Part shown: one piece after another, positions 1-64,000 of the stretch
Position numbering within the stretch: the first letter of the stretch is position 1
Layout of the letters: every line of letters begins with the position of its first letter
Assembly (NCBI RefSeq): GCF_024346715.1
Contig: NZ_AP024852.1
Location: 2,356,001 to 2,420,000 of the forward strand
Direction of reading: 5' to 3'
Source: Photobacterium swingsii
Lineage (GTDB): Bacteria > Pseudomonadota > Gammaproteobacteria > Enterobacterales > Vibrionaceae
DNA: 64,000 nucleotides
Position numbers and translations under genes: made by a program
The notes under the pieces: model-generated
Database searches by the model: none
Told to the model about the DNA's origin: nothing
What the model saw: the letters and a program-made list of their open reading frames with translations, nothing else

Positions 1-2
1 GC

Positions 3-617
3 CCAGTAAGGCATAAAGTCATTTCAAGCCATACCAATTATTTTACTCAAACCGTCCACATAAAACATATACACAACCAACCACCGCCAGAACTCAGTGA
101 AATAGAAAAACGACCACACATCGCTTCCGTCTATCATTGGATTATGGAGAATCATGGGAGAAACCAACAGATCATAAGTGATGTGACTGAAGCAATTAAA
201 GCTGGTCGCCACCCACTACTTCTGACAGAACGAAGGGAGCATGCCAATTTACTCTTAAATCTATTAGAGGCCCAAAAGTTAAGCGCCGTAGTGCTTCGAG
301 GAGCGATGAAAGCCAAAGAGCGAGAAGACGCAAATGATAAATTACAAGATGCTCAAGTAATCGTAGCGACAGGTAAATACATCGGTGAAGGCTTCGACCT
401 TCCTCGCCTTGACACATTATTTCTTACGATGCCTATTTCCTGGCGGGGCTCACTTGCCCAATATGCAGGCCGTATTCATCGGCAATCCGATGGTAAACAC
501 GACACTGTTATCTATGATTACGTGGATATCAAGTTACCAATGCTACAAAGAATGTTTGATAAAAGAGCCAAAAGTTACAAAGCCATGGGATATGAGATTG
601 CCAATCAAAAAGAGTAA
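3..617 (+). CDS. Superfamily II DEAD/DEAH-type helicase, C-terminal part (partial at window edge)
   Basis: The reading frame is open from the first bases of the window, so the gene starts upstream and only its last ~205 residues are seen. These form the second RecA-like helicase domain: a strand followed by LLLTERREHA, motif V around ATGKYIGEGFDLP, and motif VI QYAGRIHR with the arginine finger. The tail (IYDYVD, then MLQRMFDKR and YKAMGY) is typical, as I know it, of helicases found alone or in TOTE conflict systems, where they accompany an archaeo-eukaryotic primase. Without the N-terminal part the TOTE assignment is an inference; the helicase call is firm. It sits beside Zorya, in keeping with a defence island. 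Confidence 0.75.
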   Translation, partial: PVRHKVISSHTNYFTQTVHIKHIHNQPPPELSEIEKRPHIASVYHWIMENHGRNQQIISDVTEAIKAGRHPLLLTERREHANLLLNLLEAQKLSAVVLRGAMKAKEREDANDKLQDAQVIVATGKYIGEGFDLPRLDTLFLTMPISWRGSLAQYAGRIHRQSDGKHDTVIYDYVDIKLPMLQRMFDKRAKSYKAMGYEIANQKE

Positions 618-860
618 AAGCGATTCTATTGTCAGGCTAGGTTCTGCTCCAGTGATACAACTTCTCCCAAACAAACCAGAGGACAGTCCGCCTCGTTCTG
701 TCCCCATAGCTTAGCAACGCAATGTATATGTACCTGATTGTTTCGCTGAATACGCAAGCGCAAGAAATGTTCAATGCCACACAAGCACTAAACTATCATT
801 TTTGGTGCGTTGACTACCTTTTTTTACTCATAAATTATCTAGCTTCTCACTGCTCTCTGT

Positions 861-923
861 AATGTTAACTAAACCTAACATTAAGGACGTTTTTCGCTGT
901 TAATGTTAGCTTTAGTTAACGTT
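861..923. repeat. 24-bp near-perfect inverted repeat upstream of zorA
   Basis: The 483-bp gap between the helicase fragment and zorA holds no gene. It contains two 24-nt arms, 861-884 and 900-923, complementary at 22 of 24 positions around a 15-nt spacer. Each arm includes GTTAACTAAA or its complement. No clear T-tract follows, so an operator or a bidirectional transcription barrier is as likely as a simple terminator. It lies 178 bp before the zorA start codon. Confidence 0.6.
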
Positions 924-1100
924 AGCGTCTGGTGACCTCTCTTATTGAGCTTCTATCGCGTTAAGTGAAATATTTCGAACCTTGACGCCTGTTCTAGTTA
1001 TTACCTTCTAAGCCTGCTTTAATATGATATTGGTTGATAGTAAACTGCGCGCAAACCTCGTGATTAAGCACAGTGCAAGTACAAGCTAGGACATTATTTT

Positions 1101-2918
1101 ATGGGCACTAACTTACATGATGTGATGAACTTCATCACATCTACTCTTTTTATCTATGTTTACTGTGGCCTTATTGTCGTCATTGCAATTTGGTGTAGTG
1201 GAAGCTTTTGGTTCAGGTTTTCACCCGTCAAACGCTCATTGAAAAATGCACTTGAGAAAACTCAGTCAACCCCAAGAAACAAACTAGAGTTCCCCGAATA
1301 CTACTATGAACTAAGAGATTGGATGCACGCTGACCAATACCTGAAAGATTCATGGAGAGAGTTCGAGGAAACGTTGCTGCTTCCAGGAGAAGACTTTGAT
1401 GACGACAAAGAAGTCATCATGAATACCCACCTACCTTCTGTCTACTTTAACCAGAAAAATCTTCTTTTGCCCAATATCAACATGCGCTTCTACAACGCGT
1501 TACCAAACATCCTGACTGGCCTCGGTATAGTTGGTACATTTATAGGCCTTACTGTTGGTATATCTCTCGCAGCTCCAGGGTTAAACTCAAACAATATTAA
1601 TGATGCAAAAGAAGCACTTAACATACTTCTGGATGGCGCGTCACTTGCCTTTATTACATCGATCGTGGGGTTACTGACCTCACTATTATTCTCAACTTAT
1701 GAGAAAAAATACATCCACTTGTTCAATAGTAGTTGTCAAAAGCTAAATTCGGAACTGGATGCCCGAGTAGAGTATTTTTCAGCAGAACGGCTTGCGAGTA
1801 AGAACCTAGCTGAATCACAAAAGCAGTCCACAGCACTCCAATCCTTCGCAAATGACCTTGCTGTGTCTCTTGGCCAGGTAATAGAACAACATGTAACACA
1901 ACCAATGATCAAAGCCATCGATGAACTACGGAATGACCAAAAATCAGCAAGCGACGAAACCGTAACCAAAGTCATGGGTGAATTTGCAGATAAGATAGCC
2001 GGTGCCGCTGGGGATGAAATGAAAGCCTTTGCCTCCACCATAAAAACTATGAGTGATAGCCTCGAGTCTCAGGTTGAGTCACTAACAAAAGGACAAGAAG
2101 ATATGCAAAAGGCGGCTCAAAATGCCGTTACCAATATGTCCGACGCTATGTCAGAGGGCAGCAAGAAAATTAATGCAGGCATTGATCAAGCTGTCGATGC
2201 TCTTCTTGAAAGTGTAGAAAAATCCATAGACAACGTCACTCTGCAACTTGATATCGCCTCTCAGAAGCTAGCAGACAACCTAAAGGATGGTTTACAAGAA
2301 TTCGAAGGCATACTGGGTAAACTCAAAGAAACAGCTACTCAGTACCAAACAATGACAGAAGCCAATAGAACTCTCTACGGAGAAATATCTCAATCCATTG
2401 AAATCATTGGGGAGCTTTCCGAAAAAGCTAACCAAACTAATTTAGACTTCCAGCAAACAGCAACTACTTTCCAAAATTATATTCAATCACTGAACCGAAC
2501 ATCAACTCAGCTTTCGGAATCGACCACTAGCGTTGACTCAACCCTCAAAACCTTACAAGAAGTGCAAGAGGAAATGTCCGATATCTGGAAAGATTACGAA
2601 GAACGCTTCTCTGGCTTAGATACTACTCTTGAAAATGTATTTAAAAATGTCAGCACTGGTTTAGAACGTTACGCAACACAAACGGACGAATATATTTTAG
2701 GACTTGATAAGCACGCTTCTGATGTTGTTCAAAGCCTCGCTGCTGCTACCCAGGAGATCTCTGAAGCAGTTGAATCTTTGGGAGAAGCTCTAGATTCAAG
2801 GACTGAGATATTTGAATCCTCGATAAACACTATCGCTAACTCCGCAGAAGCAAAATTGAAAGGGTTTGAAGTAGACCTTCGTGCCATGGCTAGAACCAGC
2901 TTTCAACCAGAGCAGTAA
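1101..2918 (+). CDS. zorA: ZorA, MotA-like membrane motor subunit of Zorya type I
   Basis: Inner-membrane protein of 605 aa that, with ZorB, forms the proton-driven stator-like complex of the Zorya anti-phage system. Seen: a transmembrane segment near residues 12-33, then a MotA/TolQ/ExbB-like pair of helices (LTGLGIVGTFIGLTVGI near 138-154 and a second near 178-198). A long, almost purely helical tail follows from about residue 200 to the end, rich in Gln, Glu, Ser and Thr. In the family this tail projects into the cytoplasm and is thought to pass a phage-injection signal to the effectors. ATG start with an upstream AGGA. It is the first gene of a tight four-gene operon; zorB starts 13 bp downstream. 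Identification rests on fold plus the full zorABCD order. Confidence 0.93.
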   Translation: MGTNLHDVMNFITSTLFIYVYCGLIVVIAIWCSGSFWFRFSPVKRSLKNALEKTQSTPRNKLEFPEYYYELRDWMHADQYLKDSWREFEETLLLPGEDFDDDKEVIMNTHLPSVYFNQKNLLLPNINMRFYNALPNILTGLGIVGTFIGLTVGISLAAPGLNSNNINDAKEALNILLDGASLAFITSIVGLLTSLLFSTYEKKYIHLFNSSCQKLNSELDARVEYFSAERLASKNLAESQKQSTALQSFANDLAVSLGQVIEQHVTQPMIKAIDELRNDQKSASDETVTKVMGEFADKIAGAAGDEMKAFASTIKTMSDSLESQVESLTKGQEDMQKAAQNAVTNMSDAMSEGSKKINAGIDQAVDALLESVEKSIDNVTLQLDIASQKLADNLKDGLQEFEGILGKLKETATQYQTMTEANRTLYGEISQSIEIIGELSEKANQTNLDFQQTATTFQNYIQSLNRTSTQLSESTTSVDSTLKTLQEVQEEMSDIWKDYEERFSGLDTTLENVFKNVSTGLERYATQTDEYILGLDKHASDVVQSLAAATQEISEAVESLGEALDSRTEIFESSINTIANSAEAKLKGFEVDLRAMARTSFQPEQ

Positions 2919-2931
2919 AAGGAAATAGCCC

Positions 2932-3717
2932 ATGAGTGAACACCATGAACTCTTAGAGGACGAAGGTGCTGGTTATCTAATTTCCGTATCTGACATGATG
3001 TCTGGATTACTTCTTGTTTTCATCATTACACTTGTCGCGTTCATCATCAATTTTCAGGATGCCATACAAAAACAAAATGAGGTAACGGAAACGCGGAAAG
3101 AGGTTGTTAGGAAACTAACCAATACCGAGCAGATCAGGAATGAACTACTGCAAGACCTCAAGGACAGGTTAAAGAAAGAGAAGATCGACGTTGAAATCGA
3201 TACGCGACACGGTGTGCTGAGGTTGACCGAAAAAGCCGTCCTTTTCAAAACTGCTGCGGATACTCTGAGTGAAAGATACAGGAATAACCTTAGGACTATT
3301 GGTATTGTCTTAAATGAGGTAATTCCCTGTTATGCTGAAAATCCTCCTAGTAATATCGCTTGCTCCAATCTCGATCAAACCAAAGGCAAAATCGACGCAG
3401 TATTTATAGAAGGTCACACAGACAACGTACCGATGAAATCTAGTCGAATAAAAGACAATTGGGAACTTTCAGCCAACAGGGCTATTGCAGCGTATCGATT
3501 AGTTGTACCAAACAGCGTACTGGATAACCTCCGAAATATATCTGGACAGCCTATCTTTTCAGTAAGTGGATACGGAGAGGGAAGGCCCGTAGATGGCCAT
3601 AATCACAGCGTACCAACACCTGACGGTGTAAACCGTCGAATTGATCTCCGTTTTATTATGACCCCACCAGCCCTTACGGAGCCTCAAAGGGCCCTTATTG
3701 CTTGGGGGGCAAAATAA
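2932..3717 (+). CDS. zorB: ZorB, MotB/OmpA-like peptidoglycan-anchoring stator subunit
   Basis: Partner of ZorA, 261 aa. A single N-terminal transmembrane helix (about residues 22-41) is preceded by Asp21 in VSDMMSG, placed like the ion-carrying Asp of MotB. The periplasmic part ends in an OmpA-like peptidoglycan-binding domain containing IEGHTDNVP and ELSANRA, the family signature. A strong AAGGAAA ribosome-binding site precedes the ATG. The stop codon overlaps the zorC start codon (TAATG), indicating translational coupling. In the family ZorB anchors the motor to the cell wall. Confidence 0.94.
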   Translation: MSEHHELLEDEGAGYLISVSDMMSGLLLVFIITLVAFIINFQDAIQKQNEVTETRKEVVRKLTNTEQIRNELLQDLKDRLKKEKIDVEIDTRHGVLRLTEKAVLFKTAADTLSERYRNNLRTIGIVLNEVIPCYAENPPSNIACSNLDQTKGKIDAVFIEGHTDNVPMKSSRIKDNWELSANRAIAAYRLVVPNSVLDNLRNISGQPIFSVSGYGEGRPVDGHNHSVPTPDGVNRRIDLRFIMTPPALTEPQRALIAWGAK

Positions 3718-5123
3718 TGTCCTTGAAAGAGCTCCTTGATGACTTCAAAACTATTGATTCAAGAAAAGCACCTGACCTTTCAGAGTCGCTTTTTGTCTCA
3801 GAGGTTTTGAAGATAAAGAATCGGCATGGATTCGTTACGACAACCAAACCCTCACAGACCGATATTGAGACGGTTTACAGGAAGCTATATAAGTTTCTTC
3901 AATACCAGTCACCATCGGTTTCCTTAACTCGAAAGGAATGGAAGCTGGTTCCTTGGGCATTCATGTTGACAGTAAATGGCAATCCTCCCCTATTTGAAAA
4001 TGAAGAGTTTATCCCCCCTTTATTTGACCAGATCAAACGTAAATCTAAGTTTGATACGGTTAGCCCTTTTATACAGGTATTCCTCCAAGAATACCCCTTA
4101 AATTCAAAGCAGTTTGATCGACTGCGAGAAGAGCTTCACGACTTGATAAGTGGGAGTAACCACACAAAAGTTAACACCATAAAGCAGTGGGTAAATAGTA
4201 CTGGTATTTTGGATGAGAGGAGCCATGAGCTTTGCAGCCAGAAAATAATAGATTCGGGTTTTCAGTCTACCTTTTCCAATTACAGGCTATCTAAAGGGCT
4301 GGAGTATGGAGGATTTGCGTTAGCGTCCCTCTCCCGCCTATTGAAGCAACTAGAGTCTGATTTAGGAGTGTTTGATGCTTCTTTACAGTCAAAGATCACT
4401 TCATCCTGTATACACTTTTTCCTTACTCAAGATGACTCACTAAAATATCCATCCTTAAGGATTAATCTCGCTGAAGGACTGCTCACGTCATTCTCACAAC
4501 ATCAAACCAACCCCCAAATAAAAAAGATCCTTATAGACTTCTTCCTTCATCAATACGGAGATCCACGAACATCAAAGGCATTGTGGCTTGGTGTCAATAC
4601 CGTTGCTATTAATGTAATGAAAAGTTGGATGGTAGAAAACACCATGCACGACTTTTTTAACTTGTTAAGTCATGTTGCAAAAACGGATTCAATGGCCGAT
4701 AAGCATTGGAAATACAGAAAACGATTCTGGAACGCTTACCTGAAAAATGGCCATATCCAAGAAGCATGGGTAGCTCTAGGGCCTAGAGCCTATGCCGAGG
4801 CAAACAATTTTCTTCAAGGTGGCAGAAACACATATGCAAAGCTCTCAGGAGCCCAATCACGTCACAGTGCACTAATAATGGTGGTGAATGGAGTCTTAAT
4901 TACAGAATGGAGTCACTCAGGTAGTTTCAGGCTATGGGACTCTAGCAATAAGCGTCCTAAGCTCTATCAAAAATCATATCATAGAGAAAGTTTAGTTAAC
5001 TGGGCTGATCATACTGGGGCACATTCAGGCAGCGAGTCAGGAACATGGCAACGGAAGTTGTCATATCTTATTTACAGCTTAACGGGGATATCGGTGTCAA
5101 ACAGGGAGTATATGAATGACTAG
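3717..5123 (+). CDS. zorC: ZorC, EH-signature-domain protein of Zorya type I
   Basis: 468-aa soluble helical protein in the zorC position. A longer TTG-started frame begins at 3702, but the ATG at 3717 overlapping the zorB stop is the better start. No catalytic motif is obvious. The C-terminal half has the look of the EH-signature domain that defines ZorC: HWKYRKRFW, then RHSALIMVVNG and ITEWSHSGSFRLWD. Known ZorC proteins bind DNA and, with ZorD, act as cytoplasmic effectors after ZorAB senses phage entry. The gene overlaps zorD by 8 bp. The call rests mainly on operon order together with these C-terminal motifs. Confidence 0.9.
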   Translation: MSLKELLDDFKTIDSRKAPDLSESLFVSEVLKIKNRHGFVTTTKPSQTDIETVYRKLYKFLQYQSPSVSLTRKEWKLVPWAFMLTVNGNPPLFENEEFIPPLFDQIKRKSKFDTVSPFIQVFLQEYPLNSKQFDRLREELHDLISGSNHTKVNTIKQWVNSTGILDERSHELCSQKIIDSGFQSTFSNYRLSKGLEYGGFALASLSRLLKQLESDLGVFDASLQSKITSSCIHFFLTQDDSLKYPSLRINLAEGLLTSFSQHQTNPQIKKILIDFFLHQYGDPRTSKALWLGVNTVAINVMKSWMVENTMHDFFNLLSHVAKTDSMADKHWKYRKRFWNAYLKNGHIQEAWVALGPRAYAEANNFLQGGRNTYAKLSGAQSRHSALIMVVNGVLITEWSHSGSFRLWDSSNKRPKLYQKSYHRESLVNWADHTGAHSGSESGTWQRKLSYLIYSLTGISVSNREYMND

Positions 5124-7962
5124 CTCTGCACAATTCACATGGCAAAAAACAGATACTGGTTTTCTTTTTCAGGTAAAACTAGATAACGAAATTCTTCATC
5201 CTAACCAGTGGTCTAAATTCAGACTTATGGCAGGAGATACCCCGGTGGTAATAGATCCATTATTTAGGACTGTTAATGAGATTATAGCTCCCAGCATTAC
5301 CGATTCAGGGATAGCATGCTCCGAAGGCTTTATCGCAGCACTGACAGAATTAGAAATTCAAAAGCTATGTCTTCCTCCTGTTTCCCACGCCAGAGTTAAA
5401 ATTGTAGCTAAAGGGCTGATAAGTCAGCCAGGTTTCCAGTTGTCTTATCGGCTAATGACTCCAGAAGGCAGACCAATGATGGGATCTAAGGTTTCTGGGA
5501 TATCGCTGAAAGTAAGAGGACAAACAGAACTAATCCTTGAGCCACTCTACTCTATCATTAATAAACTTGAGCAGTTTAACAACGTCGATACATCAGACAG
5601 AGATGAAAAATTTGTCCGCTGGGGGGAAATCAAGGAGCTATTACCTGAAGAGTCTATTGTTGATGGACAGCTACGGGATATCACCATTTGTCGTGCAGAT
5701 AGAGTCACGTTAGATATCAAAGAACATGGTGTATTTAATCCACTGTTGATTAAGCCAAACACCACAAAAGACTGGGATGTCCAGGGTCAAGCTGATGTAG
5801 AGTACGCAATTCCTAAAGCAAGACATACCCAGTTTGAAGATCAGTTCAAGACCTGGAGTACAGCCCGATCAAACTATGCTATCGGAAATGGTGTATATGT
5901 TGTCCTCCCCCAGCGAGTACAAAAAGTTCTCGGTGTAATAAAAGATTACCAAACAAGGGATAGTCAAGAGAGGTTAGCATTCGTATCAAATCCACATAAG
6001 GTCATCAATGAAAAGCTTAACCAGGAAGATCACCCTGAAGAGCTTGAGGCTATTTTTGTCGAAACCCCCGATTTTATCAGCCAACGAATCGATACTATTG
6101 GTATCTGGTCTCCTAAGCTATGTGCTTATGTCGCGAAGCGAGAAGGTGACTGGGTTCCTGACGATGATGAACGATTGTTCTTCCCTATTGATGATCTTCT
6201 GGTCAATTTCACAATTGATGAAATGAAGCGTCTTCTAGACGAAGTCAATAAAGCACTAGACGCTGAAGTTCCTGAAATAACTTTTGAAGGACAACGAGTT
6301 CCCGTATCACTGGAAACCAAGAATCTGCTAATAAAAATGCTAAAGCCTTTCGATGAGCCTGAAGGCCCGCCTGATACCCCGCTTGATGTCGTTGCACCAA
6401 TCCTCAAAGACAATATTGAGGAAGTTGAGTTTGAGGTCATAAAACATGAAGCCAGACCTAAAATCACTCGGCTTCCAGACTCATTAAAAACAAAAACACT
6501 TTATGAACATCAGAAATATGGCGTTGACTGGCTAGCCAATCATTGGGAGTCAGGCTCAATTGGTGCTTTGCTCGCAGACGATATGGGCCTAGGAAAGACG
6601 ATGCAGGCGTTAGCATTTTTAGCCTCGGTTAAAGAGTTAATGAACAACAACCACTATCCTACCAAGCCATTTCTCATTGTTGCTCCTTCAGGCCTGCTCA
6701 AAAACTGGCGAGATGAAGCAAAGCTGCATGTAGAAGAAGATGGACTTGGAGATGTATTTGAAGCATTTGGTGCTCAGATCAGAGAGATAAAAAACTACAC
6801 CGTTATTGAGCGCAACTCCATAATATCAGGTAGTGGCTGGGTGCTAACTACATATGAAACCCTCAGGGACAAAATCAAATACTTCCTCTCTATCGAATGG
6901 GGAGTTACCATCTTTGATGAAGCCCAAAAGATCAAAAACCCAGTATCTCGTATGACTGAAATGGCTAAATCTTTGTCGTCAGATTTCACGTTGATTTTAA
7001 CGGGCACCCCTGTAGAAAACGAACTAAAAGACTTATGGTGTATCGTTGATACTGCTCAACCAGGGCTATTTGGTTCTCTTAGCCAGTTCCATAATGAGTA
7101 TGCTAAACCAGCAGAGAGTGATCCTGCTGAAGCCAAAAGGCTCAAATCTCTGCTTGTGGAAAAAAGCACCCCTCCCCTGATGCTCAGAAGATTGAAAGAG
7201 GAGCACTTGGATGGCCTTCCCCAAAAATTCATTCACCAAGTAGCGAAAATGATGCCTGAACAACAGGCGGCAGAATACGAAAATATTGTAAGGGATGCCC
7301 AGTTAAAGAGAGGAATGGCTGGTGGAGTATTGGAGACTATCCAGAAAATTCGCAGGGCATCGCTTATTGCCGAGGAATTTGATGGAAACGGGATAACTGA
7401 TGGTGTTGTGAAACGCTCGGCAAGACTTACCGCTTTAATAGAAATCTTGGATAAGGTAAAAGAATCTGGAGAAAAGGTTCTTATATTTTGTGAAGCGATT
7501 GACGTTCAAGAATACCTCTCAGGATACCTTCAGCACCGATATCAACTGCCATCAAGACCACGTCGAATAAATGGCTCTGTTGATGGCTACACACGAAAAC
7601 AATTTGTGGATGAGTTTCAAAATGGCACGGAAGGTGAGTTTGATGTGATGCTGTTATCTCCTAAAGCTGGTGGAGTCGGTTTGACGATCACTGCTGCAAA
7701 CCATGTTATTCATCTAACTCGGTGGTGGAATCCAGCGGTAGAAGACCAAAGTACAGACCGCGCATTTCGTATTGGACAAAAGAAGGATGTGAACGTATAT
7801 CTGCCTATGGCGATTCACCCCAAATACAAAGATGGTTCATTTGATGCCAACCTCAATAGGCTTCTCACGAAGAAGCGGCACTTAAGCTACAACGCCCTGA
7901 TGCCTGGCACAATCAGTAAAGATGAAATGGGTGATTTGATTTTGCAGAATGTAGTGGACTAG
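5116..7962 (+). CDS. zorD: ZorD, SNF2-family helicase/nuclease effector of Zorya type I
   Basis: 948-aa cytoplasmic effector. The C-terminal half is a complete SNF2-like ATPase: Walker A DDMGLGKT near residue 490, Walker B DEAQ near residue 600, motif III LTGTPVEN, and motifs V/VI GGVGLTITAANHVIHL and STDRAFRIGQ near residue 880. The N-terminal ~450 residues carry no motif I recognise and form the ZorD-specific region. In studied systems ZorD degrades or processes incoming phage DNA. The start overlaps zorC by 8 bp, so all four genes are probably one transcript. The length is close to what is expected of type I ZorD; nothing suggests truncation. Confidence 0.93.
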   Translation: MTSSAQFTWQKTDTGFLFQVKLDNEILHPNQWSKFRLMAGDTPVVIDPLFRTVNEIIAPSITDSGIACSEGFIAALTELEIQKLCLPPVSHARVKIVAKGLISQPGFQLSYRLMTPEGRPMMGSKVSGISLKVRGQTELILEPLYSIINKLEQFNNVDTSDRDEKFVRWGEIKELLPEESIVDGQLRDITICRADRVTLDIKEHGVFNPLLIKPNTTKDWDVQGQADVEYAIPKARHTQFEDQFKTWSTARSNYAIGNGVYVVLPQRVQKVLGVIKDYQTRDSQERLAFVSNPHKVINEKLNQEDHPEELEAIFVETPDFISQRIDTIGIWSPKLCAYVAKREGDWVPDDDERLFFPIDDLLVNFTIDEMKRLLDEVNKALDAEVPEITFEGQRVPVSLETKNLLIKMLKPFDEPEGPPDTPLDVVAPILKDNIEEVEFEVIKHEARPKITRLPDSLKTKTLYEHQKYGVDWLANHWESGSIGALLADDMGLGKTMQALAFLASVKELMNNNHYPTKPFLIVAPSGLLKNWRDEAKLHVEEDGLGDVFEAFGAQIREIKNYTVIERNSIISGSGWVLTTYETLRDKIKYFLSIEWGVTIFDEAQKIKNPVSRMTEMAKSLSSDFTLILTGTPVENELKDLWCIVDTAQPGLFGSLSQFHNEYAKPAESDPAEAKRLKSLLVEKSTPPLMLRRLKEEHLDGLPQKFIHQVAKMMPEQQAAEYENIVRDAQLKRGMAGGVLETIQKIRRASLIAEEFDGNGITDGVVKRSARLTALIEILDKVKESGEKVLIFCEAIDVQEYLSGYLQHRYQLPSRPRRINGSVDGYTRKQFVDEFQNGTEGEFDVMLLSPKAGGVGLTITAANHVIHLTRWWNPAVEDQSTDRAFRIGQKKDVNVYLPMAIHPKYKDGSFDANLNRLLTKKRHLSYNALMPGTISKDEMGDLILQNVVD

Positions 7963-8047
7963 CATCTAAATGGTAAATTTAAGTTAACAAAATCGGTCGT
8001 TCTATGACACCAGCAATCGATTGATATAGCTAGCACCCAGTCCCCAT

Positions 8048-8082
8048 GTTCGAAGAAATGACAAAATGTCGTTCATTCGAAC
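8048..8082. repeat. Imperfect 15-bp inverted repeat downstream of zorD
   Basis: Arms at 8048-8062 and 8068-8082 match at 12 of 15 positions, each beginning with GTTCGAA in its own orientation. It is the first of several dyads in the 389-bp gene-free gap between the convergent zorD and the ATPase gene. Function unknown; a terminator or protein-binding site is possible. Confidence 0.4.
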
Positions 8083-8164
8083 ACAGTAATTTCTGTGGCT
8101 AGGTTGATAAGCTACTGAAAGATAAGCGGTACATAAAAGTACGAAAGTCTTCCTACTGCTCCAT

Positions 8165-8196
8165 ACCTGCTTACATGCATTAGCATGTAAGCAGGT
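8165..8196. terminator. Perfect 14-bp stem-loop between convergent genes
   Basis: The 14-nt arms 8165-8178 and 8183-8196 are perfectly complementary around a 4-nt loop (ATTA). Between convergent genes this is well placed as a bidirectional terminator. It lacks a T-tract on either strand, so Rho-independent termination is uncertain and an operator or a recombinase site is an alternative. Confidence 0.45.
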
Positions 8197-8245
8197 AACG
8201 AATTACCGAATGCCATAATTCGTGCCTAATAAAGCAATTGCTCCG

Positions 8246-8300
8246 CACTTTTACCCGGGAAAAAGTGTTAAACCATTACACTTTTACGGGGGGAAAAGTG
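8246..8300. repeat. Pair of 22-bp palindromic direct repeats
   Basis: Two near-identical 22-nt units, 8246-8267 and 8279-8300, are spaced 33 bp start to start. Each begins CACTTTTAC and ends AAAAGTG around a C/G core, so each unit is itself an imperfect palindrome. The arrangement (two dyads about three helical turns apart) suggests a binding site for a dimeric protein, just beyond the 3' end of the minus-strand ATPase gene. Confidence 0.45.
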
Positions 8301-8351
8301 TGGCTGGCGACTCTTAATCCCAACATAACAGTGGACTAAGAGGCGTATCAA

Positions 8352-10316
8352 TTACATCGGAGGTTCCAAGTTGAAATAATCCTCCCAATGCTTTCTCCAA
8401 TCGGAAGCAAGCTCGAAAAATGGCCCATCACTTCGCTCACGCCTGATAAACCACTTTTCACTACAGGTAGGCTCACTTCTTAACGCTCTAGAAATATTGT
8501 TTGGAGCCTTTTTATTTTTAGGCTGAGATATCAAGTAGTTGTTAATCGTATGAGTGATTTCCGTTCCATTACTAAGTTCTTGACCTTGCTTGTACCTGAG
8601 CACGAGCCCTACAAATATCAAAGGGATATAGATCGTCCCTTTAATTTTCTGAGCTTCTAGATATTTGGGCAGTTTACTAAAAACACCATCATCAAAATCG
8701 ATAACATCATCACCCTTTTCATAAAACTGAGTCGGTAACTCTATGTCTTGCGTCTGTTCAAACAAAGGGAGAAAACCTAATTTGTAATAGTTATCGAGCT
8801 CTAATATAGACCCTTTACCGTAACTATTATCTACTTTAGGGACACTGATGTAGCCTGTCTCATCACTTATCAACCCTTGGGGCTCATCCTTGGTATTAAT
8901 CAAATGAGAATAACAACCATAGTCTAAAGAGTATAAGTTGTACTTTGAGCCTTGAACCGCATTTACCGAGACTCCTTGCCTCACCAAATGTATAACCCTT
9001 GAATCGTACAGATAGTCTATTAGTTCGTCGGTAATACTACTATTAACAAGAAAACCTCTAGTTCTCTTTGCACCAATGACCGAAGATACGATCCATTCAA
9101 GCAACCCTACTGCTTCAGTACGAGAATTAATGTCTTTACTCTTTGACGTTGTGTACCATGTTCTTGCTGCATTTCTAATACTTTTTACACCAATTTTTTG
9201 GTCTTTCTGATGCTGTGCTGCTTGAGAAATTATGTTGATAGCATCGCGTGGAACACCCTCACTAGCTCGCGCGAATTCTTCAAGTGCGTTCTTATTCTTA
9301 AACACCATAGAGATAAATTCATCTATATCCGATGGTATTATATTTTTCCTATCCGCTGCTTTAGCATGCTTGAAAACTAGGTTTTTAAAGAACTCAACAG
9401 ATTGCTCTTTATCGCTATCAAAGACCATAAAATGGTCTAAATTTAACGAGGCTGAAGCATCAGATGATACTTCCAAGCCTATAGATGCCCCGTGTTCATC
9501 ATGTATCCGAAATCGTGAACGATGACTAATAGCTGCTATTTTTACTGTAATAGTTGAAACTGGAAATATAATTCGCCTCAACATATCTGCCAGATAAGGT
9601 TGAAGGTCTAATGGAACTTCACTCCATTCGTCAATCAAGATAAGCAAACTACCTTCTGGCATTAGCTTGACGATACGTTTCAAAATTCGAGAGAGTGTTC
9701 CAAAGTGAATCCTTAACGTCTGTTGACCAGACTCCCTAGTGGTAACTGTCCCAGAATCATTCACAGACTTTGAGCATTCTAGATTAGCTGAAAAGCTACT
9801 CTTAGGAGATATGACCGCTGAAAACTTAGCTGATGAAGCTGATGATATGGCTTTGCTATTACTTTGCTCTTTATCAACATTACCTTGAATAACGATATGA
9901 GTTGCTTGTTCAACAAATTCGTCTAGTAGCGGTATAAGCTGCGATAAATCACATAACTCGTTGTCATAGCAAACATCTAAGATTTGTTCACGAATATCAC
10001 ACAAGGTGTCTGAAAGCAGTCTAGAAGCCCTTTCAGTTAGGCCAATATTACCATCAGCATACATTCCACCTGTTGACCCCATAGTCCTCATATCGATTTC
10101 TAGGCAAGCGACTCCTGATTTCTTCACGTCGTTTCTCAAGTATTTCAGGAGGTGAGTCTTACCTGTTCCACGACGACCATAGATTATCTGGTTTTCTAAA
10201 CAGGAAAACAAAGAGAAGACCGAACCAATATGGACGAAAGAGTCCACTAGGTAGTTATCTGGCTTCTTCTCCGCTCTTCGAGGCATCGTAGCTAAAATTT
10301 CGCTTAATGGGGTCAT
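8352..10316 (-). CDS. P-loop ATPase of ORC/Cdc6-like type, putative defence protein
   Basis: 654-aa soluble protein. Walker A GRRGTGKT is at residues 47-54 and Walker B LLILIDEW near 224-231, with a glutamate directly after the Asp as in active AAA ATPases. The architecture (P-loop near the N-terminus, a lid region, then a helical region with a likely winged helix around 380-480) fits the ORC/Cdc6-like ATPases that recur in phage-defence islands. The last ~150 residues show no known domain. It is monocistronic and convergent with zorD. Not recognised as part of a named system: it could be a stand-alone defence gene or a regulator of the island. Confidence 0.6.
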   Translation of the reverse strand: MTPLSEILATMPRRAEKKPDNYLVDSFVHIGSVFSLFSCLENQIIYGRRGTGKTHLLKYLRNDVKKSGVACLEIDMRTMGSTGGMYADGNIGLTERASRLLSDTLCDIREQILDVCYDNELCDLSQLIPLLDEFVEQATHIVIQGNVDKEQSNSKAISSASSAKFSAVISPKSSFSANLECSKSVNDSGTVTTRESGQQTLRIHFGTLSRILKRIVKLMPEGSLLILIDEWSEVPLDLQPYLADMLRRIIFPVSTITVKIAAISHRSRFRIHDEHGASIGLEVSSDASASLNLDHFMVFDSDKEQSVEFFKNLVFKHAKAADRKNIIPSDIDEFISMVFKNKNALEEFARASEGVPRDAINIISQAAQHQKDQKIGVKSIRNAARTWYTTSKSKDINSRTEAVGLLEWIVSSVIGAKRTRGFLVNSSITDELIDYLYDSRVIHLVRQGVSVNAVQGSKYNLYSLDYGCYSHLINTKDEPQGLISDETGYISVPKVDNSYGKGSILELDNYYKLGFLPLFEQTQDIELPTQFYEKGDDVIDFDDGVFSKLPKYLEAQKIKGTIYIPLIFVGLVLRYKQGQELSNGTEITHTINNYLISQPKNKKAPNNISRALRSEPTCSEKWFIRRERSDGPFFELASDWRKHWEDYFNLEPPM

Positions 10317-11138
10317 AAATGATTATCCTAACCAATAGTCAGCACAACCATTGTACAGCTATCGTATCCAGCTGAAAACATGTTACTTTTGACTAAAAAG
10401 AACAAAGCTAAGTTTTGCCATTTTTCCATAAGCTCAAGGGCTCTTCTCCGCTCATATTGAAAAATGGCTCACTGACAACAGAATTAAGAATAGTGAAATC
10501 ACGTTTTGGGGCAGAACCGTGCCAGGAAGCGCGGTCTACTACCCTCCCGTTAAACACAGTTGTTGTCCATTCGGCATCAGACATCCTTTACACACCTGAC
10601 CTATATAGTCCCATTGATGCCATACAAACAAAGCCCGTCATTCACCATTTCCAATGTGACGTAGTTCAAACTTCAAGGCTCTCATTTTCTGGTTGTTTGA
10701 AGCGGAAAGTTGGACAACTCATTTCATCCAAAATCTCCCACAATCAAAAATTCACTTTATAAACAGCCAGATAACTCAAAAAAAGAATCCCATTTAGCCG
10801 GACAGAATCCCAAATGAGACTGGAACTGACACTGGGACTGGAAAGGACATCGGAAAAGACAAAAACTACTGTATATACCACTGTGTAGAGACCAGTGCTT
10901 AATCCTGACACAGGGGGCATAACAGTACATTAAAATATTGTTATACCTACGCCTACCAAGCTAGGTACAGCCAGCTTCTTACTTTACAGCTCTCTCCTAG
11001 CGCTTTCCCCACCCTCAATGCGCCCTTGAAACCTAACAACCACATGCAAAAAAAAATTTCTCCAATCACACCGCAGCTTTCCTCAAGTGTATTTCTTAAG
11101 ATGAAAACTCATTCATCGACACATTAAAGGAAAATGAT
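10317..11138. other. 822-bp region without a convincing gene
   Basis: A 115-codon open frame at 10415-10762 starts with TTG, has no ribosome-binding site and an unconvincing protein composition, so I do not call it. No RNA gene was seen. The stretch must contain the promoters of the flanking ATPase (leftward) and the small operon that starts at 11139. Confidence 0.5.
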
Positions 11139-11288
11139 ATGTCTAAACCTAAAACCCCAATGACACCATCAGCAGCAGCCCGTATCCAAAGTACTGTCGC
11201 AAAAGCGAACGAAGGTCAAGTTGCAAAAGGAAGCTTTGCCGCTCGTGCACAAAGTGCCGCAGCCAAAAATTCAAATTCGAGTAAGTAA
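11139..11288 (+). CDS. Small SMP-like protein (49 aa)
   Basis: ATG preceded by AAAGGAAAATGAT, a good ribosome-binding site. The 49-aa product is Ala/Lys-rich. Its core, AAARIQSTVAKANEG followed by KGSFAARAQSAAAKN, has the pattern of the seed-maturation-protein (SMP) domain, which also occurs in short bacterial proteins of unknown role. It is followed by a strong hairpin and then by a HicA-like gene, an arrangement that recalls an antitoxin-toxin pair. The family likeness is from memory; function is inferred from context only. Confidence 0.65.
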   Translation: MSKPKTPMTPSAAARIQSTVAKANEGQVAKGSFAARAQSAAAKNSNSSK

Positions 11289-11299
11289 AGGATAGTAAC

Positions 11300-11323
11300 A
11301 AGGGGTAAGCGCTCTTACCCCTT
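11300..11323 (+). promoter_or_regulatory. 10-bp hairpin between the SMP-like and HicA-like genes
   Basis: Perfect 10-nt arms 11300-11309 and 11314-11323 (AAGGGGTAAG and its complement) with a 4-nt loop. The stem ends a few bases before the AAGGA ribosome-binding site of the next gene. It can act as an attenuator or partial terminator that keeps downstream expression low. Confidence 0.5.
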
Positions 11324-11338
11324 TATAAGGATCACTAA

Positions 11339-11557
11339 ATGAGACGCTTTAGTAAAAACAAAGACATAAATCACTTTATTAAAATTTTGATTCGTAATAA
11401 TAACTGGCAGTTTTTTAATGGCAAAAATCACGGTTCACTATATTCACCTGGTGGAAAAAGAATCACTGTACCAACAACACCAAGTGATCATCGGGCCTTT
11501 AAAAATTTCAAAAAAGATATCTTGAGAATTGTTACTAATGAAACTTACAACCTTTAA
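11339..11557 (+). CDS. HicA-like small protein, possible toxin
   Basis: 72-aa basic protein with AAGGA before its ATG. The pattern KNHGSLYSPGGKRITVP followed by an SD-rich turn and a helix (FKNFKKDILRI) fits the dsRBD-like alpha-beta-beta-beta-alpha fold of HicA mRNA interferases, including the central histidine (NHGS) that is catalytic in that family. No HicB partner is visible; the SMP-like gene upstream would have to take the antitoxin role if this is a toxin. The 3' end overlaps the next gene by 20 bp, so the three genes are probably cotranscribed. Confidence 0.55.
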   Translation: MRRFSKNKDINHFIKILIRNNNWQFFNGKNHGSLYSPGGKRITVPTTPSDHRAFKNFKKDILRIVTNETYNL

Positions 11558-13781
11558 TCGAGCCGCCCCATACCCTTCACTCCAAACTCTCTACCGAGAG
11601 ATATCTGTAGCACTTGATACAAAGTCTTACGTATCTAAAGAAGCAGCACGTAAATTGGACGGTTTGTGTAAAAAGAATTGTGTTCATTACTACGAACTAG
11701 AAGAAACGCTCAAACAGGTCATTATTGAACCTGTTCGCTCTGTTTTTAATGATGAATATTCAGCTCGAGTAGAGATTTTTGTTCGTAATCTTAGTACCGC
11801 ATATTTTAAGTGGATCTCTATGTATTCTCTAGGCGAAGTGACCGTTGAGCAAGCCAATCAATTATTCAATGATTCACAATTTTTTGAGAATCTTGTAATT
11901 CAAAATTTTGCCCTAAAACAAGCTGACTGCAAACCTCTGTGCCTACCTGGTAACACTACATTGATTCTGGATGATGCCAATGCATGTAAGGTATTACTGA
12001 ACAATACAGTGAATAAAGAAATTATCGACCGATGGAATCGTTGGATAAGCGAAAAGGAAAAACCATCCCTAAACACCATCGCGAATCTAGATCAAACTCT
12101 TTCACTGAACTTCAATAAACAACAATGGCTGGAACTAAAGTGGAGCCTACTAGCTTCAAGGTTTGTTCATCATTTTCTTTCCAGCTTTGGAATCAATCTA
12201 ACGGGAATAAATCATGAACTTTTTGTCAACGCCAATCAATTGAACAAACAACAGTTACTCCCGATTTCAATGCTCAATGATGTCACCCTAAAAGAATATA
12301 ATGTTCATCAAACGGTGACTAAAAACGAGGCTCACCAAGAACGCATGCGTAAGCTTCTCAAGCTGACAAACGAGGAACTCGCTAAGCTCAATCCGGAGCT
12401 AGGTGCAAACCTAAGTTATTTGCATGCTAAGGCACGTTTTTTGGTCAACTCTGGTTTCCTTGAAGAAGCGAATGCTACTTATAAAGAGGCATTTAACATC
12501 GCGCTTTTTAGGGTTCATCACCCATCTCAATTCAAAAAACTAATTGCCGAAGCACTACGTGTTGCTGCGTATCAATCACCAAATCCCGATAAAGTTTTTA
12601 TAACAAACTTAAAGTCGATGTTAATTCTGACAGGTATGGAACCTGCTCCTGCAAGGACTGACGAGCCAGATAGAAACCGCAGGAGTGTTATTGCTGCCAA
12701 TGAAATTGACGCATATCGCGAAGAGCTCCAGATATTATTTCCAGAGAAATTTGCCTATCCAAATGTCACGTATCCGAGTCATCCCAAGAAAGCGGGGTTG
12801 ATTTTTGACAAGTTAAATCCGCTAGGTTCAGACATCAAAATGTTAAAAAAGAAAAAAGTCACTGTTGGATTAGGAGACGGTGTACAGCGCTTATCTTCTC
12901 CTCTCATTGAGGCAATAAAAAACAATGATTTGGAGTCTGTAGCACTCATGTTGAAGAGTGGTGCCAGCGTAAATGCACTTAGCGAAGTAAATGAATCGCC
13001 TCTCTTAATGAGCCTTGAATTACTAGACTTTCAAACCCCCTACGCACCTATGGATAGGAGAATATTCGACCTCATCGTGACACACAGTCATAGCGCCAAA
13101 ACACTGAATACGATAAGTCGACGTAAAATGCGTTTTCCTCTCAATGCTGCCGTTGACTCAGGCCAACAGGATATTGTTAAAACGGTTCTATCTTTGAACA
13201 AAGACATTGACATCGACCTGAAAGGTGGTCTGGACTATATGTCACCTCTCTATCAAACATTGTGCCTACTCCCTTTGATAAAAAAACCGTCTTTACTTGA
13301 ACAAAAGGCTTTTGAAAATATTAGTGATGAGAGTATTCACAGGCTAAAGCCGATGTTCGCAGGGATATTACCAACATTTATTGAAGATATGCGCAAAGCC
13401 TTAACTAACAACGGCACAAATGATGGAAGGAAAGGTAGTATTAAGTCAGTTTATCAAAAGCTATTCATGGAAAACTTTAGACGCCATAGTCCATCACCGA
13501 GTAAGATTCGCCATATAGCTCGTATATTGATTCTTGCTGGGGCAAACCCTAATCTAGAGCACAATATAAATGGAATGAAATACACTCCTTTGATGCTTGC
13601 TGCTGAATTTGGTGAGCTCTCACTATTTAAATTAATGATTGCGCATAATGGCGATTGGCGTAAGACCTACGTTCTGCCATCACAATCTGTTCATAATGAA
13701 AAAGCTATACACTGCCTTCACATAGCTAGAAACTTTAATCAACAAGCTATTGTTGACTACATTGAACACAATTTGGTTTAA
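11538..13781 (+). CDS. Ankyrin-repeat protein of unknown function
   Basis: 747 aa from the ATG at 11538; a TTG nine bases upstream is less likely. The N-terminal ~450 residues are helical and unrecognised. From about residue 450 there are ankyrin-type units: PLIEAIKNNDLESVALMLKSGA with ESPLLMS, then PLNAAVDSGQQDIVKTVLS, and near the end ILILAGANPNLEHN and YTPLMLAAEFGELSLFKLMI. Ankyrin repeats mediate protein binding. No signal peptide or membrane segment is seen, so the protein is cytoplasmic. It overlaps the HicA-like gene, which suggests a joint function; an anti-phage or immunity role is inference. Confidence 0.7.
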   Translation: MKLTTFNRAAPYPSLQTLYREISVALDTKSYVSKEAARKLDGLCKKNCVHYYELEETLKQVIIEPVRSVFNDEYSARVEIFVRNLSTAYFKWISMYSLGEVTVEQANQLFNDSQFFENLVIQNFALKQADCKPLCLPGNTTLILDDANACKVLLNNTVNKEIIDRWNRWISEKEKPSLNTIANLDQTLSLNFNKQQWLELKWSLLASRFVHHFLSSFGINLTGINHELFVNANQLNKQQLLPISMLNDVTLKEYNVHQTVTKNEAHQERMRKLLKLTNEELAKLNPELGANLSYLHAKARFLVNSGFLEEANATYKEAFNIALFRVHHPSQFKKLIAEALRVAAYQSPNPDKVFITNLKSMLILTGMEPAPARTDEPDRNRRSVIAANEIDAYREELQILFPEKFAYPNVTYPSHPKKAGLIFDKLNPLGSDIKMLKKKKVTVGLGDGVQRLSSPLIEAIKNNDLESVALMLKSGASVNALSEVNESPLLMSLELLDFQTPYAPMDRRIFDLIVTHSHSAKTLNTISRRKMRFPLNAAVDSGQQDIVKTVLSLNKDIDIDLKGGLDYMSPLYQTLCLLPLIKKPSLLEQKAFENISDESIHRLKPMFAGILPTFIEDMRKALTNNGTNDGRKGSIKSVYQKLFMENFRRHSPSPSKIRHIARILILAGANPNLEHNINGMKYTPLMLAAEFGELSLFKLMIAHNGDWRKTYVLPSQSVHNEKAIHCLHIARNFNQQAIVDYIEHNLV

Positions 13782-13846
13782 GCCTAAGCCTTAATGACTA
13801 TTGCACAGTAAATGGTACGGTTGGCTATATGTGCTTCTGATAAGCT

Positions 13847-14155
13847 TCAGACCGTGTTCAACCATATGAGGTGACCTTGAACAAGGTCATAAACGACTGT
13901 CATGTAATCATGGCCTTTTGCTCTAGCAACTTCGTCAACCCCGATATAAATGAGGCCTGTAAGCGTTTGATGTTCAAGCGATGGCAGCGAAGAAAGCAAA
14001 TATGCTCTATCGATATTTTTAACGGTTTCCCAACGAATATTGCGATGTTTGTATACAGCGTGCATACTCATGAGGCAACAGAGCCCACAGTTCATCTTAC
14101 AAAATCGCGTGGTAAAACGAGCCCCATTTTCTACGCACTCACAGCATTCAACATA
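13847..14155 (-). pseudogene. ISL3-family transposase remnant
   Basis: Reading leftward, the frame gives RFTTRFCKMNC, then WETVKNIDRAYL and YIGVDEVARAKGHDYMTVVYDL followed by GHLIW, the start of the DDE domain of ISL3 transposases with its first Asp. Upstream a TGA at 14156-14158 cuts the frame. Downstream the sequence shifts frame just after GHLIW (EHG continues in another frame) and then the similarity ends. About 100 of the usual ~400 residues remain and no terminal repeats were found. It marks an old insertion at the edge of the island. Confidence 0.75.
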
Positions 14156-14837
14156 TCACTCATATATAGCAATTGAAGACTTATACTAATCCAAATTCGA
14201 TCAGACATGGATAGCTTGATATTGGGGCGTCATGACTCCTCCTTCGAGTGTAACGCTTAATTATTCCTGCTTGCCTATTTTTGGATCGACAGGCTTACTA
14301 CGCTTATCCCTTCAGCACTGAATGACGACTGCTTGAAACTCATCGAGATGAATAGAGTCGTCACATTGCCCGGGAAATTCAAAAAGTGGTGAAGGAATAA
14401 TAATCATAACTTACTGATACTGCTTTTGGTAAATCAAGCCATTTTAAATCAATATGATAGCTTAAGTAGACTACACATATTTTACAATAGGACGGAGAGG
14501 TGCCTTGAAAATATACAATTTTCGGTAGAGCAGATCATAGTCATTAATAACGTCAGCCATCTAATGATACGTTGTAGCATACACAAAGACTGGTTATAAC
14601 AAATTATAATAACATATAAAGAATAGTTGTAAGGGTGAGTGTTTATTCTAATTCAGACCATTTTGAAAAACTCTGATAACTTAGTCAACTAGAGTTAAAA
14701 TCATCAAATTTATATTAGTATTGATATAATTAATATCATAGACCAACTATTGCACATTTCAAACATAAATGTCGTTGAATAAGATAAAAGAAAATCTATA
14801 GTTACCTTACACATTCCAATCGGCGTCAAACTCAAAC
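14156..14837. other. AT-rich 680-bp region with no recognisable gene
   Basis: Very AT-rich DNA between the transposase remnant and the recombinase genes. No convincing open frame or RNA was seen. Such composition is usual near recombinase-carrying ends of islands. Confidence 0.5.
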
Positions 14838-15002
14838 ATGAAAAACGCATTTTACTTTGAAACGAAAACACTAAAAATACATTTTATATTAAATGGCAAT
14901 TATCAAAAGGCAATCATTGACACAGTTAGAAATAACACAGAAGAGTTTCAAAAAATATATCTTTACAACATGAATAATGATGATAACTTGAGTGAGAAAT
15001 AA
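14838..15002 (+). CDS. Short ORF (54 aa) directly before the small recombinase gene
   Basis: An ATG frame of 54 codons whose TAA lies one base before the ATG at 15004. There is no clear ribosome-binding site. The product (MKNAFYFETKTLKIHF at the start) is rich in Asn and Lys and matches no family I know. The tight junction with the downstream gene is the main reason to list it. It might be a regulator of the recombinases or a chance frame. Confidence 0.35.
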   Translation: MKNAFYFETKTLKIHFILNGNYQKAIIDTVRNNTEEFQKIYLYNMNNDDNLSEK

Positions 15003-15003
15003 T

Positions 15004-15363
15004 ATGAATACTGTCGCCTACATACGAACATCAAATATTGATGAAACGGAAGACGTAGTATTGATAAAAACGCAAAAGTCCATTATAGATGAGTGGGCTT
15101 ATTCGAATAACAACATTATAGGTAAGTATTATATCGACTCTAGACATACAATACATAACAAACAAAGAATACAGTTCGAAAAAATGATAAAAGATATTAA
15201 CGATAACCATAAAAACATAGAAGGAATAGTTGTTACTGATTTTTACAGATTAGCAAGAAAACCTACTGATATTGTAAGACTTCTTACTCTTACACAAAAT
15301 TTAGATATACAAATTATAGTTCTAAGTGAATCATTTATTATAAAGAGTGTTTATACGCACTAA
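15004..15363 (+). CDS. Stand-alone serine-recombinase catalytic-domain protein (119 aa)
   Basis: Starts at ATG 15004 (a GTG at 14992 is in frame but less likely). The sequence begins MNTVAYIRTSNIDE, with the catalytic serine in the YIRTS context. It runs through the resolvase fold to FYRLARKPTD, equivalent to the hsRxaR segment of the active site. It ends right after the catalytic domain, with no long connecting helix, recombinase domain or zinc ribbon. It may be a decayed integrase or a partner of the full-length recombinase 55 bp downstream. Codon use is as AT-rich as its neighbour's. Confidence 0.7.
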   Translation: MNTVAYIRTSNIDETEDVVLIKTQKSIIDEWAYSNNNIIGKYYIDSRHTIHNKQRIQFEKMIKDINDNHKNIEGIVVTDFYRLARKPTDIVRLLTLTQNLDIQIIVLSESFIIKSVYTH

Positions 15364-15418
15364 ATAATAAAACATTAGCAAGACATTTGACTTTAAATAG
15401 TAATACCATAGGTGACGT

Positions 15419-16900
15419 ATGAAACTAGCCGCTTACATTCGCGTATCATCACAAAACCAGGTTGAATATGGTGACTCTCTAACAGGCCAAGAAGAAAGTA
15501 TCTATAACTGGGCAGAAAAAAATGGGCACACTATAGTCAGGAAATATATTGAACCAGGCTCTTCTGCTTATAATGACAATTATCGCCCACAATTTAATAT
15601 GATGCTGAAAGATATTGAAAATGATAACTTTGATTGTGATGCAATAATTGTCTACGCCCTCTCGCGTTTTGCAAGAAATCTAATATCTCAGTCAGCAGCT
15701 CAGTCAGTGTTGGATAAAAAAAGCATTCGACTACTATCTGTTGTTGAGCCACTTCCAGAGGATTATGACACATATAGATTATTAAGTACTGTTATTGGTC
15801 TAATGAACGAAATGCAAAGCTCACAAAACTCAAGAACAGTTTGTGATCGCTTACAAGACACCGCAGAAAAGGGGTACTTTACAGGAGGAAATATCCCTTA
15901 TGGTTATGAGTCAATTAATGTAAAAGATGATTCTATTTTTAGAAAAAAATTAATAATCAATGAATATGAGGCAAAGATAGTAAGGAAGATTTATAAACTT
16001 GCGCAAAAAGGAAATTATGGAAAGGGCTGGGGGATAAAACAAATAACATCGTATCTAAATGATAATAATATACTTAATCGAGGTAATGATTGGAAGATAA
16101 ATACTATTCATCGAATCCTTAATAATAGTATTTACTATGGCGATAGAGTATTTGGTAAAAATAGAGTTAAACGAGCAGGTAAAGAAAACCCACTACCTAC
16201 TATAGTAAACACTCCAGCAATAATATCAAAAAAACTTTTTGATAATGTGCGAGATGAACTTAAATCAAGGGATCTTAAAAATAACAAAGATAAACCTTTG
16301 CGCTCTAACTCTCTTTTAACAGGAATAGTAAAGTGTGGGAAATGCAACACTAATCTTGTAATCAGAACAGGGAAAGGCGGAAAATATAAATATTACAGCT
16401 GTGGAAAAAGAATTAGAAGCAGTGTTAACTCTTGTACATGTCAGAATATACCAAAACAATTACTTGAAGAGCAAATAAATGAGGCATTAATAAAAAACAT
16501 TCTTACAAAGGATACTATTGAAAGCATTTTAAAAGAACTTAAGTTACTAATAAAAGCGAATAACACAGAAGAAATAGAACTTAATAGATTAACTAAAAAA
16601 TTAAAATACAACAAAGCAAACCTTAATGCTTTTTATACAAAACTATTTACTAGTGAAATAGAAGTCGATGACACTGTAAAAGGTTTCATTAATACAGAAC
16701 AAGGTAAGATTAATGAAATTCAGAGGGAAATTGATAAGATTAAAGTAACGAAAAAAATCACATACAAAAACTTTGGCTCTAACCAAGTAAACATGTTTGT
16801 CAAGACAATAAAAAATTTAATAAATTCTGAAAATACAGAAGTCACTAAATCATTCTTGATTGCGATGGGCTTGGAGGTAAGAGTATACCCAAAGAATTAA
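15419..16900 (+). CDS. Large serine recombinase (site-specific integrase)
   Basis: 493 aa with all domains of the large serine recombinases. The resolvase catalytic domain comes first (AAYIRVSSQNQ with the active Ser, ALSRFARN). The recombinase domain spans about residues 160-270 (GGNIPYGYESI, WKINTIHRILNN). A zinc ribbon with CGKCNT and later CGKR and CTCQ cysteines follows, then a coiled-coil near 370-440. The gene ends 89 bp before the 3' end of tRNA-Ser, so it is probably the integrase that inserted the island lying to the left of that tRNA. Very low GC compared with the collagenase gene beyond the tRNA supports transfer. Confidence 0.88.
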   Translation: MKLAAYIRVSSQNQVEYGDSLTGQEESIYNWAEKNGHTIVRKYIEPGSSAYNDNYRPQFNMMLKDIENDNFDCDAIIVYALSRFARNLISQSAAQSVLDKKSIRLLSVVEPLPEDYDTYRLLSTVIGLMNEMQSSQNSRTVCDRLQDTAEKGYFTGGNIPYGYESINVKDDSIFRKKLIINEYEAKIVRKIYKLAQKGNYGKGWGIKQITSYLNDNNILNRGNDWKINTIHRILNNSIYYGDRVFGKNRVKRAGKENPLPTIVNTPAIISKKLFDNVRDELKSRDLKNNKDKPLRSNSLLTGIVKCGKCNTNLVIRTGKGGKYKYYSCGKRIRSSVNSCTCQNIPKQLLEEQINEALIKNILTKDTIESILKELKLLIKANNTEEIELNRLTKKLKYNKANLNAFYTKLFTSEIEVDDTVKGFINTEQGKINEIQREIDKIKVTKKITYKNFGSNQVNMFVKTIKNLINSENTEVTKSFLIAMGLEVRVYPKN

Positions 16901-16945
16901 AGATGAGGGGAAGTCTGTTAGCTTTGCTTCATCTTGTTTCAAGTA

Positions 16946-16974
16946 CAAAAAAGGGCACCTGCGATGAGGTGCCC
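16946..16974 (-). terminator. Rho-independent terminator of tRNA-Ser
   Basis: Stem of 8 bp (16953-16960 with 16967-16974), followed on the minus strand by a run of T. It lies 15 bp beyond the CCA end of the tRNA gene. Confidence 0.85.
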
Positions 16975-16989
16975 AGATTCGTTACTGTT

Positions 16990-17080
16990 TGGCGGAGAGA
17001 TAGGGATTTGAACCCTAGATACGCTACAAACGTATGCCGGTTTTCAAGACCGGTGCTTTCAACCACTCAGCCATCTCTCC
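16990..17080 (-). tRNA. tRNA-Ser (anticodon UGA)
   Basis: 91 nt including an encoded CCA. The acceptor stem GGAGAGA pairs with TCTCTCC, the D arm is GCTGAGTGG, the anticodon loop CTTGAAA gives UGA, and there is a long variable arm of class II type and a T arm GGGTTCAAATCCC. Identical to the copy at 37948-38038. It decodes UCA and related codons. Its 3' end faces the serine recombinase, as expected for an integration site. Confidence 0.97.
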
Positions 17081-17089
17081 ATGAGGCGT

Positions 17090-17118
17090 ATAATAAGGAT
17101 TTCTCTAAATCCTGTAAA
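17090..17118 (-). promoter_or_regulatory. Sigma-70 promoter of tRNA-Ser
   Basis: Reading leftward: -35 TTTACA (17113-17118), a 17-bp spacer and -10 TATTAT (17090-17095), nine bases before the tRNA 5' end. Confidence 0.75.
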
Positions 17119-17390
17119 GCATAAAAAGAATAAAAAAGACCAAGCGAACAAGAAACAGACAAGCCGCCTAACTTACGATCACGCCATCAACATTTAGACA
17201 GACACAAAATTTTAACTCAATGATTTTAGTTGATTTTAACATGTCTTTTTGGAAGTAAAAATGTGTTATTAAGAAACTTATTGATTCCTGAATGCGTCTC
17301 TTAGTTTCATATTAGTAAGCGTGCATTTGAATATACGGCGCGTATAACTCTCGCCCTTTGAATTACCACGCAAATATAACCATTACAATT

Positions 17391-19850
17391 ATGACTAATT
17401 TAAACACATTCAAACACTCAGCTTTGGCTATTCTACTCTCAAGTTGCTTTTATACCTCACAGGCATCTGCCGCATCCACGTGTGAAATCAACGCACTTTA
17501 CACCTCACAAAACCCGCTTCTTACCGTTGAAAGTGCCGATCTCGATTGCCGCAATGAATGGTTTTCAGCTAATGTCACACATGCTCAAACTGTTTTCAGC
17601 GATCATCTCGTTGAGCAAGCACAAGTACGCTTATTAAATGAAGTAAACAGCTACCGAGGTGAGCCCAATCAAGCTGTAATTATAAATAACCTTGGTGAAT
17701 TTATTCGTGCCGCTTACTACGTTCGCTCTAACAATAAGCAGCAGCTTGGTGAATTCTCTGATGCGCTTGATCTAAAGCTTGCTCAAACTATTAATGCTTT
17801 TATCACCTCCCCTTATGCGATTAATTATGGTCACGAGCAAAGCTCTGCACTGAAAAGCATGACCATCATGGTAGATAATATTCGCCGTTTACCACTAACA
17901 ATGGCTAACCAGTTAGCCTTACTGAATCATTTGACCCCTGAAAGCGCTGAACATACCCGTTTCATTGAATCAATGAATGACCTTTTCCGTGCAATGAGCG
18001 GCCACACTGGTAATGATGATTTCTATTCAGAACTAGTCAAACACCCTGAATATCTACACCAACTAGAACAGTTTATTTACGATAATGAATGGGCACTAGA
18101 AACTAACGCTAGCTTTATTGTAAGTAACGCTTCACGTGAAATGGGCCGTTTATTAGCAAGCCCGCATAAAGAAACGAAACAACAAGTGCTATCGATTCAA
18201 AAGAACCTGCTTAAGCGTTATCCATTGGGTGGTAAGAGCGATAAGATTTGGGTTGGCATTGCAGAAATGGTGAGCCACTTTGCACCAGATCAAGCTGAAT
18301 CTATGGGGCTAAACAATGGCAAAGCGCAGCTTGAAGCCTTAGTGATGCCATTTACCTACCCTTGTGATGGACCTGCTATTGTACGTGCGCAAAAGATGGA
18401 TCAATCACAAGCGCTAGAAGTCTGTGCAACCCTTAATGAAAAAGAGGCTGACTTCCACCAGATAGTAAATAGCAATGGCGTACCAGTTGCTGATGATCAT
18501 AACGATAATGTTGAAGTGATTGTATTTGATTCAAATAGCGATTATGTCACTTATTCTAGCTTCCTCTTTGGAAATACAACCAATAATGGCGGTCAGTATT
18601 TAGAAGGAAACCCTTCAAACCCAGATAACAAAGCCCGCTTTGTCGCTTACCGCAATGAATACGCTGACGGTTTTAGTATTCTGAATCTAGAACATGAATA
18701 TGTACACTACCTAGATGGTCGCTTTAATTTATACGGGGATTTTGGCGATGTATTACGTGAAGGTAACACTGTGTGGTGGCTTGAAGGCTTTGCCGAATAC
18801 ATGCATTACAAAGAAGGTTACAACGCTGCAATTGAGCTAGGTAAAACTCATACCTACTCACTGCCAGAAGTAATGGCAACAACCTACTCACACGACACTA
18901 ACCGAATATACCGCTGGGGATACCTTGCTGTGCGTTTCTTAATGGATAACCACCCAGAAGAGGTTGACCAACTCTTAGTGCTTGGCCGTAATAACAACTT
19001 CAAAGCATGGGCACAGAAGAGCCAAACTATTGGTCAGCAGTACAATCAAGAATTTGTCGCTTGGTTAGATACATTAGAAACCACAAGCCAACCAACGACG
19101 CCTGGTGGAAAGGAACCCATTGTTTCAGAGCTAGCGCTTAATACTTCAATTACGCTTGAAGGTGAAAAGCACAGCGGACAACAATTCTATATTGACATAC
19201 CTGAGTTCACTCGCTCACTTGAGCTATCGATTCAAGGTAAAGGCGATGCCGATTTATATGCAAGTTTCGATCGCGTTGCGTACTACTATGATCATGACTT
19301 TACGTCTTTCAGCCATGGTAGCAACGAACACGTCACTATTGCACCTCAAGCAAATGGCTACATTAAAGCGGGCCGTTATTACATCAGCATTGATGGTCGT
19401 GAAGCATTCAGCAATGTTGAGCTTTTGGCTAAAGCGGAAGTGGAGAATCAGAGCAGTAACCAAGGTGGCGGTCAAGGTGGCGGTCAAGGTGGCAACGCAG
19501 GACAAGATGATTTAGCGCCTGTTGTTCTCACTACAGATGAACCCATCAACCTAGATGTCATTAACACCCGCTATCTGGCTTTTTATGTACCTGAAGGTAA
19601 AGAAACAGTACGTATTTGGGTTACCCCAACAACCCAAAAAAATGAAAACCAAACTAATCATTTAAGTAATGTCGATCTTTATGCCGCACAGTCTCATTGG
19701 CCAACACCAGAACAGCATGATGCTGCGTCACGTTACACGGGGAATCAAGAGTTCATCGAGCTTAAAGTAAACCAAAATGGCTATGTCCATTTCATGCTAA
19801 GTAATAATGGGAACAAAGCTGAAGTAGCGGTTTATACAACGGCCTACTAA
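17391..19850 (+). CDS. Secreted microbial collagenase (peptidase family M9)
   Basis: Zinc metalloprotease that cleaves native collagen outside the cell. The ATG at 17391 is chosen over an in-frame TTG at 17358 because it gives a clean signal peptide ending ASA, residues 1-27. The zinc site is HEYVH at about 435-439, with the third ligand glutamate in WWLEGFAEYMH some 25-30 residues later. Two pre-peptidase C-terminal (PPC) beta domains follow, about 590-690 and 710-815. A GGGQ-rich linker near 698-708 joins them. 819 aa fits the M9A collagenases of Vibrio and Photobacterium. The gene stands alone between the tRNA and a terminator; probable virulence or scavenging enzyme. Confidence 0.93.
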   Translation: MTNLNTFKHSALAILLSSCFYTSQASAASTCEINALYTSQNPLLTVESADLDCRNEWFSANVTHAQTVFSDHLVEQAQVRLLNEVNSYRGEPNQAVIINNLGEFIRAAYYVRSNNKQQLGEFSDALDLKLAQTINAFITSPYAINYGHEQSSALKSMTIMVDNIRRLPLTMANQLALLNHLTPESAEHTRFIESMNDLFRAMSGHTGNDDFYSELVKHPEYLHQLEQFIYDNEWALETNASFIVSNASREMGRLLASPHKETKQQVLSIQKNLLKRYPLGGKSDKIWVGIAEMVSHFAPDQAESMGLNNGKAQLEALVMPFTYPCDGPAIVRAQKMDQSQALEVCATLNEKEADFHQIVNSNGVPVADDHNDNVEVIVFDSNSDYVTYSSFLFGNTTNNGGQYLEGNPSNPDNKARFVAYRNEYADGFSILNLEHEYVHYLDGRFNLYGDFGDVLREGNTVWWLEGFAEYMHYKEGYNAAIELGKTHTYSLPEVMATTYSHDTNRIYRWGYLAVRFLMDNHPEEVDQLLVLGRNNNFKAWAQKSQTIGQQYNQEFVAWLDTLETTSQPTTPGGKEPIVSELALNTSITLEGEKHSGQQFYIDIPEFTRSLELSIQGKGDADLYASFDRVAYYYDHDFTSFSHGSNEHVTIAPQANGYIKAGRYYISIDGREAFSNVELLAKAEVENQSSNQGGGQGGGQGGNAGQDDLAPVVLTTDEPINLDVINTRYLAFYVPEGKETVRIWVTPTTQKNENQTNHLSNVDLYAAQSHWPTPEQHDAASRYTGNQEFIELKVNQNGYVHFMLSNNGNKAEVAVYTTAY

Positions 19851-19904
19851 TTTAGTATTAAGTAAAAACAGCGCTAATTTCACCACTTAGTGTGATAAAT
19901 AATA

Positions 19905-19940
19905 AAAACCACTGAGATGTGCTCACTTCTCAGTGGTTTT
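19905..19940 (+). terminator. Terminator of the collagenase gene
   Basis: Perfect 13-bp stem (19905-19917 with 19928-19940, AAAACCACTGAGA) followed by CTTTTCTT on the plus strand. Confidence 0.85.
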
Positions 19941-19973
19941 CTTTTCTTGGTGTTCAAACTCACTAACAAGGCT

Positions 19974-20090
19974 CTAGCCAAATACCATAGCAATAAGTAG
20001 CACCACTAATAAAATTGCACCAGTTACTTTGAGCAAAAAACCGAGCTGACGCGTGCCTCCTTTAGGTGCTTGATTACAACATCCCATCAT
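19974..20090 (-). CDS. Small membrane protein, 38 aa, with N-terminal MGCC motif
   Basis: ATG with AGGAG six bases upstream. The product begins MMGCCNQAPKGGTRQL and continues as one hydrophobic helix (GAILLVVLLIAMVFG). A paralogue lies at 22554-22676 with the same N-terminus. Both are preceded upstream by the same hairpin, CCTTCCA with TGGAAGG (20131-20149 here). Double cysteine followed by a membrane helix suggests a metal- or redox-sensitive or lipid-modified mini protein; function unknown. Conservation between two copies is the main evidence that it is translated. Confidence 0.65.
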   Translation of the reverse strand: MMGCCNQAPKGGTRQLGFLLKVTGAILLVVLLIAMVFG

Positions 20091-20204
20091 GGCTCCTTGT
20101 GTCTTCATCCAAAACAGACTTAAGACTACGCCTTCCAGCTAATGGAAGGTCAATACAAACTCTTAATTGTTTTACTTTCTTCTAGCTGTAACAAAGCTAG
20201 AAAT

Positions 20205-20232
20205 GAAAAAAGCCAGCAATTAAGCTGGCTTT
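20205..20232 (-). terminator. Terminator of the chemotaxis receptor gene
   Basis: Stem AAAGCCAGC (20209-20217) with GCTGGCTTT (20224-20232). On the minus strand the hairpin is followed by a T run. A near copy of the stem core recurs upstream of the gene at about 22294. Confidence 0.8.
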
Positions 20233-20263
20233 CAAATCGTTTCACAAAAGTGGAATACAAAAG

Positions 20264-21898
20264 TTAAGAGATTCGGAAACGATTCATCATAGATTGGAGG
20301 TTAGCAGCCAACTGGCTAAGTTCAACACTTGCCTTAGCAGTTTGATTTGCTCCTATTGCAACTTCTGTCGACGATAAGTGGATACTCTCCACATTCCGTC
20401 CTAACTCTTCTGTTACAGAATCTTGCTCACTACACGCACTAGCAATCTGCATGTTCATATCAGCAATCTTTGCTACAGCTTGCTCAATACTTTGTATGGT
20501 AGTACCTGTATTTTGGCTTTGTGTAACACACTGTTGGATCATACGACAACTATCTGTCGTCGCCTCTTTAGCTTCATTCGCGCTTTTTTGTAACTTATCG
20601 ATAATCGAAACAATTTCACCCGTAGAATGTTGTGTTCGACCCGCAAGAGTTCTCACTTCATCAGCAACAACAGCAAAACCACGACCTTGTTCGCCGGCCC
20701 GAGCAGCTTCAATTGCCGCATTCAGTGCTAGTAAATTCGTTTGCTCGGCGATATCTCGAATAACGTCTACAACCATACTGATATTGACAGACTCTCGCTC
20801 TAGTTGCTCAACCAGAGATCCAGCATTTTCAATCTCTCTCGATACATCCAAAATAGATTCGGTGCCTTTCTGTACATCCTTACTACCTAATTTAGCTTCA
20901 TCATTCGCCGATGTTGCAGATACAGAAGCAACTTCAGTGTTACTCGCAACGTCAGCGACTGTCGCCTTCATTTGCTCCATCGCTGTAACAACCATGGTGA
21001 TCTCATCTTGTTGCTGCTTCATCCCCTGAGATGACTGTTCAGATACAGCACTGACTTCTTCTACCGCAGCACTTAACTGAGTCACTGCAGCAACAATCTC
21101 TTCGACCAATTTGCGCAGATTGTTTTGCATCTTAATGCTAGAGTCCGCCAACATCCCTAGCTCATCGTTACCCATTTGGTCACGATCTAAGGTATGTGTC
21201 AGATTACCGGAGGCGATTTCCCCAGAAAGCTCCATCACTAAATTAAGTGGGCGACAGATTTGGCGAGTCAAAAATTGATTCAAGATCACCATCAGAACCA
21301 GCATACTGACGATACAAGCGAGTGTCATAGTGCCGACACGCGTTGCAGTCGCTAGCATTTCAGTGCGGTTATTAGCAACAAAGCCTAAGTTCAGCTCTCG
21401 TAAACCATCCAGCGCGATCATCAATTCATTAAACTGATTGTAAGTATTCACAAGCTCAGCTTCCGCTGTGACACTATCACCCACAGACGCGGCAGCTTCA
21501 AAACCTAAAATACCTGTTTCGTACGCTCGCCATGTATTGCTTACACGATCAAAAACTTGACGTTCATGCTGTGATGCAACTGTCGCATCATAAGCTGCTA
21601 GCATTTGCTTAATACGCTCACTGTCTCTTTGTGTTCGTTGCAACGTTGCTTGCATCGCATTAAGGTCATTTTGATGTGTTAAGGTAAAAAACTGAGTTGT
21701 ACGATTATTCGTAATTTCATATTTCAGCTCTTCGACCGACAGTACACTCGGCAATGTCGAATCTGTAAAGTTAATGGTGCCCTCTCGAACTAGCTTCAAT
21801 TCCCCCGTTAGAAATACACCAAGCGCGATAATAATCGTTGCGATAGCAGAAAACACAACCGCTATTTTTTTACCCAATGATAAGTTTTTATATGACAT
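20264..21898 (-). CDS. Methyl-accepting chemotaxis protein
   Basis: 544-aa inner-membrane chemoreceptor. First transmembrane helix near residues 11-29, a periplasmic four-helix-bundle sensor (about 30-185), second transmembrane helix near 187-208, and a HAMP domain ([21 protein letters not shown]). The cytoplasmic signalling domain has the highly conserved hairpin tip ([33 protein letters not shown]), which contacts CheA and CheW. No C-terminal CheR-binding pentapeptide is visible. Monocistronic, with its own terminator. The ligand cannot be told from the sequence. Confidence 0.95.
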
Positions 21899-22370
21899 TT
21901 ATATACAACCTGCCCTCTTGAGGATTTAAAGAAATAGTTGTTTTTAACTTCTTACTTCCTTTAAAAAATTAAATAACGGATCACCTTAGCGGCAGGTTAA
22001 ACCATTCACTTAAATTATATTTTTAATCAGATAAATAACCGAGTAAAAGCTATTTTCAATTAAATTATTATATATTTATGTTTCACTTTTATAGTTAGAA
22101 AAACACATTATTAACCTCACCTTCCTTTTATTCACCACTTACCCCTTCACCACTTAACTCGTTCACATTTCATTTGTATTATGAATTTACATCAATATAA
22201 ATTCACTTACCGTACATACAAGCCACACAGGAGTCATAGCGTTTTAAGTGACAAAGTAAAGTAGGAATAATTTATTACAGATGTAAAAAATCCAGCAATT
22301 AAGCTGGCTTCTTTACATTTGGCGAAGCGCTTTGAGTATAGCGGATTTGGTACAAATCCTTTTCACGTTA
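21899..22370. other. AT-rich promoter region of the chemoreceptor, no gene
   Basis: 472 bp without a gene. It must hold the leftward promoter of the receptor gene. At about 22292-22313 lies a partial copy of the receptor terminator (CCAGCAATTAAGCTGG), which suggests the flanks of this gene were duplicated. Confidence 0.45.
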
Positions 22371-22580
22371 GCTCAAACGCAAAAAAGGCGCTAATAAATT
22401 AGCGCCTTTCTTAAATGTGGCAAAGAGATAGGGATTTACTGCTCGCAAGCTCGCGCCCTTCGGGCTATTGCCTTTTCGCGCCTTCGGCACGGGCAATGTG
22501 CTTTCGCTTTGCTCAGGTGAAGCCTACTCTAGGGTTCGGCACCCTATCTCTAATCACAAAATTGAGGCGAAAAAAACCGC
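22371..22580. repeat. Left copy of ~210-bp direct repeat with tRNA-Ser 3' fragment
   Basis: Matches 37711-37921 at all but about four positions and one A indel. In order it contains a perfect 12-bp terminator-type hairpin (22384-22395 with 22398-22409), a spacer and AGAGATAGGGATTT that copy the 3' end and downstream flank of tRNA-Ser, a GC-rich structured core with several small hairpins (GCCC-TTC-GGGC and others), and a right end (CTAGGGTTCGGCACCC then TATCTCT) that mimics a T arm plus acceptor in the opposite sense. With its partner it brackets the 15-kb FtsK/ECF/kinase block. Confidence 0.85.
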
Positions 22581-22676
22581 AACTAACAAAACCATCAAAA
22601 AGATGGCGCCTGTCACTTTTAACAGCAATGCTAACTGACGCGTGCCCCCTTTGGGTGCTTGATTACAACACCCCAC
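22554..22676 (-). CDS. Small membrane protein, 40 aa, paralogue of the 38-aa MGCC protein
   Basis: GTG start with AAGGGG eight to ten bases upstream. The N-terminus GCCNQAPKGGTRQL is the same as in the protein at 19974-20090, followed by a hydrophobic helix. The last codons fall inside the 210-bp repeat, so the C-terminus may have been altered when the repeat arrived. The upstream hairpin at 22716-22736 (ACCTTCCA with TGGAAGGT) is shared with the paralogue. Function unknown. Confidence 0.5.
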   Translation of the reverse strand: MGCCNQAPKGGTRQLALLLKVTGAIFLMVLLVAVFFASIL

Positions 22677-22827
22677 CGTTAATTCCCCTTTATCTCACCA
22701 ATGCAGAAACGGTACACCTTCCAGCTGATGGAAGGTCAAGAGTGACTTTACCGCTCAAAGCAATCAACAAACGTTAGATGAAAGAAAATAGCGCAATAAC
22801 ACTATTGTTGACTCATAATCAGAGCAT

Positions 22828-23067
22828 CTAAGCCAGCCGTTCAACTAAATATGAAACGCCATAAACACACGAAATAACAATCGCGTAAAAAGCATAGATA
22901 ACAGCCCAACCTTTTTTATTGGGATTAGGAATCAAACCTGACTCATTAGTGAATAACGCAGGCCCCATAAAGTTCATTGGTATAAATATTAAAAAACAAA
23001 CTAACATAAACAAAATAACAAAAGGATATATGAACGACATTGCAATAAATTCAATTACTTTTTTCAT
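22828..23067 (-). CDS. Small two-helix membrane protein (79 aa)
   Basis: Chosen start MKKVIEF at 23067, with GAGGT five bases upstream; an ATG twelve bases earlier is less well placed. Two hydrophobic segments, about residues 7-30 and 55-73, flank a short polar stretch (NPNKKG). No known family. It is 116 bp downstream of the last large gene of the minus-strand FtsK operon and may be its final member. Confidence 0.55.
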   Translation of the reverse strand: MKKVIEFIAMSFIYPFVILFMLVCFLIFIPMNFMGPALFTNESGLIPNPNKKGWAVIYAFYAIVISCVYGVSYLVERLA

Positions 23068-23183
23068 TACGTACCTCATACAGCTCTATTTTATAATCGT
23101 TAAAATGACAATTCAGTTATTAAACCAAGCAAAATACTATTTTTCTTGGTTGAACACTCTGACATTAAAATAAAATCAAAAGG

Positions 23184-25484
23184 TTACTTCTTATTTAAAA
23201 AGAACACATGCTCATTATTATTACGATTATGAGTCACCCATTTTTTAACCGGCCGATACCCAGAAGCACTCACCTCAACATAATAACTATCAGGTTGTAA
23301 TAACATACCATCTTGATATTTCGGCTTAATATTAAGGATCCGAATTCTATTCTCTGGTACATTTGAATGTACAAACATCGCTACCTTACCATTTACAACC
23401 TTAGGTTCAGCTTGTTTATATTGATCGACACTTAATAATGGGTAAATTTTTTCATCCCAATCATTCATTGGTTTCAGTGCGTATTTTTCAAACAGAGAAA
23501 AAACATGGAAGTTTTTATCAAAAGCCATACCGATTGGCTGAATACTCGGCTGAGAATGAAGCACCCATGTAATAGCGGATGACGTCAATGGCGACACACT
23601 GTTATCAATAGATTTCAGGAAATATGCGGTTGTTGAACCTTCATCTGTAAACTTAGAATTACCCATCAATAATGGGATTGAGAAAATAGCAATAATAACA
23701 GCTAGCGCAGCAACATGGTTCATTCGCTTGCTTTTCGACGTACTAACCTCGTTTTCGCCATAACTTAATAATGCCCAAAACTTAAACGGTAACTTAAAGA
23801 AAGTTATAAGCACTAAAAACAACGACAAGCTCATTGATATAGGGGGAACAATGATAGAACGAAGTGCACTCTTCCCTTCATTTTCATACAAGCCACCATC
23901 TTCGAACCTAACAACGGAAGAGTTAATATAAGCAAGCCATTTGTCACGTTCGCGCTGTACATTCACTAAGGTGACGTTCTTATAGAACTGCTTATTGTTC
24001 CACGTCGTCAATACAGGGTTAACATAATATTCTTCACCCATGATCTGTTTTATCTGATTTTGAATGCTTGAGTGCTTTTGGAACTGATTAAAGTTAAGGC
24101 CTGGAGGAATAGTCAGACCCCGCTTCGCCATTTCTTTATTCCACTTTCTTTTGGCTTTATCTCTGGTGGTAGTTCTTACTGCATTTTTGAATGCTGACAC
24201 ATCATTAATGGTCCAATTAGTGGCTAGCTGAACCCCTTTATTTTTACTTTTTCTCACAATCTTACGCGCAGTAACCTTGTGATGCCTAAACTGTGAAAAG
24301 GTAGCAATCCCCATGGAATAACCTGTTTCAGATTTAAATTCCCCTTTCATTAAGTTCAATATGTTAGGCACATAATCGCTAGGTATACTGGAATAAACAA
24401 GATGCTGGTCCTGCTCTCCCCCATCACCGGTTGCCAACTCAAGGCCAGCAAGTACAGCTGACAGGCCTAAAGTTAAAATAGTCTCACTGACTGTTGTTGT
24501 GCCTTTAACTCGTCCCTTTTCAGTTACCAGCCAATAATTCATTTCTTTGTAAGGAAGACCATATTTCGCTAAACCTTGGCGATAATGACTTTCAACCGTT
24601 TTAATACATTTGTTCTGATGCTTAATATTGCTATAACGGCTTATGCAGTTATTCTTTTCATCAAAAGCTTGAGATATTTTAGGTGCCAACTCTTGAGCTT
24701 TGCCTTCCGCTCGCATCAAATAGGATTTTTCCGCCGATTGATAACGCTTCCAACCTTTCAGAACATCGCTTTCGACATTACTCCAAGCTTTATTGGCTTC
24801 ATTATGGCGAGAAGCAACAGCATCGTTATATTGTTTATTGGCTCGTTTATAATCGTCCCATGCAACATGTACATCTTTTCGCATATCTCGATACACGGCA
24901 TAATCTTCATCAAACCGCGCCCCTGCACGATTTAGAAGATACTTTTCTAGAATCGCATTTTTTTGCTTATCCACATCGTTTATAAAACTGTCATTGCTGT
25001 AAATAAGCCCCCCCATTAATGCAAGAAAGGTCATTTCATGCGCCGAGGTTGCATGCTCAGGTTCAAACGGGATACCTTCTATCCGTAATGCATTTTGCGC
25101 CAGACTTGAACGAAGTACATTGGACATAAAGGCATTTTGTCTTTGTTCTGCGCTAGAGGAATCAATAATAAAATAATCCACCAGCCATTTTTGACCAAAG
25201 AAAGTCGCAGGCCAAACGATAAGCGTAATCACCACCATCGCTGGAATTGCCGTTCTTTTTTTCGCCGCCACGCGCCCAAAGACAAGCAAATCAATCATTA
25301 ATAAAGTAACACCGATACCCGATATAGCACGGCCAAAGAGCTCTGTAATATGTAATGTTTCGTCCGAAAGACCCGATGAACCCGCTACCTCTACAAGTTT
25401 TGCATTGAAAATAACTTCAGGTATCAAGTAAATCAGTGACATTGCGAATAAGAATAGCGCAAGCCATTTAGGTTTTGATTGCAT
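23184..25484 (-). CDS. Large multi-pass membrane protein of unknown function
   Basis: 766 aa. Three N-terminal hydrophobic segments (about residues 9-27, 50-68 and 80-97). A long polar, partly coiled region follows (about 105-540), with a short hydrophobic patch near 335-350 (TVSETILTLGLSAVLAGLEL). Two further transmembrane helices lie near 553-572 and 592-612, then a C-terminal ~150-residue domain. That last domain (YYVEVSASGYRPVKKWV) resembles a PEGA-like beta module. No match to a named family. It starts 8 bp after the GDPD-like lipoprotein gene, so it is part of the FtsK operon and probably its membrane scaffold. Confidence 0.7.
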   Translation of the reverse strand: MQSKPKWLALFLFAMSLIYLIPEVIFNAKLVEVAGSSGLSDETLHITELFGRAISGIGVTLLMIDLLVFGRVAAKKRTAIPAMVVITLIVWPATFFGQKWLVDYFIIDSSSAEQRQNAFMSNVLRSSLAQNALRIEGIPFEPEHATSAHEMTFLALMGGLIYSNDSFINDVDKQKNAILEKYLLNRAGARFDEDYAVYRDMRKDVHVAWDDYKRANKQYNDAVASRHNEANKAWSNVESDVLKGWKRYQSAEKSYLMRAEGKAQELAPKISQAFDEKNNCISRYSNIKHQNKCIKTVESHYRQGLAKYGLPYKEMNYWLVTEKGRVKGTTTVSETILTLGLSAVLAGLELATGDGGEQDQHLVYSSIPSDYVPNILNLMKGEFKSETGYSMGIATFSQFRHHKVTARKIVRKSKNKGVQLATNWTINDVSAFKNAVRTTTRDKAKRKWNKEMAKRGLTIPPGLNFNQFQKHSSIQNQIKQIMGEEYYVNPVLTTWNNKQFYKNVTLVNVQRERDKWLAYINSSVVRFEDGGLYENEGKSALRSIIVPPISMSLSLFLVLITFFKLPFKFWALLSYGENEVSTSKSKRMNHVAALAVIIAIFSIPLLMGNSKFTDEGSTTAYFLKSIDNSVSPLTSSAITWVLHSQPSIQPIGMAFDKNFHVFSLFEKYALKPMNDWDEKIYPLLSVDQYKQAEPKVVNGKVAMFVHSNVPENRIRILNIKPKYQDGMLLQPDSYYVEVSASGYRPVKKWVTHNRNNNEHVFFLNKK

Positions 25485-25492
25485 AGCGTTTT

Positions 25493-26908
25493 TTACTCAG
25501 GAATAACAATATGGATAGGGTCGAACACAACATTTAAATCAGTGTCGGCAGGTATTTCAGGTACGGTAATAATAACGGCTTTCTTCGTTACCTTCTCAGC
25601 CACTTTTTTATTTACTTTTAATGGCTTAACTTCACCATCAATGGCTAAGTAGTAGCCATTTTTTAGATAATCACCTTGCAATTCAATTGCCGAAAAATCA
25701 CCATTTTTAGGCAATTGGCTGATTTTTTTTCCTTGGTCGGTCCTTGGTAAATAACCGCCATTCTCAGCAATCAAACGAGGAAAGAGAGAAGCACACACTT
25801 TATATTTAGATGTCGTTACGTCAGCGACATCTGGTAGGGGTTTATTTTTGCTCGCTAAAGATTGCAGTGTGTTGATATGGTAATCATCACCATTAATTGA
25901 GTAAGTCGACACTGAAAGGTTATTTTCTTTTGCACGCTGATAAATGGTTGAGTGTTTAGCATAGCTACGAATATCAACATGCAAGCCCGCGTTGTCACCC
26001 AACTTTCTCGCGACTTCTGTCGCACTAAGCTTAGGGTGATTTTGCTTCGCCAATGCGAGATCTATCGCCCGATTGGATGAACCTCGGTTACGCTGATACA
26101 TCTTATCATTGGATATTGCCTGCCTGATTGAGCGTTTGTAGCGTTGAGATGAGAGACTATCGGGCCCCCACACATAGCCCAAATAAACCCCATTATCTAA
26201 TCCTCTTAGATGCTGCAGTTGATATAGTTTTCCTGAAGTAAAGAAGTACGATCCTGATGCTAACGCGCGCTTCACTATACGGTTAAGTTCGCTCAACTGG
26301 TCAAGCGTCGCATCACCTTGAATGTTAATGGCTAAGCGCTGATGCGCTAGATACGGATCCCACGTATTAACAATCTCTTTAATTGATGGAATACGATCAT
26401 CCGTTAGTTGCCCATCGCGATCTCGCAGCCGCAGTTTTGACAAATCGTTAGTCGACAAGTCATAGAACTTCTTTCGGTGCCCTTGTTTATTTGCCGCTGC
26501 TCGGCCTGTTTCATCATCGTGATAAGCAAACCAATTCCCTGCTTTCGTTACCCTCGCACTAATGTTGACAACATCAAACCCATTACGGCTTGCATACTCC
26601 AGTGCATCCAGCGAGTTTTCACTAAACCTCGCATCACCTCGTTCGACACCTACCTTAAGCGGACATGTTTGATTAAAAAAACCAAGATCGCCACCTAAGG
26701 TTAAATACAGATTTCGATCCGTTAAGGCATATTGAGAATCGACTAAAGCACCTGTATCGAGGTTTTCACTGCCATATTTTGCTCCTTCTGCATTATCAGG
26801 GTAATGACTGAGCAGTTGAAAACGTTCACCTTCTGGCTTGAGTTGCGAACTACAACCTTGTAGTAATACAAGTACCAATAATGGTAAGAATGAATAACGT
26901 GCAAACAT
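25493..26908 (-). CDS. Lipoprotein with a degenerate glycerophosphodiester phosphodiesterase-like domain
   Basis: 471 aa with a lipoprotein signal (LLVLVLLQGC, lipidated Cys19). Residues ~85-385 follow the GDPD TIM-barrel pattern: VERGDARFSENSLDALEYA, then NISARVTKAG and WFAYHDDETGR. The HRG histidine of active enzymes is Glu89 here, and the metal-binding E-x-D is Asn115-x-Ser117; only the second histidine (His130) is kept. Hydrolysis is therefore doubtful, and a binding or structural role is more likely. The ~90-residue C-terminal domain looks beta-rich. Its gene is 5 bp from the next upstream gene of the operon. Confidence 0.7.
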   Translation of the reverse strand: MFARYSFLPLLVLVLLQGCSSQLKPEGERFQLLSHYPDNAEGAKYGSENLDTGALVDSQYALTDRNLYLTLGGDLGFFNQTCPLKVGVERGDARFSENSLDALEYASRNGFDVVNISARVTKAGNWFAYHDDETGRAAANKQGHRKKFYDLSTNDLSKLRLRDRDGQLTDDRIPSIKEIVNTWDPYLAHQRLAINIQGDATLDQLSELNRIVKRALASGSYFFTSGKLYQLQHLRGLDNGVYLGYVWGPDSLSSQRYKRSIRQAISNDKMYQRNRGSSNRAIDLALAKQNHPKLSATEVARKLGDNAGLHVDIRSYAKHSTIYQRAKENNLSVSTYSINGDDYHINTLQSLASKNKPLPDVADVTTSKYKVCASLFPRLIAENGGYLPRTDQGKKISQLPKNGDFSAIELQGDYLKNGYYLAIDGEVKPLKVNKKVAEKVTKKAVIITVPEIPADTDLNVVFDPIHIVIPE

Positions 26909-26913
26909 AATTA

Positions 26914-27360
26914 TTAGATAGGTTCTATGTGAGTGTGAGTGGCGCTCAATGTTTCTTGAAACAAATGGCGGTTATCAAGGTAGTCTTTTTCAAATTGCAG
27001 CCCACTCTTTTGAGACTGCATGCCCAAAGTCTTTTTCAGAATAATCGACGCCTGTGTGTCAACACATTGCTCTTCATCTGCATAACAGATCAGTAAAAGA
27101 TCGTGGAGCTGTTGAAATAATTGCTGACACACATCCGCATTGTCTATTTGGTCTGAAAAAGACTGAATGGCCCCATTTTGGTACGCTTCTATTGGGGCTA
27201 AATACCGACGCTCCGCGTTGACTGCTGCTCTATCGGCCCAAATAGCTCTAATTGTTCGTACATCCTCTTTGAAGACTGACACTTGATAACGCACACCCTC
27301 AAGCTCTGACAGTAATGTGTCGCAAGATGTTTTATGATAGTGATGATCAAAACTAGGCAT
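26914..27360 (-). CDS. Small helical protein of the FtsK operon (148 aa)
   Basis: Soluble, almost all-helical, acidic and Gln-rich protein without a signal peptide or known domain. It lies between the coiled-coil gene (9 bp away) and the lipoprotein gene. Size and helicity recall secretion-system chaperones or substrate proteins, but no family was recognised. Confidence 0.6.
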   Translation of the reverse strand: MPSFDHHYHKTSCDTLLSELEGVRYQVSVFKEDVRTIRAIWADRAAVNAERRYLAPIEAYQNGAIQSFSDQIDNADVCQQLFQQLHDLLLICYADEEQCVDTQASIILKKTLGMQSQKSGLQFEKDYLDNRHLFQETLSATHTHIEPI

Positions 27361-27369
27361 ATATGCTCC

Positions 27370-28389
27370 TTATTCGGTCCGTAGGGGCTGATCAAAAGCA
27401 GCTAACAAATCAGATTTAGATTTTAGCGAACGTTTAAGCTGATAATTGACCGTCTCTAGTTCTTCTAGTGATGTGTTGGCGTTACGTAGCTCAATGAAGT
27501 TGCTGTCATTTCGCTGATTGAGTGAAGCCAGTTTTTGACTGAGAGCTGAACATTGCGAATGCATTTTTTTATACCTTGCTTCAATCGCCTCAATGCCTTC
27601 GACTACCCCATCCAAGTTACGGCCCTCATCTAAAAAGAATCGGTAAGAACGGTTTGTTCGCTCTTGTTGCTGATAAGCGACTTCTCTTGCATGCTCTGCA
27701 CTTGCTAACGCCGCCTTGCTGCCTTCGACTTGATAAACCGCTTGTTTCAACTCAGCTTGAGCTTGATCTAATGCCGCTAACGCCTTATTTTCGATTGCCA
27801 CAAACTCATTCATGGTGGATTTCGCTGAAGACTCAGCCCTTTGCGCTGCATTTGTACATGGTCCTCTGCGTTCTACACGCTTAGTGCCATCTGGTAGCGT
27901 GACCTCGACATGAGAAACTTGCTCTTGCAAACTCCTAAGACTTGACAGTGCACTAGCATGTTCGGCTCTGGCTTTATCTGCTGAAACACGTGCTTCTTGG
28001 TATTGCACTCTCACAACATTAACGGCAGCACGTGCACTCGATTCCCATTGCTTAGCCTTACTCAGTTGGTCAGCCCAAAATGAAACTAATTTAGCGCCGA
28101 CACGCGTGTTTTCTGCCGACTCTTCTTTCAACGCTGCTAATCTTGTTCTGTTCTCACTGTTTGTTTGACGCTGCTCTTTTACACCGTCTTTTAATTCAGA
28201 AAGGACAGCGACCCAAGATTCAACGCGCATTTCATTCGCAGCAAGATCTGACGCTGCCCTTTCTGCATGCTCCACCGTTAAATGATGGAGATCATCGGCT
28301 CCCTGCAAAAACTCGTTCAAGAAATACTGGCTTTGCTCTAATTGGTGCTTGAGTTCACCAAACTGATAAATCAGTAATGCAGGGCTCAT
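27370..28389 (-). CDS. Coiled-coil protein of the FtsK operon (339 aa)
   Basis: Long coiled coils rich in Ala, Gln, Glu and Lys at about residues 10-170 and 185-335. A short beta hairpin (VEVTLPDGTKRVERRG) breaks them in the middle. No signal peptide or membrane helix. Overlaps the preceding 89-aa gene by 4 bp (ATGA). A helical hairpin of this kind would suit an LXG-like or scaffold role, but this is inference; no family is recognised. Confidence 0.65.
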   Translation of the reverse strand: MSPALLIYQFGELKHQLEQSQYFLNEFLQGADDLHHLTVEHAERAASDLAANEMRVESWVAVLSELKDGVKEQRQTNSENRTRLAALKEESAENTRVGAKLVSFWADQLSKAKQWESSARAAVNVVRVQYQEARVSADKARAEHASALSSLRSLQEQVSHVEVTLPDGTKRVERRGPCTNAAQRAESSAKSTMNEFVAIENKALAALDQAQAELKQAVYQVEGSKAALASAEHAREVAYQQQERTNRSYRFFLDEGRNLDGVVEGIEAIEARYKKMHSQCSALSQKLASLNQRNDSNFIELRNANTSLEELETVNYQLKRSLKSKSDLLAAFDQPLRTE

Positions 28390-28655
28390 TCTTCCCCCTT
28401 AGACGCTTTGTCTGAATGCACGGCCAATAAAGCGATCCTGTCTACATACTCCTGAATTTGCACACCAGACACGGATATCTGCTGAAAATATGCTTCAGTG
28501 TCTTCAGCTCCAACGCCGTGATAAGTATCTTTAAGCGCTAACCACTGCCCTTGCAGTTCATCAGCCGCTTCATACAAACTCATCCCTAGCATTTGGGTTG
28601 ATCGTAAAATAGTTTGTCGTGCGTGATGACGTTTTTGAATCTCGTTATTCTTCAT
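28386..28655 (-). CDS. Small WXG100-like helical protein (89 aa)
   Basis: Two predicted helices flank a central Trp (LQGQWLALKDTY) and are followed by DTEAYFQQI. The length and the helix-Trp-turn-helix layout resemble WXG100 (Esx) proteins, although the Gly of the W-x-G motif is missing. Overlaps its neighbours on both sides. The next gene upstream encodes a protein of the same length with the same central DWLAL/QWLAL pattern, so the two may form a heterodimer as EsxA/EsxB do. Confidence 0.6.
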   Translation of the reverse strand: MKNNEIQKRHHARQTILRSTQMLGMSLYEAADELQGQWLALKDTYHGVGAEDTEAYFQQISVSGVQIQEYVDRIALLAVHSDKASKGEE

Positions 28656-28914
28656 TGAGATACCTTCTTAATATCGAGAGACGGTGAGAAACCACATCCG
28701 CTATATCTGGCACAAGACGTGATAGAAGGAGAAGTTCTCCCTCTAACTCACGTAACGCAGGTTCTAAATAACGTCGATCGTCTTCGTCTAATAAAGGAAG
28801 GTTCTCCTCAATTAACGCCAGCCAATCTGACTGGCGTTTTTGAACAACTTCCTGAAACTCAACCAAGCCATCAACGAATCGATGCATCTTTTCTTCAGTT
28901 TCATTCAGAGACAT
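28645..28914 (-). CDS. Second small helical protein (89 aa), likely partner of the first
   Basis: Start ATG at 28914, two bases after the FtsK-like gene's TAA; a longer frame from 28926 would run into that gene. Two helices around RQSDWLALIEEN. Acidic and leucine-rich, with no signal sequence. It lies immediately downstream of the FtsK/SpoIIIE-type ATPase gene, the usual setting of Esx proteins in type VII loci. Not a recognised family. Confidence 0.6.
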   Translation of the reverse strand: MSLNETEEKMHRFVDGLVEFQEVVQKRQSDWLALIEENLPLLDEDDRRYLEPALRELEGELLLLSRLVPDIADVVSHRLSILRRYLNEE

Positions 28915-28916
28915 GA

Positions 28917-31820
28917 TTACTCCCAATCAGACATACGGTTGAACAAGTGATCCATCTTGGCTTTATGATCATCTATGTCGTTAAAGAAGTAGGGTTTGAA
29001 ATGGTTTGGTCGATTTTGGGTATGGTCAACATAGAGCGCATTGACCGGATTTTTCCCATCGATTTGAAGCTGAGAAGCCGACCTCACTTTAAGCAAAGAG
29101 AAACTGTCATCTTCTGACATTTGCAGTGCAACTTTATGACGAACATTGTCGATATCATGACGATTCAAGACTTTTTGTAATGCACGTACACTGTCGCTCG
29201 CAATCACAAGGTGAACACCAAATTCAGCCCCTGACTCCAAAATCTGGATCAACTTTTTAGCCGTATCCGAAGGTTCGTTTACACCAAATTTACCCGCGGT
29301 CATCTGTAATTCAGTCGCACGCTGAAAGTCATTACAAAAGATAAAAATTGACGGGAGTTCACCAACTTCATCTTCATATAACCCGCGTCTTTGCTCTAAT
29401 TGGCCATGAATTTCTGCAATCTTCTCTTCAAATTCCCGCGCTTTTTCTACTACGGCAATATTGGCTTGTGAAGGCACACTTGATGACATTGCGCCATGCC
29501 AAGGTGATCCTTTAATGCTACGTTCATAGACCACGGCTTGGTATTGTGCAGGTGCAAAATTCATTGATAGCTGTGCTAAAACAACACTCATCATTCCCAA
29601 GCGAGCTTCATTGCTCTCGCCGGTTATCAAAATATGCTCATGTGGGCGACGGCGAAGAATGACATTTGCATGACCATGAATATTCAGCTCTTGGCCTAAC
29701 CAAAAAACAGCGGGAGACTCGACGGAATACCACTCTTTCTCGCCTAACCCGCCAAGGTGTGGCGATGTATTGGCAAATTGTGTCCAAGCTTGTTCACTTG
29801 GGCGAGCGCCATGGTTGAGTAACTGCGCCAATTGCGGGTTATCGTGTAATTCTGGTTGGCCTGAACCATCCAATAAAATGGCTTTATGAAGGCAATCGAC
29901 CGCTTTATGTTGTTGCCATTTCTGCGCTAGTTGCTGGATCAATGCGCTGCGGGAGTCGTTATCTAAGAAGGCAACTCGACCCGCGACATTACGCTCATCG
30001 TCACCAGCACCATCGTTAACAACAGCCTGACCAGGCTCCTTACACGCGCGAAGTAAACGCTTACCGTTATGCCCAAACTCTTGTAACGAAGTGACATCAG
30101 CCGATGTCATTTTCATCCCTACTCGTAAATGAATGTTACCGAAGATGTGCTGCTGCTTTTGCATTCCCGGCGCACCAAAACGTTGAGAGCCTACAAACAT
30201 GTGAATACCAGCACTTCGGGCTTGTGCCGCCAGCTTATATATAAGCTCAGAGCCCACACCATCGCGGTCATCTTCAAATAACACTTGGTATTCATCGACA
30301 ATCAGCATGATGCGCGGCAGTTTACCCTCTGGTGATCCTGCCTCTCGGTAACCACCGAAATTCGTTACACCTAAGCGTTGGAAGATCTCATTACGTCTTT
30401 CCATCTCTTGGGTCAGTTCATCAACAACGCTCCGCGCAAGTTGTGGGGATGTTTTCAGCGATACCACTTTGGCATGCGGTAGGTCCGAGTATGACTGAAA
30501 CTCAACCCCTTGCTTGCCATCAATAAGATAAAACTCAAGCTCTTCTGGTGAATACTGACAAGCCAGCCCCATAATAAATGCATGATAAAGATAAGATTTA
30601 CCTGCACCTGTGGTTGCGCCAAGCATACCGTGAGAGCTGCTTCTGCCATCTTTACTTTCACCAAACCAAATTTCAAGGTCGTTCATCTTAGAGCCAGAAC
30701 CACCAATGGCAGAACGTAGCTCATTCGATGCATCACCCTGCCACATATCTGCGTCTGCTGTACTCACAACATCCGTAAAGGCTAACTTACGCTCTTGAGG
30801 TTTAGCTTGAGATAAGCTGTCGAAAAAGTGAGTAATGACATCATCTGTTAATTGTTCGCTGTAGTTTGTTGCGCTTAACTGATCGTCACCTTGGCGCTGA
30901 GCAACAACGTTGTGACGAGACTTGAACATCTCCAACGAAGTGCCATTAGGATAATGTTGTTCTTTATCTAACTGCAGCAGAACATACTTACCGGTATCAG
31001 TCGCATTGTTTGCAATAGATGCTAACAACTCAATCGCACGGCGGTCGTAACCTGATGGGAAATTTGCTGCCACAATAAACTCAAAACGTTCATTACTGCG
31101 AATTGTTTCATCTACATCATGCAACCTTTGTGTAGCCTGATCCAAGAACGTCTGACGAATACGCAGCGCATCATCTTCAATCTCTTCAAGTACCTTACAA
31201 ATGTCTTTCTCGATCATTCTTTTATAAGGAATATTTTTATTGTAGAGGAAGGATTTACCGCCATTAGCGGGGTCTAACAAACTAAACTGACTGGTGTATG
31301 GCATGTGCGCATTCAAACGAATGACAAGTTTATGTACTTCATTGATTGCATTGTCATTATGGTCAATAACAAAGCAATTCGCTGTCGACAAGAATGGCAT
31401 CATGGTTGGCACATTCACCTTTCCACCATCTGGCAAGGTCAAAGACTGGTAACCAATAACGACATCATCTGGCATCAACTGCTCGCTGAAGGTATAACTC
31501 GGCCAATCAACTTTACTTAATTCTGCTTGCAAGGGGGCGGGCAATACTGCAAGCGCATGTCGCAAGGCAGCACACTTCGCTAACTCTTTATCGCTTAAAT
31601 CAACCAGCAGATTTTCACAATACTGCGGAAGGTACGCGGCATGAGATACGGCGGCATTAGCAAGTTCATCGTAAGATGCTAACCATTGGTTTTTGGTATC
31701 ACAGAGAGTGCGATTCGCTGATACGGCTTGTTCTTTCAGTACATCTAACGAGACATACGTTTCACCATTTTTCACTGCTTTTTCTTCAAGTGATTTTTCG
31801 ATTTCTTTTTGTGTAAACAT
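28917..31820 (-). CDS. FtsK/SpoIIIE-type ATPase with several ATPase-like domains (967 aa)
   Basis: Canonical FtsK/SpoIIIE domain: Walker A GATTGAGKS at 401-409, FYLIDGKQGVEF near 430-441, Walker B IMLIVDEYQ at 504-512 and the sensor segment FVGSQRF. The N-terminal ~350 residues carry a GGKS-like stretch (DPANGGKSF near 183-191). A C-terminal region (about 730-950) keeps the FtsK pattern (HILITGESNEARLGMM, PSIFIFCNDF) but lacks the Walker lysine. An active plus a degenerate FtsK module is the pattern of EssC/EccC, the motor of type VII secretion. No transmembrane helix or DNA-binding gamma domain is seen, so chromosome segregation is unlikely. It is the central gene of a nine-gene minus-strand operon. 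Confidence 0.8.
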   Translation of the reverse strand: MFTQKEIEKSLEEKAVKNGETYVSLDVLKEQAVSANRTLCDTKNQWLASYDELANAAVSHAAYLPQYCENLLVDLSDKELAKCAALRHALAVLPAPLQAELSKVDWPSYTFSEQLMPDDVVIGYQSLTLPDGGKVNVPTMMPFLSTANCFVIDHNDNAINEVHKLVIRLNAHMPYTSQFSLLDPANGGKSFLYNKNIPYKRMIEKDICKVLEEIEDDALRIRQTFLDQATQRLHDVDETIRSNERFEFIVAANFPSGYDRRAIELLASIANNATDTGKYVLLQLDKEQHYPNGTSLEMFKSRHNVVAQRQGDDQLSATNYSEQLTDDVITHFFDSLSQAKPQERKLAFTDVVSTADADMWQGDASNELRSAIGGSGSKMNDLEIWFGESKDGRSSSHGMLGATTGAGKSYLYHAFIMGLACQYSPEELEFYLIDGKQGVEFQSYSDLPHAKVVSLKTSPQLARSVVDELTQEMERRNEIFQRLGVTNFGGYREAGSPEGKLPRIMLIVDEYQVLFEDDRDGVGSELIYKLAAQARSAGIHMFVGSQRFGAPGMQKQQHIFGNIHLRVGMKMTSADVTSLQEFGHNGKRLLRACKEPGQAVVNDGAGDDERNVAGRVAFLDNDSRSALIQQLAQKWQQHKAVDCLHKAILLDGSGQPELHDNPQLAQLLNHGARPSEQAWTQFANTSPHLGGLGEKEWYSVESPAVFWLGQELNIHGHANVILRRRPHEHILITGESNEARLGMMSVVLAQLSMNFAPAQYQAVVYERSIKGSPWHGAMSSSVPSQANIAVVEKAREFEEKIAEIHGQLEQRRGLYEDEVGELPSIFIFCNDFQRATELQMTAGKFGVNEPSDTAKKLIQILESGAEFGVHLVIASDSVRALQKVLNRHDIDNVRHKVALQMSEDDSFSLLKVRSASQLQIDGKNPVNALYVDHTQNRPNHFKPYFFNDIDDHKAKMDHLFNRMSDWE

Positions 31821-31823
31821 GAT

Positions 31824-32372
31824 TTATCCCACTTGTTTAGAAATAAACGCAGCAACAGCCGCCATGAAAAGGGCAGTACAAAATAGTTTTTTCATTGTTG
31901 CATTTCGTTTTAGCTTCGCCGCTTGTGAAGCTTCTGCAGCAGCGATTTCTAGCTCTTTCTTTTCAGCTTCCATTTGCGCCTCCTTTTCGGCTAACGCACG
32001 ATGACTTTCAGCATAAGCTTGATGCCCTTTAAGCAATTGCTTTGATAACACGCAGAAATCAGCATTAACACGCTGATGTATCGCATGAGTGTCTGGATGA
32101 GACGCGTGATACGTATCTGCCATGTCTTTACTCATTAAATTCGAACCAATACTCTTTGCAATTTGAGGCATTGCTTTATCAGCCAGAAATAACTCATGGG
32201 ATGCTTTATTTTTACCAAGCATCTCATTAATACTTCCGACATAACTGGTTACGTTAGAAACCGCTTTTTCTGCTTGTTGTTTTTGTTGAGATACCGCTTG
32301 GACTTCCTTAATTAAATCATCAATGTGATTACTGACGACTTTGGGTGACATCGAACCTTTCACTTCCATCAT
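31824..32372 (-). CDS. Tail-anchored coiled-coil protein, first gene of the FtsK operon
   Basis: 182 aa as drawn. A later ATG at 32351 has the better ribosome-binding site (AAAGG four bases upstream), so the true protein may be 175 aa. Helical throughout, with a strong coiled coil near 120-160 (ALAEKEAQMEAEKKELEIAAAEA). A C-terminal hydrophobic segment follows (LFCTALFMAAVAAFI) after Lys/Arg residues, giving a tail anchor with the bulk in the cytoplasm. Three bases separate it from the ATPase gene. It could tether the ATPase to the membrane, which would explain why the ATPase has no helices of its own. Confidence 0.65.
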   Translation of the reverse strand: MMEVKGSMSPKVVSNHIDDLIKEVQAVSQQKQQAEKAVSNVTSYVGSINEMLGKNKASHELFLADKAMPQIAKSIGSNLMSKDMADTYHASHPDTHAIHQRVNADFCVLSKQLLKGHQAYAESHRALAEKEAQMEAEKKELEIAAAEASQAAKLKRNATMKKLFCTALFMAAVAAFISKQVG

Positions 32373-32389
32373 TCCTTATTATCTTAACC

Positions 32390-32435
32390 TTTGATGTAAT
32401 TATTGGTTGTTCACTCAACCAATAATTACATCAAA
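32390..32435 (-). promoter_or_regulatory. Perfect 20-bp inverted repeat in the leader of the FtsK operon
   Basis: Arms 32390-32409 and 32416-32435 are exactly complementary with a 6-nt loop, and the stem ends 17 bp before the first start codon of the operon. As RNA it would form a 20-bp AU-rich hairpin just upstream of the AAGGA site. As DNA it is a large operator. There is no T run before the gene. Confidence 0.7.
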
Positions 32436-33037
32436 AATATTGAGTATTCATCACTCTCATCGCTAACAATATGGCTGTCGATATTTCAAGCAAGGTGCAT
32501 TTATTTATAAACCGCTACAGTTGTTTTTTAGTGTTTATAGATTAATTCCCACAGGGAATAACAATTGAAATATAGCCAGATAAACACCGTGACATTACTG
32601 TATTCGGGCGTAAATATAATAATCGCACTATTGGTGGTGAAATCATTTAATATCGACATCAACAACAGACATCACGATGAGGCTTATAACAGCAATTATC
32701 TGCCTTTTTAAAACAATAAATATGTGAATATACACACTGACTATTCATAATAATGACTTAGATGAATCACAACCTATTGAGTGATAAACATCCAAATAAT
32801 AAATAAATTTAAGCGATGAATTTCGATAGAGAAAACTCGAGTATTTAGAGTGAATATACTTATATATTCTGACATTTTGTCAAGGTGAACCAGCTCCAAG
32901 CGATCAATAATTAATCAATTTGGGTGATATAATAATTTACAAATAATTTTCGCTTATTGTTTAATTTTACGTACCTTTACGATCAAGACCAAAATACGGA
33001 CTATAGCGCTCCTATCAACACAGGACAGGAATTAAAG
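32436..33037. other. 600-bp AT-rich divergent promoter region
   Basis: No gene was seen. It separates the minus-strand FtsK operon from the plus-strand TM2/lipoprotein/sigma/kinase genes, so it must carry both promoters. A small dyad ATTCCC-ACA-GGGAAT lies near 32545. A 13-mer at 32941-32953 (AAATAATTTTCGC) is repeated exactly at 34048-34060, directly before the sigma-factor gene. Confidence 0.5.
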
Positions 33038-33337
33038 ATGAGTTACGATAATGTAATCAATACAGAACGCATAAAAAACCAGATGAAAAATAAGACGCTG
33101 GGTATTGTGATGAACTGTGTTTTACCAGGTACAGGCCATATGTACAGTGGCTCACCGATTAAAGGTGTTATTGTTATGGCCGTGTTTATTGCTTGTATGG
33201 TGACCTCTTTTCTTATCGCCCCCCTTTTTATCGCGTTCTTCCTTTGGCTATGGGGCATGTTCTCTGTAAACAAAGAGATCATTGCTTTTAATGACGCTCT
33301 ACTGACATCAGAACTAAGCCAGGCGCCACAACAATAA
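33038..33337 (+). CDS. TM2-like membrane protein (99 aa)
   Basis: Start ATG 33038 with CAGGA upstream; a TTG frame from 32957 is unlikely. The sequence runs NKTLGIVMNCVLPGTGHMYSG, then hydrophobic helices. Its pattern (a first helix with PGTGHMY, then a second helix and a terminal FNDALL) is that of TM2-type proteins, two-helix membrane proteins of poorly known function. First gene of the rightward set in the 15-kb block. Confidence 0.65.
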   Translation: MSYDNVINTERIKNQMKNKTLGIVMNCVLPGTGHMYSGSPIKGVIVMAVFIACMVTSFLIAPLFIAFFLWLWGMFSVNKEIIAFNDALLTSELSQAPQQ

Positions 33338-33372
33338 CTTTTACAACTTATTAATAGAGCATTGAAAACATT

Positions 33373-33711
33373 ATGAAAAACATTCTAAAAGCGGCTAAAT
33401 ACTGTGCATTATCCCTTGTTGTTGTACTGGTTGGCTGTGGTTCTGATCACCCGTCAGAAAAAGAAGTAAAAGCCGCATTCGACATATCAATTAAAGACAA
33501 CCTAGGTGATAGTGCCAGTATTAAATTCAATAATTTTGACTTATCAGATTGCAAAATCATTGACGAAAAAGAAGGCAGTGATGTTGAGTGTACCGTCAAA
33601 GCAGCAGCACAAGTAAAAGGTACCATTATGGGTGTAGAAACAAATGAATCTAATAAGATTAACGACAACTTCACTTTCCGAAATATCGATGGTACGTGGG
33701 AATTGGTTTAA
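33373..33711 (+). CDS. Small lipoprotein (112 aa)
   Basis: Signal peptide with lipobox VVLVGC, mature Cys at about residue 22. The remainder is a compact alpha/beta domain beginning HPSEKEVKAAFD. It carries a disulfide-capable Cys pair (DCKIID and VECTV) and a C-terminal strand pattern that fits a cystatin-like or NTF2-like fold. Follows the TM2-like gene by 35 bp and precedes a terminator. Function unknown; possibly the envelope sensor for the kinase downstream. Confidence 0.7.
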   Translation: MKNILKAAKYCALSLVVVLVGCGSDHPSEKEVKAAFDISIKDNLGDSASIKFNNFDLSDCKIIDEKEGSDVECTVKAAAQVKGTIMGVETNESNKINDNFTFRNIDGTWELV

Positions 33712-33725
33712 TATTTAATTAATTT

Positions 33726-33760
33726 GAAAACTAGGGTTAATTTAGCTCTAGTTTTCATTT
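33726..33760 (+). terminator. Terminator after the small lipoprotein gene
   Basis: GAAAACTAG (33726-33734) pairs with CTAGTTTTC (33748-33756) and a short T-rich stretch follows. The 300 bp after it up to the sigma-factor gene are AT-rich and empty. Confidence 0.6.
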
Positions 33761-34060
33761 TGATATAAATCACTCTCAGCTATCTTCCTCTCATCAAATA
33801 GCATTTTTATACTTTCACTCTATCTCAATAACCTTTTTTGATATTTAATTTACAGTTACCCATACAGTAAAAATAATTCTACCCTCCTTGATAAACAAAC
33901 AACTAATAATATTATTTATAAGCAATCATACTGCTTAAAAATACATCAGCCCTGATGGTGTAATATGTTTTCACTTGCACCTTCCTATATTTATCTACAA
34001 ACTGAGCATTCACAAATATCATATATTCCTATACAGAATAAAAATTAAAATAATTTTCGC

Positions 34061-34654
34061 ATGAAAGAGAAGCAATACCTATTACAAGCACATAATGCAA
34101 CTGAATTGCTCGCTGGCTGGCAATCTCGTGATAAAGAGAAAACCAACGACTTTTTCACTACTGCTTATCAAGATATTTATAGCATCATTCAAGGGTTACT
34201 CGACAAAAATAAACCCGTTGAAACTATTTTTATCCAAGCCAGTGCAACTGAGCTCACACATGAAGCTATTATTAAGCTAAACAAATGGCGAAAAGATGAA
34301 ACGCCATTTACTCACCGCAAAGAATTTATTGATTATGTTCGACGCTCTGTATGGCATTTGCTCTTTAGTGAACATGAATCTCAACAGAACAAACAAGATA
34401 TAAAAAAGAATTATGCTGATATAGAACAATTACGATCTACCGTGCATCTTCCAGATCTATCTTTAAGTCACGACTTGTACTTGGTCTTAAGTAAACTCAG
34501 AGATCGTTACCCCTCCCAAGCAGAGGCATTTGAATATAAGCACTTTTCCGCATCAACCAATAAAGAAATAGCCCAACTACAAAACGTAACTGAGCGAACA
34601 GTGAATAACCGTCTTTTATTTGCAACCAACTATCTTAGAAAAGCCTTGTCCTAG
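34061..34654 (+). CDS. ECF sigma factor of the kinase-linked (ECF43-like) type
   Basis: 197 aa. The N-terminal half has the region-2 pattern of the Sigma70-ECF family (ELLAGWQSRDKEK, ATELTHEAIIKLNKW, FIDYVRRSVWHLLF). The C-terminal region 4 is a helix-turn-helix (TNKEIAQLQNVTERTVNNRLLF). There is no anti-sigma gene. Instead the stop codon overlaps the GTG of a Ser/Thr kinase gene. This is the arrangement of EcfP-PknT in Vibrio parahaemolyticus, where the kinase phosphorylates the sigma factor to activate it. No strong ribosome-binding site precedes the ATG; AAATAATTTTCGC abuts it directly. Likely controls the surrounding block. Confidence 0.8.
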   Translation: MKEKQYLLQAHNATELLAGWQSRDKEKTNDFFTTAYQDIYSIIQGLLDKNKPVETIFIQASATELTHEAIIKLNKWRKDETPFTHRKEFIDYVRRSVWHLLFSEHESQQNKQDIKKNYADIEQLRSTVHLPDLSLSHDLYLVLSKLRDRYPSQAEAFEYKHFSASTNKEIAQLQNVTERTVNNRLLFATNYLRKALS

Positions 34655-37599
34655 TGGAAGTCTCTGACCTATACGCCGGCCTGCTCGAACTGCCACTAGA
34701 GCAGCGGAAAATCCAAATTGATAGCATCAGAGAGCAAGATGCTGAGCTAGCTGATGACCTCGAATCGATGCTGACGCTGTCTAGCGAAAGCCTAACAGTC
34801 ACAGGTAATAACCTGTTTTCATCTCAGACAAACAAGGCAACACCGCGGACAGACTTCATCGGTAAAGAAGTCATGGGGTTTAAAATAATCAAAATACTTT
34901 CCGAAGGAGGTGCAACAGGGCAAGTTTACCTTGCAGTTCAGACAATCATTTCGCCTGAAACGTCAAAGCAAAACCGCCACTATGCTGCAGTAAAAATATT
35001 GCGCGGTAGTCTTCTCTCTTTGCGTGAACGCCAACATTTATTTTATCGCGAAGCCAGCAACCTGACTGCGCTTAACAACCCTTACATTTGTAAGCTTTTT
35101 GGCTCTGGTGAGATTGATGGAGCACTTTGTATCGTCACAGAATATGTGGATGGCAACCAGTTAGATACATTCCTTAGATCATTGCCCCCATCAAAAGCAA
35201 AGCGGTTACACTTGCTGCAGCAGCTCTTAGACGGGATGGCTTATGCTCATCGCCACGGGCTTTACCATGGGGATTTAAAGCCTCAGAACTTACTTGTGGA
35301 TGAGCAGGAAAACATCAAAATCATTGATTTAGGGTTTTCTAAGCGAATTGACGATATCCCTCCTCTCAGCGATGCGATTGAAAAAGACTACATCCAAGCT
35401 TTTTCGCATCATTGGAGTCCGCCAGAACAAAAACAAGGCATTTGGTACCGCTCTCGATCTGACATTTATTCACTTGGCATCTTATTTTTTTACTTACTCT
35501 CTGAGGAAGAAACCTTCAACGCAGAGGTATGTCTGGATTCGACACTGTGTAAGCCTTACCTGATCGCTAACGGTTTCTGCCGTGAGAGCGCAGCAATTAT
35601 CTCGAAAGCGGTTCAGCCAGATGCAGCAAAAAGATATCGTGATGCCGATGAGATGCGTGAGGATGTTGAGCGGTGGTTAAACGGATTTCCTGTTGATGCC
35701 TATTCGCAGAAGCTTACCTATAGGATACAAAAAAGTGTATTGCGCCGTCCCATGGTCTCAGGGATATTAGCCAGTGCCACTCTACTTTTAGCCATTGGTT
35801 CTATTGCTTTTATACACAAACACTTTGATCTCGTCGCAGAAAAACAAACCTCCGATGAGGTCATAGAACAATTATCCAATGTCCTACTATTTTCACAGCC
35901 CGCGCTTTTTCACTCTTTTGAAAGCCCAACGATAGTAAGCCTATATCAGCACGCATCGAATCAGTGGCTTGATTCTCACCACATGCTAACTGCTGGCGCA
36001 CACTTCCAAACGGGCAAAGTACTCGTCATGGGGCTACAAGCTCTACAGGAATACAAAATAGCTGGCACCCTACTTTCGATCTTATCCAACCATCAAGTTC
36101 GTTATAGCAATGATGAGCAAGCTGATATTAAGGTTTTGCAGTTAAAAAATAGTCGGGGGATTATGCTCTCAACACCTGATTGCCTAAAGCAACAGTACAT
36201 AGAAAGTGAGAGTGAAAATAAACGTGAGTTTTGCCCACAACAGACTCTTGCCACTGAACACTGGCATTACTTGGCGAAGTCATCACAGAGGACGTTCAAT
36301 GACTGGAGACTGTTTGCAGAGTTGATTCAATATCAGCACAGTGAACCATTACAACATCAAGCTTTGCTTCAAGAAATCACTGGCGAGATTCTGGATTCAG
36401 CCACGCAGGATCATCAACTCTGGTCACAGCTCGCATTTGATGCAAAGCATGACCTATTCATGATTTTCTCTAATCAGTATGTCACCAGCACCGTCCACAT
36501 TCCCGAGCACCAAAAGCATGCAGTCATTACTTTTTTAGAAGACTGGATTAAAAATACCTCTACGGCAAGCGATAAATACAGGGTTGCTGGCTTAGCCAAA
36601 AATATTGCTTATGCCTTTAACCTAGTAGAGAAAGCACAACTTTTTTCAGCGTTATACCAATCGCTTAGGGCAAAAGCGCTGCCTCTCAACACCAAAACTT
36701 TGTCCTTTGAACCACTGACAATGGTAGATCTTCGCGACCCAGAAAAGTCGAAGACTTCGCTCCGAACCGTTGAAACGAGCATTATCAGCAAATATGGCGA
36801 AATGGCTGCACTTGCCAGTAATGCCATTAACTCTTTAGCCAGTGCATACTTACTTTTAGGCGATACCCAGAAAGCAAACGAGATTCTACAATTAGATGAA
36901 TCTACCCACTTTAAAATAAGTACAGAGATCCAGCCACTGTTCGCTACGTCACCATCAGAGATGATCGTCGCTATTTTTCACCGAGACTGGCCGAGTTTTC
37001 GCAACGCGTTTACTACATACAAAGCACTTTCAATCGCACAAAATGATCAACGATTACCAACACTAGATCCTTACTTTGAATTGTTTAGCTTGCTGCTCCA
37101 AGAGCATAAAATACAGCTATCGCCCGCAGTGCTTCAGCATACCCTTCCGGAGCATACTGATTGGCTGGAAAGGACGGTTTATCTCCATTACGCTACTCGA
37201 ATAACTGGTCACCATACGCACAGTGACACCCTCTTCTCGCAGCTATTAAAGCATCAGAATACAGATAAAGCCGTTGCACGAATCATTAGTACCGCGCCTT
37301 TAATGGATGAAGCTATTACTGACTATGCACAGCAACTATTTCAAGCGGGGTATGTAGAGCGCAGCCAAATCCTTTTCATCAATTTACTGACCAGGAAACA
37401 CAATCCGTATCATCAATCCGACTTCACCAACATGCAGGCGTTATATTTAGCTAATGGATACCTTCAAGATAATAATACCGCAGCCGCTGTACAGCTCTGG
37501 CAAGACTATAAGTTAGATTCCCAGCAGTTTTCTTATCGTTCAGATCTGTATAACTTGGCTATTTCTGTCCAAGAAACTCTCACGCTTGAAGCCAATTAA
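34654..37599 (+). CDS. Membrane-bound eukaryotic-like Ser/Thr protein kinase
   Basis: 981 aa. The kinase domain spans about residues 75-345: Gly-rich loop LSEGGATGQVY, Lys114 in AAVKIL, catalytic loop HGDLKPQN at 205-212 (HGD instead of HRD, with Asp, Lys and Asn kept), and DLG instead of DFG at 225-227. So it looks active but of non-RD type. A transmembrane helix (366-388) is followed by a ~590-residue, helix-rich, TPR-like outer part that may be the sensor. GTG start overlapping the sigma-factor stop (TAGTG) shows translational coupling. The family analogue is PknT. Confidence 0.85.
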   Translation: MEVSDLYAGLLELPLEQRKIQIDSIREQDAELADDLESMLTLSSESLTVTGNNLFSSQTNKATPRTDFIGKEVMGFKIIKILSEGGATGQVYLAVQTIISPETSKQNRHYAAVKILRGSLLSLRERQHLFYREASNLTALNNPYICKLFGSGEIDGALCIVTEYVDGNQLDTFLRSLPPSKAKRLHLLQQLLDGMAYAHRHGLYHGDLKPQNLLVDEQENIKIIDLGFSKRIDDIPPLSDAIEKDYIQAFSHHWSPPEQKQGIWYRSRSDIYSLGILFFYLLSEEETFNAEVCLDSTLCKPYLIANGFCRESAAIISKAVQPDAAKRYRDADEMREDVERWLNGFPVDAYSQKLTYRIQKSVLRRPMVSGILASATLLLAIGSIAFIHKHFDLVAEKQTSDEVIEQLSNVLLFSQPALFHSFESPTIVSLYQHASNQWLDSHHMLTAGAHFQTGKVLVMGLQALQEYKIAGTLLSILSNHQVRYSNDEQADIKVLQLKNSRGIMLSTPDCLKQQYIESESENKREFCPQQTLATEHWHYLAKSSQRTFNDWRLFAELIQYQHSEPLQHQALLQEITGEILDSATQDHQLWSQLAFDAKHDLFMIFSNQYVTSTVHIPEHQKHAVITFLEDWIKNTSTASDKYRVAGLAKNIAYAFNLVEKAQLFSALYQSLRAKALPLNTKTLSFEPLTMVDLRDPEKSKTSLRTVETSIISKYGEMAALASNAINSLASAYLLLGDTQKANEILQLDESTHFKISTEIQPLFATSPSEMIVAIFHRDWPSFRNAFTTYKALSIAQNDQRLPTLDPYFELFSLLLQEHKIQLSPAVLQHTLPEHTDWLERTVYLHYATRITGHHTHSDTLFSQLLKHQNTDKAVARIISTAPLMDEAITDYAQQLFQAGYVERSQILFINLLTRKHNPYHQSDFTNMQALYLANGYLQDNNTAAAVQLWQDYKLDSQQFSYRSDLYNLAISVQETLTLEAN

Positions 37600-37646
37600 A
37601 AACAGCTTCTACCGTGCATCAGTTACCTATATTCTGCGCAAACGAA

Positions 37647-37670
37647 AAGCCCAACATTTCTGTTGGGCTT
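37647..37670 (+). terminator. Terminator of the sigma/kinase operon
   Basis: Perfect 10-bp stem AAGCCCAACA (37647-37656) with its complement (37661-37670), 48 bp after the kinase stop codon. The T-tract is weak. Confidence 0.7.
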
Positions 37671-37710
37671 CATCTGAATACGTATTTTAAGACGAGGCAC
37701 GGATCGCTTT

Positions 37711-37921
37711 GCTCAAACGCAAAAAAGGCGCTAATAAATTAGCGCCTTTCTTAAATGTGGCGGAGAGATAGGGATTTACTGCTCGCAAGCTCGCGCCCTT
37801 CGGGCTATTGCCTTTTCGCGCCTTCGGCACGGGCAATGTGCTTTCGCTTCGCTCAGGTGAACCCTACTCTAGGGTTCGGCACCCTATCTCTAATCACAAA
37901 ATTGAGGCGAAAAAAAACCGC
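37711..37921. repeat. Right copy of the ~210-bp direct repeat with tRNA-Ser 3' fragment
   Basis: Same order of parts as the copy at 22371-22580 and in the same orientation. Here the tRNA-derived stretch is undamaged: a spacer, GGCGGAGAGATAGGGATTT and then foreign core sequence. The real tRNA-Ser at 37948 has the same upstream spacer and the same 19 bases, so the repeat core replaces the body of a former tandem tRNA-Ser copy. It closes the 15-kb block on the right. Confidence 0.85.
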
Positions 37922-37939
37922 TGAATGCTCAGCGGTTTT
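37914..37939 (-). terminator. Rho-independent terminator of the second tRNA-Ser
   Basis: 11-bp stem (37914-37924 with 37929-37939, AAAACCGCTGA) that on the minus strand is followed by a run of T; 9 bp from the tRNA 3' end. Confidence 0.85.
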
Positions 37940-37947
37940 CTTAAATT

Positions 37948-38038
37948 TGGCGGAGAGATAGGGATTTGAACCCTAGATACGCTACAAACGTATGCCGGTT
38001 TTCAAGACCGGTGCTTTCAACCACTCAGCCATCTCTCC
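37948..38038 (-). tRNA. tRNA-Ser (anticodon UGA), second identical copy
   Basis: Same 91 nt including CCA as the gene at 16990-17080, and in the same orientation. The two identical genes therefore form direct repeats 20.96 kb apart. Complete cloverleaf with long variable arm. Confidence 0.97.
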
Positions 38039-38047
38039 ATGCCGCGA

Positions 38048-38076
38048 ATAATACGGTGGACAGCGAAAAGAGTAAA
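38048..38076 (-). promoter_or_regulatory. Sigma-70 promoter of the second tRNA-Ser
   Basis: Reading leftward: -35 TTTACT (38071-38076), a 17-bp spacer and -10 TATTAT (38048-38053), then a GC-rich discriminator as usual for stringently controlled stable-RNA promoters. Confidence 0.75.
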
Positions 38077-38260
38077 GCCTTAATACAATCAAGTGTTTGT
38101 ATTTTAAACGATAAAAGCCAAACTTTACCTAACCATTACAATCCACCAGCATAATAGAAACCAGATTCAATCTCTGATAACAATTATTGTATTTCTATCA
38201 ATAGACTGAGTGCCCCCTTTGGGTCTACCTTCAAAGTAAAAACCGAAAGTCAGAAAACAA

Positions 38261-38293
38261 AAAAGCAGCACCACTCAAAGTGATACTGCTTTT
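38261..38293 (-). terminator. Terminator of purA
   Basis: 15-bp stem with two wobble positions (38261-38275 with 38279-38293, starting AAAAGCAG), followed on the minus strand by T-rich DNA. The DNA between the tRNA promoter and this site shows nothing else. Confidence 0.75.
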
Positions 38294-38321
38294 CTATTAC
38301 CGTAAAATAGCAATCAGTGTA

Positions 38322-39578
38322 TTAGCGCATGATCATTTGTTCACGACCAGGACCAACAGATACCATCTTCACAGGCACACCCATTAGCTCTTCAATACGT
38401 AAAACGTAAGCTTGCGCTGCTTTCGGTAATTCTTCGAATTGACGGCACGACGTGATGTCTTCATTCCAGCCTTCCATTTGCTCATAAACAGGTGCTAAAG
38501 AAGCCGTTTGCGGCCAAATTGGGTTTTCACTGTGGTCACCATCGTAACCTACACAAATTTTCAGATCTGTCAGACCACTCAAGCAGTCAACTTTAGTCAG
38601 TGCAATTTCAGTCGCTGCTTGAATTTCCACACCATTACGTGTTGCAACCGCATCAAAGTAACCCATATCACGTGGACGACCCGTTGTTGCACCAAATTCG
38701 TTAGCTGATTCACGGAATGCATCTTGCTCTTCCATTGCTGTTACTAGCGTACCTGTGCCAACAGATGAGCTGAATGCTTTCGCAACTGCAATCACACACT
38801 CAGGACGAAGCGCAGGCAAACCACTGCCAATACCTGCGTACGTTGAGATAACATTTGATGATGTTGTCCATGGGTATTCACCGTAAACTAAATCGCGACC
38901 CGCACCCAGTTGTGCTTCAAACAACAGGTTTTCACCCTTAGCTTGTAGCGCTTTAAGCGGCTGAGTTACATTACAAATCGCATCACGCCAAGGTGCAGAC
39001 ACGTCTAGCAACCACTGCGTCATTTCTTCTGCTGTTTGCTCGAATTCAAAAGATGGGTAAAGCGCTTTTAACTGAGGTAGTTTCCAATCCATCATAAATT
39101 GAATACGCTCAAGTAGCACGTCTGGTTGTTGTAACCAACCCACTAAAATGCCCTTCTTCATAACACGATCACCATAAGCTGGTGCAATACCTTGACGTGT
39201 AGAGCCATAAGCACCATCGCCTAAGCGTTCTTCTTCTAGTGTGTCTTCAAGTGCATGTAGAGGTAAACACAGTGTCGCACGATCTGAAATGCATAGGTTT
39301 ACCTTCACACCAGCAGCGGACACTTCTTCGATTTCTTTTGTTAGGTGTTCAGGGCTAATTACCATGCCTGGGCCCAAAACAGCTAAACAATCAGGATTAA
39401 ATACGCCGCTTGGAAGTTGGTGTAATTTAAATGTACCCAAGTCATTCACAACGGTGTGACCAGCGTTATTACCCCCTTGGAAACGGATGCTTGCCGAAGC
39501 TTTCTCTGCCAAGAAATCAACGATACGGCCTTTACCTTCATCACCCCAGTTAGCACCAACAACAACGATAGACGACAT
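38322..39578 (-). CDS. purA: Adenylosuccinate synthetase, short form
   Basis: 418-aa cytoplasmic enzyme joining IMP and aspartate with GTP to give adenylosuccinate, the first step to AMP. Seen: GTP-binding NWGDEGKGR near residue 10, the IMP/catalytic segment NNAGHTVV (residues ~38-45, with the catalytic His), and the C-terminal GPGREQ region. About 12-14 residues shorter than the usual 430-432 aa bacterial enzyme. As far as I recall, Vibrionaceae often keep a second, shorter PurA, and this looks like that paralogue. Monocistronic and divergent from a LysR gene. Confidence 0.95.
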   Translation of the reverse strand: MSSIVVVGANWGDEGKGRIVDFLAEKASASIRFQGGNNAGHTVVNDLGTFKLHQLPSGVFNPDCLAVLGPGMVISPEHLTKEIEEVSAAGVKVNLCISDRATLCLPLHALEDTLEEERLGDGAYGSTRQGIAPAYGDRVMKKGILVGWLQQPDVLLERIQFMMDWKLPQLKALYPSFEFEQTAEEMTQWLLDVSAPWRDAICNVTQPLKALQAKGENLLFEAQLGAGRDLVYGEYPWTTSSNVISTYAGIGSGLPALRPECVIAVAKAFSSSVGTGTLVTAMEEQDAFRESANEFGATTGRPRDMGYFDAVATRNGVEIQAATEIALTKVDCLSGLTDLKICVGYDGDHSENPIWPQTASLAPVYEQMEGWNEDITSCRQFEELPKAAQAYVLRIEELMGVPVKMVSVGPGREQMIMR

Positions 39579-39783
39579 AATTAACTCTCCTTAAAAGCGA
39601 AGTGGTTATGCTATTCCTCACTTGATAATAAGAGAAATTAATAATAGTTATAACCTTGATAAGGATTCCATATGACTAATCGTTCGCCTTGCCGTAGAAT
39701 GTTTTCGAGTCATGCAGCAAGACTGTCGATAACTGGGCGGAGACTAGCGCCTAAAATTAAGATAACAATGGTAAGGATTGGGT

Positions 39784-40674
39784 ATGCTAGATATTAATTG
39801 GCTAAACACTTTTGTGACCTTAGCGCAACTTGAACATTTTGGTAAAACCGCTTCAGCACTCCACATGACCCAGCCGAATGTTAGCCTTCATATCAAACAG
39901 TTAGAGCAATCTACCCGTGTTAAGTTAATCGAACGGAACCCTTTTCGGTTAACACAAGCTGGCGAGCGTTTGCTGAAAAGCGCCCAACAAACACTGCAAG
40001 AACTGCAAATATGCCAAGCCGACTTAAACGCAATCAATGACCTGTGCCAAGGAACGGTTTCTATTGCCGCTAGCGATATTATTTCTCGACTTCTGCTGAT
40101 CAAACCCTTTCAGTCATTTAAGCGTGAATTTCCGGGTATTGACCTATCACTATTCAATACAACGTCAACCCAAGCGGCCGAATTAGTTAAAAGTGCTAAA
40201 GCCGATTTAGGCTTTGTTATTGCACAGAAGGAAAGTCAGCCGCTGCATTTTACTGAGCTAAGGCAAGTACGGTGGTGTGCGTTAGGCGATGGTCTAGCAA
40301 GGTGGCAAAAAAAAGCTATGGATAATGCAGCACTCCCTGATGATGAGCTCCCTACCCTTATTTTACTTGGTCATGATACCCGTACTCGGGATTTGATTGA
40401 TCTCGCTTTACCAAGCCTTAAACTGCCTAAGTATAGAATTATGGAAGTCGGCAGTGTGGATGCTCAAATTGACTGGGCAGAGGCTGGGTTTGGTATTGCC
40501 ATTGTGCCTGCTTTTTCACTTCACCCTAAGCTTAATCTAACCAGTACGATAACACCGTTACCAGATTTCCCGACCACTAGCTTAGGCTACATCGTCCGTC
40601 AGAATCAGGTGCTATCTCGGGCGATTAAGCAGTTATTACTATGGGTTGGTGAAGAAATCACAAATTCTCAGTAA
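39784..40674 (+). CDS. LysR-family transcriptional regulator
   Basis: 296 aa from ATG 39784 (AAGGA upstream; a TTG at 39778 is less likely). N-terminal winged helix-turn-helix LNTFVTLAQLEHFGKTASALHMTQPNVSLHIKQLE in the usual LysR place; I see no defect. The effector-binding domain runs from about residue 90. Divergent from purA with a 205-bp shared intergenic region, so purA or the regulator itself is a plausible target. Ligand unknown. Confidence 0.92.
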   Translation: MLDINWLNTFVTLAQLEHFGKTASALHMTQPNVSLHIKQLEQSTRVKLIERNPFRLTQAGERLLKSAQQTLQELQICQADLNAINDLCQGTVSIAASDIISRLLLIKPFQSFKREFPGIDLSLFNTTSTQAAELVKSAKADLGFVIAQKESQPLHFTELRQVRWCALGDGLARWQKKAMDNAALPDDELPTLILLGHDTRTRDLIDLALPSLKLPKYRIMEVGSVDAQIDWAEAGFGIAIVPAFSLHPKLNLTSTITPLPDFPTTSLGYIVRQNQVLSRAIKQLLLWVGEEITNSQ

Positions 40675-40683
40675 AACAAAAAA

Positions 40684-40701
40684 GCCCCTGTTAACAGGGG
40701 C
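40684..40701 (-). terminator. Terminator of the glycosyltransferase gene
   Basis: 9-bp GC-rich perfect stem (40684-40692 with 40693-40701, GCCCCTGTT) followed on the minus strand by six T. May also slow readthrough from the LysR gene. Confidence 0.75.
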
Positions 40702-40741
40702 AAAGGGTACTGATATCATTTTTGACAATTATTGATATTCG

Positions 40742-42025
40742 CTAGAAAGCCACGGTTTGTGGTTGCTTCATTTTGATGATCCACTCTTTAACGGCACTTG
40801 GCGACATTAGTGATGGGTCACCCAAATCGGCATCTGCTGCATCGGCTAACTCTGCAGGTAACACGTTAATGATGGCTTCAAGATCTTCATGGGATTTCAC
40901 CTCTTGATCAAACACACTCGCCATCGCGAGATCATGATCGGCATGGCGTGCTCTTACGGCTTTTACCAAGCCATCAAGCAGTGTGTACCAAGTTGTCATC
41001 GGCCCCTGCACAACAGATGCCGATTCAGCTGCTGAATCAATAAATGCGAAAGGTACAGTAGCAATAGGCTGCTTCATTTCCATCGCTGCTAGAATCCAAT
41101 CCGTATCAAACGAAAAGTCATACACTGTCGGGTTCTGAATAATTTCTCTTAGGACACCCGCACCGTATAATTTAAACGCAGCTTGAGTGTCTTTGATGCC
41201 TTTCGAGAAAATTTCTTGGCCTATCATGCGCTGCATATGACGTAAGGTCTTAATTCCAACGCCCCAACGTTCTTCTTGCTTAACCAAAATCGAGTCTGGG
41301 TGTTTACGGTTACCAAGCACAACATGGTGATGATTCATAATGAAGGGTTTAAGTAATAATCCTAATTGCCCAAGATGCACAGAATTATCGGCATCTGTGT
41401 ACATCACGCATTCGACACCGTCTTCTAATGCTTGTTGGCAACCATAAATAATCGCACCGCCTTTTCGAGAGTCATCCGCCGATGCTAAATTTTTCAGTGG
41501 GCCATCTGCCGCAGGAAGCGCATCTGATAATTTGAGTACTTTGATCTGCTGCGCATCCACACTGCCTTTCGCGATACTTTTAGCAATGTTATGGCTATTA
41601 TGCGGGCAACCATCGTCCACAGGGTATAATCGCCAATCAACTACTGTGCCTTGCGTAACCCAGTTAAGCTGTTCTATTTTGACGCGTAGTGAATCTTCAC
41701 CATGCGGGTTTGTGGCATCTTTTACATTCAAACGGTTATGTTCCCCCCACATAGCGAACACAACACCAACCGTGATTGGCTTAGTCACTGTCAGTAAATA
41801 ACGACGAGACTCAACAAGTTTTATGGCTAACTTAAATTCAAGCGGACAATTAGGCTGGGATGCAATTTCTTGGTAGCGATCTATCGAAATGTCTTTCAAG
41901 CAATACAAGGTATTCGCTAATTTAAGCAACTTATGCTGATGCGCTGCTTCTGTTAAGTCAAAATAGTCACTCGCTGAAACAAGCACCTGCTGAATTACTT
42001 TCTCCGATACAGTCATTTCGCTCAT
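40742..42025 (-). CDS. GT-A fold (family 2-like) glycosyltransferase, soluble
   Basis: 427 aa, no membrane helices. The nucleotide-sugar-binding core begins TVGVVFAMWGEHNR and contains the metal-binding DAD (CVMYTDADNSVH). A downstream acceptor-site region follows (KDTQAAFKLYGAG, DFSFDTDWILAAM) as in dolichyl-phosphate mannose/glucose synthase-like enzymes. An extra N-terminal ~85 residues and a ~100-residue C-terminal extension are not recognised. Monocistronic, between the LysR gene and the polysaccharide operon; acceptor unknown. Confidence 0.75.
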   Translation of the reverse strand: MSEMTVSEKVIQQVLVSASDYFDLTEAAHQHKLLKLANTLYCLKDISIDRYQEIASQPNCPLEFKLAIKLVESRRYLLTVTKPITVGVVFAMWGEHNRLNVKDATNPHGEDSLRVKIEQLNWVTQGTVVDWRLYPVDDGCPHNSHNIAKSIAKGSVDAQQIKVLKLSDALPAADGPLKNLASADDSRKGGAIIYGCQQALEDGVECVMYTDADNSVHLGQLGLLLKPFIMNHHHVVLGNRKHPDSILVKQEERWGVGIKTLRHMQRMIGQEIFSKGIKDTQAAFKLYGAGVLREIIQNPTVYDFSFDTDWILAAMEMKQPIATVPFAFIDSAAESASVVQGPMTTWYTLLDGLVKAVRARHADHDLAMASVFDQEVKSHEDLEAIINVLPAELADAADADLGDPSLMSPSAVKEWIIKMKQPQTVAF

Positions 42026-42311
42026 CCTTTAGTCCTTGTGAGAATAAACCACCCACAAGCGAAGCTAAACAAACAACTGGTCAGCAAATGGTTGCTTATA
42101 GGGTCTACTTAAAGACTAGTAACCATATGCAACTAAGCCAAATTTAAATGCCTATTTTAACTTACTTTTGTGCCGTTAATTTGAAGTGAGAAATACGGGA
42201 TAAACGGAGTCAATATGACCAATTGAATGATCGTAATGGATCGCCCTAATTTAACTTTATTAAGGTGCTACTTATCGATTGTTCAATATAAAGAGACCAA
42301 GCTGACACAGA

Positions 42312-43505
42312 CTATTCTTCGCTAACAACAGGTGCAAAACTACGACGCTGTAGTGGTGTCACTGTCGCTTCTTCAATCGTTGCAAGGTTTCCTTTCGCCA
42401 TAGGGTTAGGCACATTGGGCGGGGAAGGTTTTGTTTGAGCCTCTTGAGACGATACTTTTAGTGCTGGTGTGTCATTGGTAGCGGTTTGTTGCTCAAACGA
42501 GATTGCTTCTATAGGAAGAACTACAACATTGTCTTTTGGCTGAAGGTTTTTAGTTTCGGGCTGAAGGTTTTTAGTTTCGGGTTGATCGCTGTTAGCTTCA
42601 TCTATCGACTTATCGCTGCGGCTTGCTACTGTAGGCGCTTCAAGATCTTGTGCAGGTGTCATCGACGCGGCTAATTGTGACCCACCCACTTTATTTTTCT
42701 GTACCGGTGGTGCCACTTTCTGTGAGTTCAGATCTTCAGCAAGTGTTGGTTCATTCGACTCTGCCGGTTCTGGTTCCGATAATGGCTCCGGTGTTGGATC
42801 TGCTGCGGGCACTGGCGCAAATTGCTTACTTTGTGAAAAGCTATTATTTAAACCACTGAGTTTCTTGCCCGAAGAAGAAGGCGGTTGATACATGACTTTA
42901 GGTTTAACTTGGGAAGCATTTACCGCAGTTGAGCCTGCTTGTGAGCGGTCAACCAAACCTAGTTTAGGGCTAGAGAAGGAGAAAAAATCTAACTTTTCAT
43001 CCCATGCTTGTAATGTATCCAGCTCATTTTGCCAATGTTCATCGATGGTCGCAGCAAAATCATTTATTTGTAACTGGGTAGATAGTTGCGTATTGGCTGC
43101 TTCATAGCGCATGTGGAGCTTATGTTTCATTTGGTCCCAATTTGTCCCTCCAGTCATCAAATAACGCATACTGTCTGCCCAATACTGATAGGCTTTCGCG
43201 CTGTTACTTTTATCGGCGGCAATGGCTGCTAACCCCTCAGCAAGCCCCGCATATTGCCACATATTTTTACGCCCAAGTTTTGCCTCTGAGCTTAAAAACA
43301 TAATTGATAATCGATGGTATTGCTCTGCTGCTTGTTTATAACGGCCAGACTTAGCAAGAAACGTTGCTTTACTGTATAAGCTAATATCCACATCGACAGC
43401 TGAAGCATTTGCTGTCGATAAAAACGGAAAAAGCATCAGTAAACATAAGACAAAAAATGAAGTGACAACACGTTTTTTGCATGAATGTTGAGGAAATAAG
43501 CTCAT
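42312..43505 (-). CDS. Exported proline-rich protein with TPR-like N-terminus
   Basis: 397 aa from the ATG at 43505, which overlaps the upstream stop (ATGA). Signal peptide ending in ANA. Residues ~45-150 form TPR-like helices (FLAKSGRYKQAAEQYHRLS, KAYQYWADSMRYL). The rest is low-complexity, rich in Pro, Ser, Gln and Glu, and contains a tandem duplication PETKNLQ/PETKNLQ from a 21-bp DNA repeat at 42540-42581. Last gene of the exopolysaccharide operon. Possibly a periplasmic spacer or assembly protein. Confidence 0.65.
   Translation of the reverse strand: MSLFPQHSCKKRVVTSFFVLCLLMLFPFLSTANASAVDVDISLYSKATFLAKSGRYKQAAEQYHRLSIMFLSSEAKLGRKNMWQYAGLAEGLAAIAADKSNSAKAYQYWADSMRYLMTGGTNWDQMKHKLHMRYEAANTQLSTQLQINDFAATIDEHWQNELDTLQAWDEKLDFFSFSSPKLGLVDRSQAGSTAVNASQVKPKVMYQPPSSSGKKLSGLNNSFSQSKQFAPVPAADPTPEPLSEPEPAESNEPTLAEDLNSQKVAPPVQKNKVGGSQLAASMTPAQDLEAPTVASRSDKSIDEANSDQPETKNLQPETKNLQPKDNVVVLPIEAISFEQQTATNDTPALKVSSQEAQTKPSPPNVPNPMAKGNLATIEEATVTPLQRRSFAPVVSEE
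42540..42581. repeat. Two exact tandem copies of a 21-bp unit
   Basis: Units 42540-42560 and 42561-42581 are identical and in frame, adding seven residues in the low-complexity part of the exported proline-rich protein. Probably prone to slippage. Confidence 0.8.
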
Positions 43506-44887
43506 CTGAACGTCTCCACTAAACACCGACCAGGGTGATCAAAACGAGAGTTAAACTTAACATCACGGTATTCCAGCGCTTTACGCGGCTGATACAACTT
43601 ACCATTTGCCTTGTACAACAAAGCTTCTAGCACTCCAGCATTCGTATTCAATGTAATGCTTTTCTCATAGCCACTTGTAAGTTCATAGCGCCCTTCATAC
43701 CAGCCACGATCAGCATCATACAACTCACGAACCAGTACCATTAAGCTATCGGTATAATCAGTTTTCCAGAGGGTCCACATTTGAAAAGCGACTTGAGTTG
43801 AAATTAAGGCTAATTCATCATGATCACTGCCATCTTCCGCGACCGTGATCCATGGTGTGCCCAGTGCATAAATACTATCGTAAACAAAATAAGGCTCACC
43901 GCTGACAACATGTGAACCGCGAGCAGTATAAATGCGCTCTTTATCCCAACGAGATTCTTGCACTCTATACAATGAATCTGCCATTGCCGCCAAGGTATCA
44001 TTAGTGTGCTTGGCATCATTACTGGTCGTGTCGTTAATATTGTCCCAATTAAATTCAAGGCCGAGCTTCAGATAGGGATTACTGTAAACGGGGCGAAGGA
44101 CATCATAGTCACGAGGATCTCGCCCATCGAACATAATATCAATATCATTGATAGTGATGACTTCATAAGGATCGAAACGCATCGCTTTTTGTGGCACGAC
44201 TTGCCAATCTAAATAGCCATAAGAAGTGTATTCTTCTATACCTAAACGCCCCTCTTTATAACGAAATACGTCGCCATTATCTTTGACGATTCCGCCATAG
44301 AGCTCACCGTCGTTAGTGACTAACTCACAAAAATTCCAGCGCAGCACCGCTTTATCAATATATTCAGAAAATTCGGGATTACGTTGCTTCGTCAATGCAA
44401 GCACAATCAATATGCGACCGATATCCACAGCTGACCAGCCAATATCTTTGGGTTGGTTGCCATAATCCACCATTTGTCCTGTGGTAGTGTTATAAACTTT
44501 ATTCGGAACACCCACAGAACTGAGCGGCATTCTATTGAGAAAATTCAAGACAAGAGAAAGACGCTCATCATGCTCTTTACTGGTAATAAATTCGAACTCT
44601 TGTGCCGCCATTAGCGCAACGAGATAATCTGCTAATGACGACATATTAGTGGAAGGATAATTATCAATCGAATTAACCAGACCTGTTTTTAGCTGAGTAT
44701 TATTTTCAACATATACCCATGCCGTTTGTGCCCATGCTAATTCCTGCTCAGTTAATTCACCATAACGACCTTGGCGTATCACTTGGGACGTATTCATTGT
44801 TGTTAAACCATCTTGCACACCCTGATACACCACTCCGCAGGAAGTTAGTGCAAATAACGAGCATACAATAAGTCCTTTTCTCAACAT
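43502..44887 (-). CDS. DUF3131-family lipoprotein, third of three
   Basis: 461 aa with a lipobox (LFALTSC, Cys about 17). The body has the conserved blocks shared by its two neighbours: ELAWAQTAWVYVENN, TGLVNSIDNYPSTNM, VYNTTTGQMVDYGNQP, IGWSAVDIGRILI and the C-terminal NTNAGVLEALLYK. These define the DUF3131 family, which looks like an (alpha/alpha) toroid of the glycoside-hydrolase or lyase kind. The enzymatic activity is not known to me. Divergence among the three copies suggests different roles in trimming or exporting the polymer. Confidence 0.8.
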   Translation of the reverse strand: MLRKGLIVCSLFALTSCGVVYQGVQDGLTTMNTSQVIRQGRYGELTEQELAWAQTAWVYVENNTQLKTGLVNSIDNYPSTNMSSLADYLVALMAAQEFEFITSKEHDERLSLVLNFLNRMPLSSVGVPNKVYNTTTGQMVDYGNQPKDIGWSAVDIGRILIVLALTKQRNPEFSEYIDKAVLRWNFCELVTNDGELYGGIVKDNGDVFRYKEGRLGIEEYTSYGYLDWQVVPQKAMRFDPYEVITINDIDIMFDGRDPRDYDVLRPVYSNPYLKLGLEFNWDNINDTTSNDAKHTNDTLAAMADSLYRVQESRWDKERIYTARGSHVVSGEPYFVYDSIYALGTPWITVAEDGSDHDELALISTQVAFQMWTLWKTDYTDSLMVLVRELYDADRGWYEGRYELTSGYEKSITLNTNAGVLEALLYKANGKLYQPRKALEYRDVKFNSRFDHPGRCLVETFR

Positions 44888-44909
44888 CTACATCCCTTTA
44901 CCTGAGAAA

Positions 44910-46307
44910 TTATTTCTTATTTAGTGTTTTTCTTGGTAAACACTGTCCTTCGTAACCAAACGGTGATTCCAGCGCTTTATCCCATAAACTAACAGGTGGG
45001 TTGTCTAAATATGTCAACAACTTACCTTCTTGTTTATAAAGCAATATTTCTAATGTAATCCCGTTATTGTTTGAGGTAAAGGTGTTAATTAAGCCAGTAC
45101 CATTTTCAAATATTCCTTCGTAAAATCCTTTTTCACGATCATAAAGATTTGAAATATGGTCAAACACTAGGTCGGTATATTCGGTATCCCACAGTGCCCA
45201 AATACCCATAGCGCCTTTCACAGCAACAGCGGCATATTGTGGTAAATACTCACCGACTTCAGAAATCGTATTCCAAGCATAGCCATCGGTATAAATAGTA
45301 TCGTAAACGAAGTACGGTGCACCCGCTAATTGGTGCTCAGTCCGGGCAGTGATAATCCCTGTGTTCTCATACCTAGCTTCTTGCACGCGATAAATTTGAA
45401 GCGCAAATTCAGCCATCCAGTCATTCGAATAATTTGCATCATGCGGTGTCTTGTCGGAAGTTAAATCCCACCCCATTTCGATACCATCAAGAACAAAACT
45501 TTCTGTTACTACATAGCTATGTGCTTTGAGTTTACGAGGATCACGTGTGTCATACGGAATGTCGTAGCCATACAAGTTAATGGTACTGTATGGCTCAGGC
45601 ATAGACGCTTGCGTTGTATCAAACCCCCAAAGTTGGAAACCTTTAGCGGCATATTCTTCATAGCCTAAGCGTCCTTCTTGCAAATATTGGACGGGTTTAT
45701 CTTTTTCAAGCAAAGCACCAAACATGGTGCCGTTTTCATCCACAACATTACAGAAATTCCAGCGAAGTACTGCAGAGTCTACGCCCGTTGCATATTCAGG
45801 GTAACGGTTTTTAATGATGTGTAACCAAATCAATAATCGCCCTAAATCAAGTGCGGAATAACCAATTTCACCCGGTTGGTTACCGTAATCCACCATCGCA
45901 GCTGTTTGCGTATTATACGCTTTGTTTGGCAGCTCCCCTTTAAAGAGCTGCATCGTATTGAGTGTTGTCAAAAAGCGAATAAGACGACGGTCAAACTCTT
46001 CTTTTTCTATAATTCCTAACTCAAGTGCACTTGTCATACCTGCGAGATACGAAGCAGCATCCCACCATGTAACTGATGGGTAGTTATTTACCGCATTCAC
46101 TAGCCCTGTCGATTCTTGGAAGTTATTTTCAAAATACTTCCAAGCAATCCGAGCCATATCCATTTCTTTTTCCGTCAGCTTGCCATGACGAGGTTTTGGC
46201 ACATCCCAGTGGTTTGGTCGGTCAATAATTTCATCCGACAAACTACTGTATTTGTTACCACAGCCAGCCGCCAACAGCCCCATCAGGCAAACAATGATAT
46301 AACGCAT
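44910..46307 (-). CDS. DUF3131-family lipoprotein, second of three
   Basis: 465 aa from ATG 46307, which has AGGGAG seven bases upstream and begins a lipoprotein signal (CLMGLLAAGC); an earlier ATG at 46343 is less likely. DUF3131 blocks: EKEMDMARIAWKYFENN, TGLVNAVNNYPSVTW, AYNTQTAAMVDYGNQPG, IGYSALDLGRLLIW and NNNGITLEILLYK. Separated from the third copy by 22 bp. Confidence 0.8.
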   Translation of the reverse strand: MRYIIVCLMGLLAAGCGNKYSSLSDEIIDRPNHWDVPKPRHGKLTEKEMDMARIAWKYFENNFQESTGLVNAVNNYPSVTWWDAASYLAGMTSALELGIIEKEEFDRRLIRFLTTLNTMQLFKGELPNKAYNTQTAAMVDYGNQPGEIGYSALDLGRLLIWLHIIKNRYPEYATGVDSAVLRWNFCNVVDENGTMFGALLEKDKPVQYLQEGRLGYEEYAAKGFQLWGFDTTQASMPEPYSTINLYGYDIPYDTRDPRKLKAHSYVVTESFVLDGIEMGWDLTSDKTPHDANYSNDWMAEFALQIYRVQEARYENTGIITARTEHQLAGAPYFVYDTIYTDGYAWNTISEVGEYLPQYAAVAVKGAMGIWALWDTEYTDLVFDHISNLYDREKGFYEGIFENGTGLINTFTSNNNGITLEILLYKQEGKLLTYLDNPPVSLWDKALESPFGYEGQCLPRKTLNKK

Positions 46308-46332
46308 ACAACACTCCCTATCAAAGTTGCGT

Positions 46333-47652
46333 TTACTTAGCACCTACGCTCAACAAGGTGCCATTTTGAACATACGCAAGTGACTCTAAAACAATACCGT
46401 TAGTGTTAGCTGTAATTGCTTTATTTGTGCGGCCATCACTTTCATAACGGCCTGAATACCAACCTTTTTCTTTCGAAAATAGCGTTTGAGCATCATCGAT
46501 TAACAAGCTTGTATATGGCGTGTCGTAAAGCGCATACCAGCCAAATGCAGCCTTCGTCGACAAGGTTTTTAGGTGCGAAGCGTCGTCGCCCTGATCCGAA
46601 ATGGCATTCCACTCTTTACCATCAGAGAAAACCGTGTTGTAGACAAAGTAAGGCGCTTCATCAACGTTATCCTCACTGACCGCAGTTAGGATTCCGGTAC
46701 GCTCATAACGATTCTCTTGTGCTTTATAGACGCGATACGCAAAGATTTTAGAAATACTATCCGCACCAAACTCCAAACTGTCGAGGATGTAAGATTCACT
46801 CACAACGTAGTTATGCGCATGGTACTTGGCAGGATCGCGCTTATCGGTTGGGATCTCGACGCCATCAATTTCAACCAAATCTAAGTAGTCGATATATTTC
46901 ATGGCATTAAAGACATCGCGTCCCATCAATGAAAGCGCTTTAGACGCATATTCTTCATATCCAATACGTCCCTCTTGTACCAATTCGAACCCATCACCTT
47001 TAACGGCTGGGCGAGAACCGTACAAATAGCCCTTGTCGATCATTTCAGTGACATTCCAATGGTTAAGAACATTATTCACTGGCTTGTTAAACTCAGGGTA
47101 CTGCCAAATCAAGATGTTAAACGGCACGAGAATACGGCCAATATCAATTGCAGACCAACCAATCCCTTTAGGCACAGGCTGATTTGAATAATCCACCATT
47201 TCTAGCGTTTGTGTATTATATGCTTTGTTCGGTAATTGACCTTCAATAAGTGGAAGACGCGCTAATGAATTGAGTGCTTTTTCCATCCGAAGCGTAAATT
47301 CTGCGTGACTGATAACATTCAGCTTTTCTGCTGAAATCAGCCCCATTAGGTATGACGCGGTATCCCACATCGTTGTCGAAGGATAGCCATCTACTGAGTT
47401 GACCAGACCTGTATTATCTTGGTAGTTATTTTCGAAATACTGCCAAGCGGTTTTCGCCCACAAGTACTCCTGCTCAGTCAAAATACGATTTTCACGCAAA
47501 GGAATCGGCTCTGACACTTCAAACGTGATATTACCGAGCACTTGACCGTAGTCGCGCGTTTCGATCGTAAATGCCACCACTAGCGCAGTCACTAAACCCG
47601 CAATAAAGACAAAGTGGTGCCGTGCATTCACAAGTGCTTTTTTAAATTCCAT
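46333..47652 (-). CDS. DUF3131-family membrane-anchored protein, first of three
   Basis: 439 aa with an N-terminal membrane anchor (FVFIAGLVTALVVAF) and no lipobox, unlike the other two. Conserved blocks: EQEYLWAKTAWQYFENN, TGLVNSVDGYPSTTM, AYNTQTLEMVDYSNQP, IGWSAIDIGRILV and NTNGIVLESLAY. Overlaps the glycosyltransferase gene by 11 bp, which implies coupled synthesis and action on the nascent polymer at the inner membrane. Confidence 0.8.
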   Translation of the reverse strand: MEFKKALVNARHHFVFIAGLVTALVVAFTIETRDYGQVLGNITFEVSEPIPLRENRILTEQEYLWAKTAWQYFENNYQDNTGLVNSVDGYPSTTMWDTASYLMGLISAEKLNVISHAEFTLRMEKALNSLARLPLIEGQLPNKAYNTQTLEMVDYSNQPVPKGIGWSAIDIGRILVPFNILIWQYPEFNKPVNNVLNHWNVTEMIDKGYLYGSRPAVKGDGFELVQEGRIGYEEYASKALSLMGRDVFNAMKYIDYLDLVEIDGVEIPTDKRDPAKYHAHNYVVSESYILDSLEFGADSISKIFAYRVYKAQENRYERTGILTAVSEDNVDEAPYFVYNTVFSDGKEWNAISDQGDDASHLKTLSTKAAFGWYALYDTPYTSLLIDDAQTLFSKEKGWYSGRYESDGRTNKAITANTNGIVLESLAYVQNGTLLSVGAK

Positions 47653-49492
47653 ATTCTAATTCCTCCGATCCTTGTTCCTGCTCTTTGTCTGTTGGTGGTG
47701 ACCAGAATGCCGCAGCAATCATGCCCCACATTGCCATCATGTTATTGATAATCCAGAAACTATTTAGCACAAGACCACCAAATGAGTAGCTACCATAGGC
47801 CCCCGTTGAATAACCAACCCAAGCAAAGCACATACTAAATAAACTCAATACAAACACGGTAAATTGCGGGATAACCATCTTAAAGAAGGTACCACTTTGA
47901 CGTTCTTTCGGTGTGGTTGGGAAGCTGATCTTCCGCCCTCTCAATACTGTCCATAACGCCCGTAAGTTAACGGGGAAGAAAGACAAGAAGTTCGTTTTCC
48001 CTTTATAACCAGCAACACCCCATGTCCCTATCATCATGGCAAGCTCTGCCGTCAGTACAAACGGTAAGAAATGCAAATAGAAGGTTGTATCGTATGCGCT
48101 CACTGGCGCAATACTGGTTAAGAAGTAAATGATTGGACACGCAAGGAAAATGATATTCCAGATAGCCGATAAATTAGACCAGAAGCTCGCTGCGTACATC
48201 AGCTTTTGTTTGATCGTCATTCCTTTACGGAACAATGGGTTATCATTCATAAAGATATCAATTGACCCACCGGAGTATTTAAAACGCTGCACCGTCCAAG
48301 TTTGTAGATCTTGCGGTGACAGCATTTTACTTTCAACTTGTGGGTGTTGAATTGAACGCCAATTTCGCTCGGTGTCTGAGTGCAGAACGATAGAGGTATA
48401 AATATCTTCCGAAACGTGGAATTTATAAGGTGTAAACTCAGTATCAAATAAGATCTCTTGACGCAGGTTATTCGAGATATCCTGATCAACCGTTTTCTCT
48501 TTGGTTAATTTACGAATTTGACGCTCTACTTCATCGTGCTCTTTACTGATCTGCTCACTATAAGCACGTAAAGCTGCTTCCATTACCGCTTCACGTCGGT
48601 GAATTGAGCCCGCGCCACAACAGAAAGAAGCATTTACCCAATTACGGCGGCGTTGGATAACGTCGTAGAACATTTGCGGATCATTCACAAATGGGTCTTC
48701 ACCTAAAGTTACAGGACCATACAAGCGCTCGACACCGCGACCAATTAGGCGGCCAAATCCGCCCATTTTCTTGCCTAACCAATGCGGTAAACGTTCACCT
48801 TCAGGTAAATCAAAGAACCACTGTGGTGTTTGCACCCAAGCCACATCAGGATCTCGGAAATAGCCTAGGGTATGTTCAAGGATTGTCGGGAAAGGACGGG
48901 TATCTGCATCACAGATAACAATAAAATCCCCGTATGTTTGCTCAAGTGCATTACGTAAGTTTCCCGCTTTGAAGCCAACATTCCCTTCACGCGTAATATA
49001 TTCGACACCCATTTCCGTGGCCAATGCTTCCATAGCAGGGCGTTTACCATCATCAAGAATGAAAATTTTCATCTCAATATCGTGCGGGTAACGAATCTTC
49101 TGAGCATCTAAAATACTCAAGCGAACTAAATCGGGCTCTTCATCGTAGGTGGGGAAAAACACGTCAACGCTAATCGGTCGGTCTTCATCCGTTTCATGCA
49201 CACATTCGGCAATTTTATGCGGAGGCTCACGACGTGGCTCATCTTTCGTTTTCCACAAATTGAACGTAAATAACATAGAGCCAATAAAGGCACAGGATTC
49301 TGCAAACGCCAAGGGCAAAGAGAACCACATCGCTTCATAGTTCAATGCGTATGTCCACCGCCACCACAAGTACCAAATACCCAGTGTCAGATTACATGTC
49401 GCTAAATATTGATAAAGCAATTCACGTGACATGCTATGCGGCACAGGCTCTGGCGGCTTGCGATGCTCGAACTCCTTAAAATAAAAATCCAT
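47642..49492 (-). CDS. Cellulose-synthase-like processive glycosyltransferase (GT2)
   Basis: 616-aa inner-membrane synthase. Two N-terminal helices (about 30-50 and 57-80) precede a GT2 domain with VDVFFPTYDEE, ILDDGK, DAD at 195-197 and the catalytic-base motif SEDIYT. The usual Q-x-x-R-W becomes QRFKY in QTWTVQRFKYSGG, an acceptable variant. Four or five C-terminal helices form the channel. No PilZ domain follows, so direct c-di-GMP control as in BcsA is not expected. Instead the operon carries a partner-switch module. The neighbouring GH9 gene points to a beta-1,4-linked glucan-like polymer, but the sugar is an inference. Confidence 0.85.
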   Translation of the reverse strand: MDFYFKEFEHRKPPEPVPHSMSRELLYQYLATCNLTLGIWYLWWRWTYALNYEAMWFSLPLAFAESCAFIGSMLFTFNLWKTKDEPRREPPHKIAECVHETDEDRPISVDVFFPTYDEEPDLVRLSILDAQKIRYPHDIEMKIFILDDGKRPAMEALATEMGVEYITREGNVGFKAGNLRNALEQTYGDFIVICDADTRPFPTILEHTLGYFRDPDVAWVQTPQWFFDLPEGERLPHWLGKKMGGFGRLIGRGVERLYGPVTLGEDPFVNDPQMFYDVIQRRRNWVNASFCCGAGSIHRREAVMEAALRAYSEQISKEHDEVERQIRKLTKEKTVDQDISNNLRQEILFDTEFTPYKFHVSEDIYTSIVLHSDTERNWRSIQHPQVESKMLSPQDLQTWTVQRFKYSGGSIDIFMNDNPLFRKGMTIKQKLMYAASFWSNLSAIWNIIFLACPIIYFLTSIAPVSAYDTTFYLHFLPFVLTAELAMMIGTWGVAGYKGKTNFLSFFPVNLRALWTVLRGRKISFPTTPKERQSGTFFKMVIPQFTVFVLSLFSMCFAWVGYSTGAYGSYSFGGLVLNSFWIINNMMAMWGMIAAAFWSPPTDKEQEQGSEELEYGI

Positions 49493-49506
49493 CTAGAATT
49501 ACTCCA

Positions 49507-51186
49507 TTAATATTGACGAAAATACGCGTGATGCGTGGCCAATAAACCAATCAAACTTGCGTTATAGTCAATAGCGAATTCGTTCACTGCATAAGACTTT
49601 TCACTGTCGATATAACTCAACATGCCCATATTTTTTGGTGCGACCCCAGCCTGCGCTTTTTCATTTGGCCCACCAACTAAATACCCTGGTAGATATACAC
49701 CTGTTGCGATACGGTACAGATGATGTAAATTACGGACGGCATAAGTACCGCTGCCAGTCACAAAGCTCAAATTGAAGGCGTTTGCCCCTAACAAATAATC
49801 AATCTGTGACTGAACAACTGCGCGATATTGCGCTTTATGCGGTGGCTGATGACGTTGAATCGCATCAGACCAAGCAATTAAGATCCCAGCTTCTGCCGTC
49901 ATCTTATTCGAGCCCCAAATAAACCGTTGGTTAGCAATACTGAAGGCAGAATCATTAGCTTGCGTAATATATTTTTCTGCAACATCGCGTAAATCGGTGG
50001 CGAGTTGTTGATAGAGTTCTTGCCCGCGATCTAACGTAAGCAGCAGATGCCATACACCCATGAGGGCTGGGTTTTTCCATTCAAAAATATCAACCCACTG
50101 CTTATCGTATTGCGCTTCAAACGCGGTTAAATATTTATCTTGCTGCGTGGTGATATATAACTCGGCTAATGCCCACAAACGATCATCAACATCTGTGTCT
50201 AATGACGCTTCATTGTCTTCTTTATTTTTAATGTAAGGACCTGAGCCAGAATCATCACCGTTTTGCCAATCAATATATTGCTCTGGCGTCACTTCTAAAT
50301 ACCGCCATGCATGAACAGCAGCTTGCAAATAACGCCGCGCCATACTTGGCTGGTAATTAGCATAAATGCGTGAAGCAAAAGCCATAGTTGCCGCAAATTT
50401 TGCTGTTTCAGGCGTGCTGACACCGTAAATGTAACGAGGTTGTGTATCTTGCCAAGGTGGAATTTTAGCTGGCCATTTTGCACCCGATACTTTTCGATAA
50501 ACGGCACCATCAGCACGTTGCATTTTCAGTAGCCAATTCAAGCCAAACTGCGCTTCATCTAAAATAGGAGGCAATGATTGATCATGAGCCGGTTTAAACA
50601 TGTCTGGTGATTGACGGTATGCTTCTAACAAACGTGCTACAGTAATTGTGGTAGTAGCCGTGTATTTGCCAAAATCACCCGCATCGTACCACCCCCCCGT
50701 CATATCTAACGACTTGCCTTTCTTATGAAAAGTATCAGTTCGGAAAATTACACCGTCTTTCATATGGCTAATTGGTCTAGCTAACCCAGTGGTTTTGTCA
50801 TTAACACTTACGCCCGAGCGCTGAAGGTACAAGGCATGAACCAAACGTTGACTCAGATCGTGATAAGTATTCGATGCGATTTGAAAAGGTGCTGATCGCA
50901 CATCACCCGCCACCAGTTGAAACCACCCTGTCACTTTCACTTCACTGAAATTAATCATGGCTACGGGACGTTCATCTTTAAGCTGTTTCTGACTTTGAGC
51001 GCGAAATTGGGCAATGCTTTTATTTTGATCCACAGACCATAACGTGACACTTTCCGAGCTTGGTTTTAACCAATAGGCGACTTTATCGCCATTCGATAAA
51101 TAGCCGAGTTGGTTAACCACAATTGTTTGTGCTTGTAGTACACAACTCGTTACCAGTGCTAACAGAAGAATGATCGTCCTTGTCAT
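49507..51186 (-). CDS. Glycoside hydrolase family 9 (endoglucanase-like), exported
   Basis: 559 aa with a signal peptide ending in LQAQ. An N-terminal Ig-like CelD_N domain (about 20-105) precedes a GH9 (alpha/alpha)6 barrel. The motif DMTGGWYDAGDFGKY supplies the two catalytic-side aspartates, and the C-terminal VNEFAIDYNASLIGLLA supplies the acid glutamate. Family members cut beta-1,4-glucan. Next to a cellulose-synthase-like gene it probably edits the polymer during export, as the GH8 enzyme BcsZ does for cellulose. The gene is 14 bp from the synthase gene. Confidence 0.88.
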   Translation of the reverse strand: MTRTIILLLALVTSCVLQAQTIVVNQLGYLSNGDKVAYWLKPSSESVTLWSVDQNKSIAQFRAQSQKQLKDERPVAMINFSEVKVTGWFQLVAGDVRSAPFQIASNTYHDLSQRLVHALYLQRSGVSVNDKTTGLARPISHMKDGVIFRTDTFHKKGKSLDMTGGWYDAGDFGKYTATTTITVARLLEAYRQSPDMFKPAHDQSLPPILDEAQFGLNWLLKMQRADGAVYRKVSGAKWPAKIPPWQDTQPRYIYGVSTPETAKFAATMAFASRIYANYQPSMARRYLQAAVHAWRYLEVTPEQYIDWQNGDDSGSGPYIKNKEDNEASLDTDVDDRLWALAELYITTQQDKYLTAFEAQYDKQWVDIFEWKNPALMGVWHLLLTLDRGQELYQQLATDLRDVAEKYITQANDSAFSIANQRFIWGSNKMTAEAGILIAWSDAIQRHQPPHKAQYRAVVQSQIDYLLGANAFNLSFVTGSGTYAVRNLHHLYRIATGVYLPGYLVGGPNEKAQAGVAPKNMGMLSYIDSEKSYAVNEFAIDYNASLIGLLATHHAYFRQY

Positions 51187-51194
51187 TGTTCCAC

Positions 51195-53414
51195 CTATTT
51201 ATCTTGAAAGTTATAAAGGTTGCGACTAATTTCAATGCCATTTTGATCGGTAATGCCAACAATAATGGCGCCAGATACCCCTGCAAGATTTGCCTCTTCA
51301 ATGATGGCTTTCTTGCTATTGGCTGACAGGTCAACGTCATCAAATACCCATTGCTTACTATCAAATTGATTACGAATCCAAACTGTTGCTTTGGGATAAG
51401 CATTAAGGGAATCATTAATCACAGTGACAGATATATGTGCTTTCGCGCTATAAAGATCACGTTCAACAACCGCTATCACTGGCTGATAGGCCTGTTTTAG
51501 CGCTTTATAACCAGGTTTAGCCTCACGTGTCACATCCAGCACAGACCAAGTAATTGAAGGCCAACTATCTACAAACATAAACTGATAAATAGCAGCCACA
51601 CCTTCACCTTTATTTAATCTTAGGTGTTCAGCTGCATATTTGGTGGCTACTCTTTGATATTCTTGGCTATTTTGATGAAATTGTGACAAAGATTCACCTT
51701 GAGCAACCTTCGCAAGCATTAACGTTTCATGTGGTTGATAATTGTGGTAGCTCAACTTAGCTACATTTTGTTCGGTTAACGGCCAATCCCACTTGGCGCC
51801 TAAAATATCCTTCACCATGGCTAAACTTGGCATAGCTTGCGCACCAAATTCGCTGATAATCGGTGTAAATGTTGCTGTGCTGTAATCTTGATATTTACCT
51901 GAATACCAACCTAACCAAGGATGTTCTTTGGTATAAGATGCTTTTCTTACAACGCGCTTGTCTTTAGCATTTAATAGCTGCTGATAAACAGCTTCAGTTA
52001 ACAATTGATTCTGCTGCGGCTGATAACTCGGGTATTTATACTTCATCCAATCAGCATCCCAGGGCGGTTCGTTATGACCACTCCAAAATGCAATAGAAGG
52101 GTGATTTGCAAGCATGGAAGTCATTTCAGCCACTTGTTTTACCGCTTCTAGCCTAAATTGCGGAGCATCTGAATACCCCCATTGCAAGGGAAAATCTTGC
52201 CAAACTAATAACCCTGCTTTATCCGCTTCGTCGTAAAATGCTTTACCCGCAACATGCGCATGCACACGAACGCTATTGATGTTGGCTGACTTCATAAGAG
52301 CTATATCGCGTCGGTAGTCATTCCCGGTTAATTCACCTAACCACTGACTACCGATATAATTTGTACCTCTGACAAAGTACGCTAAACCATTAATATAAAA
52401 TTGCCCTTTCTGTTTATTTTCCTTTGTATCAAACGTTTCTTTTAAATCGACATCCCGAAAACCAATTGTTGTAACCTGCTGATCTGTTACTTTTCCTTTA
52501 ATCGAAGCTGTAACCTCTAAACGATATAGACTTGGTTTACCCCAATCCCATGGCCACCAAAGATCACGAACCTTCTTCGGCAACTGCCAATTAATAATCT
52601 GCTCACCGGCTTTGACGTTTACTGATTGCTCATAGGATTCAACAGGCGTTGTGTTATTGCCTTCGAATAAACGGTAAGAAAAGGAAATGGGCTGACTGTA
52701 GAGATTATTAACAGTCAGGCTCACTGATGCTTGAGTCTTGGTTGTGGCTAGAATCTTGGCTGCAGGTTTGTCGATTTCAGAATGAGATCGTTTTGATGGT
52801 AAATCAATACTAGGCACCACAGTGAGAGATGCTATGGCTGTTGGCCCCGTGGCTTTAAGGACAACATCGCCCCATATTCCCCCTGAGTTTCTATCTTGAC
52901 CTGAATCAGACCATGCACCACCAGGGCGGGTATCATGATGATTTAAGACCCCTTTGATCTGCGTCTTATATAGAGACCAATCAGGCATAATCGATTCGTT
53001 CGGGCTATTCACCCAAACTTCAATATTATTGTTACGATCACGAATCAGATGGCTAACTTCAGCACCAAAAGGCGAAAAGTAGCCAGTATGCGTTGCTACT
53101 TGTTCGCCATTAACAGACACTTTTGCTTCATAATCTACAGCATCAAACACTAACCAATAACGTGACTCTTCAGAAACCCTTGTATCAAATTCTCGCTGGT
53201 ATATTGCAGCTCCAGCATGATCAATTCCTTCCAAGTACCAGTTATTCGGCACATTGACATTTCGACTTGTTGATTGACGTTGTTGATCATCAATTATCTC
53301 TAATCGCCATAATCCATTTAACGATTGCGTTGTAATTTGCCAGTCATTAGTAGGTTGTTGTATAGCGCAAGATGATAATGAGAATAACGCCATCGTGGCG
53401 AAAGCTATTCTCAT
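51195..53414 (-). CDS. Glycoside hydrolase family 2 lipoprotein
   Basis: 739 aa with a lipoprotein signal (LFSLSSC, Cys16). Order of domains: sugar-binding jelly roll (about 35-190), Ig-like domain (200-320) and TIM barrel (325-630), then a C-terminal beta domain. The barrel has the acid/base SGHNEPPW and nucleophile SEFGAQA glutamates. Resembles beta-mannosidases, exo-beta-glucosaminidases and related GH2 enzymes; exact substrate not evident. Anchored in the outer or inner membrane facing the periplasm, probably trimming the polymer or its repeat units. Eight bp from the GH9 gene. Confidence 0.85.
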   Translation of the reverse strand: MRIAFATMALFSLSSCAIQQPTNDWQITTQSLNGLWRLEIIDDQQRQSTSRNVNVPNNWYLEGIDHAGAAIYQREFDTRVSEESRYWLVFDAVDYEAKVSVNGEQVATHTGYFSPFGAEVSHLIRDRNNNIEVWVNSPNESIMPDWSLYKTQIKGVLNHHDTRPGGAWSDSGQDRNSGGIWGDVVLKATGPTAIASLTVVPSIDLPSKRSHSEIDKPAAKILATTKTQASVSLTVNNLYSQPISFSYRLFEGNNTTPVESYEQSVNVKAGEQIINWQLPKKVRDLWWPWDWGKPSLYRLEVTASIKGKVTDQQVTTIGFRDVDLKETFDTKENKQKGQFYINGLAYFVRGTNYIGSQWLGELTGNDYRRDIALMKSANINSVRVHAHVAGKAFYDEADKAGLLVWQDFPLQWGYSDAPQFRLEAVKQVAEMTSMLANHPSIAFWSGHNEPPWDADWMKYKYPSYQPQQNQLLTEAVYQQLLNAKDKRVVRKASYTKEHPWLGWYSGKYQDYSTATFTPIISEFGAQAMPSLAMVKDILGAKWDWPLTEQNVAKLSYHNYQPHETLMLAKVAQGESLSQFHQNSQEYQRVATKYAAEHLRLNKGEGVAAIYQFMFVDSWPSITWSVLDVTREAKPGYKALKQAYQPVIAVVERDLYSAKAHISVTVINDSLNAYPKATVWIRNQFDSKQWVFDDVDLSANSKKAIIEEANLAGVSGAIIVGITDQNGIEISRNLYNFQDK

Positions 53415-53434
53415 ATTTTCCTCTGCAATAAGTT

Positions 53435-53884
53435 CTATGCTTCTGTTTTTTTATAAAGCTTGAAGGTGTTTTTTCCACCAGCTTTTTCGTATTCAAGGTT
53501 ATCTGTAAGTTGAACCACAATAATGAAGCCTCGCCCTGACGTCATCCATGTTTCCGGGTCTTCAGGATCGGGTTCAATAAAGGTTCCTTTTACTGCCTTT
53601 TCAAATTCCTCATCAGTCATTGATTCACCGTAATCGGCAATTTCAATCACGAGTTCATTATTTTTGATATAGGAATTAAGCTCGATAGGCTCGCCTTCGT
53701 TTAACTGATAAGCATGCTCGTAAGCATTATTCACCAACTCAACCAAACACAATTCAATCTGATCAATAACATCTTCTTTCAAGCCAACGTCTAACCAAAA
53801 TGCTTTTATGTCCTCAGCAACATCGCGAGAAACATCTAAAGAACTTTTGTACTGTTTGTTAAAATGACATTTGGTCGTCTCCAT
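53435..53884 (-). CDS. Anti-sigma-factor-type serine kinase (RsbW/SpoIIAB-like HATPase)
   Basis: 149 aa, single GHKL ATPase domain: N-box ELVNNAYEHAY, G1 IADYGESM, G2 TSGRGFIIV. Proteins of this type phosphorylate a STAS antagonist and, when free, bind a target. The STAS protein (55087-55419) and a PP2C phosphatase (55371-56630) are in the same operon, so a complete partner-switch is present. No sigma factor is encoded nearby; the target may be an enzyme of the polysaccharide machinery. Confidence 0.85.
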   Translation of the reverse strand: METTKCHFNKQYKSSLDVSRDVAEDIKAFWLDVGLKEDVIDQIELCLVELVNNAYEHAYQLNEGEPIELNSYIKNNELVIEIADYGESMTDEEFEKAVKGTFIEPDPEDPETWMTSGRGFIIVVQLTDNLEYEKAGGKNTFKLYKKTEA

Positions 53885-53898
53885 CGAGCCGCTCCTTA

Positions 53899-55077
53899 CT
53901 ATTTAGTCACTGTGACTTCTTCTGGCTTATGTGAAAAGAAAACACCCTGCCCTTGATGATGAGACAACAATGGCTGACTGGTACGGCGATCTTTCAGCAT
54001 ATGTATCGCATCCATCTCGATAAGAGATTGCGTATAACCATCATGACTAATGAAATAATCACCAAAGACTGTTTTATTTTCGACAAATGCAGAGCCCGAA
54101 ATATGAATATAATCACTCACTAGGCTTTTATTAATGACGGCATTTGTTTCAACTTTACAGTTAGCACCAATCACCGCAGGCCCAGTGATAACAGCACCGG
54201 CTTGGATCTCACAGCCACTACTCACAATAACAGGAGGTGTAATATTGCAACTATCAGGGTCAAAGACCGTATTAATACCCACCCAAATTCCAGGTTTCAC
54301 TTGAGTTCCAGGAATAGGATAACCAGGGACTTTTCCGTGTAGTATTTCACTAGTTACTCCCCAGATGTCGCTAATATTGCCGACATCCAGCCACTGAAAA
54401 TCCATGTTAGTGGCATAAAAGCGCACATCATTGTCAACCAAGGCTGGGAATAGCTCACTCCCAATATCAAACTCTTGACCAGAAGGAATAAAGTCAAAAA
54501 TAGCAGGCTCAAAAATATAAATGCCCGTATTAATTTCGGTCGATAGCGCTTCCTCTTCCGACGGTTTTTCTTGGAAACTCGTCACGCGGCCGTAGTCATC
54601 AGCAACAACAACGCCATATTTACTCACTTCGCTAATATCAACATTGCGAGTAACAATAGTGGCAATGCCGCCTTTTTCTTTATGACGCTTAACCGCTTCC
54701 GTTAAATCAAGATCGATCCAAGCATCACCACATACAACGACAAAAGTTTCATCGAAGAAGCCAGAGAAATCTTGGATTTTTCTCATGCCACCCGCAGAAC
54801 CCAATGCTTTGCTGATGAACTTACCGTCTTTCATTTCACCTTCATATGAATACGACAACTGCACATTAAAGTGATGACCATCACCGAAATAATTTTCAAT
54901 CACTTCTGCAAGATGGCTGGTATTAACCACAATTTTGTCGATGCTATGTGATGCAAACAGTTGAATCATCGACTCCATGACAGGTTTCCCCAGTATGGGG
55001 ATCATAGGTTTAGGGATTGTTTGAGTAATAGGTTTTACTCGGGTGCCTTTCCCTGCGGCAAGAATCATTCCCTTCAT
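53899..55077 (-). CDS. NDP-sugar pyrophosphorylase (GDP-mannose/GlmU-like)
   Basis: 392 aa. The N-terminal nucleotidyltransferase begins MKGMILAAGKGTRVKPITQTIPKPM, the family signature with its catalytic Arg and Lys, and has GDAWIDLDL as the metal site. From about residue 245 a left-handed beta-helix of hexapeptide repeats follows (VIVSSGCEIQAGAVITG and onward). It makes an activated sugar from NTP and sugar-1-phosphate; the sugar cannot be read from the sequence. Placed inside the regulatory genes of the operon, between the STAS and kinase genes. Confidence 0.85.
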   Translation of the reverse strand: MKGMILAAGKGTRVKPITQTIPKPMIPILGKPVMESMIQLFASHSIDKIVVNTSHLAEVIENYFGDGHHFNVQLSYSYEGEMKDGKFISKALGSAGGMRKIQDFSGFFDETFVVVCGDAWIDLDLTEAVKRHKEKGGIATIVTRNVDISEVSKYGVVVADDYGRVTSFQEKPSEEEALSTEINTGIYIFEPAIFDFIPSGQEFDIGSELFPALVDNDVRFYATNMDFQWLDVGNISDIWGVTSEILHGKVPGYPIPGTQVKPGIWVGINTVFDPDSCNITPPVIVSSGCEIQAGAVITGPAVIGANCKVETNAVINKSLVSDYIHISGSAFVENKTVFGDYFISHDGYTQSLIEMDAIHMLKDRRTSQPLLSHHQGQGVFFSHKPEEVTVTK

Positions 55078-55086
55078 AGCTAGCTC

Positions 55087-55419
55087 CTAAGCAACAGTGC
55101 TAACAGCGTCTTCGATCGAATCGTAGCTCGCAATTAATTTATCCATTCGGGTGAGTTTAAGTAGTTCCTTCACTGCACGCTGTGGGTTTACCACACTTAT
55201 TTTCTTTCCTTTCAATAATTTATAGGCACCCATCACAGCACCTAGACCACTGCTATCCATAAAGCGAACATCAGTAAGATCGAGTACAAGCTGTGCATCA
55301 ATTTCATTTACTTTTTCTTCAATAACAGCGCGAAAACTTGGCGCTAATTTAGCGTCAAAACGTGCCTCTTTTATTTGAAGAATTGTGCATTGACCCTGGT
55401 TGAAAGCTTCGTATTGCAT
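55087..55419 (-). CDS. STAS-domain anti-sigma antagonist (SpoIIAA/RsbV-like)
   Basis: 110 aa from ATG 55419, with AAGGGGAA as ribosome-binding site; a longer frame from 55449 is unlikely. The phosphorylatable serine lies in RFMDSSGLGAVMG, the family hallmark. The start lies within the 3' end of the phosphatase gene (49-bp overlap), giving coupled translation. When dephosphorylated it should bind the HATPase kinase encoded at 53435-53884 and release that kinase's target. Confidence 0.88.
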   Translation of the reverse strand: MQYEAFNQGQCTILQIKEARFDAKLAPSFRAVIEEKVNEIDAQLVLDLTDVRFMDSSGLGAVMGAYKLLKGKKISVVNPQRAVKELLKLTRMDKLIASYDSIEDAVSTVA

Positions 55420-56630
55420 GATTGTTCCCCTTCTGAATAACCTGTCCATTCGACTACGAGTACACTCACATCATCGTCAAATTGTTCTGAACGTTGCCAA
55501 TCCCTGACGCGATTAACTAACATCTCTGTTTGCACTGTGGTTGGATGGTGTTTTATTTCCATCACGGTTTGTCTAAGCCCTTCTTCAGTAAACTGTTCAG
55601 ACCCTTTTTCTGCCTCAGTGATGCCATCGGAATAAATCCAAATTTTGTCACCTGGCTCTAACTGTATTCTTGCCGTTTGGTACTCAACAAAATCAAAGGC
55701 CCCAACAACAAAGCTATCTTGACCAATAAATTCAGCGTCACCTGTTGCTGCGTGCAACCACACTAAAGGCGGATGCCCTGCAATTGAAAATTCCAACATG
55801 CCCGTTTTTACATTGAGCACGGAATAGACCATGGTGAAATACAGTAAATTATGGTCATCACTTAAATACAGATCATTGAGCTGCTTAAGGACGCTATCAG
55901 GTGAATTAATTTTATAGAAAGGCGCTTGTTCGATAGGCGATTTAACAATCGACCCTTTGCCAGTATTGACAGCAATACTCTGCTGAACAGAAAACGACAT
56001 AAGTGCCGATGACACCCCGTGCCCTGCAACATCGAGTAGATAGAATCCGACGTTCTCTTCATCTAACTGCATGTAGCCCAGCATATCACCGCCAATTTGG
56101 GCGCTAGGCAAAGAGACATAGCTAATTTCAACACCAGACAGTTTTCGCTCTGCGGGTAATAAACGTTTTAATAAATCACCAGCAGACTCTAAATCCTTTT
56201 TCATTATGGCGTAAGCAGAATCAAGCTCATTATTTTGCGCGGTTATTTGATTATGGAGCTCTAAGGTACGAAAACCAGCTTTTATACGTGCTGATATTTC
56301 ATCGACATGTGTGTCTTTAACGACAAAATCATCAGCACCCGCATTAATGCCATCGATAATAGATTCTTGATCGTCTTTACCTGACAGTAATACGAAAAAA
56401 ATATAACGAGAGTACGATCCAGACTTAAGACGGCTGCAGAGTTCAATGCCATCCATTTCAGGCATCATCCAGTCACTCAATACAAATTGGATATGTGGGC
56501 ATTCTTCCAAAACCGTTAAGGCCTGTGTGCCATCATTTGCTGTTGTTACATTAAACCCACGCTTGGTCAGCACTCGTTCCATAAACATCAGCATGGTTCT
56601 GTTGTCATCTACTACAAGAATGTCATTCAT
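55371..56630 (-). CDS. Response regulator with PP2C-type (SpoIIE) phosphatase output
   Basis: 419 aa. Receiver domain 1-120 with acidic pocket VVDD (9-10), phospho-acceptor Asp53 in LSDWMMPEMDG, and conserved Lys in LLSGKDD. A helical linker follows (about 125-165), then a SpoIIE/PP2C domain (170-395) with metal-binding GGDMLGY, LLDVAGHGVSSALMS and DGITEAEKG. Phosphorylation of the receiver should switch on dephosphorylation of the STAS protein. No partner histidine kinase is in the window. First gene of the polysaccharide operon. Confidence 0.9.
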   Translation of the reverse strand: MNDILVVDDNRTMLMFMERVLTKRGFNVTTANDGTQALTVLEECPHIQFVLSDWMMPEMDGIELCSRLKSGSYSRYIFFVLLSGKDDQESIIDGINAGADDFVVKDTHVDEISARIKAGFRTLELHNQITAQNNELDSAYAIMKKDLESAGDLLKRLLPAERKLSGVEISYVSLPSAQIGGDMLGYMQLDEENVGFYLLDVAGHGVSSALMSFSVQQSIAVNTGKGSIVKSPIEQAPFYKINSPDSVLKQLNDLYLSDDHNLLYFTMVYSVLNVKTGMLEFSIAGHPPLVWLHAATGDAEFIGQDSFVVGAFDFVEYQTARIQLEPGDKIWIYSDGITEAEKGSEQFTEEGLRQTVMEIKHHPTTVQTEMLVNRVRDWQRSEQFDDDVSVLVVEWTGYSEGEQSCNTKLSTRVNAQFFK

Positions 56631-56822
56631 TCAGAAGCCACCGTTTCAGCAATACCACACAAGAATAAACACCTTATTGCATATTATTCTGTGGTGTCAA
56701 CATATCAAGAACATGTTTATCACAAATCAAGTCTAGTAAGTTTTACCCTCTACACCATAAATTTAGACAAAAACTTTTACCTATGTGACAAGTGTTATAT
56801 AAAGAAGTAATAAATGTTGTAT

Positions 56823-56844
56823 TTTAGTACCTTAGCGTACTAAA
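56823..56844. promoter_or_regulatory. 22-bp dyad upstream of the outer-membrane protein gene
   Basis: Perfect 8-bp half-sites TTTAGTAC (56823-56830) and GTACTAAA (56837-56844) with a 6-bp spacer, 24 bp before the start codon, in the divergent region between the polysaccharide operon and the rightward genes. Good candidate operator. Confidence 0.5.
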
Positions 56845-56867
56845 TTGATGCTTACTAAGGAGGGATG

Positions 56868-57881
56868 ATGCAAAAAAGACAGACTATTGCCTTTCTTTCC
56901 ATACTCTCTTGCTGCGTTAATAGCCTGCCGATTACTGCGAGTGAGTACCAATCCGAAACCGCTAAGCATGCTCCAGAACCTAGCTCGCCTAATTTTGCAA
57001 AAGCAGCCACAGTTAATAAAAAATCCGATGACGAAGAGCCAGAGTCTGCCCTTATTTGGAAAGGAGTGACCAGCTCGTTTGATGTGCCGTTTGAAGATTG
57101 GACAAAACCACGCGACGAAGATGATAGTTGGCTGAAAGGGCTAAGTGGTAACTTAGGATTGGGGCATCCGCTATTACAAACACAAGCGGCGAATGTGCCT
57201 GCAAATGCAACAAGCGGCCCAACTAATAACAATACAATTGGGACCTTATCTCTCAAATATGTGATTATTGGCAACTGGTTTGTATCAGGCAACCTCTATT
57301 ACTATCTCGATAAAGATCAGCAGCAGCCATGGAACCCCGACTTTACTTACGTTTTTGGTTACAGCGATTGGCGCCCTTATACCTTTAGCCTTTTATATTC
57401 TAATTACGGTGGTAACCGCTTTAATGGTACAGATGAGCAACCTGTTACCAACTTTAATCAAGGTACATGGGCGTTTGGCTGGAAGTTTCCAGTGACTAAG
57501 CCATTTGTTGATTGGCTTACTTTTACTGATGATGGTGCCATTGGCTGTCAAGTCGACTTTAACTACACTCCTGAGTATTTCGACCTCGCTTCGACATCCT
57601 ATAAAAGTGGCCATAAAACACTGAGCCTTGGCTGTAAATATTCCATTTATGGCAATTGGTATGTCAATGGTACTGCTTTCTACTATTTTGATAAATCACA
57701 ACGGCAACCGTGGAACCCTGATTTCACCTATGGCTTTGGCTACTTCGATTGGCGCCCAGGCTCATTTACATTGCAATACAATAACTACTCAGGTAACCGT
57801 TGGAACCCATCAGAACGAGGTGAAGATACTGGACGTTTTATTGATGGTTCAATCACTTTAGCCTACTCTTTTTCCTTCTAA
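56868..57881 (+). CDS. Outer-membrane beta-barrel protein with an internal duplication
   Basis: 337 aa from ATG 56868, which sits five bases after AAGGAGG; the ATG at 56865 is too close. Signal peptide ending TAS, a ~90-residue Asp/Glu-rich linker, then alternating amphipathic strands ending in a C-terminal Phe (LAYSFSF), the signature recognised by the Bam machinery. The block YYLDKDQQQPWNPDFTYVFGY-SDWRP recurs ~125 residues later as YYFDKSQRQPWNPDFTYGFGY-FDWRP. No named family recognised. Divergent from the polysaccharide operon; it may be its export pore or a surface receptor. Confidence 0.75.
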   Translation: MQKRQTIAFLSILSCCVNSLPITASEYQSETAKHAPEPSSPNFAKAATVNKKSDDEEPESALIWKGVTSSFDVPFEDWTKPRDEDDSWLKGLSGNLGLGHPLLQTQAANVPANATSGPTNNNTIGTLSLKYVIIGNWFVSGNLYYYLDKDQQQPWNPDFTYVFGYSDWRPYTFSLLYSNYGGNRFNGTDEQPVTNFNQGTWAFGWKFPVTKPFVDWLTFTDDGAIGCQVDFNYTPEYFDLASTSYKSGHKTLSLGCKYSIYGNWYVNGTAFYYFDKSQRQPWNPDFTYGFGYFDWRPGSFTLQYNNYSGNRWNPSERGEDTGRFIDGSITLAYSFSF

Positions 57882-58195
57882 TCCCTCTTTGCATTTTGCA
57901 ATTTTCATAGTTAAAAACATTCTTCCTTTGCGTATTGCATTCACCCCAAAATATCCAGAATTAACTATGGCAATGCCTAAAAAGCCGTCTAACCTTGATA
58001 TGAAACTGTATTTTTATGCTGCTAGTCACCTATTGGCAATGGGAATACAAAAGGTTAGCGCACTTTTAGGTGCTTTCACCCTCCCCCATTATCGTGACTT
58101 AGCTCCTGGTTCCTAAAGTTGGCATCATTTATGCCATCTATAGAGAACAAATATTTATACATTACCAATTACCGTCAGATTCAAATGAGGTGAGT
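57882..58195. other. 314-bp leader region of the RTX gene, no firm gene
   Basis: An open frame of 75 codons (57889-58116) has no ribosome-binding site at either possible start and no recognisable content. It includes a ~50-residue stretch from ATG 57967 that I cannot rule out as a small protein. The remainder should carry the RTX promoter. Confidence 0.4.
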
Positions 58196-61100
58196 ATGCA
58201 AGGGACTAAAAACAACGATAAAGTCGTAGGCACGGAAGGCGATGATGGTATTAACGTTCTTTCTGGTAGCGACCATGTAGAAGCCAAAGGCGGTGATGAC
58301 TTTGTCGCCGGTGGGGAAGGCAGCGATACACTATCTGGCGGTGCTGGCGATGATACGATTTTTGGTGATGTTGAATATGGTCAAGAACCACCAGCAGAAC
58401 CAGCTGTCGATGATAAATGGGGGGAATCTCAAACTGTATATAGTTACACAGCCCCAACACCAGAAGAACCGCAAGAGCAAGTCACACACAGTGCTCGGTT
58501 AGGTAATTATATTGTTGATGATACGGGATCAATGACAACTAAGTTTACGGTTGATCCTAAGCATACCTCTGTTGTTGTTCAACTAACTGACTCCGCAGGC
58601 ACTGTCATCGCATCGGTACCGGCGACTGTGAGTGAAACAGGCGAAATCCTAGTCGATATTACATTCACAAAAGAACAAGTTGGTACTGACCAACTGGTTA
58701 GCTTTACGTTAATCGACCCTGAAGGCAATCCAATTACTGATATTGATTCAGTCGAATTTATTGCACATAACATCTATGACGACACCATTACTGGTGGCGA
58801 CGGCGCAGATAGCCTATTTGGTCAACAAGGGGCAGATACCATCTATGGTGGTACTGGCGATGACTTCATTGATGGCGATATCAATGACGACAAACTGTAC
58901 GGCGATGAAGGTAATGATGTACTCATCGGTGGTAATGGTGACGATGAATTACATGGCGGCACAGGCAACGATACTTTATTGGGCAGTGATGGTGACGACA
59001 AGTTATTTGGCGATGAAGGCGATGACCTGTTACTTGGTGAGCTAGGTGATGATGTTATTGATGGCGGCGCTGGCAACGACACCCTTATTGGTGATGACGG
59101 CAATGACATTATTACAGGCGGCACAGGCGACGATAAGCTCTTTGGCGGCTTAGGAACAGATACCCTTGATGGTGGCGAAGGCAAAGATGAGATTCACGGT
59201 GATGCCGGCGTAGATACCATCACTGGTGGCGCAGGGGATGACTTTATTCTTGGCGGCACAGGCGACGATATTATTGATGGTGGCGCTGATAATGACTTAA
59301 TCCTAGGTGGTGATGATAACGATACTATCTTAGGGGGCGAAGGCAACGACCAACTATTTGGTGAGCAAGGTGACGACCTTGTTAAAGGCGGTACTGGCGA
59401 CGACATGGTTTATGGCGGTGTCGGTAACGATAACCTGAGTGGTGGCACAGGCAGCGACCAACTATTTGGTGGTGAAGGCAATGATGTGCTTGATGGTGGC
59501 GAAGGCAGCGATATTCTTCACGCCAACGAAGGTGATGATGTCATTAGCGCTGGTGATGGCGATGATTTTGTCTACGCAGGTAGTGGTGATGATGTCATTT
59601 CCGGTGGCGCAGGACACGATACCCTGTTTGGTGAGACAGGCAACAATACAATTGATTCAGGGACTGGCGACGACACTGTTTATACCGATTCAGGCAACGA
59701 TACCATTACAACAGGTGATGGCCACGATACTGTTTTTGCAGGAGCAGGTGATAACACCATTATCACAGGTGCAGACAACGACACCGTCTATAGCGCCGAA
59801 GGTAATGACACCATAGACAGCGGTGACGGGCACGATATTGTTTACGCAGGCGAAGGTGATAACAGTATTGATGCGGGTACAGGTAACGATAACATTTATG
59901 CAGGCGGCGGTACGGATACCATCACGGCAGGTGACGGTGACGATAACGTATTTGCAGGTGCAGGCAACGATACCATTTATGCCAACTCAGGCGCTGATAA
60001 TGTTTATGCCGGTGCAGGCGATGACATTATTGAAGGTGAAAGCGGCAACAACGCCCTTTTTGGGGAAGACGGTGCCGATACCATCAATGCCGGCCTCAAT
60101 AGCAGTGCCCTTTATGGTGGTGCTGGCAATGACGTGCTAACAGGATCGGATGAATCAGACCAGCTGCACGGCGGCGGTGATGATGACGTGCTGGTAGGTA
60201 ATAAAGGCGACGATTTACTAGAAGGAAATAGCGGTAATGATGCACTCAGCGGCGGCGAAGGGATAGATACCCTACTCGGCGGTTCGGGTGATGATAACTT
60301 ACTCGGTGGTGATGGTAACGATACGCTAGTTGGTGGCTCAGGCGATGACAAACTGCTTGGTGAAGCGGGTGATGATGTACTGGCTGGCGGTGCAGGTAAT
60401 GACTACCTAGATGGCGGCGAAGGTGTTAGCCAACTCTACGGTGATGATGGTGATGACACCCTGATAAGTGCTGACCAAAACGACATTCTTGGCGGTGGTG
60501 ACGGTAACGATACAATTACAGCAAATGCCGGTGATGACACCATCTTTGCTGGGGGGGGCGCAGATACCATAGATGCAGGCGAAGGTAACGATACTATCTA
60601 TGGTGAGTCAGGTGATAACCAAATTACTGCTGGTACAGGTAACGATACAATTTATGGTGGCATCAACAGCGACACGATAGATGCAGGCGAAGGCAACGAT
60701 ATGATTTATGGCGGTGACGGCACAGATACGATCACCGCAGGCGCTGGGGATGACCACGTCGATGCCGGTAGTGGCGATGATAAACTCGACGGTGGTGCAG
60801 GTAACGATGCGCTCTTTGGCGGTGATGGCGCCGATACCTTAGTCGGTGGTGAAGGCTTTGACTTCTTAGCTGGTGGCGAAGGTAACGATACCCTAACGGA
60901 TGATGGTCAAGATACCCTACTCGGTGAAGGCGGCGACGACACCTTAATCGCAGCAGCAGGTGGTAGCCATCAAATTTACGGCGGCGCAGGTGATGATACC
61001 CTTATCGGTAGCGATGCTGATGACACCCTATACGGTGGTGGTGACCAAGATACCATCACAGGTGGTAAAGGCGACGACACCCTATTTGCAGGTGACGGCA

Positions 61101-63055
61101 ACGATACCATCACAGCGGGTGAAGGTAACGATACAGTATACGGCGAAGCGGGTAACAACACGATCGATCTCGGTGAAGGTACCAATACACTATTTGGTGG
61201 TAGCGGTAACGATACAGTGACTGCAGGCAGTGGCGACGATCTTCTTTACGGTGCTGAAGGTAACGACAATATCTCAGGGGGCGCAGGTGTCGACCAAATA
61301 GAAGGTGGCGCAGGCCAAGATACCCTTAAGGGTGAAGCGGGCGATGATGTCATTCTTGGTGGTGACGGCAACGATATCCTCGAAGGTGGAGAAGGTGACG
61401 ATAAACTCTTCGCAGGCGAAGGTGACGACACCCTTAAAGGCGGTGCGGGACAAGATGAGCTTCATGCCGAAGCAGGTAACAATACCCTATCAGGCGGCGA
61501 TGATAACGATACCCTCTACGGCGGCACTGGCAACGATATCCTTCAAGGGGATGACGGCGATGATCGCTTAGAAGGCTTCGAAGGCAATGATACATTAGAG
61601 GGCGGCTTAGGTGACGATACACTTAACGCCGGTGCTGGTGACGATACCTTATCTGGGGGCGATGGTAACGATAGTCTAACAGCCGACTCCGGTAACAACA
61701 TCCTTGATGGTGGTGCAGGAACAGATACATTAAAAGCCGGTGATGGTGATGACCAACTATCTGGCGGTGAAGGCAATGATGACCTAACCGCAGGCGGCGG
61801 TAATAACACCCTGGATGGCGGCGAAGGTAACGATAAACTGTACGCGGGTAGCGGTAACGACACCATGACTGGCGGCTTGGGTAATGACTACCTAAGTGCT
61901 GGCAACGGTGTTAACAAACTGTCAGGGGAAGAAGGCAACGATAGCCTTTATTCAGGCAGTGGTAGTGACCAACTCGATGGCGGTATTGGTGACGACTACC
62001 TAAATGCAGGCTCAGGTGACGATACGCTAAAAGGTGGTGAAGGGAACGATAAACTGTATGCGGGTAGCGGTAATGATGTGCTCGAAGGCGGTGAAGGGAA
62101 CGATAAACTGTACGGCCAAAATGACGATGACCAACTCACGGGTGGTTTAGGCAATGACAGCTTATATGGCGGTTCAGGTAACGATACCCTCCATGGCGGT
62201 GATGGATCTGATTTGCTAAAAGGTGATGGTGGCAACGACGTTATCTTCGCAGGAAATGATAATGATACTGTCAAAGGCGGCAGTGGCAATGATGTTATCT
62301 ACGGTGAGCAAGGTGACGATAAACTTACTGGGGACGGTGGTAGCGATACCATTTATGGTGACATAGGTAACGATACAATCGATGGTGGTACTGGCAACGA
62401 TACCTTATCGGCTGGTGAAGGCGATGACACAGTCAAAGGTGGTGATGGCGACGATAACATCGACGGTGGCATCGGCAATGACACCCTCAGTGGTGATGCT
62501 GGTAACGACCTTATCTTTGGCCAAAGTGGTGATGATACCCTTGATGGCGGCGCAGGCTCTGACCAACTGTTCGCTGGTAGCGGCAACGATACCCTTATCT
62601 TCGACAAAGAAGACATAGCACAAACAGACGGTGTTACCGTGCACTTTAGTGGCGGCGAAGGCTTCGATGTGCTTTCTGTTGGCAGCGATGGTGATAACCA
62701 AATCATTGATATGACCCAAACTGCTTACCAAGAAATTGAAGGGGTAGTCGTAAATGCGACCGATGCCGAGCTAAAAATCGCGTTAGATAAAGTCTTAGTC
62801 AATGACACCGCTGGTGATGCTAATGGGCAGTTTGTTTGCTCTGGTGCTGAGTCGCTTGACTTGCAAGGCTTTGGTTGGACACTCGATAGCAGTAACGCAA
62901 GTATGGATAGCAACTTACAAGCGGCCTACGAAGCCCAAGATATTGATGTAAGTTCACTGACTGGTTACACCTTCAGTAATAGTGAAGGTAAAGAAGTCAC
63001 CATCTGGAGTGATAGCGATAGCCAAAACATCAGTTTCAACGATGCAGATATTTAA
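58196..63055 (+). CDS. Large RTX calcium-binding protein, probable type I secreted matrix protein
   Basis: 1619 aa from ATG 58196, with GAGGTG just upstream. A first short RTX block (residues ~10-60, [10 protein letters not shown]) is followed by a ~130-residue beta-sandwich-like insert. More than a thousand residues of GGxGxDxLx nonapeptides follow, which fold as calcium-filled parallel beta rolls. The last ~160 residues form a separate domain with no Cys-rich or enzymatic motif. They probably carry the type I secretion signal, near the C-terminal [12 protein letters not shown]. No ABC exporter is in the window. Very acidic. Placed next to the polysaccharide locus, it is a likely calcium-dependent matrix or adhesion protein. 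Confidence 0.88.
58760..62600 (+). repeat. Degenerate 27-bp tandem repeats encoding RTX nonapeptides
   Basis: About 140 imperfect 27-bp units built on GGTGGCxxxGGCAACGATAC-type codons run with few breaks. Nearby units can be nearly identical (for example AACGATAAACTGTACGCGGG at about 61829 and 62044), which favours unequal crossing-over and length change. The minus-strand and out-of-frame open frames here are by-products. Confidence 0.8.
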
Positions 63056-63095
63056 TCTTACATTACCACACCATAGTGAACAGTAAGCACAGACA

Positions 63096-63126
63096 AAAAT
63101 GCCGATACAAACCGTATCGGCATTTT
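63096..63126 (+). terminator. Terminator between the RTX gene and the convergent last gene
   Basis: Perfect 13-bp stem (63096-63108 with 63114-63126, AAAATGCCGATAC) with A-run and T-run on the two sides, so it can act on both strands. Confidence 0.88.
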
Positions 63127-63196
63127 GCTGCTTATAGCGTGTGGATCTACCTAATATCCGTAACTAACTGAGCAAAATATCACACAGAAAATCACA

Positions 63197-64000
63197 TTAC
63201 TGCTTCAGCTCAGTCACAGCAGAGCCAATGGTAAACTTCACCTTAGATAACTCTGCTTTAAACGCTTGCTTATCATCAATATAGCTCATCGCATCATCTA
63301 GCAAATCATCTGAAACCAGCTCAGTAAAACTCACATCTCGTGCTGTTTTTAAAATCCCCATCGCAGGTGAATACCAAAACTGACTATCGACAGCCAAGTG
63401 ATCAGCCTCTCGGCCATCACAAGACAGCGTGTATTCATAAGCAGTATTAACTTTCACCGTTTCAAATTTAATCTCTTTAACCGCAAATGCTTCACGTGAT
63501 TTTAGCGGCTGGAAGGTCTTGGTGACTGTATACGTACACTGTTGCGATAGTGCATCACCAGCAGCTTTACTGTCACTTGTTCCCTTTAACGAGTTTTTAA
63601 ATGAAAAGCCAATCGGAAATAGGCCTTCATAATCAATGAGTGTGGTAATTGAGCGGCTAAAGGCATCATCAGCAAAATCGTCATCGCTAATAGCAGCTTG
63701 ATCCAAAGCGTTCACTAACCGTGTCACAGGGAAAAGTAACGTCTCTTTTTGTTTCTCAGCTAAATGCACCACATCACTTATCTGCAAATCATAGGTTGCA
63801 GTGAATGACATGCCTTCATCGAGGGTACTTAACTTGGTAGGGAACATCATCTCAGCACCCATGCCGTCATGATGAATGTTCATCACCCAGCGAGCACCAT
63901 TATCGTGAGTATCGAAAATATAGAAATAGCGTTTCGTTTGACCCACTTCCTGACCGAATTTCACTTGGTATTGATATAAATGACGGTTCTGAACATCAAG
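63197..64000 (-). CDS. Unknown protein, 5' end outside the window
   Basis: At least 267 codons are in frame up to the window edge (a GTG at 63964 is probably internal). The visible part is beta-rich, Lys/Asp-rich and soluble, with two cysteines (QQCTYT, LSCDG) and no known motif. Blocks such as YEYTLSCDGREADHLAVDSQFWYSPAMGILK resemble DUF3108-type periplasmic proteins that assess bound sugar or lipid, but this is weak. Convergent with the RTX gene. Confidence 0.55.
   Translation of the reverse strand, partial: LDVQNRHLYQYQVKFGQEVGQTKRYFYIFDTHDNGARWVMNIHHDGMGAEMMFPTKLSTLDEGMSFTATYDLQISDVVHLAEKQKETLLFPVTRLVNALDQAAISDDDFADDAFSRSITTLIDYEGLFPIGFSFKNSLKGTSDSKAAGDALSQQCTYTVTKTFQPLKSREAFAVKEIKFETVKVNTAYEYTLSCDGREADHLAVDSQFWYSPAMGILKTARDVSFTELVSDDLLDDAMSYIDDKQAFKAELSKVKFTIGSAVTELKQ

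Follow-up and report, generated by a model that had tools for sequence, protein, structure and literature searches.

In the window, which is the whole 64,000-nucleotide stretch of Photobacterium swingsii DNA analysed here, a module of about 15.5 kb appears to encode a stand-alone, membrane-tethered export machine of the EccC/WXG100 type, loaded with toxins in some lineages, a reading drawn from sequence comparisons and predicted structures to which we give slightly better than even odds (roughly 0.5). The module is set between two 209-bp direct repeats that are 98% identical, beside a tRNA-Ser gene, and the limits given in a preliminary description of this DNA (22371-37921) almost equal the outer edges of the two repeats. 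The nine minus-strand genes and four divergent genes of that description are all open as it had them; its type VII idea proved largely right, and its interpretation overall is partly supported. The features, with the genes lettered A to M, are as follows.

22368..22576, no strand: left direct repeat, 209 bp, containing a short stretch that resembles the tRNA-Ser 3' end
22828..23079, minus strand: I, 83 aa, two predicted membrane helices
23184..25484, minus strand: H, 766 aa, several predicted membrane helices, accessory, accompanies G
25493..26908, minus strand: G, lipoprotein with a GDPD domain, accessory, seen in gammaproteobacterial loci only
26914..27360, minus strand: F, 148-aa probable WXG-like protein with an invariant W41-x-D43
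27370..28389, minus strand: E, coiled-coil protein of 339 aa; in two relatives from cyanobacteria a GNAT domain follows at the C terminus
28386..28655, minus strand: D, 89-aa WXG100-like hairpin protein with a Y-x-G loop, by predicted fold and profiles
28645..28914, minus strand: C, 89-aa WXG100-like protein, by motif and distant homology
28917..31820, minus strand: B, EccC/EssC-like ATPase of 967 aa, three modules with Walker motifs only in the middle one
31824..32372, minus strand: A, coiled coil of 182 aa ending in a hydrophobic stretch, a predicted tail anchor
33023..33337, plus strand: J, small membrane protein, its start codon being our choice
33373..33711, plus strand: K, 112-aa probable lipoprotein
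34061..34654, plus strand: L, ECF sigma factor, assigned to the ECF43 type from its motif and its neighbour
34654..37599, plus strand: M, Ser/Thr kinase of 981 aa, one predicted membrane helix at 369-387
37708..37916, no strand: right direct repeat, 209 bp, 98% identity to the left copy
37948..38038, minus strand: tRNA-Ser (TGA), adjoining the right repeat

Genes A to H are spaced by -11 to +9 nt, counting overlaps as negative, and 104 nt separate H from I. Direct repeats at either end, next to a tRNA gene, are the island trait that was tested and found, and at another locus, L020, pieces of the repeat flank the same module on both sides. No integrase was recognised among the scanned island genes. 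We infer that the module moves as a genomic island; its distribution is patchy, with a near-full-length B in 11 of 197 Vibrionaceae genomes. Sixteen pattern matches in viral contigs included no relative, none of 108 matches in phage records covered more than 80% of the query, and of seven plasmid records matched, one, from Deinococcus, exceeded that coverage.

The ATPase B is nearest to the EccC/EssC proteins of type VII secretion, both by sequence and by a confident predicted fold. NCBIfam searches with B retrieved EccCa (5e-34), EccCb (7e-29) and EssC (1e-26), with FtsK at 2e-12; the EccC/EssC-type matches stay under the cut-offs set for those families, EccCa for instance reaching 118 of 509 bits. 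A PDB profile search gave EccC at 1e-37, EccC5 at 7e-29 and YukB at 1e-25, with FtsK at 1e-15, some shorter EssC/EccC chains being placed below FtsK. The top eight Foldseek matches of the AlphaFold2 model (pLDDT 83) are all EccC/EssC chains, led by EccC at 9e-32 over 970 columns. This homology is direct, so a convergent resemblance to type VII was dropped; of the "convergent or distant relative" proposed earlier, the true relative stands and the look-alike does not. The same description had credited the ATPase with one active and one degenerate module. The single active module holds, but the model has three FtsK-like modules (approximately 119-340, 360-640 and 700-945) after an N-terminal coiled coil at 4-91, and the middle one is the sole module to keep Walker motifs (GATTGAGKS at 401-409 and MLIVDE at 505-510). 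The strict pattern GxxxxGK[ST] misses B because alanine occupies the first P-loop position.

An FtsK-like motor could instead move DNA, as a DNA translocase or conjugation-type pump. B does carry an FtsK/SpoIIIE domain in Pfam (1e-29), and FtsK motors come next after EccC/EssC in the fold search (4e-15). Nevertheless, the best EccC/EssC/YukB matches stand well above FtsK and the conjugation protein TcpA, the three-module layout and an Esx-like partner do not fit a DNA pump, and Pfam lists no FtsK gamma domain for B. An FtsK DNA motor was thus dropped as first choice, and we consider this explanation highly improbable.

Of the type VII traits tested, an EccC/EssC-type ATPase with tandem FtsK modules is present, while anchoring of the ATPase by its own membrane helices is absent: no segment of B exceeds the hydrophobicity cut-off, which bears out the earlier remark that it lacks membrane helices. 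Instead, there is the separate coiled-coil protein A, whose C-terminal hydrophobic stretch makes it look tail-anchored. A satisfies the tail-anchor rule in 23 of 29 loci, and in three (L038, L027 and L049) it is present yet under the cut-off. The core holds no multi-helix membrane channel. Searches of Pfam with the nine operon proteins and of NCBIfam with seven of them (without C and D) gave no match to EccB/D/E or EsaA/EssA/EssB, nor was EsaB matched among the scanned proteins. The T7SSa/T7SSb systems and T7SSc-j, as they are outlined in parts of PMC11217815 and PMC10765036, share with the module a multi-module EccC/EssC-type ATPase and WXG100-type hairpins, with hairpin-toxin fusions in some members; they differ in that the window's ATPase is free of membrane helices, in the components just listed and in that most lineages carrying the module are diderm. 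With the ATPase anchoring trait absent, membership in type VII proper was dropped, secretion by the module being a putative function.

The second type VII trait tested and found, a WXG100-family hairpin beside the ATPase, is D, as judged from its predicted fold and a clade-wide Pfam signal. The helical hairpin expected by the preliminary description is what the model of D predicts (pLDDT 87), with helices at 2-42 and 50-88 and Y45-H46-G47 in the predicted loop, and W38, the Trp pointed out in that description, sits in the first helix, seven residues before Y45. The glycine at 47 never varies among the 25 sequences aligned, one of which is that of the window, so the description's denial of a WXG glycine does not hold for D. 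Esx/WXG100 chains, many of them from the same few proteins, make up 42 of the 50 best PDB matches in Foldseek, among which the query TM reaches 0.80 and none has E<=0.001. Against Pfam, WXG100 leads for the D clade with 16 of 25 members at E<=0.1 (the next family has 3 of 25); clade members shown singly fall below the Pfam cut-off, and for the C and D of the window itself Pfam yields no family at E<=0.1, nor at E<=10. We describe D as a predicted hairpin of the Esx type whose loop reads Y-x-G.

For C and F, the likeness to WXG100 lies in motifs and in distant homology. The all-lineage C profile has HP0062 of Helicobacter pylori as its top solved-structure match (2e-7), with W-x-D aligned, and the all-lineage D profile matches HP0062 at 1e-5 and EsxA at 2e-5. 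With the cyanobacterial sisters removed, these matches weaken: HP0062 falls to about 1e-3 for C, outranked by a coiled coil that is unrelated (3e-4), and EsxA to 0.016 for D, behind six coiled-coil chains and with HP0062 absent; a gamma-heavy D profile run on PDB sequences placed EsxA at 0.32, amid coiled coils. W-x-D occurs in several non-gammaproteobacterial relatives of C, for which WXG100 and a second, unrelated Pfam family draw level at 6 of 21 sequences. F, the 148-aa product that had been called a small helical protein, is probably a third WXG-like protein and has a W41-x-D43 that is invariant in 22 of 22 sequences (the window and one sister locus included). NCBIfam and Pfam gave nothing for F, and WXG100 matches 2 of its 22 sequences without being the leading family. 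In comparisons with a WXG100 reference set, from which 2 of 24 matches had been dropped, the score of F was reached by none of 150 column shuffles and none of 150 heptad shuffles, that of D by 8 of 150 heptad shuffles and that of C by 1 and 2 of 150; the reversed C alignment scores higher and the first helix of C alone aligns. These profile-profile matches are weak in absolute terms, at 16% (D, F) and 4% (C). A scan of the host genome for other proteins of the D or F type gave significant matches at this locus alone. A described parallel is HP0062, a small hairpin protein with W-x-D (WRD) in its bend, whose gene is clustered with an FtsK/SpoIIIE ATPase gene in the HP0062/HP0066 pair of a Gram-negative host, compared here by description from parts of PMC3397514 and PMC4978471.

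That the genes form one machine, as had been proposed, is upheld by their distribution. The order B-C-D-E-F is kept, with few exceptions, across 29 tabulated loci in six phyla, and the core genes stand together in every locus read; we did not find them scattered. Of the refuting conditions named in the preliminary description, those on the fold of D and on co-occurrence were put to the test, and the idea of one machine came through both. Because the order recurs in 29 loci, the cluster is more than chance, and a chance assembly was rejected. Among 292 cyanobacterial genomes, strong D-profile matches (E<1e-8) occur in nine, with B in the same locus every time, and D-type proteins are found near B only. 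The table omits duplicates under other names (L021, L022, L024, L025, L026 and L029), loci with FtsK-domain relatives only (L013-L017 and L050), L074 (which nearly duplicates L073) and the loci of sister or CoCoNuT type (L075-L078, L080, L081, L111-L113 and L139). The tree, whose rows include L075-L078, L080, L081 and L111-L113 and exclude L045, L048, L049, L074 and L139, sets the stand-alone loci, 26 of its 35 rows, apart from L111 and L112 as a clade whose branch scores 100/100. In the phyla of L047 (1 of 200) and L046 (1 of 296), no member was found outside those loci's own genomes. BLAST found matches to J and K in L020 alone among the loci read, and none to I. Shewanella sp. ANA-3, a laboratory strain, also carries the core A-F, at locus L036, where the stretch read has neither G nor H.

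Some members in Cyanobacteriota and Chloroflexota carry a nuclease toxin domain joined to a D- or F-type domain. A D-type domain is joined to Tox-REase-2 (1e-9) in the cyanobacterial locus L043, next to a gene for 125 aa, F to a C-terminal AHH nuclease in one Chloroflexota relative (2e-17) and, more weakly, a D-type domain to an REase-like domain (0.019). GNAT fusions, which are not typical secreted toxins, occur on E and on D-like proteins. None of the proteobacterial loci showed a toxin fusion, and no obvious immunity gene lies beside the toxin fusion of L079; these points, like the GNAT fusions, count against the export reading.

The main rival to export is an intracellular defence cassette, in which invading nucleic acid would be sensed or processed by the EssC-like ATPase and the hairpins, and effectors with nuclease or acetyltransferase activity would be armed inside the cell, with the kinase and sigma factor as stress switches; the CoCoNuT-linked relatives suggest such a role, and we consider it unlikely. 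Its basis lies in close relatives outside the clade whose islands are of the TerY-P/CoCoNuT type and hold genes for VWA, PP2C and kinase proteins, one also a CARF gene, in effector fusions that are nucleases, in the patchy distribution noted above, here between direct repeats, and in a core without a channel protein. The VWA/TerY-P triad is annotated in L112 and, going by the starts of the sequences, present in L111; the island has no such gene. PADLOC, moreover, gives B FtsK-domain matches (SspH 7e-32, mad8 2e-18) and E and A weak coiled-coil matches (LmuB, 0.004 and 0.02), with nothing for C, D and F. The predicted tail-anchored A of most stand-alone loci is unclear in two CoCoNuT-type cassettes, where none of eight proteins tested exceeds the hydrophobicity cut-off applied to them, 1.6, and two come close (1.59 and 1.55). 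Many gammaproteobacterial loci also add a lipoprotein and a membrane protein, which fits defence poorly.

The earlier claim that the module is undescribed does not stand. WXG100/FtsK pairs in Gram-negatives are already in print (PMC11090510, PMC4978471, PMC3397514, PMC10765036), and among them is a cassette whose ATPase has the same design and which is remarked to be found stand-alone as well (PMC11090510, which credits the stand-alone occurrence to Anantharaman et al. 2012). As set out in the relevant part of that paper, the CoCoNuT-linked cassette resembles the module in its ATPase (N-terminal coiled coil, three modules, the middle one active, no membrane helix), in a pair of WXG100-type proteins of which one has no WxG motif, and in a coiled-coil protein with an effector domain attached in some members (PMC11090510). 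The same part leans to "defensive protein secretion" for the CoCoNuT-linked cassettes (PMC11090510). The window's clade differs in being stand-alone on its separate branch, in having the predicted tail anchor A and the third probable WXG-like protein F, and in lacking the VWA/PP2C/kinase triad, with many gammaproteobacterial members adding G and H.

G and H accompany the core in 13 of the 29 loci, all gammaproteobacterial, and an ECF43-type sigma factor with its kinase does so in three. Regulons for the response to polymyxin and to predators are among those that ECF43 sigma factors govern. G matches the GDPD family (7e-11), and its catalytic residues, read from the alignment, are replaced in this genome: HRG has become ERG and E-x-D has become N-x-S in the window and L020, and the motifs are kept in 7 of 8 other aligned sequences. 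H has no sequence relative among solved structures (best 0.18). The catalytic residues of M are present (K114, D207, N212 and D225), and L has a SATE motif with T63 at the known phosphosite position. Both ECF43 traits tested, an adjacent Hanks-type kinase and a threonine at the sigma 2.2 phosphosite, are therefore present, the motif being taken from a portion of PMC13147305. The L/M pair resembles the described pairs EcfP/PknT of V. parahaemolyticus and EcfK/PknS of Xanthomonas in setting an ECF sigma factor beside a transmembrane Ser/Thr kinase, and SATE corresponds to QATE of EcfK with its phosphosite threonine (PMC13147305, in part); it differs in adjoining an EccC/WXG100-type operon. Kinase/sigma control, suggested in the preliminary description, is plausible from the ECF family, the adjacent kinase and the phosphosite motif, but it is local and outside the machine.

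These neighbours also invite an explanation without effector export, in which the ATPase and helical proteins would build or remodel an envelope structure with G and H under ECF43 control. The company of G and H favours it, as does the Xanthomonas ECF43-kinase pair, which controls a T6SS against amoebae (PMC13147305, in part). However, neither G nor H was seen in 16 of the 29 loci, including all nine non-gammaproteobacterial ones (some of them short contigs), G has lost its catalytic residues here, and the toxin fusions elsewhere fit poorly, leaving this account distinctly improbable.

Under the preferred reading of an export machine, A would use coiled coils to keep B, as a hexamer, at the inner side of the cytoplasmic membrane, and C, D, F and E would form helical adaptor complexes engaging B. 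ATP use by the middle module may then power export, or loading, of hairpin proteins and hairpin-bearing toxins, and the lipoprotein G and membrane protein H may fit the machine to the envelope in Vibrionaceae. The kinase M would phosphorylate the sigma factor L and so switch on the divergent operon. A fuller version, which we offer as possible and tentative, is a diderm export system in which a free EccC-type ATPase with a tail-anchored adaptor at the inner membrane delivers nuclease toxins bearing a hairpin tag in Cyanobacteriota and Chloroflexota and, in Vibrio, has taken on an envelope role under direct kinase-to-sigma control. The outcome of this work is a six-gene unit, a clade that carries it and toxin-fused members as its probable cargo, together with a candidate membrane anchor, A, not clearly seen in CoCoNuT-type relatives; in Vibrio, it ties such a unit to a sigma factor of the ECF43 type, whose phosphorylation switch is known.

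The preliminary description had listed 13 genes in the window, and the open reading frames of all of them are present at the positions it gave. Nine form a minus-strand operon: a coiled coil (A), an ATPase (B), two 89-aa proteins (C and D), a 339-aa coiled coil (E), a 148-aa protein (F), a GDPD lipoprotein (G), a 766-aa membrane protein (H) and an 83-aa small membrane protein (I). Divergent from these on the plus strand lie a small membrane protein (J), a lipoprotein (K), an ECF sigma factor (L) and a Ser/Thr kinase (M). Spacing within the operon is 3 nt from A to B and 2 nt from B to C, followed by overlaps of 11 nt (C/D) and 4 nt (D/E) and gaps of 9 nt (E-F), 5 nt (F-G), 8 nt (G-H) and 104 nt (H-I). 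We call the module an island because it is bounded by two 209-bp direct repeats (98% identical, 15,340 bp apart), neighbours a tRNA-Ser gene and has a counterpart with repeat pieces in a species of the same genus (locus L020, genome G089). There the gene order is identical, the same adSS gene adjoins the module, and repeat pieces flank it on both sides, one at 93% over 171 bp and the other at 91% over 107 bp. None of the island genes scanned was recognisable as an integrase gene. Two tRNA-Ser genes lie in the region:

37948-38038, tRNA-Ser gene, adjoining the island repeat
16990-17080, second tRNA-Ser gene

With their flanks (16988-17098 and 37946-38056), these genes are 96% identical across 111 bp and stand 21 kb apart. 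Between them lie, besides the island, genes for an 830-aa protein and a methyl-accepting chemotaxis protein, and the region resembles a hot spot for insertions. The bounding repeat (22378-22437 and 37718-37777; compare 37908-37967) runs from a terminator-like stem into a stretch like a tRNA-Ser 3' end and then into other sequence, and resembles a broken tRNA copy. Separately, a short stretch, which may encode a small membrane peptide with cysteine, is present in two copies (20002-20086 and 22591-22675, 78%), one of them within the island's left end.

By sequence, the named families nearest to the ATPase B are the type VII ATPases. B matches Pfam FtsK_SpoIIIE at 1e-29, and its NCBIfam matches, every one scoring below the curated cut-off, are EccCa (5e-34), EccCb (7e-29), EssC (1e-26) and FtsK (2e-12). 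A 13-sequence B profile searched against the PDB retrieved Thermomonospora EccC (1e-37), EccC5 (7e-29), YukB (1e-25) and FtsK (1e-15), with some shorter EccC/EssC chains scoring behind FtsK. The AlphaFold2 model (18 sequences; pLDDT 83, pTM 0.59) consists of a coiled coil at the N terminus (4-91) and three modules. EccC/EssC chains take the top eight places in its Foldseek search, led by one at 9e-32 over 970 columns, and FtsK comes after them at 4e-15. Global TM-scores are modest, at 0.44-0.49 against three-module EccC and, against EccC modules 2-3, 0.42 by query and 0.67 by target, as is expected if the modules differ in mutual angle. The Walker motifs are kept in the middle module only, the first P-loop position being Ala, and a hydrophobicity scan of B found no membrane helix.

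The predicted structure of the window's D is a hairpin (helices 2-42 and 50-88, pLDDT 87) whose loop holds Y45-H-G47. Foldseek against the whole PDB returned nothing at E 0.001 (best 0.087); 42 of the 50 matches listed are Esx/WXG100 chains, many from the same few proteins, with query TM at most 0.80, and LOV-histidine kinase chains account for six of the other eight, a ROP variant and an axonemal protein for the last two. Across 25 clade sequences including the window's (the clade being the stand-alone relatives), G47 never varies, 22 have Tyr at position 45 and 24 have Ala at position 50. WXG100 leads the Pfam matches of D, with 16/25 clade members at E<=0.1 against 3/25 for the runner-up family, and 22/32 once sisters and toxin-fused copies are added. 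For C the figure is 6/21 clade members, equal with one unrelated family, or 11/26 with sisters (best 7e-9); for F it is 2/22, another family reaching 3/22, and W41-x-D43 is kept in all 22 F sequences. The window's own C and D have no Pfam match even at E<=10, and the Anaerolineae C and F lack a Pfam WXG100 match. The other single small proteins scanned from relatives score below the WXG100 cut-off of 27.3 bits: Deinococcus D 23.3, Anaerolineae D 21.9, Deinococcus C 21.6 and the toxin-fused protein of locus L043 11.8.

Profiles from all lineages place Helicobacter pylori HP0062 as the top match of C (2e-7, W-x-D motif aligned), while D reaches HP0062 at 1e-5 and Staphylococcus aureus EsxA at 2e-5. 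Without sisters, HP0062 weakens to about 1e-3 for C, with one coiled coil ranking ahead, and EsxA to 0.016 for D, with six ahead. Against a reference set of 22 Chloroflexota WXG100 sequences (out of 24 matches), the score of F was reached by 0/150 column and 0/150 heptad shuffles, that of D by 0/150 and 8/150, and that of C by 1/150 and 2/150. The hhalign probabilities are low (F 16%, D 16%, C 4%). The motifs of D and F are in register with the reference set, Y-x-G of D and W-x-D of F lying over W-x-G; for C the alignment covers the first helix only, and the reversed alignment outscores the real one. It follows from the fold, Pfam, profile and shuffle results that D is well supported as a WXG100-type protein and F moderately so, while for C only the motif and distant homology suggest the same assignment.

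Effector domains are fused to these proteins in several loci. In Prochloron (L043), a second D-type domain runs on into Tox-REase-2 (1e-9, above cut-off), and the next gene encodes a 125-aa protein without a Pfam match; the accessible text of PMC3482391 treats Tox-REase-2 as a polymorphic toxin, one of whose export routes is of WXG type. In L072 (G1031), a D-type domain precedes a C-terminal part that is faintly restriction-endonuclease-like (0.019, below cut-off), and in L079 (G518) F runs on into an AHH nuclease (2e-17). A GNAT domain sits on E in L043 (2e-7) and L072 (1e-6) and on a D-like protein of sister locus L075 (6e-8), as it probably does, by sequence similarity alone, in L139. Among the proteobacterial loci no toxin fusion was found.

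B, C and E are each found in all 29 tabulated loci, and D in 27 by script and separately in the other two (L045 and L047). F is present in 27/29. It was not found in L043, and in L030 (G361, 6626-8113) E and F seemingly form one open frame. The GDPD gene of L030 (5168-6642) is divided between two frames, and this locus is perhaps a decaying or rearranged copy. L043 and L072 carry an extra D-type gene downstream of E. A satisfies the script's tail-anchor rule in 23/29 loci. In L038, L027 and L049 BLAST finds the protein, its C-terminal stretch lying below the tail-anchor cut-off; L072 has a 144-aa protein with a hydrophobic C-terminal stretch, L047 has a short overlapping frame with a terminal hydrophobic stretch, and the stretch read in L046 starts at B, where the contig begins. 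All three Chloroflexota loci place A after F. G and H occur together in 13/29 loci, all gammaproteobacterial, and the sigma factor and kinase in 3/29 (window, L020 and L038); these absences apply to the stretches read, several non-gamma contigs being short. In G (25493-26908), the HRG and E-x-D positions are lost in the window and L020 and kept in 7/8 other aligned sequences, which may reflect a change of role or decay. In cyanobacterial L073 (4738-9131) and its near copy L074, genes for a 1252-aa WD40 protein and a Prok-JAB peptidase lie directly downstream of F.

Named hosts are Vibrio, Photobacterium, Enterovibrio, Shewanella sp. ANA-3, Pseudoalteromonas, Idiomarina, Pseudidiomarina, Prochloron, Anaerolineae, Ardenticatenales, Bacteroidales, Gemmatimonadaceae and Deinococcus (on a plasmid). 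Near-full-length B was found in 11/197 Vibrionaceae genomes including the window's own (16 with any match), 5/295 genomes of the order sample, 2/350 of the phylum of L044 (4 with any match) and 8/292 of the phylum of L043 (four clade members and four sisters). Within the window's own genome, D- and F-profiles have no significant match outside the locus. Strong D-profile matches (E<1e-8) occur in 9/292 cyanobacterial genomes, eight of which have B by genome search; in the ninth, G1011, B was overlooked by that search yet is present in the same locus as the D-type gene. Three weak matches (about 1e-5) in other genomes of the 292 look like chance.

Sigma factor L matches Sig-70_X6 at 1e-21 (below cut-off) and Sigma70_ECF at 5e-11. 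In our own alignment its SATE motif, with Thr at 63, corresponds to the QATE of EcfK, which surrounds phosphosite T51, and to the QTTA of ECF43 in general, both given in the accessible text of PMC13147305. The A-J intergenic stretch (32373-33022, about 650 bp to the chosen J start) contains a palindrome, TGACATTTTGTCA, that is conserved with other blocks between the window and L020, and from gene position we infer that L drives the divergent operon. In the sister cyanobacterial locus L078 (7184-8569), a Ser/Thr kinase with an ARC6-like domain adjoins WXG/ATPase genes, so the kinase linkage may have more than one origin.

The best explanation is a stand-alone, membrane-tethered export machine of EccC/WXG100 type. 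Sequence data or predictions show its architecture, homology, gene order, anchor and fusions. In such a machine, A would recruit B, the hairpin proteins would pair, the assembly would export, and the sigma factor would exert control; export is the weakest step because no channel was recognised in the core.

Similar cassettes are on record. The accessible parts of PMC11090510 describe EssC-like ATPases encoded in Type III-A CoCoNuT islands; these have a coiled coil and three modules, D2 alone active, and no membrane helix. They are accompanied by a coiled-coil-nuclease fusion and by two WXG100 proteins, of which one lacks the motif; stand-alone occurrence is stated there and credited to Anantharaman et al. 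As far as their accessible text goes, PMC4978471 notes HP0062/HP0066 of H. pylori as well as the presence of WxG and FtsK in TerY-P islands, PMC3397514 gives HP0062 as a hairpin with a WRD motif, and PMC10765036 regards Gram-negative WXG/FtsK pairs as unconfirmed as secretion systems. Two CoCoNuT-type relatives fall outside the clade: L111, from a Vibrionaceae genome, where VWA, PP2C and kinase were assigned by eye from sequence starts, and L112, from a Caballeronia plasmid, where the small protein bears the annotation 'WXG100 family type VII secretion target'. In a midpoint-rooted tree, for which the program flagged three long branches, the 26 stand-alone rows group together on a 100/100 branch, separate from L111, L112 and four cyanobacterial sisters. 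Among the top-ranked literature matches, from a coverage with subscription papers mostly outside it, none dealt with this Vibrio module with an ECF43 pair. Given these and the known CoCoNuT- and HP0062-type relatives, WXG100/EssC-like cassettes are already known, and the stand-alone Vibrio form with its ECF43 pair is a variant of them.
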